Below, in pieces: positions 1 through 64,000 of a DNA stretch of 64,000 nt. Numbering within the stretch: the stretch's first letter is position 1; every line of letters starts with the position of its first letter. Both the position numbers and the translations under genes were made by a program. Origin of the DNA: Taiwanofungus camphoratus (lineage: Eukaryota; Basidiomycota; Agaricomycetes; Polyporales; Taiwanofungaceae); NCBI GenBank assembly GCA_003999685.1, contig CP021225.1:372001-436000 (forward strand). Direction: 5' to 3'. Under the pieces are notes generated by a model. The model saw only the letters and a list, made by a program, of their open reading frames with translations. It made no database searches and had not been told where the DNA came from.

Positions 1-803
1 CTTCCCGTCCTCTGTTATCGCGTCGAAATTATCTGAGCTTGCTGCTGTATTGGTCATGTCATACAGATGTTGAAGGATATTGCCAACTTTGACAAGTCCA
101 AGAATTTCGGCACAGTGTGTTCTGACTTACTGGTTTTGCTTTGTCTAACCTGTTATATCGGCTCGGGAGACAACGTTATCATCATCAGACTCCACGATGG
201 ATGATGGTCACAAGGACAGCTCGGAGATCAGACATGATGCCACAATATCTATGTGAAGTGTAGTTCGGAAACCTAAACTTACGCGGTATCGGCGCAAGAT
301 TCAGATGACCTACGGTTGATAAGGTCAATCAAAAAGTGATCAATGTCATTGCCGGAGTCAGTATCTCATAAACCAAGCGGATGACTTTCTTATCGCTCGA
401 TTCTGTCTTTGGCCACTTTCTCGCTATTCCAGCTCTCAACTAAACATCGGAATTCGAGACTGTCTTGGCTTGTTAGGAAAATGTGTCAGTTAGGCTATGG
501 TTCACTCTCTCTTGTCGTCATCCGTAGTGACGACGCTCATATTAAACTACACAGTTGATGCAAATCCTGGGCAACTATCACGTCAGAGGACTCTGTGCCT
601 TGCCTGAAGCTGAGTATTGTTGTAGCGGACCTAGACACGGATACTGTGCGCTTGGTTTCGCCCCTCACAGGCCTCACCCGCAGAAGGCCTTCTTGTTCAA
701 TCCGACTGCGTGTTGTGTCACGTGCTCCGTGTCGCAATAGGCCCTTCTACTCGCGACTAACTCGCGCCAATTGTCGAATACTAAGGTACACCCAGTATTA
801 GCT
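1..803. other. no gene recognised before the dioxygenase
   Basis: Short open frames on both strands show no recognisable motif, and no run of exons could be joined. The stretch may hold the 3' end of a gene that lies outside the window. Confidence 0.4.
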
Positions 804-810
804 TATAAAA
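804..810 (+). promoter_or_regulatory. TATA box of the TauD-type dioxygenase gene
   Basis: A TATAAAA heptamer lies 43 bases before the chosen ATG at 853. It supports that ATG as the start, although the resulting 5' untranslated region would be short. Confidence 0.55.
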
Positions 811-852
811 AGGTATGTTTTGGATGGATGTGCCGCAGACATTATCTTTACG

Positions 853-2538
853 ATGGCACCCGTAGCAACCACAGATAGCACGGCTGTCAACGGCTCGGAC
901 ATCGCTTCCCTCAAGGCGGCTGTGAAGGTCTTCAACCCCTTCTATTCTCCACCTGCTGTAGACGATGATGATGGCTCGTATCAATTCGCTCAGTACAAGG
1001 TTTGTTCGGTCCACCCCCAGTTTGTATACGTCAATCCTGACTAGATCTTTGGGTGCATTGATCGTTCTAGCCTCACTTCCCTGATGTGAAATGGGAGCCT
1101 CTCAAGGAGCAGCCCGTCACAGAACGTGCCTTGTTTGCTGATCCCGAGAAGAAGAGCCTCTTCTCTGCTGCTGCTAAAGTGCAACATTTGACACCCGCCA
1201 TTGGCACTGAAATTACCGGCATCGATCTCAGACAGTTGTCGGACAAGCAGAAGGATGAACTGTACGTGAAATGTCTTCTCATTCTTGGTCTTTTCAGGAT
1301 CTTTGCATCTAGTGCTCTTTTGGTCGCCGAGAGGGGTGTCGTCTGTAAGTTCCTTTGTGCAACCATGCTACAATTAGTTGACTCCTTTCAGTCTTCCGGG
1401 ACCAAGAGATTAGTATTCACGAACAGCTAGAGCTTGCTCGCCATTTTGGTCCACTTCACAAGCACGCTACCACTCCTATCCCGAAGGAGCCTGGTCTGGA
1501 AGAGGTTCATGGTATATCCCGATTGCTAGACTGCTAATTTGATGGATCTGAACACTGCTTATCTTAGTCGTTTATAACGATGCCACGCGCCGTCCGGACT
1601 CCAGTAGTTTCTCCAAACTGGAACTATGGCATTCGGATGTAACATACGAGATACAGCCTCCCAGCACCACTTCCCTGAAGGTGATCACCGGACCCCCGTT
1701 TGGCGGTGATACTCTTTGGAGCTCTGGGTCAGTTGATTTGCGGCTTTGAAATCGGACGTGTATAGCTGATTTCCCTTCTAGCTATGCCGTTTACTCATCC
1801 TTCAGCCCTGGGTTTCAAAAGTATTTGGAAGGATTGTACGCTGTACATAGTGGGGTGGCCCAAGCGGATGGGAACCGCGCGGCTGGTCTTCCGGTCCGCC
1901 GGGAACCTGTCGAGACGATACACCCTGTGGTGCGAGTGCATCCCGCGACTGGATGGAAGAGTGTCTACGTCAACCCGGGTAAATCTGATCTCGTGCTCTT
2001 TATCGTGATTGTATTGACCAATCGGCGATTGTACCATCCGTAGGCTTCACCCGTCGGATCGTAGGTCTGCCGAAGGTTGAGAGCGATGCCATTCTCAGTC
2101 TCCTCTTCCATCAAATCAGGTGAACATCCCGATGCGTTCGTTCTCCATCGCATACTGATACGATACATCGATCAGTGAGAACCCAGACTTCCAGGTGCGT
2201 TTCCATTGGGAACCGAACTCCATTGCACTTTGGGACAACAGGGTAAGTCATCTTGACTACCGGTCACACCCTTCCCCAGAAATACAAGAATATTGATACC
2301 GATACTGATGGCCCATTCTGGTTAGATTGTAACCCATTCAGCTACTTTCGACTTCTGGCCGCACACTAGGCATGCTTTGCGTGCGACTCCTCATGGCGAG
2401 AAGCCGCTATCTGTGGAAGCGTACGAGCGTCAGGGCAAGGTCGCGAAGGACAGGCAATTGGAGATATGGGCGCAGCAGGGCGTGTCTGTCTCTGAGGCGC
2501 AGAACGGCCATAGCAGACCTCGCGGATACAACGACTGA
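853..2538 (+). CDS. TauD/TfdA-family Fe(II)/2-oxoglutarate dioxygenase (sulfonate dioxygenase type)
   Basis: This gene probably encodes a cytosolic Fe(II)- and 2-oxoglutarate-dependent dioxygenase of the fungal taurine/alkylsulfonate group (yeast Jlp1-like), which releases sulfite from sulfonates for sulfur supply. Nine exons join in frame to 400 codons: 853-999, 1071-1261, 1313-1344, 1392-1511, 1568-1727, 1782-1978, 2044-2119, 2176-2242, 2326-2538. The family signature ALLVAERGVVFFRDQ is rebuilt only after splicing across exons 2-4. The iron ligands are visible as the HSD of LWHSDVTYE and the late histidine of IVTHSATFD. The arginine expected to bind 2-oxoglutarate lies in the TRHALRATPHGEKP segment. 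The substrate is not fixed by sequence, because TfdA-like herbicide or other sulfonate oxygenases share the motifs. Exon sums are consistent, so the model is firm. Confidence 0.88.
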
Positions 2539-2888
2539 GCTGCATGCGTTCGCAGGTGCCTCACACATGGATCAATCTTCGCCATGCTTCACCAGATCGA
2601 TCATCGTCGATCCCGTCATATGTCATTATAAGTTAGCGCAATGAGATATGATCGTCTATCGGATACATGGGCTGAATGAAATCGTAAATTAGAACATGTA
2701 CCGGCGAGATATTTGACATGAACAAGACCAGTCAAAGTATTGACTAAACCCACAACAAATGACCAGTAGACTAGAAGACAAGACTGTTGCAAAACAAAGC
2801 AAAACACGATCACAACGGAACTGCAGAGGAGAAGCAAGCGGAGCATGAGACAGGAAATATGGCATATGAGATGAAGTATCTTCCGGTC
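2539..2888. other. intergenic stretch between convergent genes
   Basis: This is the shared 3' flank of the dioxygenase (+) and the GATA factor (-). Nothing beyond likely untranslated regions is visible. Confidence 0.5.
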
Positions 2889-5182
2889 TCACTGTGGGGA
2901 AGCACGGGCGTGAGAGGGGGGATGAGATGCCCTCAGATAGGACTGGTGATCTGAGGTATATCCCGTTCGACCGGAGGATGACGACGACGAAGTCATCCAC
3001 GGGGGAGGGGGCACGTTCACACCGGTCTCGCCATGAGTCGCCGGGGGAGGGGGCGGTAGCATCATTTGATGTGGCTGCGCAGAGGGTGGAGGTGGACCTG
3101 AGCTACCGGCGGGCATCAGCTGATAGGGACTAGAGTGAGGCGCGTGTGCAGGATGATGCAGCGGATGCATGGCAGATAGAGATTTTTGGTGATCATATGA
3201 ACCAGGGACCAATCCAGGACTTTGTCGGTGAATCTGCGACTGCGGATGGGACTGTTCAGGGTCAGATCCTCTTGCTGACGCCGTGGAGGCCCGAAGCGTC
3301 TGTAGGTCGATAGGGGCCGCCTTGCCATCCGCCCCTTTGTCTCGCTTACGCATAAGTTTCGCGTAATCTGTCAAATAAAGGTAAGATAGGCGTTCGCAGA
3401 TAGTCAAGACACATCAAATGAACTGACGCAAGCCACAAGCATTGCAGAGCGTCCTAGCACCATCCGGACCTCGCCTCCATTCCGGTGTTTCACGAATGTT
3501 GCACGAGTGACACTTGCCAGGCGGCGTAGCACGCTGCTGGAGTAAATGAACACTTACACGATCAAACAACTTTAGAATCGACTCACGCTTCGCTTCCTGT
3601 ATTTGCTTTTAGGTTGTCCCGGAGCACCTCCTCCAGTGCTGGTTGCACGCTTGCTACGGATGATCTCCATGTCTTGTTCAGCGGTAGATTGGGGCTTATC
3701 ACCTGATTCAGGATATGCCAATTGATTCTGCTCAAGCACAGAGATAAGTAAAGACATCCATGACATAGGGCGACCAAGCCTTACATCGGTAAAGGTACTT
3801 GGGGGTTGGTTGACCTCATCGTCCCGAGAAATGTCTTCCCATATCCTCTTAGGCGGCCTTGTCGTCTCCTCGGAAACGGTGAGAGGTAAGGTTACGTTTT
3901 CCTTTGGGACTTCATCCATCACGTTCAAACGGCGGAGATCCTCCAAGAGACGGACCACTGTTTGGGCATGCCAAGTCATCTCTTCAAGCTCACTGGGAGA
4001 CGGTTGCACATAGGGAGTGGTCGACTGAATTTGGGCTAAAACGACCGAATATAAAAATTCAACGCTTTACTTCAAGAAAGACGAATCGTACCGTAACGAT
4101 TTGCAAAATTGTACAGCACATTGCAATGTTTCACTATCTGCAAGCACTCGCGGTAAGGTTAAAAAGTATGTGCGTGAACTTGTGGAAACGTACTTCTTGT
4201 ATGGTGCCTTGGCGCATAGTTGCCTTTTCCACATCTGCTGGAGCAGAAATGCTGCTGCGCGTCTCGACGTTTGCCGGAACAAGGGCCGTAGTCCTAGTGA
4301 AGCCATTATACTGATGCTGTGGAGAAGGTTGCGACGGATGCTGCCAGTGCTGGGGAGGTAGCGGAGGTGGATAGGAGTTAGCAGGCATATTTTGATGTTG
4401 GTGAACGGGAGGTTGCTGAGGCTGCGGGACGGCATAATGACGCTGAACCAGGTGGGGGGGAGGAGGAGGATATGCATATCCAGGAGGGGGACGCGAGAAA
4501 GACACAGGCTGATGCATAGGTTCATGGGAAGGGGGTATAGCGATAGGCGGCCCCTGCTGGAACGAGGGAGGCGGCGGCTGAGATGGATATGAGGCATGCG
4601 GCGGATACGCGTTCTACAGTGTTAGAAAAAGCATGCCCGATCAAAGATGGACATCGAGCGAGTTGGGTGACACATAATTAGCGATGTCACGTCAAACGCC
4701 GTTCACGCGGGAGAAGTGCTGCTTACGTGAGGACGCCCGGGAGAGGCGCCGACACCTGATCCTGAGCGCGGACGCTTCATGGAGTTTTGAGACGGCGCGT
4801 CAACACGGGCTGCGCCAGGCCCCGAGCCATTGGGCCCAGCCATGCTCGAAGGAGGTTGCTGGGGTGGAGGCATGCTGTTGTTGATGTACGGTCCGTCCGG
4901 CTTTTGGGTGGAGTACTGATGAGACTTGGGGCTTTGATGAGGTGTAGACATGCTGGGCTGGTGCTGTGACGTGGGTACTGAGACTGACGAGCTGGAACGC
5001 GCCCAGGAAGATGGATCGTGGCGGGGTGGACGTCCATGTTCAGTGCCATTGGGCGCATGAGGACCATCCTGGCTCGGAGGTGAATGGTATGGAAAATTGA
5101 GGTCCTTGAGAGACGGCAAGCGCAAGGTATCTTGAACATTCTGCGGTGGAGGGGGATGTGAATACGAGTGCGCAGATGCCAT
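2889..5182 (-). CDS. nsdD: NsdD/SUB-1-type GATA zinc-finger transcription factor
   Basis: This is a nuclear DNA-binding regulator. The protein starts [13 protein letters not shown] and is long, Pro/Ser/Gln-rich and probably disordered. A short helical segment follows ([19 protein letters not shown], near 3930-4000). A basic stretch ending KYRKRS then leads into one GATA finger: [22 protein letters not shown] (about 3430-3530). It is followed by [11 protein letters not shown], typical of the NsdD class that controls sexual development in ascomycetes. Exon 1 is 4727-5182 and exon 2 starts at 4613. An intron at 3368-3427 splits the finger after CGL, and a second sits just before the finger, so no unspliced frame shows the whole domain. 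The tail after the finger is low complexity and ends at 2889. Family placement rests on the finger; a role in mushroom development is inference. Confidence 0.85.
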
Positions 5183-8100
5183 TCGTGAACAGTAAATTGC
5201 ACGAGTCGGATACTAGTTGGCCAGGATAATATATAGGCTCTTGACCTCAAGCAACCCGATGAATCGGATCTGCTCTGAGCAAGAAGTTGAGCAGGTCACC
5301 AAGGGGAAACAATCAAAACAGTCTGTAATACAGACAGAGATGAAGATAGGTCAAAAGGCGAAGATACAACGAAATGAAGAGGAAACACGGCTCTGATGCT
5401 TGAATTTTCGACTCCAGATCTCAGTGACTGGTATCTTGTCGAGGGGGGAGAAGGAAAACAAAGGACGAAGGAGCCCAGGGCGAGATCATCGAAAGAATCT
5501 TGGCGGAGATTCAAATTGACGCGCCGCAACAAAATCGGGCAATCTAAGCCCGCCTAGACGCTCAAGATGTCGGTTCTCAAACAGCACCATATCGCCGCTG
5601 AGAAACAGTGATTATGTTGTATCTCTATTCACAACGCTTTCTGTGCATGTTATGCATCTACAGAACAAAAGGTAAGAGGTGCGTGAAGGGCATGCTTGCA
5701 GCCTGTCAAGATTCGGGAGGGACGGTCGGTGAGATCCATCACCAATCTGAAGAACCGGCCATTCGGGAATCTCTTTGCCCGATACTAGATCCCTAGCTGT
5801 ACGTAAATCCTCATCGCGGCACGGGGAATCTGCGGCTCGGCCGCTCTTGTTTTCCATCAGCGGCCCAAAGCTTCCTGGCGAACACAGCAGACTCCAGCTT
5901 CCCTGCACTCATAACAGCTGGCTGGGGCGTTGTAAGTCAGAGACGTTCGGTGGACTCGTGGGCATCCCTGGGTTGTAACACATGGTCCCATCGGTGATCA
6001 GCTATTTACGCACACGCGCTCTTCGCTCACCGGCGTCTGGATCAAATATGGATCATGATGTGGCTGGCTTTCAATCGCAAACGGCTTCCGGTGCCTGAAC
6101 GAATGTAAGTTCCAATGACTGTTCAAACGTTCACTCTCCATTCGATAGATCATCTGAGAGCGATAGATCGCCCTTTTCCTACGGCTCACAGGCCAGATCA
6201 CAGTAGTAGCGGGGTGGATTGGGAAGTCGCTCCACCAACCAGCCGCGCAAGGAAGAGTGGCGCAAAAATACGGTTCTCACCTGTCAGGAAGGTTTTGGCA
6301 AGGGTGAATCTAATCCTGACTGGACGTGCCAAGCTTGATGCCATCCATTTTGAACTGCCAGTCAAGATGTTTCAGTAGTCAGGTATCCACGTCCACGGCT
6401 TCTAGTCCATTCCATCACGAAATTCGGCCTCTCATTCTGCTTTTTGCCTCTGCAGGACAGAAACGAAAGTGCCATACCGTCTGCATTCGTTGTCTCTTGC
6501 CCCCTTACGTTATCGCCACGAATGATGCTCCGATACATAGCGGCGCAGAACTACAGAACAAGTTGACAGCGAGTAAGTATCACTGATTGGCAAGTAGACT
6601 GATGGGCGTACCGATGACAAATGCAATGCCACAATTTCTGCGGCTTTGTGAAACAGGGTTCATCGGCGTCCACGAATCCACAAACAGAAGAAACTCAGCA
6701 GAGCGATTCACACCTCCTTACCTCCGCATGAGGCTTCATCGACGTGCATCGAGGCAAATTTGGAAGTCTCGGTATTGTAATGGCCCTAAGCTCACGTAAT
6801 ATTTTCGGCCACACAGTGCTTCTGAGCATGTTGCAAGTAAATGCAATGCAGGATAAACAAATAGTCCTGTTGGATGACAGTTCGTGGGACACATTTCCAT
6901 CAAACGATACTAATCCGCAGACGGCTTACCGTGGATTCCTTTGTAAGAGTGAGAATCAGACAGTAGAGACAATGCTGGGTGATTGTCCTATGAAGACTTC
7001 CTACAAGTGCCTCTTGTTTCGGAGGTGAATTGGCTATATGCAGGTCGTCCGAACATCGGCTCTGATGCGAGTAAACTGGCGTCCATTGATCAACGAGGGC
7101 TTTCACAAAGCACAATTTGAGAGGAAATAGAAGGGTTACACATATCCTACGCCACTAGCTTCATCACGGTCGCATCAGTGAATCTGGCACATAGTAGATT
7201 TCGACCAAATATGCACAGGCAAATTTGCAACGATAAGGTAGTGTGAATCGAGGCGAATACTGGCAAATAGCTTATCTGCCAACTGGCCCCACGTTTAGCC
7301 ATCACCGGAAATGGTACCGATGTTCCTGGTCCCAGATCCCCGCCCTGTAAGATCTGGAATATCTCGATAAAAGCGGATTCCCATCTAGTCGGAGATTGAC
7401 AAACGCCCAAGCGGATTGGTTCCGAGGTGCTTTTTTTATGCTCCGAGACATTACAGGCGTGTTTCTGTTCCGTCTGCTGGTCTCTCCGCCCTCGGCCAAT
7501 ATCCTCCTCCGGACACATCAGCGGCTACATCCATATGCACGATATCATGCAGGATGCGGACGTCTTGTACTTCACAATCTTGAGAGAGTGAAGACCACAT
7601 ATTGCGCCAGCAGATGGATTGTGGTCCCATTTTGGGTGGGTGAACGAACAAGATTGCAACCGTTATATTACATATACGTGAGTTCTAACAGCTATTTCTC
7701 GCCGCTAGACTTTTTCAGGACCAAAATCCAGTCGTGCATGAATAATCACTCCACAGCCCCACCATGGAAATCTAGTTTCGAATTGGAGGGCCCAGACGGG
7801 AGGAAATTGATTCGAGAACCTAACCCAATTTTGCCAAGTCTTCTGCAACATGCGGAGTCGTAATTTACATAGTGCCCACCCCGCTTCTCCGCGAGGCTGC
7901 GCTCTGTTAGTAACAGACAACGCACGCAGCGAAATGCTTTACTCAGAGAGTTAGAAGATGAAGACGCTTAACTTCTAGAGGCTCAGGGTTCCTGTTGGAA
8001 ACAGTTGGACCACCGCATTTACCAGCTTTGTCGATCTTGTAAGGACTATCGTGGACCCGTCACTGTCTGAGACTCGACAGAAGATACAGGCGAACTGGCT

Positions 8101-11100
8101 ATTCTATGATACTGCAGCAGCTGCCAGGGAAATCGGTGGGTGACTGGTTTTATGGGCAACATGGGAAATGTACGACCGAGATACATCCCCGAAAATCTGC
8201 GGTCGGCGCAGATAGCTCGCAGACAACTGCATCTATTTTCGTTCCTTTACAACCTCCGATAAACTGCCATCACGTGAAGATGTATATATTACGGCCTGCC
8301 TAGGTCTTGCTGGTAATGCCGGTCGAGAAATTGATGGAAAACTCGCATAAATTCGTTCAGTGTGTCATCTCCTAATACAGCGATGTGTCGATAACTTACT
8401 CCATCATGTCCTTGACGTCTCATCTTGCATATTAGCCACTTATCATATAGTACTTCATTGCTGTGCAGATATTCGAATATTCGGATGATAGCGACTGCAT
8501 TTGATTTACGGTTCGTAATCTTCATGCTACTTCAAAACAAGCCCATGATCTGTACCCCATCGGCTGTGCTCAAGATGTCCGTTGCTAGATTCGGCTAGTA
8601 AGTGATTACGTGCGAAAAAAGCCCGTTACTAACATTCATCGGCCATTCGCCGCGCTGGCGCCAGGGTCATCTGTCAAGCATGTTTCTCGCTGGTTCTCTA
8701 CCCATTAGTGCTTGCTCCAGTCTCGCCAACACGCCCACTGGTAACTCGCCGCTTACTACTCTTGCACTATCGCATTCCTGCCATATACTGCTCTCGAGAT
8801 ATATGTCATCATATACCTTGCTTGTTTTCGCTGGCAATGCAGCAGGCGCATCCTGTTTTTTTTCAACGGGTTTGGACTCAAACGGAACTGTTGAAAGTCC
8901 TTCGCATGCCCTTTTTGATGTTGGATAACGCTGACTACAGTCATATATGTTTCGACCAGCCCAAGTATATGTTCGTCATCGTGCTGCTCTGCCAGTGGCG
9001 GCTTTGCATGCCTCTCACTAGGCTGCAATACTCTGAACTTGCGGCCGCAAGAAATTTATATTGCTGTGTTTTTGATCTTATAGTGCCACTTGTCTTTCTC
9101 TCCTCTCTTTGGCGGGACCACTCGATTGTTTTCCATGGCAAGGCTCACTTTGACTAGCTTCTCCGGTATCTTCACGTGGCCTTTCAGGCGCGACAGAAGC
9201 TTGCTGGTGCTTCAGTCATTTAGAGTTGAATGATGAGCAATGCAAGAGGTCATTTTCACCGTGGTCGTATTTCTTTCTCAGCTTTTGCATTGCCTTCCCG
9301 ACCGGATCTTGCGTGATTCTTATCGTCCCGCGGTCAGCAGAAGCTTAAAGGCTGATGAACTCCACAGGATTCCCTGCGACAGGCTCCGCCGGTACCTATA
9401 TATCATTGGGTAGTGTTAATGGAACGATACGCCTTTTGACTGGCATTATTTCTCGTCTTTTGGCTCTGTGGGACGATCTGATACACTACGTGTATGTCAC
9501 GCTCAATAATACGCATCTAGTGGTCGGTTTACAGAAGCGGGTTCCAGGTATTTCGAATTGAGCCTAGCCGGTATGCTCGCTACCAAAGTTGACACTGCTG
9601 TTATCAGGTTGCGTAATTTATCCTAGGCTCGGCGGTGCTACACTTTGATCTGCCGTACTTGTGACGCATATGTTCCTTCCTATACAATCAATTCGAAAGG
9701 AAAACGGTAGTTGAAGGTCTGGAATTAGCCCCTTACAAACCAGCCTCTTGGGCTCTTCTGTTCGGCAAGCTTCCTTAGGGCTGTGGATAAGGTAATCATG
9801 CTCTACTCATATCTATTTATTTGTTGTCACAATGATCAGGCAGCAGGATTGCCACGTTTCGGGTCATGACCATCATTCCCCTTCTTGTTCATCTCTAGAA
9901 TGGTCAAACAGCCCTGTGAACATGTTGCCATTCCTTCTGAGCCGATACGTGCATACACAGGATCCAAAGCTTACGGCAGATTATGGAGCAGAGTTTCCCT
10001 TGAATTTTTTAATATAGCTTGCTTGATAGGTTAATTGAACGAGAGGTATGCAGAGACTACCTTAGCTTGGTTACTTTACTGATGCTATTCTAGTCTCCAA
10101 CGGCACTGTCTTGGCTTTTACACAATTTCTGTGGGTGACTTCAAATATATTTTTATCATAGAACAGGTCTAGTCCGGTGGCTAGAGTATCTATGGACTGC
10201 AACAGTCGAAAGCCCAGAGATAAGCTTGCGTCTGAGGCGTGGCGAGGTCTGTTGCCTTGGCCACTCTTGGTATCCAATGGCATCCTTGCAACAGTCGTTG
10301 GCAGGGAACACTAACTGAGGACCATCCCACAAAGGTCTTCACTACTCCCTCACTCCTTCCACTCCCCCGAGTCGATTTCTAGGTCTGCTTCTTCTTAGAA
10401 AAGCTCCGACCCATACTGCGGTACGTTCAAAGGACGGTTACTCAACAAATCGCATATACTGATTTAATGTATTCCAGTGTCAGTGGTTTCTCGTGTTCTC
10501 ATCAAGAAGTCACACTAGTATTTGCCTGCGTGGCAGTACGGGCTCCAAGGCTGTTTTACCTGGGTCCTGTTCACTGTGTATATGTCTGCCTATATGGACC
10601 AATGAGGGCGAACAGATCATTACTTGGACAAAGGAATCTCAGTGGTGTATGTGACTCATATTCCATTGGCCTTTTTTGATTATCAGTCTATGTTTATCTT
10701 TCGCAGCACTGTCATGTAGTTGTATACTAAAGACCGACCTTTTAGGATGTTGAAGGGAAAGCCCTTGGAATGGCGAATGTGTCTACTGAAAGGGAACGCT
10801 GGCGCTTCGTCCTATCAAGACGATTCTGATTGTCTGTAAGTGTACTCGGTTCAATCTCATGCTGAGCCGTATCGCGATTAGCGGACTTACCTTTCAAGGC
10901 TGATCGTTAGTATCCTCAGAAGGCGCGGGATCTGAAGCTGCCATGCCCTTGACTTCCGTTCATCTCTCGATCATGCACACCAACCCAAATGTCACGAGAC
11001 TGACCGCTTTACATCTTTAGGATCGTGCTACACGATCTCCGTGAAGGGAGCAAGACCTTGATGCAGTCCAGGCTTCTTGTGTGGTATGTGGGGTAACGAT

Positions 11101-11712
11101 CCATTAGCTCCGGTTTCGTGCCGTAACGTTGTGTTGCGCTCTGCGACGGATGTTATATCACAGTCTGAGATTGTGTTTTCTGTCATCAGCGCTTACCTCT
11201 CTTCCATTGAATGCTGACTGTACAACCCTTGGCTAACTGAACAACGATCTAGTTACCAGGCGCCACCTCACCTACTTGTGGAACCTTCGCAGGAACGGCT
11301 TCCACGAGCAAGGATGCAAATGTGTAGGTATCGATTCATCCATGCATCATTCCACCAAAGAAGTGATGGTCCAGACAGATGCTATGGAAGGCGATAAGGT
11401 TCCTTATTTTGAAGTAAGTGCTTGCTTGACTTTCTTCACTGAGCGGCCCATAGCTTTTATGATATAGAATATACTCAGCTGTGTGTGATCTACTGCATAC
11501 ATGCAACCAGGTCTATCGTAGTGAACAGTGCACAGCGCTGATTCTCTTGCGACGCGTCCGAAATTGCCAGATGCCCGATTTCGCGGGGCGGAGTGCCGAC
11601 AATCATATGACCGTTACGTGCTGAGAAACGCGTTCAATTGCTTGTGCAGTGGACGGCAGCCTCTACCACCTAGCTTCCGATAATTTCCCGAGGTATGGCG
11701 TAGAGGTCTACG
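5183..11712. other. 6.5 kb stretch with no recognisable gene
   Basis: Open frames here are short (none above about 155 codons), lie on both strands and carry no domain motif that could be recognised. No terminal repeats, poly(A) end or tandem array was seen by eye. A frame at 11276-11467 is the last one before the aldo/keto reductase and has no clear partner exons. The stretch could hold old decayed elements, noncoding RNA or fast-evolving genes with tiny exons. Confidence 0.45.
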
Positions 11713-11718
11713 TATAAG
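11713..11718 (+). promoter_or_regulatory. TATA-like box of the aldo/keto reductase gene
   Basis: A TATAAG hexamer lies 87 bases before the ATG at 11800, a spacing shared with other TATA-like boxes in this window. Confidence 0.4.
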
Positions 11719-11799
11719 AAGCAGAGATTTGCTTGAGCTTATGCAGTGCCCTTTGAAACCCACGGTTTGGTCCCCACTATTTTCATATCACTAGCCGCT

Positions 11800-13640
11800 A
11801 TGCAGTCGTGGGAAGTGAAAGCCGAATTTGACGCAAAGAACATGCCCTTCCGCAGGCTAGGGCCTAGTGGATTGCGAGTTCCTTTGTTGTCGTTGGGTGG
11901 ATGTGAGTAATGTTGTTCGGGAAGACAAGACTTGATGACACGGCAATGGACAGGGCTTACGCTCGGCGGTTCTGTGCGTGGGGATCCAGTCAAGGTCAGC
12001 CCGATCCATCTGCGAACTTGGTATCGAGTTTTGCTAATGACTGCTCCGCTCCGCTTATCTTAGGAAATAATCAAAGTCGCTTTTGAGAATGGGATCAACA
12101 TGTTCGATACCGCAGAAGGTTATGCTGCTGGTCAATCTGAGATAGATATGTTTGTGGCCAACCTTTGATTTCACTCCTGCTGTTTCACGAATCTGTTCTC
12201 TGTGTGGCACAGGGGACGGGCGATTAGAGAGCTAGGCCTGCGACGGACGGATCTGGTCATTACCACGAAGCTCTTCTGGGGAACGCATGGATCGCCCAAT
12301 GACAAGGGTTTGTCGAGAAAGCAGTACGTGTACTTGCTCGTCCATGTTTTCGACTAATATCGACCCTACTCTCCTAAAAATAAGCATCATCGAGGGAACG
12401 CAGGAGTGCTTGCAGCGTCTTGGGATGGATTACGTTGATGTCATCTTCGCTCATCGTCCGGATTACACCGGTATATTATATAGTACATTTAGACCAGGCT
12501 GAGCGGTCTGACCCTGGTATCGCCTTCAGTGCCAATCGAGGAAACCGTTCGGGCTTTCAATTTTGTCATTGAGAAAGGATGGGTGAGTAGAACAGAAGTC
12601 GGATATACGGACATCTGACTAAATAACAATCAGGCCTTTTACTGGGCAACTTCTGAATGGTCGTCCCAGGAGATCGAAGAAGCGCACCGTACGTCTATTG
12701 TCTCTCTAGTAGACGATCTGGAGTGGTGACTGGGTTGACGTCTCTGCTTAGACGTCGCCAACAAGCTAGGCCTTATTGGCCCGATTGCGGAGCAGGTTCA
12801 GCATCAGTACGTCCCGTCCTGTAACACTGCTGAGAATGCTGTGATGGCAACTAACCTGATGGACTTCCACAATGTCATGAAACTTAGTATGCTTCACCGT
12901 GAGCGGCCTGAAAGGGAGTATGCGTGAGTACTTACCCGCCCCATCTCAGTTTGAGGCGTTGATTTCAATTAACTAGACCCATATACCGCAACTACGGCAT
13001 GGGCACGACTGTGTTCTCGGCACTGGCTGGTGGCCTGCTTACCGGCAAGGTACGTGATGAAATTTTGCGATTGAAGGTGCAGTAATTCGCATTGACAACT
13101 ATCGGATACGCATACTTTGCACAGTATAACAACGGTATCCCAGCAGACTCGCGCCTTGCAGTGGAGAAGGAGCAACAATTCAAGGATAGAGCTGCGCATC
13201 TCAGCACGCCTGACGGTAAGGCGATGCTTGCAAAGATCAAAGCGCTTGCACAGCTTGCAGAAAATGGTGGAGTCTTCTTAGAGTGAGCAAAGGAAGCTCA
13301 TTGCTGACCGATTGGTTGCGTCCCTTTTAGAGCTTGGATGTAAGGTCTCCCATCTCGCCCTTGCATGGGTCGCCAAAAATCCGAATACCTCGACAATCAT
13401 CCTTGGCGCTTCGAAGCCGGAACAGGTTCTCGATAACCTCAAGGCACTCGAGGTGATTCCCAAGCTGACGCCAGAAGTTATGCAGAAGGTCGAGGCAATC
13501 CTGGACAACAAGCCTGACCCTATTGTAAGTGACTTTATACATCTTGATACTTGTCTATTATGGTCACTCATTGCAACTCATTGGTCGACCTGTAGCCAAC
13601 CTTCGGGCGTGCACCACTGGACAAGTTCGGAAGGCTTTAA
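11800..13640 (+). CDS. aldo/keto reductase, voltage-gated K+ channel beta-subunit type
   Basis: This is a cytosolic NAD(P)H-dependent oxidoreductase with a TIM-barrel fold. Several exons give a protein starting MQSWEVKAEFDAKNM and ending APLDKFGRL. The catalytic tetrad of the family can be read in order: Asp and Tyr in FDTAEGYAAGQSE, Lys in VITTKLFWG, His in VIFAHRPDYT. The stretch GSPNDKGLSRKHIIEGT and the barrel signature YWATSEWSSQEI place it with fungal homologues of the Kv-beta/YajO group rather than with the xylose reductases. The C-terminal cofactor segment LAWVAKNPNTSTIILGASKPEQV is intact. Introns are about 50-60 bases, one of them inside the frame that follows GGLLTGK. The substrate is unknown; broad aldehyde or ketone detoxification is the usual guess. 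Confidence 0.87.
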
Positions 13641-14225
13641 TTTGGAGCGTGCTGAAGGAAACTTGAGTTAGAAGTCGTCATATCGTTGGCACTGGCGGTC
13701 GTTGCGCGAAGTGGCGTGAAGTTGTGAACTGCGATCATAAATATATATTAGATCTAAGAGCAGAATGACATGTAATATCACCTGGATATTCACATTGTTT
13801 GCCTTCATTTGTACACCTTCATGGGCATAATCATACAGTAGCGCTGATGTTGAGAGGACTTGTAAATCCGATTCTGCTCCTGAATCCTGGATCCTGAACC
13901 GCGCCCTAAGTATTAGCATCCAGATAACTAAGCTCTGTATAGCATCAATAGTAATAAACACAGTTGCCCGCGTCAATGCAAACAAGGTGCAAATAAATAT
14001 ACTTCTCTGAACCATCATGTTGACCGCCAGTCACCGCACCGCCACCGTGTACAAGCTGCGCACACCACATCGATTGGCAAGACCTGCAGCCTATCCTATT
14101 GTCGAGTCGAACTTATCTCGCCTCCAGGACTTTGTGATAGCTGGAGACCGTAACCCATATTAAGGTACGGCGGCAAAGCGTCTTCAAGGTTGCTATCATT
14201 CGATACTCATGATTGACATCTGCAG
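13641..14225. other. intergenic stretch
   Basis: This 0.6 kb stretch separates two genes on the same strand. It is AT-rich in its first half and holds no plausible coding frame. Confidence 0.45.
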
Positions 14226-15630
14226 ATGCCTACCATGAAAGTAGAGAACGATGAGTGGGAAGATATTCCAGAAGATGAACATCAAGCCTCCGTACCCCCA
14301 ATTCCTGGCGTTGCTGTTGCCCGCGGGATTAGTGCAAGAAGACGCAAGACGGCATCCAAAACGGTATACGCAGCTCCGCCTACCCCTCGTAGGTCAACAA
14401 CCTCAAGAGTGCAGCGAGAGGCCACGCCTATTGTTGACCGTGAACAACTACAACAAGCTGTCATTTCTGGAGCGTCATACACTACGGTATACATGTTAGA
14501 TGTTGTATCAACTGCCTTCCGCTTGCTTCGCAAACCCTTGGGTGTTTTGTTGTTCTTCTACCTACTGGCTTTCCTCTTTTCAAAGCTCAACAGTGCGTTC
14601 CGTACCGTTGTTGCCCCCTTCTGCATCATTCCCGGCATATCTAGAAGTCCGCTGTGCCTCGACCCACCATCACCGCTTCATACAGACCAGCAGCCTAAAT
14701 GGGCCAATTATACAAAGCTTATGGATATCCAAAGCGCGACATTCGGACAGCTGTTAGAAGAGTCGGTCGGCGGGTCAGGTTTGAGTATTGAGGTTAAGCA
14801 AGCGGAGATGGCCACCAGTGACTTAATCACACTCGTGCGAGTAAGCGATCTCACAAGCAGGGAGTTGCTGGCGCAAACATTGGGTGACTTTGTACAAGAT
14901 GCAAGAAAGACGGGAAGGGGTCTGCATACACTCAGCGCCAAAATCGGAGGTGCTGTGGACAAGTAAGCGCGTTGTAACAGAGACCATTGAGCATACATTG
15001 ACCCATCACAGTATAATGGCCATTAACGATTACGCTCTCCACTCAATAGAAGCGGCCCAAAGCAAGTCGTCGGTATTGAGCATCTGGCCATTCAAATCGA
15101 GTGTCACAAAGGAAGTAGTCCTCCAGACCTTCAACGAGGCTATGAGCGTCCTCTCCGCTCAGCTGTACCGCCTCATCCTGGAGGCCGAAGTAGAAATTGC
15201 GAGTCTAGAGAAGCTTGAAGAGTATCTGAACACCATCCACGATATACTTACTCGCGAAGATGTGTCCATATCTGCCGAGAAGGAAGAGCTCCTTTCCGCT
15301 TTGTGGACCAAGCTCGGCGGGAACAGGCGTGCGCTCCGTGGACACGATCACCACCTTCAACTTCTGCGGAACCTCGGTGCTTATAGAAAACGTGCCCTCG
15401 CCCATGTAGTCGCTGCGCTGCAGGCAATGCAGAGCTTGAGCGCTGAGGTGGAGGATCTCAGGGAAAGAGTAGCAGCACCGGAAATCTTGGGGGATAATAT
15501 CCCTATAGAGGTGCATTTGAACAGCATCAAAGGTGGAATGGAGAGGCTAAGAGAAGGTAGAACGAAGGCGAAGGAGAGAGAAGCGCAGCTTGTACGGAGA
15601 ATTCTTCCAGGTATCGAAGGCGCGAACTAG
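14226..15630 (+). CDS. hypothetical membrane-anchored coiled-coil protein
   Basis: The family is not recognised. Two exons (14226-14962 and 15012-15630) join as GAC AA|T to give 451 residues. The N-terminus is acidic (NDEWEDIPEDEHQ), followed by a basic stretch (ISARRRKTASK). One strongly hydrophobic segment lies near residues 100-120 (KPLGVLLFFYLLAFLFSKL). The rest is helical and charged, with likely coiled coil (LILEAEVEIASLEKLEEYL and MERLREGRTKAKEREAQL). A second ATG in frame at 14235 is possible. The topology suggests a single-pass endomembrane or nuclear-envelope protein with a large helical domain on one side. That is inference, and no catalytic motif is visible. The two-exon model keeps frame exactly, so the gene itself is well supported. 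Confidence 0.8.
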
Positions 15631-18600
15631 TCTCGCCACCAGTAGATATGTGAGTACGTCATACAAGACTCAAATGGAATCTCGAAAACGATTTTCTGAC
15701 CGTCTCATTGGTTCTCAGGTGTTTGTCTCGGTATGGGATACTGCAGTGTAGCATAGTCATGTTTCTGGGAGATGCTTGAAATTGTCTTGTCAGCCATTTT
15801 CTCGTGAGGTGTGTTCTTACCCTGTCGACCTTCTGAGGCCTTCCCTCTCCTTCCATCCAGGCTGCATATGCCCGCTGGCATAGATCCGACGTCCTTGAAA
15901 TTGATATCTCTGCGCCCATGTGGTTTTAGGATCCGTTCCAGCCACGATGTATACGACAGTAATTGATCTTGATTGCTTTGTGCCTGCTCAGGAACGAGCT
16001 GTCAATCCCCCTTTGTGTTCTGGGCTGTGGCAAGCTATCGACGGCCTGACGAGCCTTGACCAGTGCATTGCCATGAATCTGCGTCCTGCGCCTCGACAAA
16101 AAGCTGTGACTTGATCGTGATGTTCGCTGGCACCTGCATTCTGCAACTGGTCTCGTCTGTGATCGCGCACTCCGGTAACTCATTTTCTCAAGACTCGTGA
16201 AACAATGCGGAATGTCGGTGGTTGGCACGCTAGACTATTGAACATCAACAGCACTTATCTGTTCGATTGCATCATGGTGTGCGATGACGATAAGATGAGA
16301 TTAAGTTGGATAATGCCGACATCCACGCCTCTACCAATTTCCCTCCTGTGAGTTGCACTTCGAGTCGAACACACGGATTACGCAAGAGCGATTATCTAAC
16401 TGTATGACCTCGCATTGCCCATGACCCAAACGAGTTGAATGGGACCCTTCTGCGATGCTGAGGTTGTCTCCTCCGGCGCCAGCTCCAGAGGTAAGTCTTA
16501 CTTCTCTATACGAGTGACTGGCGCGTCTCAGAATGGTTGGTTAAAAAAAGTCGAGGTCAGCCGGGCTGCTCGCAGCCTTCCCCACGATCGCAGATAGACA
16601 CTCAACAGGACTCAATGCATAACGGTCATGCGCGTGCATTCGACAGATGTCGACATCCTGAGGTGAATTCGGCGCAGTACGATACGACTCAAGGCCTGCT
16701 CTTGGCGACTGCATTCCGACCGACGGTGGCTGCGTATTCGACGCCATTCTGCCTGGACGGCGAGCACTTGCCATACTATTTAGCCGACCAGGGTGTCCGC
16801 GCCGCTTCGGTATCCATGCGGGGCTTGCAATTTGCCACCGCGCAGCTCGCAAGGCCGCCCCTGCGTGACAAAATGAAACGAGGGTCCTTCTGGCTCGCTC
16901 ATGCCATACGCAGCACGCGGTATGTGCCTGACGACTGCTTCTCTAGACTGATCTGGTAAGGATTTCCTGCGGCGCTGGGCGGGCCCATGTGCGTGTCCCC
17001 ACGATTCCGGGGGCGCTGGAGGCGAGATCGCGCTTTGATCGTGTGCGGAGTTCTCTGGCCATGGCCCGTGGGTCGTCCAATCTTCCAGGACCGCCACGGA
17101 CGGCTGAAGATATCGTTAAGATTGAGTGCTGAGTTCCTGAACTGAAGGACGTCATGTCATTACACCGTGCTGCGGCCGTCGCCCTCGGTGAATGTCGACC
17201 GTGGCCATTGGGATGTCGCCCTGTACTTTCCTTCAAGAAACGGCGCCTACGAGACCACGAGCTGCTTCCATCTCCTCAACTTTGTAAGCGCTGATGTTGA
17301 GAGCGCATCCGCCCGGACCCCCTAGAAGCCGTGCAGAAAGATGATGCAGGGAGTACCAGACGTCTGCTCGCACGACCAGAGGCGCTGGTTTCCCATGGTT
17401 CAAGTACTCTGGTGGATTTCCCTTTCGTTCGGCGCCAGGTAAGAATACTTTTCCCTCCTTCCTTTCGAGATGGCTACCGGTCTCTACCGGCATACCCCAG
17501 CCCTCCCCTCAGCCGTCAGACCAAAGACAGCGGCTCCGAGGCACCACATCAGTCCACGGTCAATTTCTGAGCTGTCTACCAGGCTGATTCGAGTGTCACT
17601 GCTGTCCATCTATCATGGGAACGAGCGCGCGCTCCTGCCAGACGCCATCTCGTACGTTGTAAGAACACGAAGGGCGTCGATATGGCGGTCACCGACTTAG
17701 ACCCCGACCGTGAGATTGCTTATCATCCGCGGTGGATCATGAATGGCTCACGGATAGGGCGGACCTCACTTTCGTTGGGTTCCCGACGAATCTGCGAGGA
17801 TGTGCTTCGACGGTGGGTATCAGTATGAGTATGTTGGGCTGAACAACAAGCGTGCAGCCAGAAGCCTCGAAAACTGTTTGCGCGCTATTCCACGGCGAGG
17901 CGCCTGCAGTGGTAGAATCGGTGCCGACATTTTCGTCTTCGCATGCGAGGCTTCTCAAGGGATCGCATATGACAGCGGCAGGTACCACGATGTACACGGA
18001 TGGTGTGCTCACGAGTGCAGTCGTATTCTTATTCTCGGACCAACTGGGAGGAGTTGATTAGGTTATTGAATGTGAAATCCCACCGTGGGGATCCCGATAG
18101 CGTATTTACGGGACCGCCTGAGGGCCGTTATTGGTCTCGAGGAACGCCATTCCGTTCGGTAAAGTTCATGTGAGGGGGATTGAATGTCAGTCGGGCAAGC
18201 TGATAGCATGTGCCCATGTCATGCTGGTGGTATGAACACGTCGGAGGAACATGGTCCGCTGATGGCGGGATTGCGCAGCACCACCGCACCCGCTGTTGAT
18301 GGAGGGGTAATGAAGGCCCAAGGGGGGGGGGATTGCACGGCGTGATGGACAGCCGGTGATCGCTTGTGTGTGATGCTCCTTTCCATAATAGGATGTCCCA
18401 TTTATGTGAATTTTTAGTCAACTGTAATCATCTGCCTCGAGACAAGACAAGACAAGACAAGACAATAAGCACCCAGGAGATGCGCCACACCGCCTTCAGA
18501 TCCCTGCTGATTCCGTCCCATCCGTTCCTTGTTGCTCTTGCCCTTTGCAGTCGCCTTGACCTGCTCAGGTCTGTTAGAGTGTGTGCACCGGGCGGTCATT

Positions 18601-18911
18601 GCCTGGTTTCGCGGTATGTGGGAAATCCATGTCTGAATATCACCTCTGAACCAAGGCATCTAGAAGTACAAGGCGGCTCTGCCTGGGCTGCCATTGGCAT
18701 CCAACCGTCCTCGTCGGATGGGAGCACATTCGTACAGTCTGTCACAGCTATACATATCCAGTGAGTGCAGTCACAACATCATCCGAGTCTAACGGCGCGT
18801 CTCATTCAAACTTCAGTCCATTCCTACAGGCTAGCATAGCCGCGCCTTCATTGGCTTCGGCCGTCTGTGACTTGGCCCTGTAACCTTGTGAACCCCGGTT
18901 CTCCTTCCATC
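15631..18911. other. 3.3 kb stretch without a clear gene; possible decayed coding segment at 16.5-18.06 kb
   Basis: From about 16540 to 18060 the base composition is more GC-rich and several medium frames occur on both strands, with stops and no consistent exon chain. A phrase in the plus frame near 16750-16830 (HLPYYLADQG) recalls alpha/beta-hydrolase lipases only faintly. It could be a relic or noncoding. The flanks 15631-16440 and 18070-18900 show nothing. Confidence 0.3.
18441..18465 (+). repeat. (GACAA)5 microsatellite
   Basis: Five head-to-tail copies of GACAA occur in the intergenic stretch upstream of the PX-PB1 gene. It is a simple pentanucleotide repeat and is probably length-variable. 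Confidence 0.9.
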
Positions 18912-21600
18912 ATGGGAACATATTACATTGCGGGTGACTTCCTGGTAAGCTGCAGATCGTCTTGCTGGACTCTTGCATCCTGACACTGCCTCAGGGCGGT
19001 CCTGGGACGGGCGCCCTCGGAGGACCTCCCGTCCAACATGTAAGTAAGAGCACGATTCTCGCCATGCGCGTTCCTAACACCCTTGCTCAACAGAACTACA
19101 AACGGGCCGTATGCAGACCCCCGCCTCATGATTTTGCAGTAGAGGTCCTACCTCCCACCAAATTCGGTGAGTCTGTCCAGCTGGCACATGTGCAGTACAC
19201 GTCTGAGGTCAGCCTAGGCAGCGGGTATTGCTACGGGATGCGCATCTGCCCCCTCCACTCAGCCGGAGAGCTGCCCGACAACAAATCCGGCAAGTCCAGC
19301 AAGTCCGGGGGCTCGCACTCCGAGTACGAGGTCTGGCGGCGCTGGGAGGACTGCCTCTGGTTCCAGGACATACTGGAGTCGGAGTACTCCCTCATGGCAC
19401 GCACGAAGCGGCAGCGCCTTGCAGCAGGCAAGGGCGTGAAGAAGAACGGCGTCTACATCCACTCCGATCAGGCCGCATCGTTCGAGTCTCTCCCCCCTGG
19501 CCCAGAGGCCAGCAGCGTCGCCAAGGACGTGCACGACATCATCCCCCGGCTCACCAAGAAGGGCACGTTCTTCAGAGCGAGCCAGGCCACAGTGGACCAG
19601 AGGGGCAAGGAGTTCCAGGCCATGATCGACACGCTCTTCAGTGACGACGTGCCGACGCTCATCAAGGAGCTCCGCGAGACCCGCCTCGTCCGCGACTTCT
19701 TCGGCTACTGGCGGAGAGACAAGGACCACGACCGCAAGGTGAACCCGCGCCCGGGGTCCGGCGGCGGCGGCGGCAGCAATGCGCGCGCCTCCGTCGCCAG
19801 CAGCGCGTTCTCGCTGTACTTCTCCGCGTCCAACATCTCGCTGCAGATCCCGAACGCGCAGGGCGACCTGCCTCCGAGCCCCGCGCCCCCCGAGTCCGCC
19901 ACGTCCCCGCCTCCGTCGCGCCGCGAGTCCGTCGGCATGAGCCCCGGCAGGAGGTACGCCGCCTCGGACTCCACGGCCTCGTCGTCGAGCGTGGCGAGCC
20001 TCCCCCCGCACCCGTTCTCGCCGGCGCCCACGGCCGCGGGCATGCCCTTCCTCGTATCCGCCCGCGGCTCCGTCTCCCTCACGCCCGGCGCGGAGGACGC
20101 GCTGCACCCGGAGCGCCCCAGCCGCCCGCAGACCGCGCCCTCGCGCATGTCGTCGAAGCGCTGGTCGCACGACCCGCACGCGCCGTTCGTGCCGCAGGAG
20201 CCCGGCAGCGCGATCGGGATCGCGGAGGTGCCGATCGTCTTCATGCCCGACGGCCAGCAGTGGTCCGACCGCCTCGCGGGCGAGCACCCCGCTGCGCTGC
20301 AGGCGCTCCCAGAGGACCAGGAGCTGGTGCCCGCGATGGCGGCGCTCGGGGTTGGGATCGAGGAGGAGGCGCGGCTGCCCCCGCGGCGGCGCTCGCGCAA
20401 CAACTCGTGTCCCGACCGCGCGAACCGCAACTGCGTCATCTTCATGACACCCCCGCACAGCCCGACGTCTGCGGAGCACGGCGGCGCCGAGGCGGAGGCG
20501 GACGGGCCGCGCGCGGGCGCGGACGCGCTCCAGGTCCCGCTCTCGCAGTCGGACCACACCATGGCTGGCTCCTCGCGCCCGTCGTCCATGGCGCTGTCCA
20601 GTTTCTCCGCGGACGTGTCTCGGCGGTCGTCGTGGCGCACGTCGATGGCGTCGGACATGAGCGTGGCCACGGGCATCTCGTCTTATTTCCCGCGGGACTC
20701 GTGCATCGACATCAACCGCGCCCTGGAGCGTTCGCCTGTTTCTCTGCATTCGCCCTTGGACGCTGTCTCCAATCATTCTGCGCCGTCCCACCTCCCCCGG
20801 GCGTCCGTGGCGACCATGAACTCGCTCATCTCAAACTCCTCCGTCGACGCGGTCCTGCCGAGAAGAGCATCGCCGCCTCCCTCTGGCGCAAGCCTTCGTC
20901 GTTCGTTCTCAGCTGGGTCTCGCCGCCCGCCCAGCTTCATCGCAAGCATGCCCTCGCAGCCCGAAGAGGTGTGGTACGATCAACAGGACGACCTCATCGA
21001 TGCCTACTTCTACGGTGAGCCGTTTATCCGCGGTGCTCCGGAAGTGTAACCTGATTTACTTCCACAGACCCGAGTCTGCGTTCAGCGTCGCCTGTTGACC
21101 CCGTCTACAGCCCCGGGCGGGAGCAGCCGTCAAAACACCCGAACGCAGGCATGGCCACGCCCGAGCGTTTCCCGAAGCCTTTCCAGGACAGACCCCCGGG
21201 GCAGTTTCACCTGCCTTGGTCGCCCCCCGACTCGCCACCTTCTGCACGAAGCCTAACCGGCACCGACACGTTCGCCGTCAAAGCGATGCTCGACGACTCC
21301 ATCGTCCTCTTGCGCGCCACCCCCTCCACGACGCTCGTTGACCTTCGCGCCCGCATTCGCGACAAGTTCGCTAGACAGGAGGGCGTGCCACTCTCTGAGT
21401 CGTTTCGCATTGGCTACCTCCCACCTAGCGACGGACCGGCGAGATCCCGTCGTGGCCGAGCCCGTTCAAATTCAGTGTCTACTGTCGGGAGCGAAACCTC
21501 ACAGACCGTGCACTTGATCACCTCCGAAGAGGAGTGGCAAACTGCCATTGCCAACTGCGCAGGCAAACTCACCATTCGTATTTTCCACATCCAACCGTAA
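18912..21600 (+). CDS. PX and PB1 domain protein (Bem1/Scd2-like domain order without SH3)
   Basis: This is probably a membrane-recruited scaffold. Four exons (18912-18944, 18995-19039, 19094-21014, 21068-21600) give 843 residues starting MGTYYIAGDFL. Residues about 30-240 look like a fungal PX (phosphoinositide-binding) domain: HDFAVEVLPPTKF, then YEVWRRWEDCLWFQDILESEY and ending LRETRLVRDFFGYW. A long Ser/Pro/Arg-rich disordered linker follows. A C-terminal PB1-like domain covers about the last 110 residues, from DTFAVKAMLDDSIVLLRA to TSEEEWQTAIANCAGKLTI. Bem1/Scd2 polarity scaffolds have SH3-PX-PB1; SH3 domains are not seen here, so a partner with its own PB1 (Cdc24-like or NADPH-oxidase regulators) is a guess. 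Third codon positions are almost all G or C in exon 3, unlike the neighbours, which creates long false frames on the opposite strand. Confidence 0.82.
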
Positions 21601-21871
21601 CCGCACGTTGTCTGCTTCTCCTTTCTAACGACCACTCATGACTTCGTTCACCTTGCTCCTTCTTACCTGTTGTTATCTACAGCTGTATATTCAAGTACGC
21701 CGTGTACTTGTTCGCCACTTCGTTCGCACAACGGCTATTGTTTGTTGTACGTTCTTACCTCTCGTTCGGATACCTCTCGGGACCACTTCCTATCCCTGTA
21801 TTACCAAGTTATAACAAAAAGTAGCAATTACATATCACTAGAGATGTGTATGGAATGGGAATAGATTATTA

Positions 21872-23979
21872 TCATGCACCAACAGCGGTCTGGGATGACG
21901 AAAGCATGGCAACTTGTGAAGCGGCGCGGGCGGCTGGTGGAGCCCCGACAGGTAAGGGCGTTCTTGTCCAATCCGGAAGGACACTTTTGGGGGAGCGAGT
22001 GAGGCCTTCTTGGGTCACACCCATTGTATCGTCTTCGTCGGATTGCGCATTAGCTTCGTCCCATTTCTCCCGGGGCACTTCCACTCCACCGGTCTTGAGC
22101 GCTCTGTAGCAACGGGACATGAGTAAGTAACAGGTTGGCAATTACATACGAAAAAAGGTACATACCCCGCTAAAGAGCCACCTACCCATGCCATGGTCGC
22201 AGGGGTGAATGCAGGGGCTTTACCGGCATTTGGGCTGCCGCTGGTTGAGGTCGCCGGCGGTGGAGAAGGGTTGTTCAAGATAGCAAAGTACGGCAAAAGT
22301 GGGCATAGAGACGCATATCGCTCGTAGGGCGCGGGCCGTGGTTTACCTGCTCGGCTTGGAGGATGTGACGATGAAGGCACGGAAATGGCACGGAGAAGCT
22401 CCGAGTGCAGCCGTGGGATGAACCCTGGTAGCATTGGGGTACCACCTACAACAAGGATCGTCGAAGCGAGCGTTTTCCGAAGATCTACCGGCACCTGAGC
22501 GCATGAACAACACAGATAAGGTTGTCAAGTCCTGAGGGATAAAGGATGTGATGACGCGGACCTTCAAAAGGGAATCGAGGATGACTTCCGCCACGCTGCT
22601 CTCGTCGACGTCACCACCTTCGAAAAGTACCTCCGCAGCACGCTCTCTGATCCATCCAGGGATGATCAGAGTGCCTCGGCCAGTGCCGGTCTGCTGGGAA
22701 GCAGGGGGATCCATACGCATGTGCAGATCGGTAGCAGTAGAGTGCCGAGTATACAACGTTGCAAGGCCTTGTAGGTGGCTTTCACTCGGTCGGGGATGAT
22801 CCGAACTGGGCACTTGCGAGTGGGAGACAACCGAAAAACCCGACGATGCAGCATGCTGCGAAGAGAAATTGCTGTCCATGTCAGCAGATACACGAGAGAA
22901 TTCCGATTCAGACATTGCTGGGTCACTCGGGGGAAGTTCAGTGTCAAGCTGGTCGTCGCCAGAAGGGGACATCATTCGAATGTCCGACATATCAAGCACA
23001 TCTCCAACGAAGCAACATCGTGTCTTGATCTCTTCTATGACTGCATCTGTGAGCACCTCTTGGGGCACCCGTGTGGATCGAGTGGCAGCGGGAATATTGG
23101 CTGCTGCGCTCAACGATGTTGGAGGTGGTAGATAAGTTCCAAACAGGAGTAACAGAGCACGTATATGGGATGACAAGCGCATACCCGCGAGCGGTGTAGC
23201 ACGCAGTTGAGGGAACAACGGTCTGGACGAAAATATCTATAACTTTAAATTAGAGAATCACTATGAAGAGGGAGTACGAACGCACTGGTAGAACTGTTGA
23301 TTCAAGGTGGCCGCAGTCTAGGACGAGCCCTGTGATTCTTCCTGCGGCCAACAGTGAAAGTAGATGGCTCGAGGCGAATGATATTGAAGGTACCTGGGAT
23401 TATTAGCGTATGTTTTCGCCAATGATCAATATACAAGGAAAGTACCTGGAGATTGTCGAATAGAATTTGAGCTAAACTGTCTTTGATGTGTAATGGAAGT
23501 AAAGGATGTTCAACCAAAATTACTTTGCGTGACTTCGGGTCTGTTAATAGCGAGCTTGCCGATACGAATCAAGATCCACCGTTATGTTCAAGGAAAGTGA
23601 AGGGATACACGTACTCATGGAATACAGATCGCAGACATGTCAGCAACCTGGCCTCAAGCATCTTATCCTCCTCATCTCGTTCCGCAGGCTTCGCGGCACG
23701 ATTCAAAGTCCATAAAGGTGCGCTACTCTCACCACCTGCGTAGAACACGTCTCTCGGCTTGCCCTCTCCACTGAAGCCTACCTTCCATATGCGAGAACCT
23801 GGATCAAGTATGATTCTATCTTCTGTACCATACAACGAATGCCGGCGGGTCGTTTGATAGTGGGGTGACGACTGCACAACATGCGAAGTGTGTAAACGGG
23901 CAGTTTGTGGAGTAGCAGCAGAAGGAACGTTTGGATCGTGACCAGTTTGTCTTCGGGGAGTAGATGGCACAGCGGACAT
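21872..23979 (-). CDS. ARP10: actin-related protein 10-like (dynactin pointed-end complex)
   Basis: This is probably the ARP10/Arp11 subunit that caps the pointed end of the Arp1 filament in dynactin, which links dynein to cargo. The start MSAVPSTPRRQ is followed by the actin-fold phosphate-1 region IILDPGSRIWKVGFSGEG (near 23790). Later exons give LLTDPKSRKVILVEHPLLPLHIKDSL and, after further introns, TRVPQEVLTDAVIEEIKTRCCFVGD, LIIPGWIRERAAEVLFEG and STILVVGGTPMLPGFIPRL. The last is the actin-like GG segment, and MAWVGGSLAG lies near the end. A Ser-rich insert (near residues 260-330) and an acidic tail (AQSDEDDTMG) are additions typical of divergent fungal Arps. It converges with the PX-PB1 gene, with 271 bases between stop codons. 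Exon borders were not all fixed, but the order of actin-fold segments is clear. Confidence 0.82.
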
Positions 23980-24322
23980 AGTTGCAGTGATACTTTAACG
24001 GATTCAGGCACAGGGCAAAAGATATCAAAAGACACTGAAAACTGATTCCTTCTAGTCCTTGATCTTACAAATGCAAAGGCGTTGACAAGTATAAGTCAGA
24101 ACACGCCGTACTGGAGTGCTAGTAAGGGGCTGAGGCAGTCGTGTTGCAGTCGTGTGCAATTCCGAGAACCTCGGGATCAGAACGATCACGTGACAAACAT
24201 CCAACAAAACCCTTCGGCCAATGACAGCGGCAAGACTAGCACAGCAATTGACATTAGGCTTGTACATTCTTTGACCAGTGTAGTTACTGTAGTATACTAG
24301 AATGAAAGCCATTATAGGGACT
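23980..24322. other. intergenic stretch between two minus-strand genes
   Basis: It holds the promoter side of the ARP10-like gene and the 3' flank of the sedolisin gene. No further feature is seen. Confidence 0.45.
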
Positions 24323-26879
24323 CTAGAGAGGAGCTAAGTTTCCTAGGACAACGTCCTTCAAAATGCCAAAATCAGGAGTTCCCCATCCTGTAACTGCGTC
24401 CCAGCCTATCGAGGCCTGCATAACACACCCAATCAATCTCAAATGCTCACTAACAAGACAGAATTGTTATGCAGCTTACGTTGAAACCTTCAGTCCCACA
24501 GCCAGGATTGTTACCCACAGTAATGTCATTGAACGCCGATGGAACTGTCGCGCCGATGGCGTAGATCAACGGATTGAGGAAGCCAAGCGGTGGAAAACCG
24601 CTCGCGAGTCGTGCATCGTTGAGGAGCGAGATAATGGCAGCAAAAGTGGGTGAGGCTGCGGACGTCCCGCCAATGTGAACTGGTTGGCCGGAGAGGTAAA
24701 TCTTGAAGAGATCAGCTTGTGCCGCAACGTCTGGGTAAGCCTTTTTACAAGTGTCAGTTGCAACGTTAATCCCGGTACTTCTCTGCAGGAACGCATACCC
24801 GTCCTGTCCTAGTACAGTAATCGTTATGAGCTCACGTACAGACCGACTGATCCAAAGGTTACCTCACCGGTTATAAAGCCCCGCGTAAGTACCTGGAGGC
24901 AATTTGTCAAGGAAAGACGAAACAGCAGTGTCCTGGTAGGATGGGCGAGAAAACTATGACAGGCACTTTTCTCAGACCGTATCCAGCATTTTGAGATATC
25001 TCATGGCATACTTACCACGTTGCTAAAACCACCTCCAGAGAAGTCGACGGCGCGCTCTGGGATGTGAATAGTGCCGCCTACGGTAGTCACGCTGGAAATA
25101 AGCAGAAAAACATAAGCATCGTTGTACCATTAGAGAATCTCGCGAAAGAGACGAGGCCATAAACGAGCACATTACGCACTATGGGCAACTTGCCGGGAAT
25201 GCAGGGATGAAGCGAGTAACATTGCGTCCATCGTTGGAGAAGCATTGCTGGGTAGCCGGGTTAGGATCACCGTCACCAACGCCACCATCGCCAGAACTGA
25301 ACGTCAGCGAGACGCCTCTGGCCCCTGGTGGATAGTATTTAGCTAAAGTCAAAGTCGCTCGGCATTCTCAACACTGGAAGCATACCGAGCTGAGCAAATC
25401 CAGCGCACACTCGTCGCGCAAAGCTAACGGGCACTACATAACAACACCGACGTCACACAAGAAGCTGTATTTGACCAAAGCGGGACCGACCCGTTTGTTC
25501 GTCATCACCGTAGCTTGTGGAGATGGTCTGAGGCGGATTCGTATCGTTAAGAATATAGTCGAGCCACTTTATTTCATATTAGGGATAAAACTCATTTGTC
25601 TCTCAGAGAGTAGCAGCGTACTTCAGTGTACGGCTCGTTGCTGTCCGTGGGTGTGAGATCATCGGGAACAAAAGGTGGGCTGCCTCCTGTAGTAAAGAAT
25701 GTTCCCGGAGTAGGATACGAGATACCAAATGCAAATTGAGTATCTGGTAGGCTGTCAGTGTTTGACAGAAATAGGAAATCGAGACAAAATACTGACCCAG
25801 ATCCGCTTCAGCCCCAGCGTCGGAAAGGTTCTGATTGTTTGTTCCGCCTGTACACAAGTGTTGTATATCACATAAAACGATGATGTTTGAACATCATACC
25901 ATTGATGGAGATAACGGTGAACGAAGTATTAACAGCAGCCGGTACCTCATCCGCGTAGAACAACTGCAGGTCCTCAAAATTCGCGTACTGGTCAAGGTAA
26001 GCGGTGACAGCAATCTGATTCTGGCCTGCTGCCGCAGGCGTGTATCCTACTGCATTGTAAAGTTGCTTAAGACAGGAGACGGTGATAGTTTGATTGCAGC
26101 TCGCATCGACTTGACCACCTGAAGCGGAAGGAACGGGAATGTAGGAACCATTCTGCCATGCTGTGGTGCTTTGGTCTTGAGAAAAGCGATATGTTGTCTT
26201 CATACTGCTGAACCGGGAGAATACTGTGGTGGGTTGAACCAAATCAACATGGTCCATGAGATGTTCGGGAAGACTGTAGGAAGTCGTTCGGACCAGCGAG
26301 TCCCCGCTTTCGTCATGAGTCCAGACTTGATATTCCTGACAGAAGTTGATTGAGTAGATCTTTAGGGAAATGTGATCTGGGAGAGCGCTACTTACGGTCT
26401 CAAGCATCTTCTCGGCCAGACCAACTGGAACTTTGATCTTGACCCAGTCCATACCTGGAGAACGAGACAGAGCATCCTCCGGGATGCCATGCGACGCAAG
26501 CCACTCGTTCACGAGTCCAACACTATCTGGGTGAGGCGCAACAAGGGCTTCCACCTCTTCCTTCGATAAATGGGCGCCATAACGCGTGTGGAACGGATCA
26601 CTGATGCCCCAGCCCCCAGGTTATCAGCGAAAGTCGATCCAGTGGCCATAGCACCTTGACGTACCTGACTTCGTATAGATGCTGTTCCAACACCGAGAAG
26701 TTCGGCTGCGGCAGTCCAATGCGTAGCTCGATGACATGGTCGGCGGGTGCAGGCCTCTGTTTAGTCCAGCCCCTTGGAGGAGGAACACTCTCCTTGAGCC
26801 TGTGCGCGCAGTCCTTGCCTGGAGCAGCATTCACGAATGCACTCAGCGCGAGCACGAGCCATATGGACAAAGACCTCAT
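24323..26879 (-). CDS. secreted sedolisin (S53) serine-carboxyl peptidase, TPP1/aorsin type
   Basis: This is a pepstatin-insensitive acid protease that trims tripeptides from peptides, secreted and made as a zymogen. It starts [18 protein letters not shown], a clear signal peptide. A pro-domain follows ([24 protein letters not shown] and [19 protein letters not shown]). The catalytic domain includes the Glu/Asp segment AGAEADL, the [13 protein letters not shown] segment and the nucleophile motif [13 protein letters not shown] (near 24660). The calcium-binding end carries [23 protein letters not shown] and DFGILKDV. It ends GNLAPL at 24323, with a last short intron after GTEGFN. The coding part is cut by at least ten introns, so internal borders are approximate. 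Expansions of this family are common in wood- and litter-decay fungi. A TATA box lies 60 bases upstream. Confidence 0.9.
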
Positions 26880-26938
26880 TCTGGAGGGGAGAAAACGTCG
26901 CTGTGCCAACGTTACCATCTTACACACGTACGTTCCAA

Positions 26939-26945
26939 ATATATA
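26939..26945 (-). promoter_or_regulatory. TATA box of the sedolisin gene
   Basis: The minus strand reads TATATAT about 60 bases before the ATG at 26879, which supports that start. Confidence 0.5.
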
Positions 26946-28440
26946 TGGAGGCCCATATGGCCCATTGGGGATAATAATGTATACCCGCGGATGTCGACAT
27001 ACGACATCTGATGTTGACTTGTCAGGGACAGCTGCTGTCGGCGGGTAGCCCGAGTCCTATGCTGCCCCTTAGTGATCGTGAGAGTTGTACGGGATCGTCA
27101 AAGTACATTTTGCTTCCATTATTAGGATCATTGCGATAAGCAGGTACCAGGAGATCCTGCAAACACGTCAGGTTGCATACTTCAATCAGTTTCAAGATCG
27201 TGCATAGAATACAAGTCAGCTGGGAGCGACGGTGTGTGGTCCCAGTCTTGACATGTACAGTCTTGAAAGGTTTTCGGCAGTCATTGCCCGCGTGCACTTA
27301 TTACCGTATGATCGACCGCGCGCTGACGGCACTTGACGTCTGACTCGACTTCAAGTTGAAACTCTACAGTAAGTATGTAACTTTGAGCGAGGTGAAGTAT
27401 ATCGTACTACTCGAGTGAATCTAAGGATGCTTCAAGACCTCAGGACCAGCTCACCTACATAGCTATCAGGCTTCAACCCTCAAGTTTACATGAGACGCTC
27501 TGATTGTCAGGCGCCTGGTCACCGTTTCCGTATGTTCAACCTCTATTATGCATGCTCAAAATTTCTCAGGCTTGTGGCAGTTTTTGTAAATATGGTTGCC
27601 CCTTTCGCAATAGTCGCAGAAAGTCAGCTCACGATTGGCTGCCATCCTCCGAGCCCCTACAACCCCAGTACACAGTTAGTGGCATTGTCATTCATTGTTC
27701 TTTGAATGGAATGTGGTTCTCAAGGAACGGGTGATCGTATATGCAACTTCATAACATACACATTTTTCTGAATTGAGACGTGTTCTGCTCGGGGGGGGGG
27801 GGGGGTCCTTTACATCTCCTTGTTCTCCAATTGGTAGTATGGACCCGTAGCTTGACCATGCGATCTGTCCTAGTTGTATACTTTGCCCCTGAAGTGCGGC
27901 AAATTGATCAGAAAGACACGAGAAGGCACCCGAATAAAGAGCGAATGATCGTCCGTGTCAGCGTTAAATCGTGTCCCGAAACTGACCACCCTTGCAGCCA
28001 ACTAGTCCCTATTAAGAATAGAGAAATAGGAGTGACGCGGCATTTGATACCTCAGAATACCTGATCATTTGAGAATCCGGTCGGGCAACCTTTGTGCGCT
28101 TGTACTATGGTAGGTTTGAAAGTCGAATTGCGTTGAGAGTAAGAGCCTTGAACATTGCTTCGTTAGTCCCTATTTGCTCAATTTTCAAAGACATAGATAG
28201 ATGAGGGGACAGGTCGATAGTACTGGACTGTGGGCTGTCATTGTTTGTGTTTCGAAATTTCACACACATCCCTGAACGTACATACAACCGCTCGCTACCA
28301 GGTAGCGTGCGAGGCACTCCAGATTCGACATCTGAAACAATGGACATCAGACCAGTAAAAGTACTAGTGACATACCATCCGAGCGTGTGGAGTGGCAAAC
28401 GAAGCACGACCAATGATGCGCTGCAAATTTCGCCAACTCC
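26946..28440. other. intergenic stretch with a G15 homopolymer
   Basis: About 1.5 kb lies between the sedolisin promoter and the nucleoporin stop codon. It shows no credible coding frame. A run of 15 G begins at 27791. Confidence 0.5.
27791..27805 (+). repeat. poly(G) homopolymer
   Basis: Fifteen consecutive G on the plus strand. Its length may be affected by sequencing. Confidence 0.9.
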
Positions 28441-30235
28441 TCACTTCGAGCTCAAGCTCTCCAATCCAAAATCTCCGCCGCCCCCACGATCGAGTTCATT
28501 GAATGGATCGCGCATGCTGCCCGTCTTTGCACGCCACAGTTGCGTGTACAGGGCTTTGATCTTTTGCAGCTCCGCATCGAGTGCGGCGGTCTTGCTGGCA
28601 AGTGCTACAAAGGTGGTATGTTGTGCTTCCAGAGTCGAAGATATCGCTGGCGATGCGGAGGCACGGAAGTCAGGCATTGTGTGGTGGAAGGGGTGATTAT
28701 GAAGAGAGAACGTACCTTGCGGGGTATATTGGCTTTGAGTCGCTGCGGAAGATAGCTTACGCTCAATTTGCTACACCAACACACGCGTCAATCACAAGAG
28801 AGATGCTTGCTTGAGGCGCGCTTACCTCAATTGTGGTCTTATACCACCTTAGCCGCGCGCGCATCTGCTCCGTCACTCGGGCAAAGAACCTAGGTCGATC
28901 AAAAACCCCATTAGTGTAAGCTCAAGACACGGTACAAGAGAGGATAAGTACTCAAGAGGGAAATTTGCATGATTCTTCAGGTAGACGCCGCCTTGCTGCG
29001 GATTCCGGAATCCGTCCACGATGCGAGTTGCGATGATCGTGTCCTGAACCGTCTGGTCTGCTTTAGACTTCAAATCCCGCGTATGATGCACATCAGATTG
29101 GAGGGTTGTAATAGCGTTCACGAGGTCCTGTACCCGAGTGAGTACGATTCACGGGTGGAGCATGCACCAGTCAAGCAGTAGAATTCGCGCTTACTTTATG
29201 TACGGTTCGGACACCCTCTTGACCCTTAATGGCCTCTTCACCTAATTTGCGTTGCTTCAAGTCGTTGCTGATCTGTACACGTCCTTGAATAAAGGTGCTG
29301 GGAAACAATGAGAATGCATATAACAGATGCAAAAACACAACACTGCCTACTCAATGTTTTCAAATGTCTTCTTGATCCCGTCAGGCAAGTCGTTGAACTT
29401 GGTTGACTTTGTAAAAGGTGGAGGTCCAACAGACTGGGTCGGTAAGGATCTAGTATGCAGAAAGGCATCTCAGACAGCTAGTCCCAGTAGCTTTCCAGTA
29501 ACCCAGACCCAAAAGAATGTATTTTGGTTTGATGAATGAGCAACTCACTGTTGCTGCGACGGCTGGTTACCAAAAATTGACCCAGTGGACGCCCCAAACG
29601 TGCTAGCAGGCTGAGTTGGTTGCGCTTGAAGTGGATTTGATGAGCCCCATCCTCCGAAACCAGTTGACTGGCCCGGCGTCGCACCGATATTTGTGCTTGT
29701 TCCTAGTGAACCTCCGAACCCACTCTGCTGCTGACCAGGCTGATTCGACTGTTGGTTCTGTGTTCCGAAGATGGATGACCCAAGAGTGCTCTGCTGCTGG
29801 GTATTTGCTGCAGGTTGACCAAAGAAGCCTGCGGTAGGCGGTTTTTGCTGTGTGTTTGCCTGCCCGAACAAGCTGGTGGACGCGTTTTGTTGCGGTTGTT
29901 GAGGTTGGCCGAACCCGCCCCCAAACAAAGACGAGCCTTGGGCTGGCTGCTGCTGCTGATTTTGACCCAACGATGTCCCGAACAATGAGCTCCCTTGAGG
30001 AGCCCCCTGGTTCTGTGGTTGCGTGCCGAAACTTCCAAAAGATGTTGTGGAAGGCTGTGACGTTCCACCGAATAAAGAGCCTTGTGGATTGGCAGCACTC
30101 TGTCCAAATAATGATGTTCCCGTCTGGTTGGACGGCTTAATCCCAAAAGCTGATGAACTTTGTGCGTAACGGTTTGTTAAAGGAACTCTGTATGTTATAG
30201 CTCTCATTCTGGATTCACCTGTTTGCGAATGCCAT
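28441..30235 (-). CDS. NUP57: FG-repeat nucleoporin of the Nup57/Nup54 type
   Basis: This is a central-channel subunit of the nuclear pore, partnered in other fungi by Nsp1 and Nup49. The first exon is only 17 bases (30219-30235, MAFAN plus two bases). It joins 30157 to give MAFANSSSAFGIKPSN. Some 220 residues of FG/GLFG-type repeats follow (SLFGQ, SLFGG, GGFGQ, GFFGQ) with Gln-rich spacers. The C-terminal half is helical: FNDLPDGIKKTFENIE, KQRKLGEEAIKGQEGVRTVH, GVYLKNHANFPLEFFARVTEQ, and ISSTLEAQHTTFVALASKTAALD near the end. This matches the Nup54 alpha-helical domain. The stop is at 28441-28443. The acceptor of the first intron is AAAG, weaker than usual. A LINE sits 158 bases upstream of the ATG and may have displaced the promoter. 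Confidence 0.88.
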
Positions 30236-30377
30236 CACGAAAGATCGATGACTTGACCCGTTTGATTTCAATCCAAAATGCTCCGCAAGTCACCGTACAA
30301 TATTTTCGGATAGGCAAGAGTCGAATACGAGACTTCGATTACTGAGAACAAACCTGATGAGAGCAGCAAGTGAGTAT

Positions 30378-30392
30378 AACAGAGGTGGTCGC
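30378..30392 (+). repeat. 5' target-site duplication of the LINE
   Basis: The 15-base word AACAGAGGTGGTCGC occurs here and again at 35723-35737, flanking the retrotransposon exactly. Confidence 0.9.
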
Positions 30393-33300
30393 GCCGCTTC
30401 TTGAACCAGTACCACCACCATCTAGATTTAGCGCCCGTGTCTGGCATGTCTAAATCCCATCGCTCCCTTCCCTATTCTCCCCATACTGGTGCCCTTCTAG
30501 CCGCTGTTGGTCCTAGGACTGATAGTGCACCCACCTCGTCGAGTGCGATGTCGGTGCATGGCGGCTGCCCTGCTCATCGCACTCAAGCTGACTCGGACCA
30601 CCCGAGATCTCGTCCTTTGGACACACCTTTGAACTCACCCTATCATGGGGAGAGTTCCACTTCGAGTTCCTCTCTTTCGAGAGGTCCTCTCTTTGAATCG
30701 TCGGCCATAGTGCCAAACGATTCACAAAGGATTCGTAGGCCCTCTCCCTCTGAGGGAGGGGGTAACGAATACAATGGTACTGAAGGCAGCCTTGCTGTCT
30801 CCATGCCCCTTGCCCACGCTGGAAGTGCACGGCACTCCAGTTCGGGACTCGAGCCAATAAACCCGTATGGGCTTAATGAGTCAGTGTGTGAACCGGAAAT
30901 TTCCGACGGTGCTTCGGCCCCACCGTTTGGAACTCCGCCGGAGTCACAAAATAATGAACGGTCCGATTCTCCCATGGAGGTGGAAGCGGACCCCTCCTGT
31001 ACGCCCAGCCCTATGGCTGATGGCGACAATCTGAGAGGCGAACCTACTAGGCTCGCACTCACATGCATAAGCGCAAATGTCCAGAAATCTGCGGAGAATA
31101 CGGGCATTTTGCTTGAGAGACATAGGGACGCCGATATTATCTGCGTCCAGGAGATATTCTGGGGCCGCATCAAGGATGTGGCCTCAGCTAAGTCACGAGA
31201 CGGGGAAGCGTATGAGAATACGTCTGCCCATGCCTCGTTCAAGTGCCTCGGGGCATCGAAAGATTCCCGGGTTGCAATCTATGTCAACAAGCGGTGGGCC
31301 GCGGCCTCCCCGCAAGTTGTCACCCACAGCGTCTCCCATAAGGACTGCCTTATGGTAGCGCTTAAGCTTCCGTCCGGGGACTTTAATGTCCTGAACGTGT
31401 ACAACGACAGCACCACCTTTGATGCTGTCCGATATTTGGAAACACGTGTACACGCGCTTCCACCCATTGCGTGTATGTGCGGAGATTTCAATCTCCGCCA
31501 CCCATTGTGGGATGCACGAGCTGCGGGATCTCGGGTGCGGCCTCCGCATTACGCCGATTCCAATCGCCTCATTGAGTTAGCCCAGGCCGAACTTGATCTG
31601 GTCTTGATGAACGCCACGGACGGTCCAGTCACGTGGCGTTCCCACAATATCGCTCTCACACCTGGAGTCATTGACTTGGTGTGGATCGACCCAGCGTACT
31701 ATGAAGGCCAAGACCTTCATGTACTCATGTCACATCGCCATAACAGCGACCACGCGGTCCTGCGGTGGGAGATGCCGATTGAGGTTGAGCCAGAACCGGT
31801 GAGGGGGATTCCTCGCACTGGCGACGCGGCCCAACAATTTGTGACGGCAACGGCGAAACTGTTCGTCGATTACCCTACACATTTCAGCAGCGCCCAAGGC
31901 GTTGAACGAATGGGGGATCGCCTAGAGCGAGACCTTCAACGACTCTGGATGGAGTTTTCAACAGTAAAACGTCCATCCAAACGTGCAAAGTCGTGGTGGG
32001 ATGCTGCATGCTCCCGCGCGGCCACTAAGTTAGCGAACACCCAACACCGCCTTAGTGCGGCGTCTGGGCAGTATCGTTACACACGTCATCAGTTGGGACC
32101 TGGCGCTCAGGCCACTGCAGATGCATACAATGTTGCCGCTGAACTCCGGTCCGAACGGCACAAACAACGTGCAATACTTCGCCGTGCCACGAAGCGGGCG
32201 AAGCGCGCACACTTTGATCGGATCATGGATGAATCCAGTCCCCAATCGATCTCGGACTTTGTCGCCTGGACGAAGCCGAGACGACAAGAGGCCACTATTC
32301 AGCTGCGACAAGCTGATGGTGCGCCAGTTCAAAGTGCGGCTGACCTCAGCCGCGCTTTCCAAGCTCAGTTCACACCTGCCAACCCACGGCCGGTGGATCT
32401 GTCATTTGTAGATGAAATTCCTCAAAGGGAGGAGTTGACTCTACCAGACATTAGTGAGAATGAGATTCGTGAGAATCTCAAATCCACTAGCAATACGTCC
32501 GCACCCGGTCCCGATCACGTGAACTGGATGTGGATTAAATGGATGGTGGACCGGATCGAGCGCTCCGAGGAGGGCATCGAGACCGATCTAGGTATACACG
32601 TGCGGCAATGGCTGCGCACGTACTATAACGCTTGCCTCGATTTCGAGGTTTATCCGAGCGTCTTTAAGCGGTCTGTTACGGTGGTGTTACCCAAACCGAA
32701 CAAACCAGATTATACGCTAGCGAAGGCCTACAGGCCTATCTGCTTGCTGAACTGCTTCGGCAAATTGTTCGAAAAGATCATTGCCAAGCGAATGCAGTGG
32801 GACGCCCAAAAGTGGGGAATCCTACACCCATGTCAGTTCGGTGGGGCTATGCAGCATAGCACCACTGACGCTGGCATTCAACTTGTGCACAATGTCAAAG
32901 AGGCATGGGCGCGCAACCTTATCCCATCGGTGCTATTGCTCGATGTGTCCCAATTCTACCCGTCCATCAATCATGATGCGCTGGTAGGAATCATGCGAAA
33001 GCAGGGCTTCAATAGTAAGCTCTGCAATTTCATGGCAAATTACTTGATCGGGCGTAAAACCCGATTCTTGTTTAACGGCAACCTGACCGATCCATCCGAC
33101 TTTGATGTCGGAGTCGGTCAGGGTTCTAGCTTATCCCCGATTTTATCTGGGGTTTACATTGCACCGGTCATACACAAGTGGGCGCCAGTCCATTTGGTAA
33201 AACCGGGCCGAACCGGGACTCAGTTCTATGTGGACGACGGTCTCATCATGGCAGCTTCGCCGAAGGCTGTTGATGACAGCCCACAAGCCCTTATTCTGAA

Positions 33301-35723
33301 GAACAACGCCATTTTGGCGGATGTCTTTCATAATCTCGTAGGCGACCTGAACCGTTTAGGTTTAGGCGTTGAAGGAGACAAGCTGGAGTTGATGCACTTC
33401 TGGAAGCGCCAGAAGGGGTATTCGACTTCTCGACCTCTTGGTCCGGATCTAACCATCTGAACCGACGGACATGACGTCACTTTGCGAGCAAAGGACACGA
33501 TGCGCTATCTTGGGTTCTTTTTAGACCCCAAGCTTAGCTTCCATGCACACGTGCGGTTCTACGCCAATAAGGCGGCCAGCACGTGCAATGCACTCCGCAT
33601 GCTCGGTAACTCGGCACGCGGATTCCATCCCATCAACAAACGACGGCTCTATATAGCGCACGTCGTTCCGCTGATGCTATACGGCGCCCAACTGTGGTGG
33701 AACCCACAGTGGAAGGGCCTCAAATGGGCTGCAAAAGAATTGCAGACCGCTCAGTCGAGGGCAGCTCGGTGGATCACCGGCTGCTTTAAGACCACACCGA
33801 TCGGGGCGATGGAAATGTTGGGTGGGTTGGTCCCCATCCGCATCCAGGTCGACCGGTACATGGAAAAAGCTGCACTTAGAGCGCGGCGAGTTCATGAAGG
33901 GCACCCAATGAGGGCCGCTCTTCCACCATATTGGGCGACCAACGTCACCAACATCACTGCGCCATGGCCGCTTAATTCGCGACGTGGCAAAAAACAGGCT
34001 GTCACCCCCATGACGTTCATAGATCGCATCGGGAGGCAGTCATCAGAAGACTTTGCACCACTCCACCCGGAGGCGCGGCCCGGCGATCGGGTCGTGGATC
34101 GGTACATTGATCGCTTCGAGCGGGTGTTTTTGGACGGAAAAGGTCCAAACAAAAACTCTCCTGAATTCGCCGACTGGTTGGAGTACACCTGGTGGCCGGA
34201 ATTCCGGCGCCAGTTGGCCCAGCCAGAAGGGCGAATGTTATTCACTGATGGGTCGTATAAGAATGCACCCACAGTAAGATCTGGTAGCGCATGGCTCGTC
34301 ATTGACGGGGAAGATCACGTTGCCCATGGAAGATTCGGGGCCGGTAAGGTCCAGAGCTTCGATGCGGAGATGCTGGCATTGGCGCGCGGGCTGCGAGAAG
34401 CGGTCCGTGATGTCCCTGCCCACATCACCACCCTCACGGTCTGTTCCGATAACCAATCGGCACTTGACCGAATCTTTAAGCCGGAAGTCGGGCCGTCGCA
34501 AATGGCGGCGGTCATGGCCTCTCAACACGTACGAGCGTTCCTTGATGCAGATGAACGCCGACGCATCGTCCTTTTATGGGTTCCATCCCATAAAGGCATT
34601 TTCCAGAACGAGTTCGTTGATGAACTCGCGAAGAAAGCATTGGATGATCCCCAACCGGAATTCATCTCACAATCCATGGCCCTTGCACGCGTAAAGGCAA
34701 GGGTCAAAAAGCGCTGGGGGACACAAGTCGATAACCCCAGTTATCGCGGCCGACGGTTATGGAAAGTAACCGAGGACGCCTTACCGCTGCACGGGACTAC
34801 GGCCAAGGGCACGTGGGTCTTGAAGGCAGCTGGCAAGTCCAACAAGGAGGTAGCACGCGTATGTCGCGTGCTTACCAACCATTTCCCTGGCGGTGAATAC
34901 CGTTCTCGGTTCAATATCCCTGGCCCTCACCTCTGCCTATGTGGAGCGGAGGAAACTAGGGAACATGTTCTCTTCGACTGTCCGTTTTGGATCAGGACGA
35001 AGCGCCAACAGGGTCCTCGTGATCCGCTTCTGATGGGGCCCCTTGAACAAAAGGGATGGACCCCGGATGACATTATGGAGTTCCTTCGGCTCAACCCGAT
35101 GGTCTCCACCTTTGACTGGGCAGAGATTCTGGCAGAATCTCTGCTTGAAGCTGAAGCTGCACGCACGAGAACATTCACTCGTGCCCGTCTTATGTGCCAC
35201 ACTGTCGGAAGACAAGCGGCCTGGCAACGGTTCCACACGGACCGACATTTAGATCCCGGTATGACCAACACCCTGGGTGGGAAATACCGAGATTTCTGCG
35301 AGTGGTACGACGCCGAGGCAAAGGCGTTCGAAATGTACCATAACTGGATAGACGAGGGGATAGCGGAACCCAGTATCCGCGACGACCCTCCCGTCTAACC
35401 AACAGACAACTGAGGCCCGAAACCTGTAGGGCTAGACTTAGTTCCTTAAGTGTTTTGTTGACGGAACGGGGTACCGAGCCGAGCAAAACACACAGAGCGT
35501 GAAAAACGGGTCGGGGTCGGGTATGGCGTCATATGGCGACTGTACTCTTCCTGTCAGGCTTTGTTGGATTACATGCCCACGCCACATAACGAGGCCACCG
35601 AAAACTGTAGGTGGGCCGCTCATGCGGGCGCGGATGCCCACTTACTATCATTATAACTCTACATGTACCTACGTCGTATGGAGTATAAACCCGAGGAATT
35701 TAAAAAAAAAAAAAAAAAAAAAA
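30393..35723 (+). mobile_element. non-LTR retrotransposon (LINE, Tad-like domain order)
   Basis: A 5.3 kb insertion is bounded by a 15-base direct repeat and ends in about 23 A. It carries an apurinic-type endonuclease, a reverse transcriptase and an RNase H in one frame. No separate upstream ORF1 (gag-like) is present: the coding frame begins within about 55 bases of the 5' junction, so the copy is either 5'-truncated or from a one-frame lineage. The 3' untranslated part is 35399-35700. The clean duplication and intact tail point to a fairly recent insertion. Confidence 0.9.
30446..35398 (+). pseudogene. LINE ORF2: endonuclease, reverse transcriptase, RNase H, interrupted by one in-frame TGA
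   Basis: The first in-frame ATG is at 30446. About 190 Ser/Pro-rich residues precede an exonuclease-endonuclease-phosphatase domain: LTCISANVQKSAENTG, IICVQEIFW with the catalytic Glu, CMCGDFNLRHPLWD, and NSDHAVLRW. The reverse transcriptase follows with YRPICLLNCFGKLFEKI, LLLDVSQFYPSIN (motif A Asp), VGQGSSLSPILSG and FYVDD at 33224-33238. A single TGA at 33458-33460 stops translation just after the polymerase core. The same frame then runs on to 35398 through the thumb (MRYLGFFLDPKLSF) and an RNase H domain with LFTDGSYKNAP, SFDAEMLAL, CSDNQSALD and WVPSHKGIFQNEFVDELA. A C-terminal cysteine-histidine knuckle is CLCGAEETREHVLFDC. Without stop readthrough the copy would lack RNase H. Confidence 0.9.
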
Positions 35724-35737
35724 ACAGAGGTGGTCGC
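35723..35737 (+). repeat. 3' target-site duplication of the LINE
   Basis: This is the second copy of the 15-base word found at 30378-30392, directly after the poly(A) tract that starts at 35702. The first A may belong to either the tail or the duplication. Confidence 0.9.
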
Positions 35738-35836
35738 CACAGCTCGACTTTGGCGGATTCTCCGAGGGGTTGGGGTTGAAGTTTACATAAAAGGGTTATG
35801 TTCCGCGCCACTCCGCCAGTATGTTCGAACTTATGC

Positions 35837-37149
35837 TCACTCTGAGTAAGTGTGCAAGAGAAGACAAACACGAGTGAGTTCAACAGGAACACTTCTTCTC
35901 TTCTCTCTCGGATTACATTCAGAAGATTCGCAAAATCTTCGCCGCCGATGTCCTTGCCGTTGCAGCTTGGAAATCTCCTCCCTGAGCCTTTCCCGCTCTA
36001 CCTCTGACTCTTTAGCATTCTGCTGCAGCATTGCCTCCAAACGTTTAACTTGTGCTTGACGCTCGGCTCTTTCTGCTTCCGCCGCTCCCAGAGCGTTCAT
36101 CACCTCCTGTATCCTCTCGTCTGCGCGTTTCTTCTCCTCTGCATACTCGGCCGACAGTCGATCCCTGTCGTTCTCGATCTTCTTGACGTTCGACTCCAAA
36201 TCATTGCGCACGTGCTGCAGCTCTTTCTGTGTCTGGGGATCCTTGGCCGCCATCGTTTTTTGCATCTCTTCCTGTACTTGATGCAGCTCCTCGCGATGTT
36301 TCTTTGCCAGCTCCGCTAGTTCACGTCCAAGCTCCTCTCCAGCAGCTGTCTGCGATATGTCCTTGTTTTCATCGACCAGTTCCCGCTGAATGCGCAACGC
36401 CTTTGGATGATTATTAATGAGCTGTTCCAAGATGACTAAGGCAGATTGATATGTGTTATTATGACGCATCATCTGTGCGCCTTTCTCGAGGACGCGCTTG
36501 AACAGGATATCATCTGTGACCAATTCGCGCTCTCGGGCAAGACCTCTTTCTTCACTGACCTCTCCCCACATATTCGTGACAATAGCGACGTTCTTGAGAG
36601 TTTCATCCCCGCACAGTTTCTTAAACATGGAGAAGTTTCGCCTGGAAATTCCAGTCATTCGGAAGTCTGAGATGCGATGCATATAGATGACTCCGCTGAT
36701 TTTCCGCTTGTTCTCGTAACTAAAATACAATTTGGAGGGAAAATAGATGGTCAGTCTTGCACAGCTGTGTCGTGTTACTGGGGCTGACGTTGTAGATAAA
36801 AAAACCGCAATATCCTTGAGGATGTCTGTGTCTGAGCGTGTGGTGTCGTCGAATCCTGGCGTATCGATCAATGTGACCGTCCTCTCGGACATCTCAAATG
36901 TCGCCGAGATTTCAACTGCGCTTGTACATGATTTCAAACCATTCCCGACCTTGAGATTGGAGCCGCTGACCAAGTTGATGAACTGTGCAATGGTCAGTCT
37001 ATCTCGAATGTTGATGAGCTACGATTAACGGTGGATTTTCCGGAGCCCGTCGCTCCCATGATGCTATGCGTCCTCGAGTCAATGTTGCTAAGGCTCGAGC
37101 CGAATTAGACGTACGCGATAGCGATTTCGTCATTCACGTAATCTTCCAT
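35837..37149 (-). CDS. AIG1/GIMAP-like GTPase, copy A
   Basis: This is a P-loop GTPase with a coiled-coil tail, 381 residues. Four exons keep frame: 37115-37149, 37030-37063, 36789-36982, 35837-36719. The G1 loop is IMGATGSGKST, alone in the 34-base second exon. G3 is LIDTPGFDDTTRSD. The block SGVIYMHRISDFRM followed by FKKLCGDETLKNVAIVTNMWGEV resembles the conserved box and G4 region of AIG1/GIMAP proteins, but the usual NKxD or TxKD is replaced by TNMW. After residue 230 it is a long charged coiled coil (REELHQVQEEMQKTMAAKD onward) ending in a polybasic HRRRRF stretch. The first intron is phase 2; the second, phase 0, has a weak donor (GTTAAT). A TATA box lies 73 bases upstream. Only 100 bases separate its stop codon from the LINE. 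Confidence 0.85.
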
Positions 37150-37221
37150 TTTGATGTGGATCCTAGCCGAAGGCTTAGACTTTGTATGCACAGTGCTCGA
37201 ATAGCACACCACTTTTACAAA

Positions 37222-37228
37222 TTATATA
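37222..37228 (-). promoter_or_regulatory. TATA box of GTPase copy A
   Basis: The minus strand reads TATATAA 73 bases before the ATG at 37149. The position matches those of other family members. Confidence 0.55.
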
Positions 37229-38984
37229 GTGGTGGGGAAGACATTCGGCGTCACATCTACACGAGATCCTGACGCTCGCCTACTTCTTCTGCCTGGAGGG
37301 AGTATGGCCACTAATTGATGTTCGGCTGGTGTATAAAGTTCTGACCCCGAACACTCTGTGTGTACCCCCTTGCGTGCGCTCTTCGATTATCACTTTCAAT
37401 TATCAAGCTTCCGTTTCGAGCTCCCAGCGCTGTGCGGAATGCATAATAATCCATGGCAGGCCTCCTGGATCGCACCATGCGCTACATCTAGAATGCATCC
37501 CTTCTTTTGCATGTTGTAAGTCTTCGCTATACATGATGGTGGTTGCGAACCCACAGTAGTTTCCGTGCATAAGGATATATGGAACCTCAAACTGGATCGG
37601 GAAATTACAATACGGATTATCGCCTGCTCTTGAGCGGTAACAATGCACTTCAGTTTTAGACGCTTTGGTCGGGAAGACCTGCTGTATCACCAGTATGATG
37701 AGGCCTGGGAGACATGCGGAAGGGCAGCTCAGAAGACTACCCAGTTTCATTCGAAGTGCGCCAGCCACTTATGCTTCCGGCCCAAGTACGAGGAAGGTGA
37801 GATAGTAAATTGGATTGATGTATATGTGCTATGTACATCGATCCTCGAGAAAACGGGCCTGGTGAGTGTGTTACACGAACCTCATATCGATCTCCCGTGC
37901 AGTTCTGTGTAACTATGGCAATGCCTCGACTGGTACCCAATATTTCGTTCCATGCATGGTGAGTCTCGACGTCGAAGTCCTCTGAAGCGAGGCAGCTACA
38001 GATTTGGTGCCCAGAATCCTGCCTAGTACGTTGGCGTTTGTGCCCATCCGTCAACTCTAGACAGGATCCGAATTGACGTCTGCAGCCTCACGGCGACATC
38101 GCATTCTGCTGAATCCATGTCTCCCTTCCTTTGCGATTTGTGTACGCTGAGTTCACCCACAGATATCCAAGATCTCGCTAACCCAAATAGGGGTTGGACT
38201 ATACTTTCGGCTTTGTCTTTTGATCGCCCAACACGGATGCCTACAATGCCAGATACGACACTTGTGCAACACGTCACAACGAGGTGAAAATGGCAGGTGT
38301 TGTCGGTATCAGATCGAGGTGCGTAGATCGGTCTCTTTTCTGTATGTATTACGAAGACTCGACATCCCTTCATCGATGTGGTGTGTTCTCGTAACGCCGG
38401 TAGTGCAGGCCTCTGATTGTTGGGCGCCTTCTCTTCTGCTCACGGAGTGATGGCCGCTATTAGAAAGACTCAATGTACTAGACCATTCATCTTAGCCAAG
38501 CTTCTTCATAACGAAGTAGTATCAACGCCGAGACTCTCCGGGCACGGCTGGGGCGAGGCTCTGACCACCAACAACCTTGGCCGATATCTTGCTATGATTG
38601 CCGTGTTCTCACTTGGACAGCTCTGCGACTCGTACCCCTGCGTGTATTTCATTTATACGGGGAAAGTGCGAATTCGACAGCTTAGCCTGGAGGCTCAGCC
38701 TCTTTTAGGGTACTTGAAATCAACATGTAAACCTCGTTGGAGCCACGTTATCCACCAACACTTCTTAGATATGTGATTGAAGTCGAGAGTTCGCGGTCAA
38801 TAAAGGCTCCTTGGACTTCAGCGACAGTTTGACGCCGACTTTTGATCATTCGACGGTTCAGATCCGTGCATCTGCTCCAGTTCTGACGGTAGAGTTGTCT
38901 CTAGGTACTCGACACATTTACAAGGGGTATGTCGTGTCTCGATTTGTCTCAAAGATCAATGAAAGCTGATATACACCTTAAAGG
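37229..38984. other. 1.8 kb divergent intergenic stretch
   Basis: It separates GTPase copy A (-) from the small two-segment gene (+). Frames are short and mixed (for example 37643-37912) and none shows a motif. Confidence 0.4.
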
Positions 38985-39534
38985 ATGATTCCTCTTCTCG
39001 TGGGCGCTGCCGTATTGGCCTTCGGTTCTGCCGCGATATTCTCGAACTCCGGACACGATCATCATGTGGACGTAAATTTCGATGCTCAACGCTTTGCGCT
39101 TTGTCATTCAGCTAATTCAAGAGCTGGGGGTGAAGGCGACCATGAGGGAGATCACGGACCAAATGAACGAGCTGTTCGACAATGTTAAGGGCAATTCGGA
39201 CCAAATGGTGGCAAACGTAGACCGAGCCCTATGTGCTTTCACAGCCGACCTGCATGGCGCGGTGTTTTATTTCAAGATCTTCATAATAATGCTAAGCGTG
39301 TACTATGTGCGGTCTGGTATGTTGCGCTGAAGGCATGAGCAACGCAACCGAGATGTCACTACATTGTTCGTAATACTACCTATGGAAGGCAAACTTCTGG
39401 ATGCCATCAATGCACCGTTGATCGGCACGGTACGTTTTCAGATTTTCCCAACCAAACTGTGACTTGCAATAAACTGATATCTTCCTCAGCCGCGAGAAAT
39501 TGTGCGACGATATCGAGCACGGAATGCGGTCTAA
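38985..39534 (+). CDS. candidate small protein with two hydrophobic segments
   Basis: The family is not recognised. A four-exon model (38985-39071, 39112-39316, 39389-39429, 39490-39534) gives 125 residues with every junction in frame. It begins MIPLLVGAAVLAFGSAAIF, a signal peptide or membrane anchor. It continues with HDHHVDLIQELGVKATM and a polar helical part (REITDQMNELFDNVKGN). A second hydrophobic stretch is AVFYFKIFIIMLSVYYV. The end is basic (PREIVRRYRARNAV). The first intron would be 40 bases and the third exon's acceptor lacks a pyrimidine tract, so parts of the model may be wrong. It lies inside the GTPase cluster, divergent from copy A. A membrane partner is a speculative reading. 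Confidence 0.45.
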
Positions 39535-40032
39535 CGGACTCGGGTATGTGTCTGAGGTTTTCTTGCAAATCGACGAATAATTGATTTTGTTATACGGGTT
39601 CATTGAAAGATGAGAAGGCGTCATTAGTGTCTCGGATTGATCAATGATTTTCCAGATGGTTGTCAACCATATACCGGACGAAGGTGTAGTTTAACTCGCG
39701 AATTGAGTTGTATTATGGAACATTTTCTAAGACATTTAATTAGTTGGAGGATGTTATCGCGTCCGTTCTTACCTCTGAACTTGCGGTGCTAGCATGCTGG
39801 AATTAGTAGGGTGCATACTGCACGACATATGTTAGGACATTGAAGATATTAAGCTATCTATAGTCGATGTGAGGTGACGATTGTCTCATGAGCTTTCAGT
39901 TGAGCACGCATACACTTTTTCCCATCTCTCTGGCGAATGGTTGTTTGGCATCGCCTTTCATTCTCAACAAAGACCTCGATCACCTTCTGCTCGCTCTGTG
40001 TATCTTTCTGTTAGTAGATCCTGCCATCGAAT
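39535..40032. other. intergenic stretch upstream of the DXO/RAI1 gene
   Basis: Half a kilobase, AT-rich in the middle, with a pyrimidine-rich stretch just before the ATG at 40033. No TATA box is obvious. Confidence 0.4.
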
Positions 40033-41670
40033 ATGGCCTCGAATAAACGACGTGTGTCCAGCGTAGATGACAACATTTCCGAGCCGCCGACCAAACATCG
40101 CCTGATTAGCCACGACCTGCCGTATCCTTCGACATCGACTTCAGTTCGGCCTGTCCCATTGCAGCAACCACTTCCTTTGTTGACCTTTTCTTACACCCCT
40201 TCGCGCACCCTCGAATTTACCGACTCTGCCCTGAGGTACTACGTAGACCCTCCTGGTGGTGCCGAGTTAAGATATGGCTACGAAAGATGGGTAAAGAGGC
40301 CAGAAGAGAAGGGCAGGATTGACGGGTTGCTCAAGGCCGTGCACAGAATACGGACGAGGATGGATGAAAGCGGTACGGATGGCTCCAGATGGCTGAGAGA
40401 TATTGGCGTCGTCTCCTGGAGAGGCGTTATGACCAAGTGAGTGGCGCGCTTTTGGATTATACTGTGGAGGTTGACATGGTGTCTTGATTATGTGAGGGAG
40501 AATACTGACAGCACCGTACGAAGATCGCGATGGATGGGAGATGAATGTAATGGATGTTGGCGGTACCATGTATCTGGAGGAATACCTATCTGACGCAAGA
40601 CTTGCAGAAAAGCATGTCCCTGTTCCTGCAGCTTGGCCGCTCCATGCTGACTAAATGTACGCCATCATTCTCGTGCAGGAGTGACATGGCACCCCATCAT
40701 CGTCTGCAAACGTACTATGGATACGCCTTCGAGTCCTGGTGCACTTCGTCGTCTGCAGGATGCCAAGAACAACTGGACGGGCATCCTCATGGGTGGGGCG
40801 GCAACGTGGACACCAATGTACAATGGTGCAGTGTCGTCAAGACCAAACTGGGTGATACTCGGATGGTTATTGGAGGAGAGGTTGATTGTGTCCGAGGTGC
40901 GTGACTGTTCGCTGAAGGCACTGAGAAATCTGAGTGGACTCGTGGACTCGTATGTATTGTATCTGGTACAGACAAATTCGTTGGGGAAACAAATACTTTT
41001 GTTGAGCTAAAGACATCACTTCAGATCCGTGGGCCCCACGATGAGGCCAATTTTGAAAGGTGAGTGCTCCACGGCTAGTAGGAAGTCCTCTCTGAATATC
41101 AGCTCAGGAAGCTCCTCAAATTTTACTTTCAATCGTTCCTCCTGGGTGTTCCGGTGAGTAGAGTCTGACATCAATGTGCCGGGCAGCGGCTGATTTTAGC
41201 GACAGGAAATCATAGTCGGCTTCCGTACACGCTCGGGTGTCCTCACAACGATCCAATCTTTCAAGACTGTCCAGATTCCCCGCCTTGTCCGTGGCAAGCC
41301 TCATGCCTGGGATCCGCTCATCTGTCTGGACTGGGGCCATCAACTCCTCACCTTTCTAAAATCCGTTGTGCGTCCGGCGGACTCAGATCCGAGTGCTGAA
41401 ACCGAGGGTCAAGGCACAAAGCGGAAGGTCTGGCGTGTCAAGTTTGTACCTCGGGTTGGCGTTAGTGTCTCGCTCCTGGACGATGCAGGAGTCTGTGAAG
41501 TTGAAGCGGGCGAAGACAGGGTGGGGTTTCTCCCGAAATGGTACTTGGACATTCAAGAGAAGGATGGGGTCCGGCACGGAGAGCGTGAGCAGGAGCAGAT
41601 GCAAATTGTGCCCCCCCTATCCAGACGGTCGCCAGATTCTCATAATCTACCGCCAGGATGGCAGATATGA
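40033..41670 (+). CDS. RAI1: DXO/RAI1-family decapping and pyrophosphohydrolase nuclease
   Basis: This is a nuclear RNA quality-control enzyme that removes incomplete 5' caps and, in yeast, partners the Rat1 exonuclease. It starts MASNKRRVSSVDDNI with a basic N-terminus. Family motifs appear in order: YYGYAFESW (first acidic residue), GGEVDC (Glu-x-Asp), FVELKTSLQIRG (Glu-x-Lys), and KLLKFYFQSFLLGVPEIIVGFR. Exons: 40033-40436, 40501-40611, 40679 onward to a donor after GEVDCVR, then exons beginning ACAAATTC, GAAGCTCC and GAAATCAT, ending 41670. The second intron (40612-40678) fits only as a GC-AG intron; with it AEK joins SDMAPHH in frame. A branch-site-like CTGACTAA lies near its end. The gene sits alone among GTPase copies. 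Confidence 0.88.
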
Positions 41671-42232
41671 CTCGGTTCGTAAGCTGCGCTTTTGTCAACA
41701 CGGCAACTCCGTGAGTCGTACATGCAAGCCTCGGCTAGGGCTATGTATCTAGCACGAGCTTTTCCAGATCGAAATACACTAAGCATGCTTGTTGTGCAAA
41801 TTGATCACTGCCAAGAGATTCACGTTTCAAATAATATACAATGGCGCTCCTTGCAGCCCTGATCCTCCTCAATTTATCAACTGCCGTTAATGGATTCGCT
41901 GCTTACCCGGGTCAGTTATTGAATTCTCCATCAATAGTATACTTTCGTCAGTTGGAAGTATCTGATTTTATTGGCTAAGACGAGGAATAGTCCTGATGTT
42001 ACCGCTATGTCTTCTGGTTCTTAAGAGTTCACTACATGCCTGAGTATATGCAAATCGTTCTAATAAATTATATTGTGCCACTTGCACGGACATTTGCATA
42101 TCATCAAACATACTGAACGAGGGATTGCGATGCAACGAACTTGAAAAGATACAGAAGTAACGAATGAAAATGTATTGAGTATCTTATTGTGTGATAAATA
42201 GAGGACATCTTGGATGCTTTCCTTCGCTTGTT
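41671..42232. other. intergenic stretch with a short signal-peptide-like frame
   Basis: It lies between the DXO/RAI1 stop and GTPase relic B. The one frame of note is listed separately at 41841-41978. Confidence 0.4.
41841..41978 (+). CDS. possible 45-residue secreted peptide
   Basis: An unspliced frame starts MALLAALILLNLSTAVNGF, which reads well as a signal peptide cleaved after VNG or GFA. Some 25 ordinary residues follow, ending SDFIG. A donor-like GTCAGT within it could instead make this the first exon of a longer gene that decayed. Nothing else supports it. Confidence 0.25.
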   Translation: MALLAALILLNLSTAVNGFAAYPGQLLNSPSIVYFRQLEVSDFIG

Positions 42233-43516
42233 TCACTGGATGCGGCAACAGGGACATAAAGGCTTCTTGGGAGGCGGCTTGGGCAGCGGTGGGGGATATG
42301 GATGAGATGGAGATGGTGGAGGCGGCATAGGGGCATTGGGAAGTTGAGACGGCGTGGGGGACGGAGACGGGCCGGGGGCAAGGGGAGGCAGCATGGGGGA
42401 AGGCGGAGACGGCGTGGGAGCTCGGGGAGGCGGTGTAGGGGACGAAGGCGGTACGGGTGCAGGGGGGCAGGGGGGCAGGGGGAGTTGTGATCCCGTTGCT
42501 TTCATTTCCTTTCAACGGCTCCGGAATAGGCTCGGCTTCTGATGGTGAGCTTCGTTGGCACTGGTTACTCATAAGGGCTGGGTCCACTTCTCTTTCCTCA
42601 TCAACAGGAGCAGGTGGGCCTCTGGGACGCAACTTGCGCTGCAGTTTCGTCGGCTGGCGTGGTCCGCTGAGTAGAAATTCGATCAGCTTCGCCATGTTTT
42701 TTGCCTTGTTCTCCTCCAGTTCTTCCTTTGGTCGCAACCTATCCAGCTCGAGCTCAGCTTTTTCAGTAATTCTTCCACCAATACTTCATGCGATGATTCC
42801 CTCTTCGACTGATTTTGTAGTCCAGCTCGTTGCGATGTGTCTGTGCGAGTAGACCAAGCTAAAGCTGAAATTCGGTGCCAACCTCTGTGTCTGGGAGCAG
42901 TCTGTTCATCGACAATCTCGCTTTGCACTCTGAATACCGTTGAACGGTTGCCGAGCAGGCTGTCCAGGATGTGCCTTCCTGATTCTTTCGTCCTATCATG
43001 TTGATACATGCGAGTTCTTTGGGCAATGGCGTCCCCGAAGAAGCCACTCGTACTTTCAAGCTCGTGTTCTCTTTTCAATTCAATTTTCTTGGCGGGATGG
43101 CTCCACATAGTGGTGACAATTGCCACATTTCGCATTGTCATATCACCGCAGAGTCTTTTGAACAACCGGAAGCTCCCGCGGGCAACATCCATGCGAACGT
43201 CTGAGACTCGATGCATGTATATCATACCGGCTAGAGTCGCGCCTTTCCCGTATCTGAACAGTCTGTGAACTTCTCATAATCTCTAACTCAGTGTCACTCA
43301 CGTGAGCTCTAGGAAGGCGACAATTTCCTTCAGAACATCTACCTGTCTTCTGTCCGTATCGTTAAAACCGGGAGTATCAACGAGCATGATCGATTGATCG
43401 CCCATTGTGAAAGTAGAATATACAATCTCTTATGTGCATGAGCCCAGATCACCCGAAACTGGCAACTCTGATCCGCTGACGAGATTGATGAACTAGTCAA
43501 CGACACAGAAATCTAT
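42233..43516 (-). pseudogene. decayed AIG1/GIMAP-like GTPase, copy B, lacking the P-loop exon
   Basis: The third exon is recognisable at 43302-43492, the same 191-base length as in copies D, E and H, with FINLVSGSEL and LVDTPGFNDTD. A TAA interrupts it after GSCT. The 34-base P-loop exon is absent: a remnant exon-1 donor (GCGTACGT, near 43511) is followed after about 40 bases by the third exon. Exon 4 starts near 43256 and reads GMIYMHRVSDVRM and MRNVAIVTTMW, then shifts frame at least twice. In the last frame the tail is strongly Pro-rich and ends PCCRIQ at 42233, a CaaX-like end comparable to copy H. It cannot encode a working GTPase. Confidence 0.8.
42280..42490 (-). repeat. G-rich/C-rich low-complexity stretch coding Pro-rich tail
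   Basis: The plus strand is an irregular run of G-tracts and GGAGAC-like words, read on the minus strand as PPSP, PTPS and PPPP repeats of relic B. It may form G-quadruplexes and is likely length-variable. Confidence 0.7.
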
Positions 43517-44808
43517 GAACCAGGAACGTACGCAAATATTCTAAACCTTGTCGGGCTTTGAGGAAGCTGAGTAAGTTAGACGGGAGACGGTGTGGGCGAA
43601 GTTGCAGGGTGGATGGGAAGTGGCATGGCAGGCGACACGGAGACGGGCAGCGCAGGCACAGTGGCGGCATGGAATCTAGTGGCACAGACACAGGTGCAAG
43701 AGTACCCGGCATATTAGATAGGCTAGACCGGGCTAAAATCCACAATAGCTGGCGATCATGCTCCTCCAATCCCCGCGATAAACTTCCCTTCTGTTGTTCA
43801 AGATGCTGAACCTTCCTCCACGATGTTTCCACCGCGTCCTGGAGATTGTTTACTGTTCCCTGATAGGATACTTCTTTCTTATCTAATTCCTGCGCCATCT
43901 TGGCTTTCAGTGGGCGTATTTCGTTTTTGAGCTTCCGCATTCGCTCGTCAAGGCTGTGTCTATAGTCGGAGCCCGCTTCGGCGTCCTCCAATGTTTTTTT
44001 TCTCAACAACCACCTCGCACTGCACTTGAAGCACCTGTGGCTGATTCCCCAATAGATGCTGCATGATGGAATTGCTAATTCCAGGGTATTATAATGACGG
44101 AACATATGTGCACCGTGTTCGAATACGGTCTTGAAAAAACCATCATGTCTCTGTAGCTCCTGTTCTCTTTGTATGTCTATCTGTTCATCGGAGAGCTTCT
44201 CCCACGTATTGGTGACAATTGCGACATTTCCCATGGCATTCGATCCGCATATTTTGTGCAACAGTCGGATTCCCGCCAACACGATTGTTGCTGGTCCAAT
44301 ACATGAACATGACTCCGACTAAAGTCTGCCCTGTCCTGTGTCTATAAAGAGAGCCCATCAGCTGTCAGTCGTATGTCAGGTATTGAGCTGTTACTTACAG
44401 ATCTTCTAGAAATGTTATGATTTTTTCAATATATCTGCTTGAGCCGCTTTCGTATCATCTAATCCTGGGGTATCGATCAGGACCACTGACTGGCCGTCCT
44501 TCTTGTATTGTATTTCGCGATTTGTACCGACTTTGTGCACAGCCCTAGATCATGTCCCACCACAAGGTCTGAATTGCTCGCTTTGTTGATAAACTGCACA
44601 AACATTATCCCAGTCAGGTAATGAAAACTTGGCATTCACCAGTGAATTATTCTTACTGTCGTTTTTCCAAATCCAATAGGACACATTACACTAAATGTAC
44701 ACTTCTGTCAGCAACTTCCGGCGCCGACACTATGCATAGTATGGTGACGAATACGCACAGAACTAGTTTTGCCTCTTCAGGCGTTGAAGCCGGCGTCAAA
44801 GAGGCCAT
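43517..44808 (-). pseudogene. decayed AIG1/GIMAP-like GTPase, copy C
   Basis: The start MASLTPASTPEEAKLVL is at 44808, with a GTGCGT donor. The P-loop exon reads VMCPIGFGKTT, so the first Gly of the GxxxxGK motif has become Cys. The third exon begins FINKASNSDLVVG, shifts frame near 44550, continues as VVLIDTPGLDDTKAAQ, and shifts again before FLEDL. The fourth exon keeps IRLLHKICGSNAMGNVAIVTNTWEKL, a helical part and a Pro-rich end. At least two frameshifts plus the altered P-loop mark it as inactive. Its 3' end runs directly into relic B. Confidence 0.78.
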
Positions 44809-47639
44809 GACAGCTCTGTGAAGGATGCGGCACCTCAGAGATAGTGAGAATAGCCGCAAAACTGCACTAAAGAGTTGAGACAATGGCTGGCTTAATATTC
44901 ACTTACTACTGGGGAACAGCATGCAATGAACCGCCGACATGGCCTCGTTGATGTCCGTTATATCCACCATACTATCTGGGATCCACCCAAATCTTCGCGA
45001 CGATCGTAGTGGTTCATGCGCTCTTAGACAGATTCCAATCATCACGAGCGCCCATAGCGCTCATATGGCGCATGTATCTACCCTCGAACAAACGTCAAAG
45101 CTTGCATCGAGGTGTTCTTGATGACATTTACCGTCGGCTTGGACCTCGGTATCAGTACAAAAGTGTGGGACATTGTGCTATGAGGTGATCTGACCTTGTG
45201 CGTTGGCAAAACAGCAACTACGCCGCACTCGCTGGGCCACCATGCTTATTCAGGGACCGGATGTGACGACTCGGAGCTCGAGGCTTTTTTCCATTTCACT
45301 ACCATTATATTCGAGCTTCGACTTGCGTTTGAACTGTGAAGGATTATCAGATGTGTGGAGCCTGAGCTGTCCAGAATGCACGAAGATTTACATGTCCGAG
45401 TCGAAATTGACGGTTCTCGATTCGACAATGAGAATACTTATTTCGCATGACCGTGATGAACTTGAAGGTCGATGTCGGACGAGCATGATCAGCACCTCAC
45501 TGTATACATGGTCGACTGTCAAGCTCCTATATCTGCTTGTAACTGCCTACCATGGACGCTCAGCGCTGATATAGGATCTATCAGAGTCGAGCCAATGCCC
45601 GACTGCATGCGTCAATTGCATCGAACCTCCTCATGTAACCGTTTCTGAGTTTTCGCAACCCGTCTTCGAAAATTTTGTACTTCCGTCTTCCTCGTCAGAC
45701 TTTTAATTATCACAGATGGACCCAGGGAAAACCTGGACGTGAAGTCGGCCGTCGTAGTCTCTTCCGGTTCCCTCCTGCTAGAACGACCCCGCCGGACTGA
45801 ATCCTGCTAGGCTTATCGAATCCACTGCTGTATTGCTACCTTGGTACATGTCACCTTTTTCTATTGTACAGGGCTGCCTGGTTTCCTAGTCTCTGCAAGT
45901 CGGATTAGGCAACAAGCTCCCCCGCTCAGGGTATTCTCTCTTAATGGTTACTAGTATCAGCTTCTTTCGAGAAATCTTTGCTTGCCAGTGCTTTCCAGCT
46001 GCTGTCGATGCTTCTCTGGCGATGCCTCATTCGCTATTCTTCATACGTCGAGCGCGTAAATTCTAAACATCTAGTTGAATTCTCTGCACCTATCGACCAC
46101 TCTGCATTACCCCTACTAGTGGATGGCTCGCGTTGCTTCTGGAGGACCTCGGGGTAGTTTCACTCAACTTTTCGGATGACTGCGCAACAGCACTAGTGAG
46201 GGTTATCATACATGATCTGACTCAGGGCCAACTGCTCTCCCTGCAGGAGCATTGATAGAACAAAGGATCTACAATAGAGAGGCTTTCAAGTACTTGCTGG
46301 TCCTCAGTACGGCTGTCGGAGGGTCTTGCTCTCGTTAAGTCGCATCCATGCAATCTGTGCTTACTGCCTTGAGATAATATGCTCAAAAACCTTTCGCCTT
46401 TTAACCGGAAAATGGTGCTCTGTCGATCTTAGTGTCATTTTTATACTCTTTACTTCTTCCACTTTGATGATTATACCTCGGTAAGTTCACTACCTTCGTC
46501 GTTGACCGTTCTTTGAGTGAAGCCGAATGATATGGTCTCCTCGATGCATTCTTTCCTGCAGTTCATCGATCTGTCGCTGGGAACTTCTCAGCTCGTCTCC
46601 TAGATGATTCCCTTACTAGTGTGGTCCTTTTTGATCTGTGTGTCCTTGTTGGCAGTCTGATCTGAAGAATCTATGAATGATGAGTAAGTAGTTTCTGTAT
46701 CGTTACCCTTGCGGAGACGCTGATGTTGTGGTGGCAACTCATTCCAAGTTATCGTTAACCATGTGCATGGTAAATTAGTCGTGTTTTCAAGCTCTCGTTC
46801 TTGATTGTCACCAATCGTTGAGTTTGACCGGTAAGGCATGCCTCCTGCAGCATTCTTTCGGCCTGAAAGATTGACGTGCCTAGCCCTCCTCGAATCCAAT
46901 ATACGGGTAAGAGGATTAGTGAACTTTAGAAGAATCATCTTGCGTCGCGTATCAGATTACATGATCGGAAGGCGAGTGACATCTTCATCTACCAAATCTT
47001 CCCAAGGCTTCTCATTTGCAGACGAGACACGCTTCCCTTGGTAGTGCGATCGTCAAAGGTATGTGGAATGTGTTTAATGAGGACACTGAAGGGATCCCCG
47101 AGAAGGATCTCTTCGGAAAGAATACTTTGTTATAACTTGCGCTGGACATCCACGCATGGGCGTGCTATCTAAACATTCATCTCGCAAAAAAAAACTGTTC
47201 AGACCGTTGTTATAGAAGGTTTGTTGACAGAACGTTCCGCATCACCAGCGGAGTGACTGCTGCTTCTATGCAAATATGACTGATAGTTTTATTCATACTT
47301 TTCATCGCTTATTTAGCACCCAATGGTCACACGCTGCCTGCAAGATTTCGGTTTCTAATGTTGACATCAATATATTGGTGCTGTAGGATGGTTACACGTG
47401 TAAGAGAACTTGGTGCGACTCATAAACACACAACCCGCAATATTCGGCCAAACTATTCCTAGTCGGGTCCTTTATCAGTTGGGATACAATCGGTATGTCT
47501 GTGATGCCATTCGATCAAGGTCCACTTCGAAAACCTTACATATCTTTTGACCATCATACGCTCTGTGTAGCCCCGCGCTTTTTCGCTTTGATGTGCTATC
47601 AGATACTTGCTGACTATCAGGATCGGACCATGTTCTGGT
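44809..47639. other. 2.8 kb stretch with no clear gene, possible relics
   Basis: A short frame at 45121 begins MTFTVGLDLGIST, faintly like the phosphate-1 loop of Hsp70/actin-fold proteins. Frames at 45203-45574 (+) and 46600-46938 (-) have no motif. From about 45650 to 46600 the plus strand is pyrimidine-rich and looks noncoding. Confidence 0.35.
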
Positions 47640-48815
47640 TCAGTTGTCGAGGCCAGTGGCTTTAATACAATCCCATCCGTGTCGAGGCTCCGCCACATAC
47701 ACTATCTCCCGCTGCCGTGAACGGCGTGCCTTCGAGAGGTTAAGCGAGACAATCTCCAAGAATTTTCTTCCTCGATGGCTAGGCTCTTGCTTATCCCCAG
47801 CTGCCAGTTTCTTCATCTCGTCCTGGATCCTTCTAACCTGTTCTTGCAGATCTGTGCACTGGGTTTTGAGCTCCTGTATTTCCTGTTCATACGAGGCCTC
47901 CTTTCTTGTCCGGATGTCATCCATCTCTCTCCGCAACTTTATCATCTTCTGCTCGTGTTTTTCCTCCTGTCGCTTGAACTCGCTTCGAAGTTCGATACCT
48001 GCTGTGGTTGTGGGGATACGCTTGTGCTCATAGACGATTTCGTGTTGCATCAAAAGGACTTCTGGTTGGTTTGGAAGCAGCAATTCGATTACGTCCTTTG
48101 CGGACTCCGCCGTATCGTAGTGACGGATCATTCGAGCACCATGGTCTACTGCATCTTTGAAGAAAATGCTCTTCGTCGCGAGTTCCTGCTCTCTGCTTGC
48201 GCCAGTCTCCGGCGTGACATCTTCCCACATGGTTGTAACAATCAGCACATTTTTCATAGCGTCATCTCCGCAGATTTTCCTGAACAAGCGAAAGTTCTCC
48301 CTCGCGATTCCGCCCATACGGAAGTCCGAGATACGGTGCATGTATATGACGCCAGCTAGCTTTGCACCCTTCTCATATCTGGATGGGTGTGTAAACAAGT
48401 TCCAATTTTCTTCACGCTTCATGCTACTCACGTTGTTTCAAGAAAATTGCCGATGTCCCTCAGGATCTCGGCTTGGGATTTATGTGTGTCGTCGAAACCG
48501 GGAGTATCGATCAAAGTCACGGCGTGACCAGCTATCACGCAATTCGCGATTTGCACCCTGTCCGTACATGACTGCAAGCTTGTCCCCACTCGCAATTGCG
48601 ATCCACAGACAGAGTTAATAAACTGTATAAAAGTCAATCTGCTGTAGTCTTAGAGGTGTGTCGATTGTGTTACTGACTGTTGTCTTTCCAGCACCGGTAG
48701 GACCAGTTATCCTGAATTGGCGTTCGAATGTGAGTTACACCCTATCTCACAGAAACTAAGTGACGCACGCAATCAGCTTTGTTGTTGCAAGAGGTTTGTT
48801 TATGCTTGCCATCAT
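47640..48815 (-). CDS. AIG1/GIMAP-like GTPase, copy D
   Basis: Four exons (48769-48815, 48678-48711, 48432-48622, 47640-48378) join to 336 residues starting MMASINKPLATTKLIA; a second Met three bases in is equally possible. The 34-base exon encodes ITGPTGAGKTT. G3 is LIDTPGFDDTHKSQ. The GIMAP-like block is GVIYMHRISDFRMGGIA then CGDDAMKNVLIVTTMWEDV, with no NKxD-type G4. A coiled coil follows (RQEEKHEQKMIKLRREMDD and YEQEIQELKTQCTDLQEQV), and the end is basic (LSKARRSRQREIV). It is closest to copy E, its upstream neighbour on the same strand, sharing CGSxLRVGT and KNVLIVTTMWEDVT, so the two look like a tandem duplicate pair. A TATA-like box lies about 75 bases upstream. Confidence 0.86.
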
Positions 48816-48885
48816 TGTTTCTATGCAATATAGAGGGCTGAAGGTCGCAGACTCGTGAGTCGGCTGTCACTCCATGCAGGCGTCG

Positions 48886-48891
48886 CTTATA
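48886..48891 (-). promoter_or_regulatory. TATA-like box of GTPase copy D
   Basis: The minus strand reads TATAAG 71-76 bases before the ATG at 48815. Confidence 0.45.
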
Positions 48892-50124
48892 GGCCATATG
48901 TTTTTGATGGCATATGCGTTTTTGTGCCACCTTGAGGTTCTGGCATGTCGCTCACTCTGTTCAAGCGTCGCCATGACCATCCGCTTTATGAAGCATTCTC
49001 TGCTCCTGCGGGAATTCTGAATGTAGAATTGCGGAAACTTACGAAGCTTGTCCATCCGTTCGGAAACACTTTTCGGCTCCTGATAACGGCAATACCCTCC
49101 GACATGTATGTACGCGCTGCAGAATCATTTGATGCGTCACGAGCTTCAGCACGAAGAGCCGTTTTTCCTCCCAATTGCTGGACTTATCTCAGTCTAGAAT
49201 CCATCTCTTAGGTTTGCAAGCTGGTTGGTATGAACTGTACCAATGATTTATGGCTAGTTGCGCGAGTCGCAGGTGCTTCGTCAAGGTACGCGGATCTCAG
49301 ACTATAGGTCTTTCGAGAACATATAGAAGACGGCTTGAAGGCCATAGACTTACTCGGTGGTTGTCCCAATGTTGTACCCCGGTGCCCCATCGAAGCGACG
49401 CAAGACTGCCAGCTAACATCATGCATCCAATATGTTAGGTTCTTAATGCACGTGTTGTTAATGACCTGAGGTGGTTCTCATGCAAGTTTTGCCACGAGTT
49501 GGGGGACGTGGAATGATCTATGGTACAATGAGGGCGATAACCCTTCTCCATGCGGTGTTCTGGCAGCCGTTCTCTGTCTAGAATTTACAACACATAGATC
49601 ATAACTTTCTGCGATGAGATGGATCAACATAGGTATGTGGCTATAGAGGTGACTTATCTATCAATGCGTGTCGCGACGATATGTGAAAAGCGCACCTTGC
49701 GTTGATCGTACGCTTTATTGAATCGTTATTACGGCATGGGACCGTCGGAACAATGCGTAGGTTTCTGCTTCTCTGACCATACCACGTTCATCTGAAGGGC
49801 CGTTGTGCTCGAAACAAGATACGACGATTGGTATATCTTCAAATTCTCAAATCGGTGACTTATGTTAGTGAGGCCGTCAGTTGTACAGACTATCTCTTTG
49901 CCAAAGATGCAGCATTGGAGAACATCTGGCTCGATGATTCTTCTGGCGAAACACTTGACATTCGAAGGGGTCTCGACATCACTCGAAGTAACTATTAGCG
50001 CTTCGACAATCCAAGGAGCCCTGGGCCCGTTGCCTGCCCCTTATGTTGCCTTGACGTCTCCTATGGTCAGCTCTGGATAATGCAAGTTCAGTAGGTGCAT
50101 CAATCACCATCGCCATAGTCTCTC
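48892..50124. other. intergenic stretch between GTPase copies D and E
   Basis: 1.2 kb of short frames on both strands without motifs. No GTPase block was recognised in it. Confidence 0.4.
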
Positions 50125-51178
50125 TTACATATTTCGCCGCCGTCTGTCCTTAGTCAACTTCTGCAATTCGTTTTCCATCATTTTCATTTTTGACTGTTGC
50201 TCGTCATGAGCGCGTTTGAGCTCTTCTATCTCATCCTTGTATGTCGCCTCCTTCGACCCCGCTGCCAAGACCATCTCCGCTTGTAACTGCTTCGTTGCAT
50301 GACGGATTATCTCTACCTGTCGTTCGAGCTCGTTTTGAAGTTCAATACCGGCCTCGGTCTGGGGGACGATCTTTTTCTCGTCAACAATCTCGCGCTGCAT
50401 TTGAAGTGTCTGCGGAAGATTGTTGATTATGTTCTGCATAACCGTCTTTGCGGAGACCGCTGTATTATAATTGCGGGTCATCCGAGCGCCGGCGTCAATT
50501 GCATCCTTGAAGAAGGTACTCTTGCTTGCGAGCTCTTTCTCCCGAGAAGTGCCAATCTCTAAAGTGACATCCTCCCACATGGTCGTGACGATCAAGACAT
50601 TCTTCATGGCGTCAGTCCCGCATATCTTTTCGAACAATCGGAAGTTCTCTTTCGCGATCCCACCTATGCGGTTATCGGAGATTCGGTGCATATATATGAT
50701 TCCAGACAGTTTTCTGCCCGCCTCGTATCTGGAGAGTACATTGTGAGTCACTCAAAGGCAATCTCGGTAATGATACGGCGTTGGCATAAAGCACTCACGT
50801 CCGCTCAAGAAAACTAGCAATGTCATTTAGTATGTCTGCCTGCGATTTATAAGTGTCATCGAATCCTGGTGTGTCGATCAACGTGACCATCTGGTGGGCT
50901 AAAACACACTCTGCTATTTGGACGTGGTCTGTGCACGATAGGAGGCCGGTCCCCACTCGAAGATCCGATCCACAAACACGATTGATGAACTGAGTGACAA
51001 GGACAGTCAGTATGTTTATTATTTCGCCATCGTCTCCACTGACCGTCGTTTTTCCAGCCCCGGTAGGTCCCGTCACTCTGTGAGTGAAAGCAGAACTGGT
51101 ATAAGATCTGTAGACTGAAGGAACACTAGGGACATACGCAATAAGTCTCGATTTTCCGTCCAATATACTCAAGTTCAT
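50125..51178 (-). CDS. AIG1/GIMAP-like GTPase, copy E
   Basis: Four exons (51138-51178, 51044-51077, 50799-50989, 50125-50728) give 289 residues starting MNLSILDGKSRLIA. The 34-base exon encodes VTGPTGAGKTT. G3 is LIDTPGFDDTYKSQAD. The block GIIYMHRISDNRIGGIAKE and CGTDAMKNVLIVTTMWEDV follows. The tail is a short coiled coil (YKDEIEELKRAHDEQQSK) ending TKDRRRRNM. A good donor (GTAAGA) overlaps the last codons, so a further 3' exon is possible and the true C-terminus may be longer. The polybasic RRRR near the end recalls copy A. The nearest TATA-like word (51343-51348) is 165 bases upstream, farther than in its relatives. Confidence 0.85.
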
Positions 51179-52595
51179 GGTTGCTGTATGCACGCCACAG
51201 CCAGAGTCAGATTGAGCCTACAGTCAGAGTCAGATTGAGCTTCATTATTCAGTCTTGCTCGCCCACTAATGAAGTACGCGTCTCGACTTGCTCGAGCTCC
51301 GTGTCTGCCTCGCGATTTAGGCACGCTCAACGCATTCTCAGGTATATATTTTGGGCTGATCTTCTGCTTTCCACCTTCGCATCGATGGGTCCCCAGAACG
51401 TAGATGCGTCATCCGAGTTAATCACGGTGATTGTACGTCTGCCAAGACCGAGGGCGCTTGTTATTGTATCTCCTCATGGTAGCCTTGCTCTTGCTGCTTA
51501 TTAGAACCCTTCAGTCAATGAACGAAACGTGTGTTTCATCCGGCTTGTTTGATGTCCTGTCTGCGGCAGCCTCCTAAGCGTTCTCGTTCTGTGGAACTCC
51601 CTGATCGGCGTGCAATCCTGCGCTGGCCTGAACGTGTTTGAGATCGTCGTACTAGACAACGCCGGCCAGTAGCACGTAACTTTGCCTGACACCTACAGTG
51701 TGTTGACGCGGAGCGCTCATCTCTGGGTTTACGCAATATAAACGAGGGGAGTTGCAAGCATATCCATTCCGGATCATCGAAAGGCGAGATGATTGTCACT
51801 ATCGTCAAAGCATCGGCACGAGTCCTATCTACAACTGGGGTTTCCCACCGAGGAAGAGGACGCAACAGCTTCGAGAGTTGACGGCATCCTAACCTGTGGG
51901 CAGCCTGCGACTGGCCCTCTGTACATGTAGTGAATGGCGAGAACTGCGTCATCGCACTTCCGTCAAGGTCAGCATTAACAAATAAGAACATGGTACACTG
52001 ATTTTTCGAGCCTGCGAGGAAATAGGGTATATAAATGATGTCTCTGCTGCATATTATATTTGAATCCTTGCCTTCTGAGTCGTCGAATTAGCAGATAGTA
52101 TTACACGGCGCGCTTCCTATAATACAAGGTGACCGTAGAAAGTAAGTATGACAATTGAAACACGAGCGACTCGGAGTCAAGCTGCTCGGTCCTGCGTAAG
52201 TTGTTGAGCGGATGGAGTCACTGCGCTTCGAGGTTATTCGGTTACAGCGCTGCACTTGACAGTAAGTACTGGATCTCTTTGTTGTGGTGGTTTGCCAGTG
52301 GATGTTCGAGTTTCGAACAACTCCGAGTCAGGTATTGTAGACCGAGCTTCAATGTGCGGGCATCATATCTGGCCTTGGAATCTTGACCTCACTTCGGCAC
52401 TCCCCTCCTTTGTCACCCTTCTACACTTCTGCTTCGTCAACATGCGTATGAAGGCCCTTCGACGGCTGTCTGTTGTATGCATGCGGATTCTGATAAACTG
52501 GTAATTCCCATAGAGTCATCTGCCCAGTCACTATTAGATACTTGGCGATGCGCTGGCTCCTGCAGGGGCCCATTATCGGGAGCTTCTCAGTGTAC
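51179..52595. other. intergenic stretch between GTPase copies E and F
   Basis: 1.4 kb with short frames, for example 51536-51991 (-), that are Arg/Ser-rich and carry no motif. A short direct repeat, CAGAGTCAGATTGAGC, occurs twice at about 51200-51240. Confidence 0.4.
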
Positions 52596-53746
52596 TCACT
52601 GGTAAAGTGTGTTATTTATTGCCGCCTCGAACGGGGCGTTGTCGGTTGTCTGATTTCCCCACTGCGGATCGCTACCAACGACAGGGAAAGCCAAGAGCAG
52701 GTCTTCGGACCCCTTCAAATCAGGACCCAAGTTTTTGTTCGGCATTCTTCTCACAATGTTGGGCAAGTGCTGGAGCTTGTCTCGCGCAATGTCTTCCCGT
52801 GGCTCCTTATTCTCGTCTTTGATGTCTTTCAGTCTCTTGTCCAACACCTCAACCTCGACTTGGAAGGATCTCATTTCGTTTTCATAGGAGGACTCGTGCA
52901 TTGCGAATATTCCACTCATTTGAAGTTCTGATCACTCAACTGGTCAGCCCATTGTGAAATTCTACTGCTGTTCGTCTCTGGGTTCCTCTTGCCTTCATCC
53001 CCCGCCGCATTCAGAGCGCCTCCGGTTGATTCGCCAAGAGTCTCCGTAGAGTGTGACCCCTTGAGGCGTTGTTGTGCCTTAACTCCTGAACACCTCGGCC
53101 GATGGCATCGTTGAAGAATAGGGATTTCGTCCGAAATTCATCCTCCTTATGTTAGCCAACCTCTACGGAGACACCCTCTTACACATCGGTAACGATTGCT
53201 ACGTTCCTAAGCGCTGCAACTCCGCAAACGTTCTCGAACGACTGAATATTTTGGACCGCTCATCCGCCCATTCGCGTGCCTGTCGTCCGGCGCAAATATA
53301 CGACGCCAGCCAGACGCATGCCGCCAAGGTGTGAAATCAGTCACGTATTTACCGCGATGCGCGGTAAGGGGACTCACGTTTGCCTTAAGTACTCAACAAT
53401 CTTCTTCGAGACTTCTGCTTGTGGCTTCTCGGTTCTGCCAAAACCCGAAGCCTTGGTGAGGGCAATCGTTCGGCCGTCCAGCTCCTCGTTGTTCCCCGTC
53501 TATACCTGGTCCATAGCTGGCCTCCAGAGCTGACTCGCTGAGTGTATTAATGAAGTATAAGCCCCTTCGTCAGCAGGTGGGTGTTATTGATCACTCTGTT
53601 GGCCGCTGTCATACCTAAGTCTTCCCGGATCCTGCAGGACCCATCATTCTGAATAAGAATACATAAGCTTGGCTTGCTCATGGGTTCGGAGCCAACAGTG
53701 CTGCATTAGAGACGTACGCAAGGACAATTGGTCGTTGACCAGACAT
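52596..53746 (-). pseudogene. heavily decayed AIG1/GIMAP-like GTPase, copy F
   Basis: The first exon is intact (MSGQRPIVLA, start 53746, donor GTACGT). The P-loop exon reads MMGPAGSGKT, but a TAG replaces the codon that should close it. The third exon begins FINTLSESALEASYG, shifts frame and has lost DTPG (it reads TKASGFGRTEKP). In the fourth exon VVYLRRTTGTRMGG, RNVAIVTDV and LFFNDAIGRG can be followed between several stops. A separate downstream part (52596-52919) still shows a coiled-coil frame. This is the oldest-looking relic of the cluster, although its TATA box is still present. Confidence 0.8.
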
Positions 53747-53837
53747 GATCGGCCTCGAACGGGTCAAGGTAGGTCTATGATAACTAGATGAAGGAGGTAT
53801 AACGGCGAAATGCTCCTTGCGTCTGTACCACTGAAAG

Positions 53838-53844
53838 ATATATA
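53838..53844 (-). promoter_or_regulatory. TATA box left upstream of GTPase relic F
   Basis: The minus strand reads TATATA about 95 bases before the relic's ATG at 53746. Confidence 0.4.
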
Positions 53845-54362
53845 CTCCTCCTGTCGATCATCCACGTTTCTCCTGCGGTCAGTTAAGTATGCATACAGTC
53901 CTAATCGCTTCCATTCATTTATAGCGCTCAGAGTTCACTCCTGTCTGCATACAGCTGCTTGTGTCTGACCAATTGCAGGCGTCCAATATGTTTCACTGAG
54001 TGGTCTACTCGATCCAGGTTTATGCCTTGCGCATCAACAGCTCGTCCCTTACTGTGCGGCGTGATACGCTTCCGGTCTTTCGTTGTCTAGATCATGGCGC
54101 CGTGGAAGCGCAACAGAAGGCGATGTTGTATTTCACTTGACTGCGATGTCCTGCGTGTTCATAACCGAAGTTATGTATATTTTCAGCGAGATCAATTTCT
54201 GCTGCCTTCACATAAACACATGGAAATTCTCCTCCTGTGAAAGCATGCGTCTAGTTAGTGAGCTCTCGGCCCCAGACAATTTAATTTCCGTGTACGGCCC
54301 CATGTACTTAACGACACATTCGGCAAAGACTCAAAGTCCAACCCAACGCAGACTCTGGAAAC
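53845..54362. other. divergent intergenic stretch between copies F and G
   Basis: Half a kilobase shared by the upstream sides of relic F (-) and copy G (+). No coding frame is convincing. Confidence 0.4.
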
Positions 54363-54368
54363 TTTAAA
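54363..54368 (+). promoter_or_regulatory. TTTAAA TATA-like box of GTPase copy G
   Basis: The word TTTAAA lies about 60 bases before the ATG at 54427. Copy I has the same word 70 bases before its own start. Confidence 0.4.
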
Positions 54369-54426
54369 GGATCGACCGGGATCAAGATTCTACCTTGCTA
54401 TCTGTTCTTCGCAACATACAGGAAAT

Positions 54427-55528
54427 ATGAAACCTCCAAGACCTCGGAGGCACTCTCCAAAGCTCAAGCCGGTAAATATCGCGTATGTTTTTATTTGTGT
54501 ATTTAACAAGTTACGCTGCTCAATTTCCACGCAGAGTAATGGGACCCACCGGATCAGGGAAAACCTCAGTGAGATCTTATTCCAGGCAAGATAGACACAT
54601 TAGGCTTATCTCAAACTCTAGTTCATCAATCTCGCTAGCAGCTCCCATTTACGAGTTGGATGTGGCTTAGAATCAGCTACCGATCGTATACAGTCGTCGC
54701 AACCGTTCGTGTTGGACGACTACTACAGTATAACCCTGGTTGATACACCTGGGTTCGACGACACTACCAAGAGCGACGCAGAGACCCTTACAATAATTGC
54801 CAACTTCCTGTCGGACGCGTAGGGTTCCCATGATAGTGTACTTGATCGTGAAACTGACGTTCACATTTTCGGCATGTAGGTACAGGAAAAAGGTGCAATT
54901 GAATGGAATCATATACCTGCATCGTATTTCCGATAATCGGATGGGAGGATCAGCCATGCGTAACTTCAATTTGTTTCGCGATATTTGTGGTGAAGCTGCG
55001 CTCTCTAATAGCGCGATCGTCTTGAACATGTGGGATGAAGTTAGCAGAGACGTGAGGGAGGCTCGTGAAAGGGAGCTCTTTGAGAAGGACATTTTCTTCA
55101 AGCCAGCGATAACGGCCGGTGCTAGCAAGTTTTATCATGAGAACAACGTTCCATCTGCACATACGATAATACGCTACCTTGCAGCCAAGCACCCCAAACC
55201 TCTGCAGATCCAGAAGGAGTTAGTTGACAAGAAGCTCCCTGTTTACGGGACAATTGCTGGCACCAGACTGCTGGGTGAGCTGGCTGAGAAAGAGCTGAAG
55301 CATCAGAAGCAGTTGCAGGAGATGGAAAGGGAGATTCAGGAAGCCATCAGGTTGAAGGACGAGGACGATCGGAGGGAGCTGGAAGAAGCGCGTCGCCGGT
55401 TGGAAGAGGCCGGTCGCAAGCTAATGGAGGAACAGGCGAGACTTCGAGCAGACAGAGGAAAGCCAATTGCAAGATCCCCTTTACTACAACGATTCATTTT
55501 CTGCTTTGGGCCTGCCATGGATGCATAA
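54427..55528 (+). CDS. AIG1/GIMAP-like GTPase, copy G
   Basis: Four exons (54427-54482, 54535-54568, 54622-54818, 54880-55528) give 311 residues starting MKPPRPRRHSPKLKPVNIA. The 34-base exon encodes VMGPTGSGKTS. G3 is LVDTPGFDDTTKSDAE. The block NGIIYLHRISDNRMGG then CGEAALSNSAIVLNMWDEV replaces the usual G4 with LNMW. The tail is a strong coiled coil (KHQKQLQEMEREIQEAIRL, EEARRRLEEAGRKLMEEQ) ending FIFCFGPAMDA without a CaaX box. It pairs with copy I by FINLASxSxLRVGxGLESxTD and by RYLAAKxPxxLQIQKELVD. It is divergent from relic F, and it and copy I are the only family members on the plus strand. Confidence 0.87.
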
Positions 55529-57195
55529 AACCATCAAGTCGCTAAAGTTATGCAACTTTGATCATCGTCTTTCCATGTGCGTACCTACTATCCATACTCC
55601 CGTCATCATGCTAGTAAGATGATCTCACATAAGTAACTTCATCTTTAGCTGTCGCCTATATTATTCATGCCTCGTATTTATCCTGAAAATTGCAGCTAAA
55701 GTTTTCTTGTATAATCGCTCCTGCAAGACTATTTGAAGTCAACTAGTTGATATCACTACGCTTTCCAACGGTAGAACTGTTCGGACGGTAATGTAGCATC
55801 GCAACTTCTCCGATACGTTGAGCTGTTTGAGCTCGGCGGCGCACGTGACAACGCCCATGGCAGTAGTGTTGCTTTTTCCCGAGAGTCCCTAAGTATCAAC
55901 AACTTCCATTTACAGCTGGTTGGTCTGGATCTTTGTCTCTTGATAATTGTCTGTTCGCATGGTATTCAGAAACTGTGTGACCCCTTGCGAGAACCTACAT
56001 TGATAGGACATGCTATCACTGCAGTCTTGACATTGACTCTGCTACTACAGCTACGCTTCCGCCCGAAAGTGCGGCAATATCATTCAGCTAATTAGCTGAT
56101 GACATATGCCTACTGTCAGATTAAAGATGCAATACACGTTGAAGCGCACAGCGAAGTCAATGAATATGCTTGCTGGAACTTCTCTATTACTGTTCTGGCG
56201 ATTCCACAAATGTGCTCCTCATAACATTTCCTTCGGTCTTCAGTCATCTCGACTGATCTAACACTGTGCATGTCTACACACCTTGTTTGCCTTTACTCCA
56301 CTAAAACATGAAGGCATCCCCAGAATTCAGTTTGCAGCATGTTATCATTCCGGATTGCTCGAGCAGTCTGCTCCAAACCTCGATTTTTGTCATCACCTTT
56401 CTAGACAGAGTTATGGTCCAGATCCGATATAGAATGCACTGGTCACATCCGGTGTATCGTCTCTGCACGTGAGACGTAACGAACCCGATGGTATGTGCAT
56501 TGTTTCGTCAAATATATTATTCTCTGATTTCATGAAGCACATACTTGTTCTCTTTTTCCAGCCCTCTTCAATCAATATCGGTAACGCCAATGAATGCAAT
56601 CTATACAGGAGGACTTGTGTACGAATAAAGTATCCAGAGTCTCTCAAGATGAACAGGTGGGAAGAGACATCCAATTGTATGTGCTTGACTGTTCGGTGTA
56701 TATGCCATCAACCGCGAACCATCCAAGCCGTAAGCGGTCTTTTATCGATAATTGGGAGCGGATAAATCACGGACGAGAGTGTTTAACGAAAGAAGATTTT
56801 CAGTCTTGACGCTTTGAAGGACTTGATATCACACTCCTGGCCTTTCACACTGTCTAACTGGAAACATACGGTCATTCATGATGAAATGAATAGCCGACTC
56901 AGTCGTGATTGACAGAGTTCATATATAGCAGATGCATTATAGCTCTTCACACACTACGGAGAATCCCAGTCGAGGATACGTCAAGATGTCGCCAGAACAC
57001 GAAGATAACAATTCCGGGCTGCAACTCTTCCTCATTACACAGTTACTCTGATCAAAACCTTGGTATCATCCGATATACTCAGGAGCTCACCATATACGCC
57101 GATTTGTTTCGAGAAGGCAGCATCATATAATAACCTGTCAACGAGATTGATCAGGGTGCCGATTCTGTACGTTCAGCTCCATACCTTGATCCTAG
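55529..57195. other. convergent intergenic stretch between copies G and H
   Basis: 1.7 kb between two 3' ends. It is AT-rich, with short frames only, and nothing was recognised. Confidence 0.45.
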
Positions 57196-58991
57196 TCATT
57201 GAATGCAGCAGCAGCCGCAGCAGCCGCCCTGTATACTCTCTCTCTCAGTATTATTACCCGGCTGTGACCCTGTCTCCGATGGCTCAGTCTTCTTTCCTGA
57301 CATCCGCTCATTTAGAACTGCTTCTGGGTTTGAGTATGTCCCCTGGTTCACAGCTATGACTGTCTTGGTACGAGTTCCTCGTGGGAATGTATCTGTGTTC
57401 GTACCTTCCTTGCCTACCGAACCTTGTTGACTACTACTTATCCCGTAGCCTTCTTTCGCGGACTTCGAAGACTCTCTACTGGCTAGCGGAGGTAACAGAT
57501 GTTTGTCAGAGTGAGCTGAGCCTGGTGGCGATATTTTCGCCGGGATCTCAGGATCTGGTGGAGGGTGCAACCGGTCCTGGGCCGTTAGAGGGGCTTGAAC
57601 TATGTCCGAGCGTGATTCTTCGTAAGTTTCAGAGCCTATTTGGGGACCGATGGACTCATGATCAAGGACTGGATAGGGTTGCTGCAGTCCTACGGTCTCT
57701 TTTGAAGAACGCTGTGGTCCCACCACGTCCGCTTTCGGGGGGCGCGGCGTTCCTGTAATTTCTGCACCGATATTTTGTTCGTCATCCCCAACGGACGTTA
57801 TATCATCCCGCGGCGTTCTCTGTTGCGCCTTGTCCTGAGGAGCCGACACCCAAACTTCTCCGATCCGAGTAAACCTCTCCATAAGCTGTAGCAAGCTCAG
57901 CAAGCGATCTTGCGTCAACTCCTGCGACAGCTTAACCTTCTCCCGCTCGATCTCGTTCATCTTCTCCCGTAATCTCGCAGTCTTTGCTTCAATATCCCTC
58001 AACGCTTCTTGTTGCGATTCCTCTTTATTTGTCAATACTAAATCCATCTCGTCTCGCAAGCGGTCAATCGTTTGTTGATGTTTGTGCGCCAGTTGTTCGA
58101 GCTCGCGCTTGAGTTCCGTTCCTGCTTCCGTCTGCGGAAGTTGCTTGTGTTCGTCGACGGTTTCGCGCTGGACTTGGAGTACCTTCGGTTGCTTGACCAA
58201 TAGATTTTGCAGAATTTCTTTTCCCGAAATCGGCGTATTGTAATGGCGAAAGATTCGGGCACCTTGATCAATGGCATCCTTGAAGAAGTTGCTGTTATTT
58301 ACGAGCTCCCTTTCTCTGCTTTCGCCGACCTCTTCTGACACTTGTTCCCACATGTTGGTAACGATGGCCACATTCTCCAGTGCTGCATCACCGCACACCT
58401 TCCGGAACAATCGGAAGTTCTCGACAGCAATCCCGCCCATGCGAGTGTCTGTGATTCGATGCAAGTATATGACACCGGCCAGCTTTGTGCCTTTCTTATA
58501 TCTAGTTTAATGTCAATCAAACGTGATTAGACCAGTTCCATCGTGACATGTTATCCCAAAACTTACGTTTCATGCAAGAAAGCAACAATTTCTTTCAAGA
58601 CATCTGCCTGCGGTTTCTCTGTATCATCAAAACCTGGTGTATCGATAAGAGTGATTGTTCCCTCCGACATCTCCAGTCTGGCGATCTGGATGTTGGCTGT
58701 GCATGACTGCAGGCCATGCCCCACTTCCAAGGCTGACCCACTGACCGTATTGATGAACTATGATGCGTCTCATTAGAATATTGCAATCACCATATTCCAA
58801 TAGTTAAGTAACGTTGTGCCATACCGATGTCTTTCCAGATCCAGTGGGGCCCATCAAACTGTGAGTGATATACATTAGATATAGCTCCGCCGTCGCCTCA
58901 GCATCGGGGCAGGCAATGTTGTGCCTAAAGCTGGGACGTACGCAATCAGGTTTGGTCCTGCTGGATGCATTTCGGGTCCAGGACTGTTCAT
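57196..58991 (-). CDS. AIG1/GIMAP-like GTPase with CaaX-type lipidation tail, copy H
   Basis: This is the longest intact copy, 526 residues from four exons (58942-58991, 58825-58858, 58567-58757, 57196-58501), starting MNSPGPEMHPAGPNLIA. The P-loop LMGPTGSGKTS spans residues 18-28 and LIDTPGFDDT ends at residue 74. GVIYLHRITDTRMGG and CGDAALENVAIVTNMWEQV lie at about 101-147, with TNMW where a G4 motif would be. A coiled coil covers about 215-290 (KHQQTIDRLRDEMDLVLTN, TARLREKMNEIEREKVKLS). A long Pro/Ser/Gln-rich disordered linker then leads to GGCCGCCCIQ. The last four residues, CCIQ, fit a farnesylation CaaX box, and the extra cysteines fit palmitoylation, so membrane anchoring is likely. 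A TATA box lies about 80 bases upstream. Confidence 0.87.
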
Positions 58992-59068
58992 GTTGCTCAA
59001 TCAAGTAGTGGTTTGAACGAAAGAAAAAAAAAACAAGCAAGACGTTGATCCTATTCGGGGGCTGGAGG

Positions 59069-59076
59069 ATATATAT
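59069..59076 (-). promoter_or_regulatory. TATA box of GTPase copy H
   Basis: The minus strand reads ATATATAT about 80 bases before the ATG at 58991. Confidence 0.5.
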
Positions 59077-60350
59077 TTGATGTCCTGCCCCTGGTTCGCA
59101 GGTCGTGTTCCCTGGTGTCTTCCACTCCTTCTCCTGCAGGTGGTCCACACTATGTTGTGCCATTCTTGTACTCATCTGCGTATGTTTCCGGCACGTTTCC
59201 TGACAGCTTCCATTCATCACGAGCGCTCTTGTCATCCTTTTTGGCGCGCAAAGGACATCCACCAGATTGGTATTCTTGGAGACAGAGGCATGCATGCTCG
59301 AAGTCTACATCGGGTTGTGCACTCCAAGTCGCAGTGCAAAGGAATTCAAAGCATTGACTTATCGTTATAGCATCTTTCCGACCTTGATACAACTAGTAGT
59401 GTCACCTAATAATGCTGCAATCAGATAGATTCTCGCGATGTCTATCAACACCGTCTCGTTGATGGGTCAAGATAGGCATGTACTCGAGCATGTCTTAGGC
59501 GTGTTGCAACTGCATTCAGACTCAGATCTTCCGCGTCCAGGGCTGACGGTACCAAAGTTGACCTTTGTCAGAGCCTTTTCCGATATGTTCGAGCATTTTG
59601 TCGTGCAAAGTCGTTTTGTCTAATGATTCTTATCGACGCCTGCAGGATTAATCCGGGCTATTCTACAATGATCTGTCGCTCCGTGGCACTTGCAGGAAAC
59701 TAGATTTCTATAGCAGCCTCTTTCTTGTTTTTGAGATCTACACAGATGTCTCGAAATGTACAAGTTTGTTGCTACCACAAGAAATGACAGAAGCTACCAG
59801 TGGTTTGCACCTCTGGCCGTGATGGAGACATGCATATACATTTCTTACTATGGCACATGTTTGCATGTTCCGTAAATTCTCAGGCATATTAATTGATTGG
59901 CACTAACGAAGTTTTCATTACAGCCGCTTGAGTATGTTTCCCCTTTCTCTACTATACATTGGGAGCGTTCATAGATGTCCCGTCAGCATGATCATGTGTG
60001 CGCACCAGCTAACGTTTGCGATGATCATTACAACTCGCATCTAGCGGCCTAGTCCCAGAACTCATGTTATATCCACAATCGCTCACTGGTACACTCTTTA
60101 TAGTTCAATGTCTGTGTTACCGCAACCGGAGCAGTCCGGCAATTTGGCTTCGCGAATTCCGTCGACGTCTCGTTCTAACTCACTGGTATGTATTGAACAC
60201 GAGGTTCATGCGTGGCCAAGACACATCGCTTGTATGTAAGGGAGCCCCAGGTCTCAGTAAACGATTTACTCTGGTGATAATCAAACACGACACGGAAGAG
60301 ATGCAGGGCAGGAAACCGGAGTAGTCACGAAACATGCATGGATCTCATGC
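59077..60350. other. divergent intergenic stretch between copies H and I
   Basis: 1.3 kb upstream of both genes, with short motif-less frames only. It may hold shared control sites, but none was identified. Confidence 0.4.
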
Positions 60351-60357
60351 TTTAAAA
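60351..60357 (+). promoter_or_regulatory. TTTAAAA TATA-like box of GTPase copy I
   Basis: The word lies about 70 bases before the ATG at 60425, like the TTTAAA of copy G. Confidence 0.4.
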
Positions 60358-60424
60358 GACAAAAGAGGTTCTCGACTAACCTCGTTTTGTTTGCTGTTCA
60401 CTCTGCCACTCCTTGCTTATCGGA

Positions 60425-61548
60425 ATGCCTCCTGAATCTTGGAAGTTTGGTAGGAAGCCTAGTCAGAAAGTTCAGGATGCTACAATCGCGTATGTATCTG
60501 CATCCCCGTTCAGCTGCGTAGATTTACTGATCATTTACCAAAGCGTGATGGGACCTACAGGGTCGGGCAAGACAACTGTGGGACGAATGACATTCTCTCG
60601 GGATCATACTCTGAATCTCGTCGTTACAGTTTATCAATCTGGCTAGCGGCTCCCAGTTACGTGTGGGAGCAGGCCTAGAATCAGTTACTGACAGCATACA
60701 ACGTTCCGAGGAATTTCTACTGAACAAATACAAAATTACACTGATCGATACACCTGGGTTTGACGACACAACGAAGAGCGATGCGGAAATTCTCGACATT
60801 ATTACGACTTTTCTATCGACCATGTCAGTCTGCCACATATGACACAGATTTGGCGGTGACTTGACGAGCTTGTTGTTTGTACAGGCATAAGGAAAAGAAG
60901 AGATTGAACGGCATCATTTATTTATATCGCATAACGGACAACAGGATGTCCGGTACGGCGCTGCGGAATTTCAGACTCTTCCTAGAACTTTGCGGCAAAA
61001 GCTTCCTCCCCAATACTGCCATTGTTCTGAATATGTGGAACGAGGTCAACGAAGAGATCAGGCTATCTCGGCGAGAGGAGCTGAGGAGCATTTTCTTCAA
61101 AGCCGCCTTGGATGCGGGCGCTCGCATGTTCACCCACGATAATCACGTTGATTCTTCCCATACAATATTGCGCTATCTTGCGGCTAAGCGTCCGAGGCTA
61201 TTGCAGATACAGAAAGAACTGGTCGACCAGCGGAAGCACGTCTGCGAGACGAAAGCAGGCATCGCATTATTGGGCGATCTGGCTGAGAAGGAACGAAAGC
61301 ATCAGCTGCAGTTGCGGGAGTTATCGAAGGAGCTAGAGGAGGCCATCCGACAACGGGATGAAATTGACAGGAGGGAGTTGGAAGAAGCTGTTCTGAGGCT
61401 CCAGGAAGCTAGCCATAGAATAGTGCTTGAACAGGGGAAGATCCAGGCTGATAAAGAGAACACAAAACATGTTTCAAGGCAAGCCGAAACACGGCAGCAC
61501 CCACGTCGTCTCACCTCTTGCACACGTGCAGGGTCCCTAGAGTGTTGA
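60425..61548 (+). CDS. AIG1/GIMAP-like GTPase, copy I
   Basis: Four exons (60425-60489, 60544-60577, 60630-60823, 60885-61548) give 318 residues starting MPPESWKFGRKPSQK. The 34-base exon encodes VMGPTGSGKTT. G3 is LIDTPGFDDTTKSDAE. The block NGIIYLYRITDNRMSG, then CGKSFLPNTAIVLNMWNEV, follows. The coiled-coil tail (KHQLQLRELSKELEEAIRQ, EEAVLRLQEASHRIVLEQ) ends SCTRAGSLEC; a cysteine as last residue is not a CaaX box. It is the sister of copy G, sharing start-exon basicity, the LNMW segment and the tail; copy H lies between the two on the other strand. Confidence 0.87.
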
Positions 61549-61862
61549 CGTCCTAACATTTATGATATTGTGACTCCATAGTATTGGGTCATGGGTAGAG
61601 TGGTACATAGGTTCGTATCTGTACTCAGCGTGGGAGGTAGTATACATGGCTCCAATACAATACATACACCTCTCCCTAGGTCATGAGAAATACTCGGTAC
61701 ATCTACATGTACACAGTCTGTACAAAAAAACTAAAGGGCACATAACTTGAAATTCGTGAGGAAGATGACGGATGGGAGAACGCATGCAGAGTGGTACAAG
61801 ATGAGAATGAGGGGGTAATATCACAAATCTGCGGGTATATACAACTTACATGCGTATTGTCT
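61549..61862. other. convergent intergenic stretch
   Basis: It lies between the 3' ends of GTPase copy I and the WD40-type gene, probably mostly untranslated region. AT-rich words near 61620-61720 may include polyadenylation signals. Confidence 0.4.
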
Positions 61863-64000
61863 TCACGCCCAGGATGGATCGGTCCACCAGCGCTGTTCAG
61901 CACCACGTACTCTCCATTCTACAATGCCTTTGACAGAGGCGACATAAACGAAGATACCTGACGGGTCGAAGCAAGTTCCTGCCAAGTCTTGGTCCGAATC
62001 GGGCGCAGCCTGGGTGCTCCTTCTGTGCCTGCGTGACATATGACCCGATGTGCGCCGGGTGATATACGGTCCAGAGCTCTCGCGCCGCGACAGCAGACCG
62101 GGACGCCCGGCGCGCAGGTGCTCCGTCGGACGTGGTCCTGATGACTGGAGGCCCAGCTGTGCGGCAGGCACGGGTGACGGCGCTCGCGACGGTGTATATG
62201 ACGAGAAGCAGTCGGACTCGAGCTCGTCCACGTCCATCTCGTCCCCTACGCCTTCGCCCGCCTCATGCATCCCCAAGTCGCTCGCGCCGTCCTCGTGTGT
62301 CCGTTCTCGATTGTCGTGAATCGAGCGAGTGCGAAGGCCGTGCCGGCCCAATAGCCGCCGGACATCGTTCTCCACCTCTCGGTCACCCATAGGAGGGATG
62401 ACAACGATGCCGTCGACATCGTCGTCTGCGTTGACATCTTCTCTGCTGTGTAGTCTGCGACCTAATCGAGGACGCCGACGAGAATTATTAGGATTAGATG
62501 TAGGTATCCGGAATGTGTCTTCTAGCGCGCCGCTGAAGAGGACGATTCTCGAGGAAGGTGGAGGGTTAGGTTCCGTTGGAGGTGAAACCGCAGTTGAGCG
62601 CGGAGGTGATATTGACCTAGGTCGAGCAGGTAGCGCGTGCATGGCAGGAGGTGAGTCGAAGTCCGGCACCCGCACAATCTCCTCCTTCTCGAAGGTACGG
62701 GCGTCCACCACGTGAAGAAGCGAGGTGTGCTATACATCAAATTCTCAGCTTCAGGAAGACTCATAAGTCCTGATAGGAAACACACTTCCGTGAACGTCAT
62801 CACCTCTCGGCCTGCACCTGCTGGGCTGAATTTGACGCTCCTGACGCCCCAACCGGGCGCCCTGCCTATTCCTCGGGCCCAGTCCCACGGGCCATCGTAC
62901 AACCAGCCACTTGCGCCGCCATTGCCCCTTGTTGGCGGCGACCTGCTCTTGTCGGTCTGGAACACTTTCAGCGGCTTCGTGCTCCGTACGTCCCAGACGA
63001 CGACAACGCCTTCCTGCGAGGCGATGGCGAATTTGGTGCCGTCGCCCGAGAAAGCAGTGGAGAAGGATGCGGGTACGGATGCGGTAGATGTGGCAGAGAG
63101 CGAGAATGTGTAGATGGGGTTGTAGGCTATGTATGCGGAGAGGGAAAGCGTAGATATGGGGGAGAATGATATTCGGGAGCCGCCTGAGATGCGATGAATG
63201 TACACATCGGGCGAATCGCCGACGCAGAGAAGTGTGCGTCCGTCAGGCGATATGGAAGCTGAAGATGATTTGAGCAATCCGTTGAATGAGCCACCTAACA
63301 TACAACATATGCGCACAATGATTGATCGGAACATCTAGCTTCAGCTGGCCAGCATCCACCAATCTCGGCCTGCCTTCGCCTTTTCCGCTGCGCACAGCGA
63401 CATCGTAAACCTTGACGGACCGGTCGTTGTTGCTTACAAACAGTCGTGGCTCGACACTGCTTTGATGAGAACGCGCCAGGCCGGTAGAGGTCAGTAGCAC
63501 AGAGTTGTTGATTGACCTATGATCCATCATGTATGTCGTCTCCCATTGCTTGCGACCGAACCCCCGTGCCGATCCGCGAAACGAGAACGCGTCCCTGCTT
63601 GGGGATGGGGATGGGGATGGGGAATAGTATGATAGATGGAGCTCTGCTTCCTGGCCGCCAGCAGCAAGGAGCGTATCGCTAGTGTTGGGGAGGGTGAGGG
63701 CTGAAAGGGAGTTAGGGGTAAAGCTGAGTTCTGTCAATCGCCTTGGAGTCTAGCATGTCCAGGAGACCCTCTTAGATCAAGACTGCACGAATCAGAGTCA
63801 GAACGAGACGCACCGAATTAGGAACTAGAATATCGTGCTCGACTATTGCGTTGTTCTGGGGATAAGTGACGAGGCCCTTTTCATGAGGACAGATTACAAC
63901 ATCGCGAAGTTGTCTGGAAGAGCACGAGAACGGTGGTCAGTGATGTGATGTAATGACACGCTGAGGCCCAAAGACAAGGAGATATCGCCATTCAGGAGCG
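61863..64000 (-). CDS. WD40-type beta-propeller protein, possibly DUF2415/Gid11-like (5' end outside the window)
   Basis: The minus-strand exons read LRDVVICPHEKGLVTYPQNN (near 63900), then RLTELSFTPNSLSALTLP and EPRLFVSNNDRSVKVYDVA. Next come ASISPDGRTLLCVGDSPDV, STAFSGDGTKFAIASQEG and VVVVWDVRSTKPLKVFQ, then GVRSVKFSPAGAGREVMTFTE, HTSLLHVVDARTFEKEEIVR and finally GTCFDPSGIFVYVASVKG with VEWRVRG near the stop at 61863. These are WD40-like blades. A long Ser/Arg/Asp-rich insert lies between the last two. The DWARG-to-TFTEHTS stretch recalls the short DUF2415 domain of fungal propellers; in yeast one such protein is the Gid11 substrate receptor of the GID ubiquitin ligase, as remembered rather than searched. 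The first exon is not certain and may lie beyond 64000. Confidence 0.7.

Follow-up and report, generated by a model that had tools for sequence, protein, structure and literature searches.

A clustered family of AIG1/Toc-like GTPase genes in the polypore Taiwanofungus camphoratus

What might a run of GIMAP-like GTPase genes be doing on the chromosome of a wood-decay mushroom? Animals have GIMAPs, whose genes are clustered, and plants have AIG1 proteins. A sequence-only reading had picked out such a run in 64,000 nucleotides of Taiwanofungus camphoratus DNA (contig CP021225.1; this whole stretch is our window), had proposed kinship with GIMAP and AIG1 proteins, and had raised a role in fungal defence. 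Relatives of the family are common in other mushrooms, and our literature search found no study of the mushroom AIG1/Toc-like GTPase family. The spread of the AIG family has been called peculiar, and tandem AIG arrays are described in a snail (PMC7053062). The answer we favour, and regard as probable, places the genes among the AIG1/GIMAP-Toc34 ('paraseptin') GTPases as a fungal branch, a clustered multigene family kept in Polyporales whose products would act as a G-face-dimer membrane scaffold. We class this branch as AIG1/Toc-like rather than as GIMAP proper.

The cluster and its gene models

Ten places in the window, from 35.8 to 61.5 kb, matched the family in a tblastn search with spliced copy 9 as query (Table 1). 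Nine are clear (best E 7e-158, copy 9 to itself; the others 1e-73 to 8e-28). Together with spliced models, the search confirms the nine genes of one G-domain family already counted from the sequence, six of them intact and three broken, and adds a doubtful remnant as the tenth place. The six intact copies have full spliced frames, GT..AG introns and a common four-exon layout; each encodes its P-loop on a 34-nt microexon, a difference from the GIMAPs.

Our gene models match public annotation: copy 5 is AcW1_008041 at 336/336 residues, copy 8 and AcV5_008344 agree at all but one of 311, and copy 10 is identical to AcV7_006342 over 290 residues. The counterpart of copy 6, AcW1_008042, is annotated at 319 aa vs the 289 aa modelled here. 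The contig carries a further family copy some 37 kb ahead of the window, and other parts of the genome hold four more (C4, one; C3, two; C2, one, divergent).

Table 1 Features of the cluster, in window coordinates
Feature	Position	Strand	State	Exons
Copy 1 (G1)	35837..37149	-	intact, 381 aa	37115-37149, 37030-37063, 36789-36982, 35837-36719
RAI1-like decapping nuclease gene	40018..41670	+	non-family gene interrupting the cluster; PF08652 on two ORFs, E 1.2e-20 and 7.4e-22	
c2	42240..43600	-	broken: in-frame stop, frame breaks, no P-loop exon seen; later frame ends ..CCRIQ stop	
c3	43700..44810	-	broken: frame break past G3, degenerate P-loop	
Possible extra remnant	46647..46815	-	weak tblastn match, E 0.07; absent at E<=1e-3 in another search	
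Copy 5 (G5)	47640..48815	-	intact, 336 aa	48769-48815, 48678-48711, 48432-48622, 47640-48378
Copy 6 (G6)	50125..51178	-	intact, 289 aa	51138-51178, 51044-51077, 50799-50989, 50125-50728
c7	53002..53750	-	broken: several in-exon stops	
Copy 8 (G8)	54427..55528	+	intact, 311 aa	54427-54482, 54535-54568, 54622-54818, 54880-55528
Copy 9 (G9)	57196..58991	-	intact, 526 aa, C-terminus GGCCGCCCIQ	58942-58991, 58825-58858, 58567-58757, 57196-58501
Copy 10 (G10)	60425..61548	+	intact, 318 aa	60425-60489, 60544-60577, 60630-60823, 60885-61548

Motifs, arginine finger and tails

All six intact proteins carry G1 (GxxxxGK[ST]), the G2 Thr and G3 (DxPG), and Lys and the G2 Thr are kept in 89/89 and 71/71 rows of two alignments of relatives. 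The longer motifs proposed from the sequence hold unevenly. G3 as DTPGFDDT is present in all six. GPTGSGKT at G1 is exact in three of the six (copies 8, 9 and 10), with GPTGAGKT in copies 5 and 6 and GATGSGKS in copy 1, and the CGDxAMKNVxIVT block is exact in copy 5 only.

Between G3 and G4, a residue alignment sets the Arg of HRIS against Arg103 of GIMAP7, which we take, in number and in role, to be that protein's finger residue; the numbering is consistent with the 5-residue tag that the GIMAP7 chain carries. Of 160 alignment rows, 158 retain the arginine of the AIG1/Toc finger (87/89 and 71/71). Likeness to animal GIMAP/IAN proteins (GIMAP7, GIMAP2) lies in this finger-position arginine, the G-domain fold, a C-terminal helical extension and a CGxxAMKNV-like block before G4. 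AIG1/GIMAP proteins have R-fingers, according to PMC11238149.

G4 sets the fungal proteins apart. Neither the 89-row nor the 71-row alignment holds a G4 of the TRK[DE] type found in GIMAPs; the family has [NT]-M-W-x instead, with G, S, E, N or D in last place (Asp in 4/89 and 6/71; Glu in 16/89) and a Trp that is invariant (89/89 and 71/71). This G4 is without the usual Lys, mostly without Asp, and has an invariant Trp, so the base is probably recognised differently or less strictly.

The tails differ too, being CaaX or hydrophobic-patterned where GIMAPs have transmembrane segments. A CaaX box ends 38/307 relatives vs a shuffled mean of 2.75, and a hydrophobic-patterned tail ends another 38/307 vs a mean of 8.1; among the six intact window copies only copy 9 has the box (CCIQ). 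In sequence and model, the long C-terminal helices have coiled-coil character, and the hydrophobic tails of part of the family often look amphipathic. The proteins are probably membrane-tethered. Coiled coils and membrane tails are reported for GIMAPs too (PMC8201404).

The readings weighed

The rival that survives best is that these are fungal immune or non-self genes, the GTPases forming the effector or signalling arm of a GIMAP- or NLR-like system that senses invaders or unlike hyphae. We think it unlikely. It draws on the clustered, multi-copy and partly dead genes, and on three ascomycete relatives in which this kind of G domain is followed by a charged helical stretch and WD40 repeats, as in HET-E/HNWD-type fungal NLRs; one of them bears the name HET-E-1 in its source. 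In Rhizophagus, the coexistence of unlike isolates is accompanied by upregulation of an Aig1 gene (PMC7490403), and AIG1-Hint proteins, likewise fungal and with an AIG1 domain, are expanded in Glomeromycotina (PMC8778642).

Against this, PF00400 occurs in 3/120 matches listed in one search and 0/120 in each of two others, figures that under-count WD40 fusions, since each search took proteins <=1.75 x the query length and the best 120 matches. In the tree, the three WD40 proteins cluster with further ascomycete relatives and away from the remaining 53 rows, which include this genome's own copies. The window proteins differ from AIG1-Hint proteins in having no Hint domain among their Pfam matches, and from HET-E/HNWD-type NLRs in having no NACHT, HET or repeat domain above cut-off; at E<=0.1 the six show no NACHT, NB-ARC or repeat domain, with weak nSTAND P-loop matches below cut-off.

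A fast-evolving or polymorphic recognition gene is also disfavoured, by low dN/dS (0.066 in the closest pair) and by near-identity between strains. Compared with monokaryons W1, V5 and V7, one of which is possibly identical to this genome's strain, residue differences number 0/336 for copy 5, 1/311 for copy 8, 0/290 for copy 10 and 1/362 for a copy at C6:334 kb; copy 1 has no strain counterpart among the matches listed. A study of Sordariales NLRs excluded an orthogroup with overlapping MMR_HSR1/Septin/AIG1/Dynamin_N matches because it was without systematic repeats (PMC12258605), and that orthogroup may be the same family as the mushroom GTPases. In Podospora, 11/12 MMR_HSR1 annotations, perhaps of other GTPases, fall in the incompatibility-downregulated set (PMC4835503). 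The fullest form of the immune idea strikes us as unlikely: that mushrooms have a defence set of GIMAP-like GTPases of their own, encoded in clusters, prenylated or with amphipathic tails and an unusual Trp-type G4, which gather on membranes when the fungus is infected or meets unlike hyphae, and which some ascomycetes fused to WD40 repeats to make G-protein-based NLR-like receptors.

Could these instead be septin-, dynamin- or Der/Era-type housekeeping GTPases, filed as AIG1 merely through short-motif similarity? Pfam alone gives a divided answer. AIG1 exceeds its cut-off (27 bits) in four of the six window proteins (copy 1 at 27.7 and copy 5 at 36.9, with 34.2 and 31.5 in the others) and falls under it in copies 6 (25.4) and 8 (16.4), while 85/89 relatives match at E<=1e-3. 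Generic MMR_HSR1 passes in all six. Septin passes in copy 8 only (29.1 vs a cut-off of 26.2 bits), which prefers it to AIG1; Dynamin_N passes in copies 5 and 6 only; FeoB_N passes narrowly in copy 1 and KAP_NTPase narrowly in copy 9. Among the 89 relatives, Septin matches 44 and Dynamin_N 59. In PDB sequence searches, Der outranks GIMAP7 for relative P0008, Der and the septin Cdc11 both do so for P0011, and Der scores above GIMAP7 with a profile of the 89 relatives; with a profile of 71, GIMAP7 is not among the matches at E<=1e-5. The Der alignments cover part of the domain only, whereas those to GIMAP7 cover most of the protein and take in the arginine finger and the CGDxAMKNV block. At E<=0.1 the six proteins show neither a dynamin middle domain nor a dynamin effector domain.

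Fold comparison used AlphaFold models of copy 5 (pLDDT 85.5) and of copy 8 as AcV5_008344 (pLDDT 89). GIMAP7 tops both Foldseek and both VIA lists, with Toc34 next; the Foldseek list opens with 19 rows of GIMAP or Toc33/34 for copy 5 and with 11 for copy 8. For copy 8, some GIMAP rows fall below RNF112, EHD2 and yeast septins, which take ranks 18, 28 and 37. Aligned lengths are 178-208 residues for most GIMAP/Toc rows and 153-176 for most others (exceptions, GIMAP4 at 158 and septin-9 at 185); whole-chain rmsd is 17-19 where Foldseek superposes on GIMAP7 chains 3zjc_A, B, C, E and F. Fold alone cannot fix the class, because the generic G domain YsxC comes within 1.4 (14.8 vs 16.2) and 0.7 (16.6 vs 17.3) Z of the best row. 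Septins, fungal ones included, share a related G domain and a helical C-terminus; the first septin row in the Foldseek list for copy 8 comes as late as rank 37, and the fungal family keeps the R-finger that most opisthokont septins have lost (PMC11238149).

That Der and a septin outrank GIMAP7 in some searches tempers our confidence in the AIG1/GIMAP-Toc34 reading and strengthens the septin, dynamin or Der reading, which we still judge improbable. The kinship first proposed is partly supported, by Pfam, fold and the residue alignment, and is blurred by MMR_HSR1, by the two copies that miss AIG1 and by the atypical G4. No search places the family firmly in another GTPase class, and its relatives are multi-copy and clustered.

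The cluster is old and mixes three lineages; a single clade of the window copies and the 334-kb copy is rejected (p-AU 0.00028). Copy 1 and the copy at C6:334 kb, its nearest own copy (89% identity over tree columns), form the closest pair, and even this pair, at a dS of about 2.2, is not recent. Other polypores hold similar lineage mixtures; Fibroporia, Laetiporus, Wolfiporia and Grifola have several members each, on neighbouring locus tags or apparently one contig. These results make a recent species-specific tandem amplification without conserved use highly improbable, despite the broken copies and tandem layout. Birth-and-death evolution, as originally suggested, finds its dead copies here, but its live ones are old lineages.

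A possible membrane scaffold

If the AIG1/GIMAP-Toc34 reading is right, nucleotide-bound monomers would sit on an internal membrane by prenylation or a hydrophobic tail. They would pair through the G face, each Arg reaching the partner's nucleotide and triggering hydrolysis, and the C-terminal helices could then assemble into a scaffold on the membrane, a model put forward for membrane-bound GIMAPs. Chloroplast Toc34/Toc33 differ in their tails, and in fungi, which are without a plastid, an import role is unexpected. Membrane or vesicle control, stress and defence are possible jobs.

New here, as predicted features, are the CaaX box and hydrophobic-patterned tails in relatives and the three ascomycete WD40 fusions. 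If true, a fungal branch that has the same arginine finger, membrane tails of its own and a base-recognition loop of another type would offer haploid, culturable hosts for studying this class outside lymphocytes, and the WD40 fusions would allow a direct test of a link to fungal non-self recognition.

Cluster, gene structure and surroundings

A tblastn search with spliced copy 9 as the query found nine clear copies of the family and one doubtful remnant between 35.8 and 61.5 kb, which agrees with the nine copies of the sequence-only reading and with its division into six intact and three broken (c2, c3 and c7). What that reading took for full frames fared less well: the six genes are intact, but each has four exons, the second of which is invariably 34 nt long and bears the P-loop, and the stop-to-stop frames are therefore partial genes. 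This 34-nt exon also occurs in three more gene models outside the window, so that nine of nine share it. Five of the six intact genes match annotated proteins of Taiwanofungus camphoratus monokaryons W1, V5 and V7 at 99.6–100% over the compared residues; copy 9 has one gap against its monokaryon protein, at the point where the gene models differ.

Neighbours of the cluster and family copies elsewhere in the genome
Feature	Position	Strand	Remarks
Pro-kumamolisin (sedolisin-type protease)	25868-26620	-	gene part
Nucleoporin FG gene	29.5-30.2 kb		before cluster
Non-LTR retrotransposon	30380-35398	+	directly beside cluster; endonuclease, reverse transcriptase and RNase H domains; two long adjacent frames
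Copy 1, last exon	35837-36719		
RAI1-like decapping nuclease gene	40018-41670	+	within cluster
WD40-like gene	61.9-63.7 kb		after cluster; weak Pfam matches only
334-kb copy (L026)	C6:334 kb		intact; ~37 kb before window
C4 copy	C4		one, intact; C-terminus CMIQ
C3 copies	C3		two: one broken, one short and intact-looking
Broken C3 copy	L028 1100-1471		stop codon in place of otherwise invariant G4 Trp
C2 copy	C2		one, divergent

Family assignment and catalytic motifs

The resemblance to AIG1/GIMAP proteins held in part. Pfam AIG1 passes in four of the six window proteins, but MMR_HSR1 passes in all six, copy 8 prefers Septin, and Dynamin_N also passes in copies 5 and 6; among 89 aligned relatives the counts at E<=1e-3 are 88 for MMR_HSR1, 85 for AIG1, 59 for Dynamin_N and 44 for Septin. 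In PDB sequence searches the top match of copy 6 is GIMAP7. With relatives P0008 and P0011 as queries, GIMAP7 falls behind Der (and behind Cdc11 with P0011), but it still gives the longest alignment among the G-domain matches; profiles built from many relatives favour Der/EngA. Structure prediction, which had been proposed as a check, gave AlphaFold models of copy 5 (AcW1_008041; pLDDT 85.5, pTM 0.81) and of AcV5_008344, one residue off copy 8 (pLDDT 89.0, pTM 0.84). Both have GIMAP7 and Toc34 as leading fold matches, but generic G domains trail by only 1.4 and 0.7 Z units, mostly aligned over fewer residues, and fold alone therefore does not decide the class. As annotated, relatives P0125 and P0126 carry more than one G domain in a single chain, with two in the Phlebia protein (880 aa) and three in the Galerina protein (645 aa); neighbouring gene models could have been fused there.

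In two phmmer alignments the Arg of fungal HRISDxR aligns with Arg103, the catalytic finger of GIMAP7, and fungal NVxIVT[NT]MWx aligns with GIMAP7 HMVILFTRKE. This Arg is kept in 87/89 and 71/71 rows of two alignments with two proteins in common, and in all six window copies, copy 10 having Tyr rather than His ahead of it. PMC11238149 places R-fingers in AIG1/GIMAP and TOC34 and describes their loss from most opisthokont septins. G4 is unusual: Lys has become Met in 83/89 and 71/71 rows, Asp is retained in just 4/89 and 6/71, and every row of either alignment has Trp in the middle. PMC11594714 gives NKXD as absent from 43.3% of 298 guanine-binding complexes, so motif loss need not mean loss of GTP binding.

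Age of the cluster

A 59-row tree splits the window copies over three subclades. Copy 1 joins the 334-kb and C4 copies (support 84-92), copies 8 and 10 form a second group (99), and the third unites copies 5, 6 and 9 (97). A tree constrained to hold all six window copies in one clade with the 334-kb copy was rejected (p-AU 0.00028). Fibroporia locus tags 06005, 06006, 06008 and 06009 adjoin one another and represent two subclades, the adjacent 03984 and 03985 likewise belong to two, and six Laetiporus family proteins are on contigs of one and the same length; the mixed-lineage cluster thus appears old in Polyporales. Copy 1 and the 334-kb copy are each other's nearest match, yet even this pair is not recent and is constrained, with dS ~2.2 (near saturation), dN 0.146 and dN/dS 0.066.

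C-terminal tails and likely role

Cys stands at position -4 in 41 of 307 relatives, against 4 to 11 at -2, -3, -5, -6 and -7 and <=15 elsewhere in the last 15 residues. In 38 of the 41, position -2 is V, I, L, M, A or T; shuffled tails gave a mean of 2.75 such CaaX-like ends (maximum 12, 500 rounds). Over their last 22 residues another 38 of the 307 fit a hydrophobic-spacing pattern, against a mean of 8.1 and a maximum of 17 in 200 rounds of shuffling; many of these tails look amphipathic and a few are closer to membrane spans. None of the 307 has both endings. Since the rows are related, neither tail count is made up of independent cases. CaaX-like ends are confined, in the window, to copy 9 (CCIQ) and the broken c2 (CRIQ). 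An amphipathic-looking tail closes the 334-kb copy but is missing from copy 1, its nearest kin.

A defence role for these GTPases seems to us unlikely. Three ascomycete relatives fused to WD40 repeats suggest one, but they sit in a separate ascomycete group of the 59-row tree and are few (3 of 120 matches listed in one search, 0 of 120 listed in each of two others, with length limits hiding longer fusions). The glomeromycete AIG1 genes that PMC7490403 and PMC8778642 connect with non-self coexistence also suggest defence; the near-identity of the family proteins between strains and the constraint on the closest pair (dN/dS 0.066) weaken the case. GIMAP background comes from PMC8201404, PMC7053062 and PMC4774019, and the main text of the species genome paper (PMC8865532) names neither AIG1 nor GTPase. 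Our best reading is that family members are putative scaffold GTPases, tethered to the membrane, whose GTPase would be activated through dimer formation.
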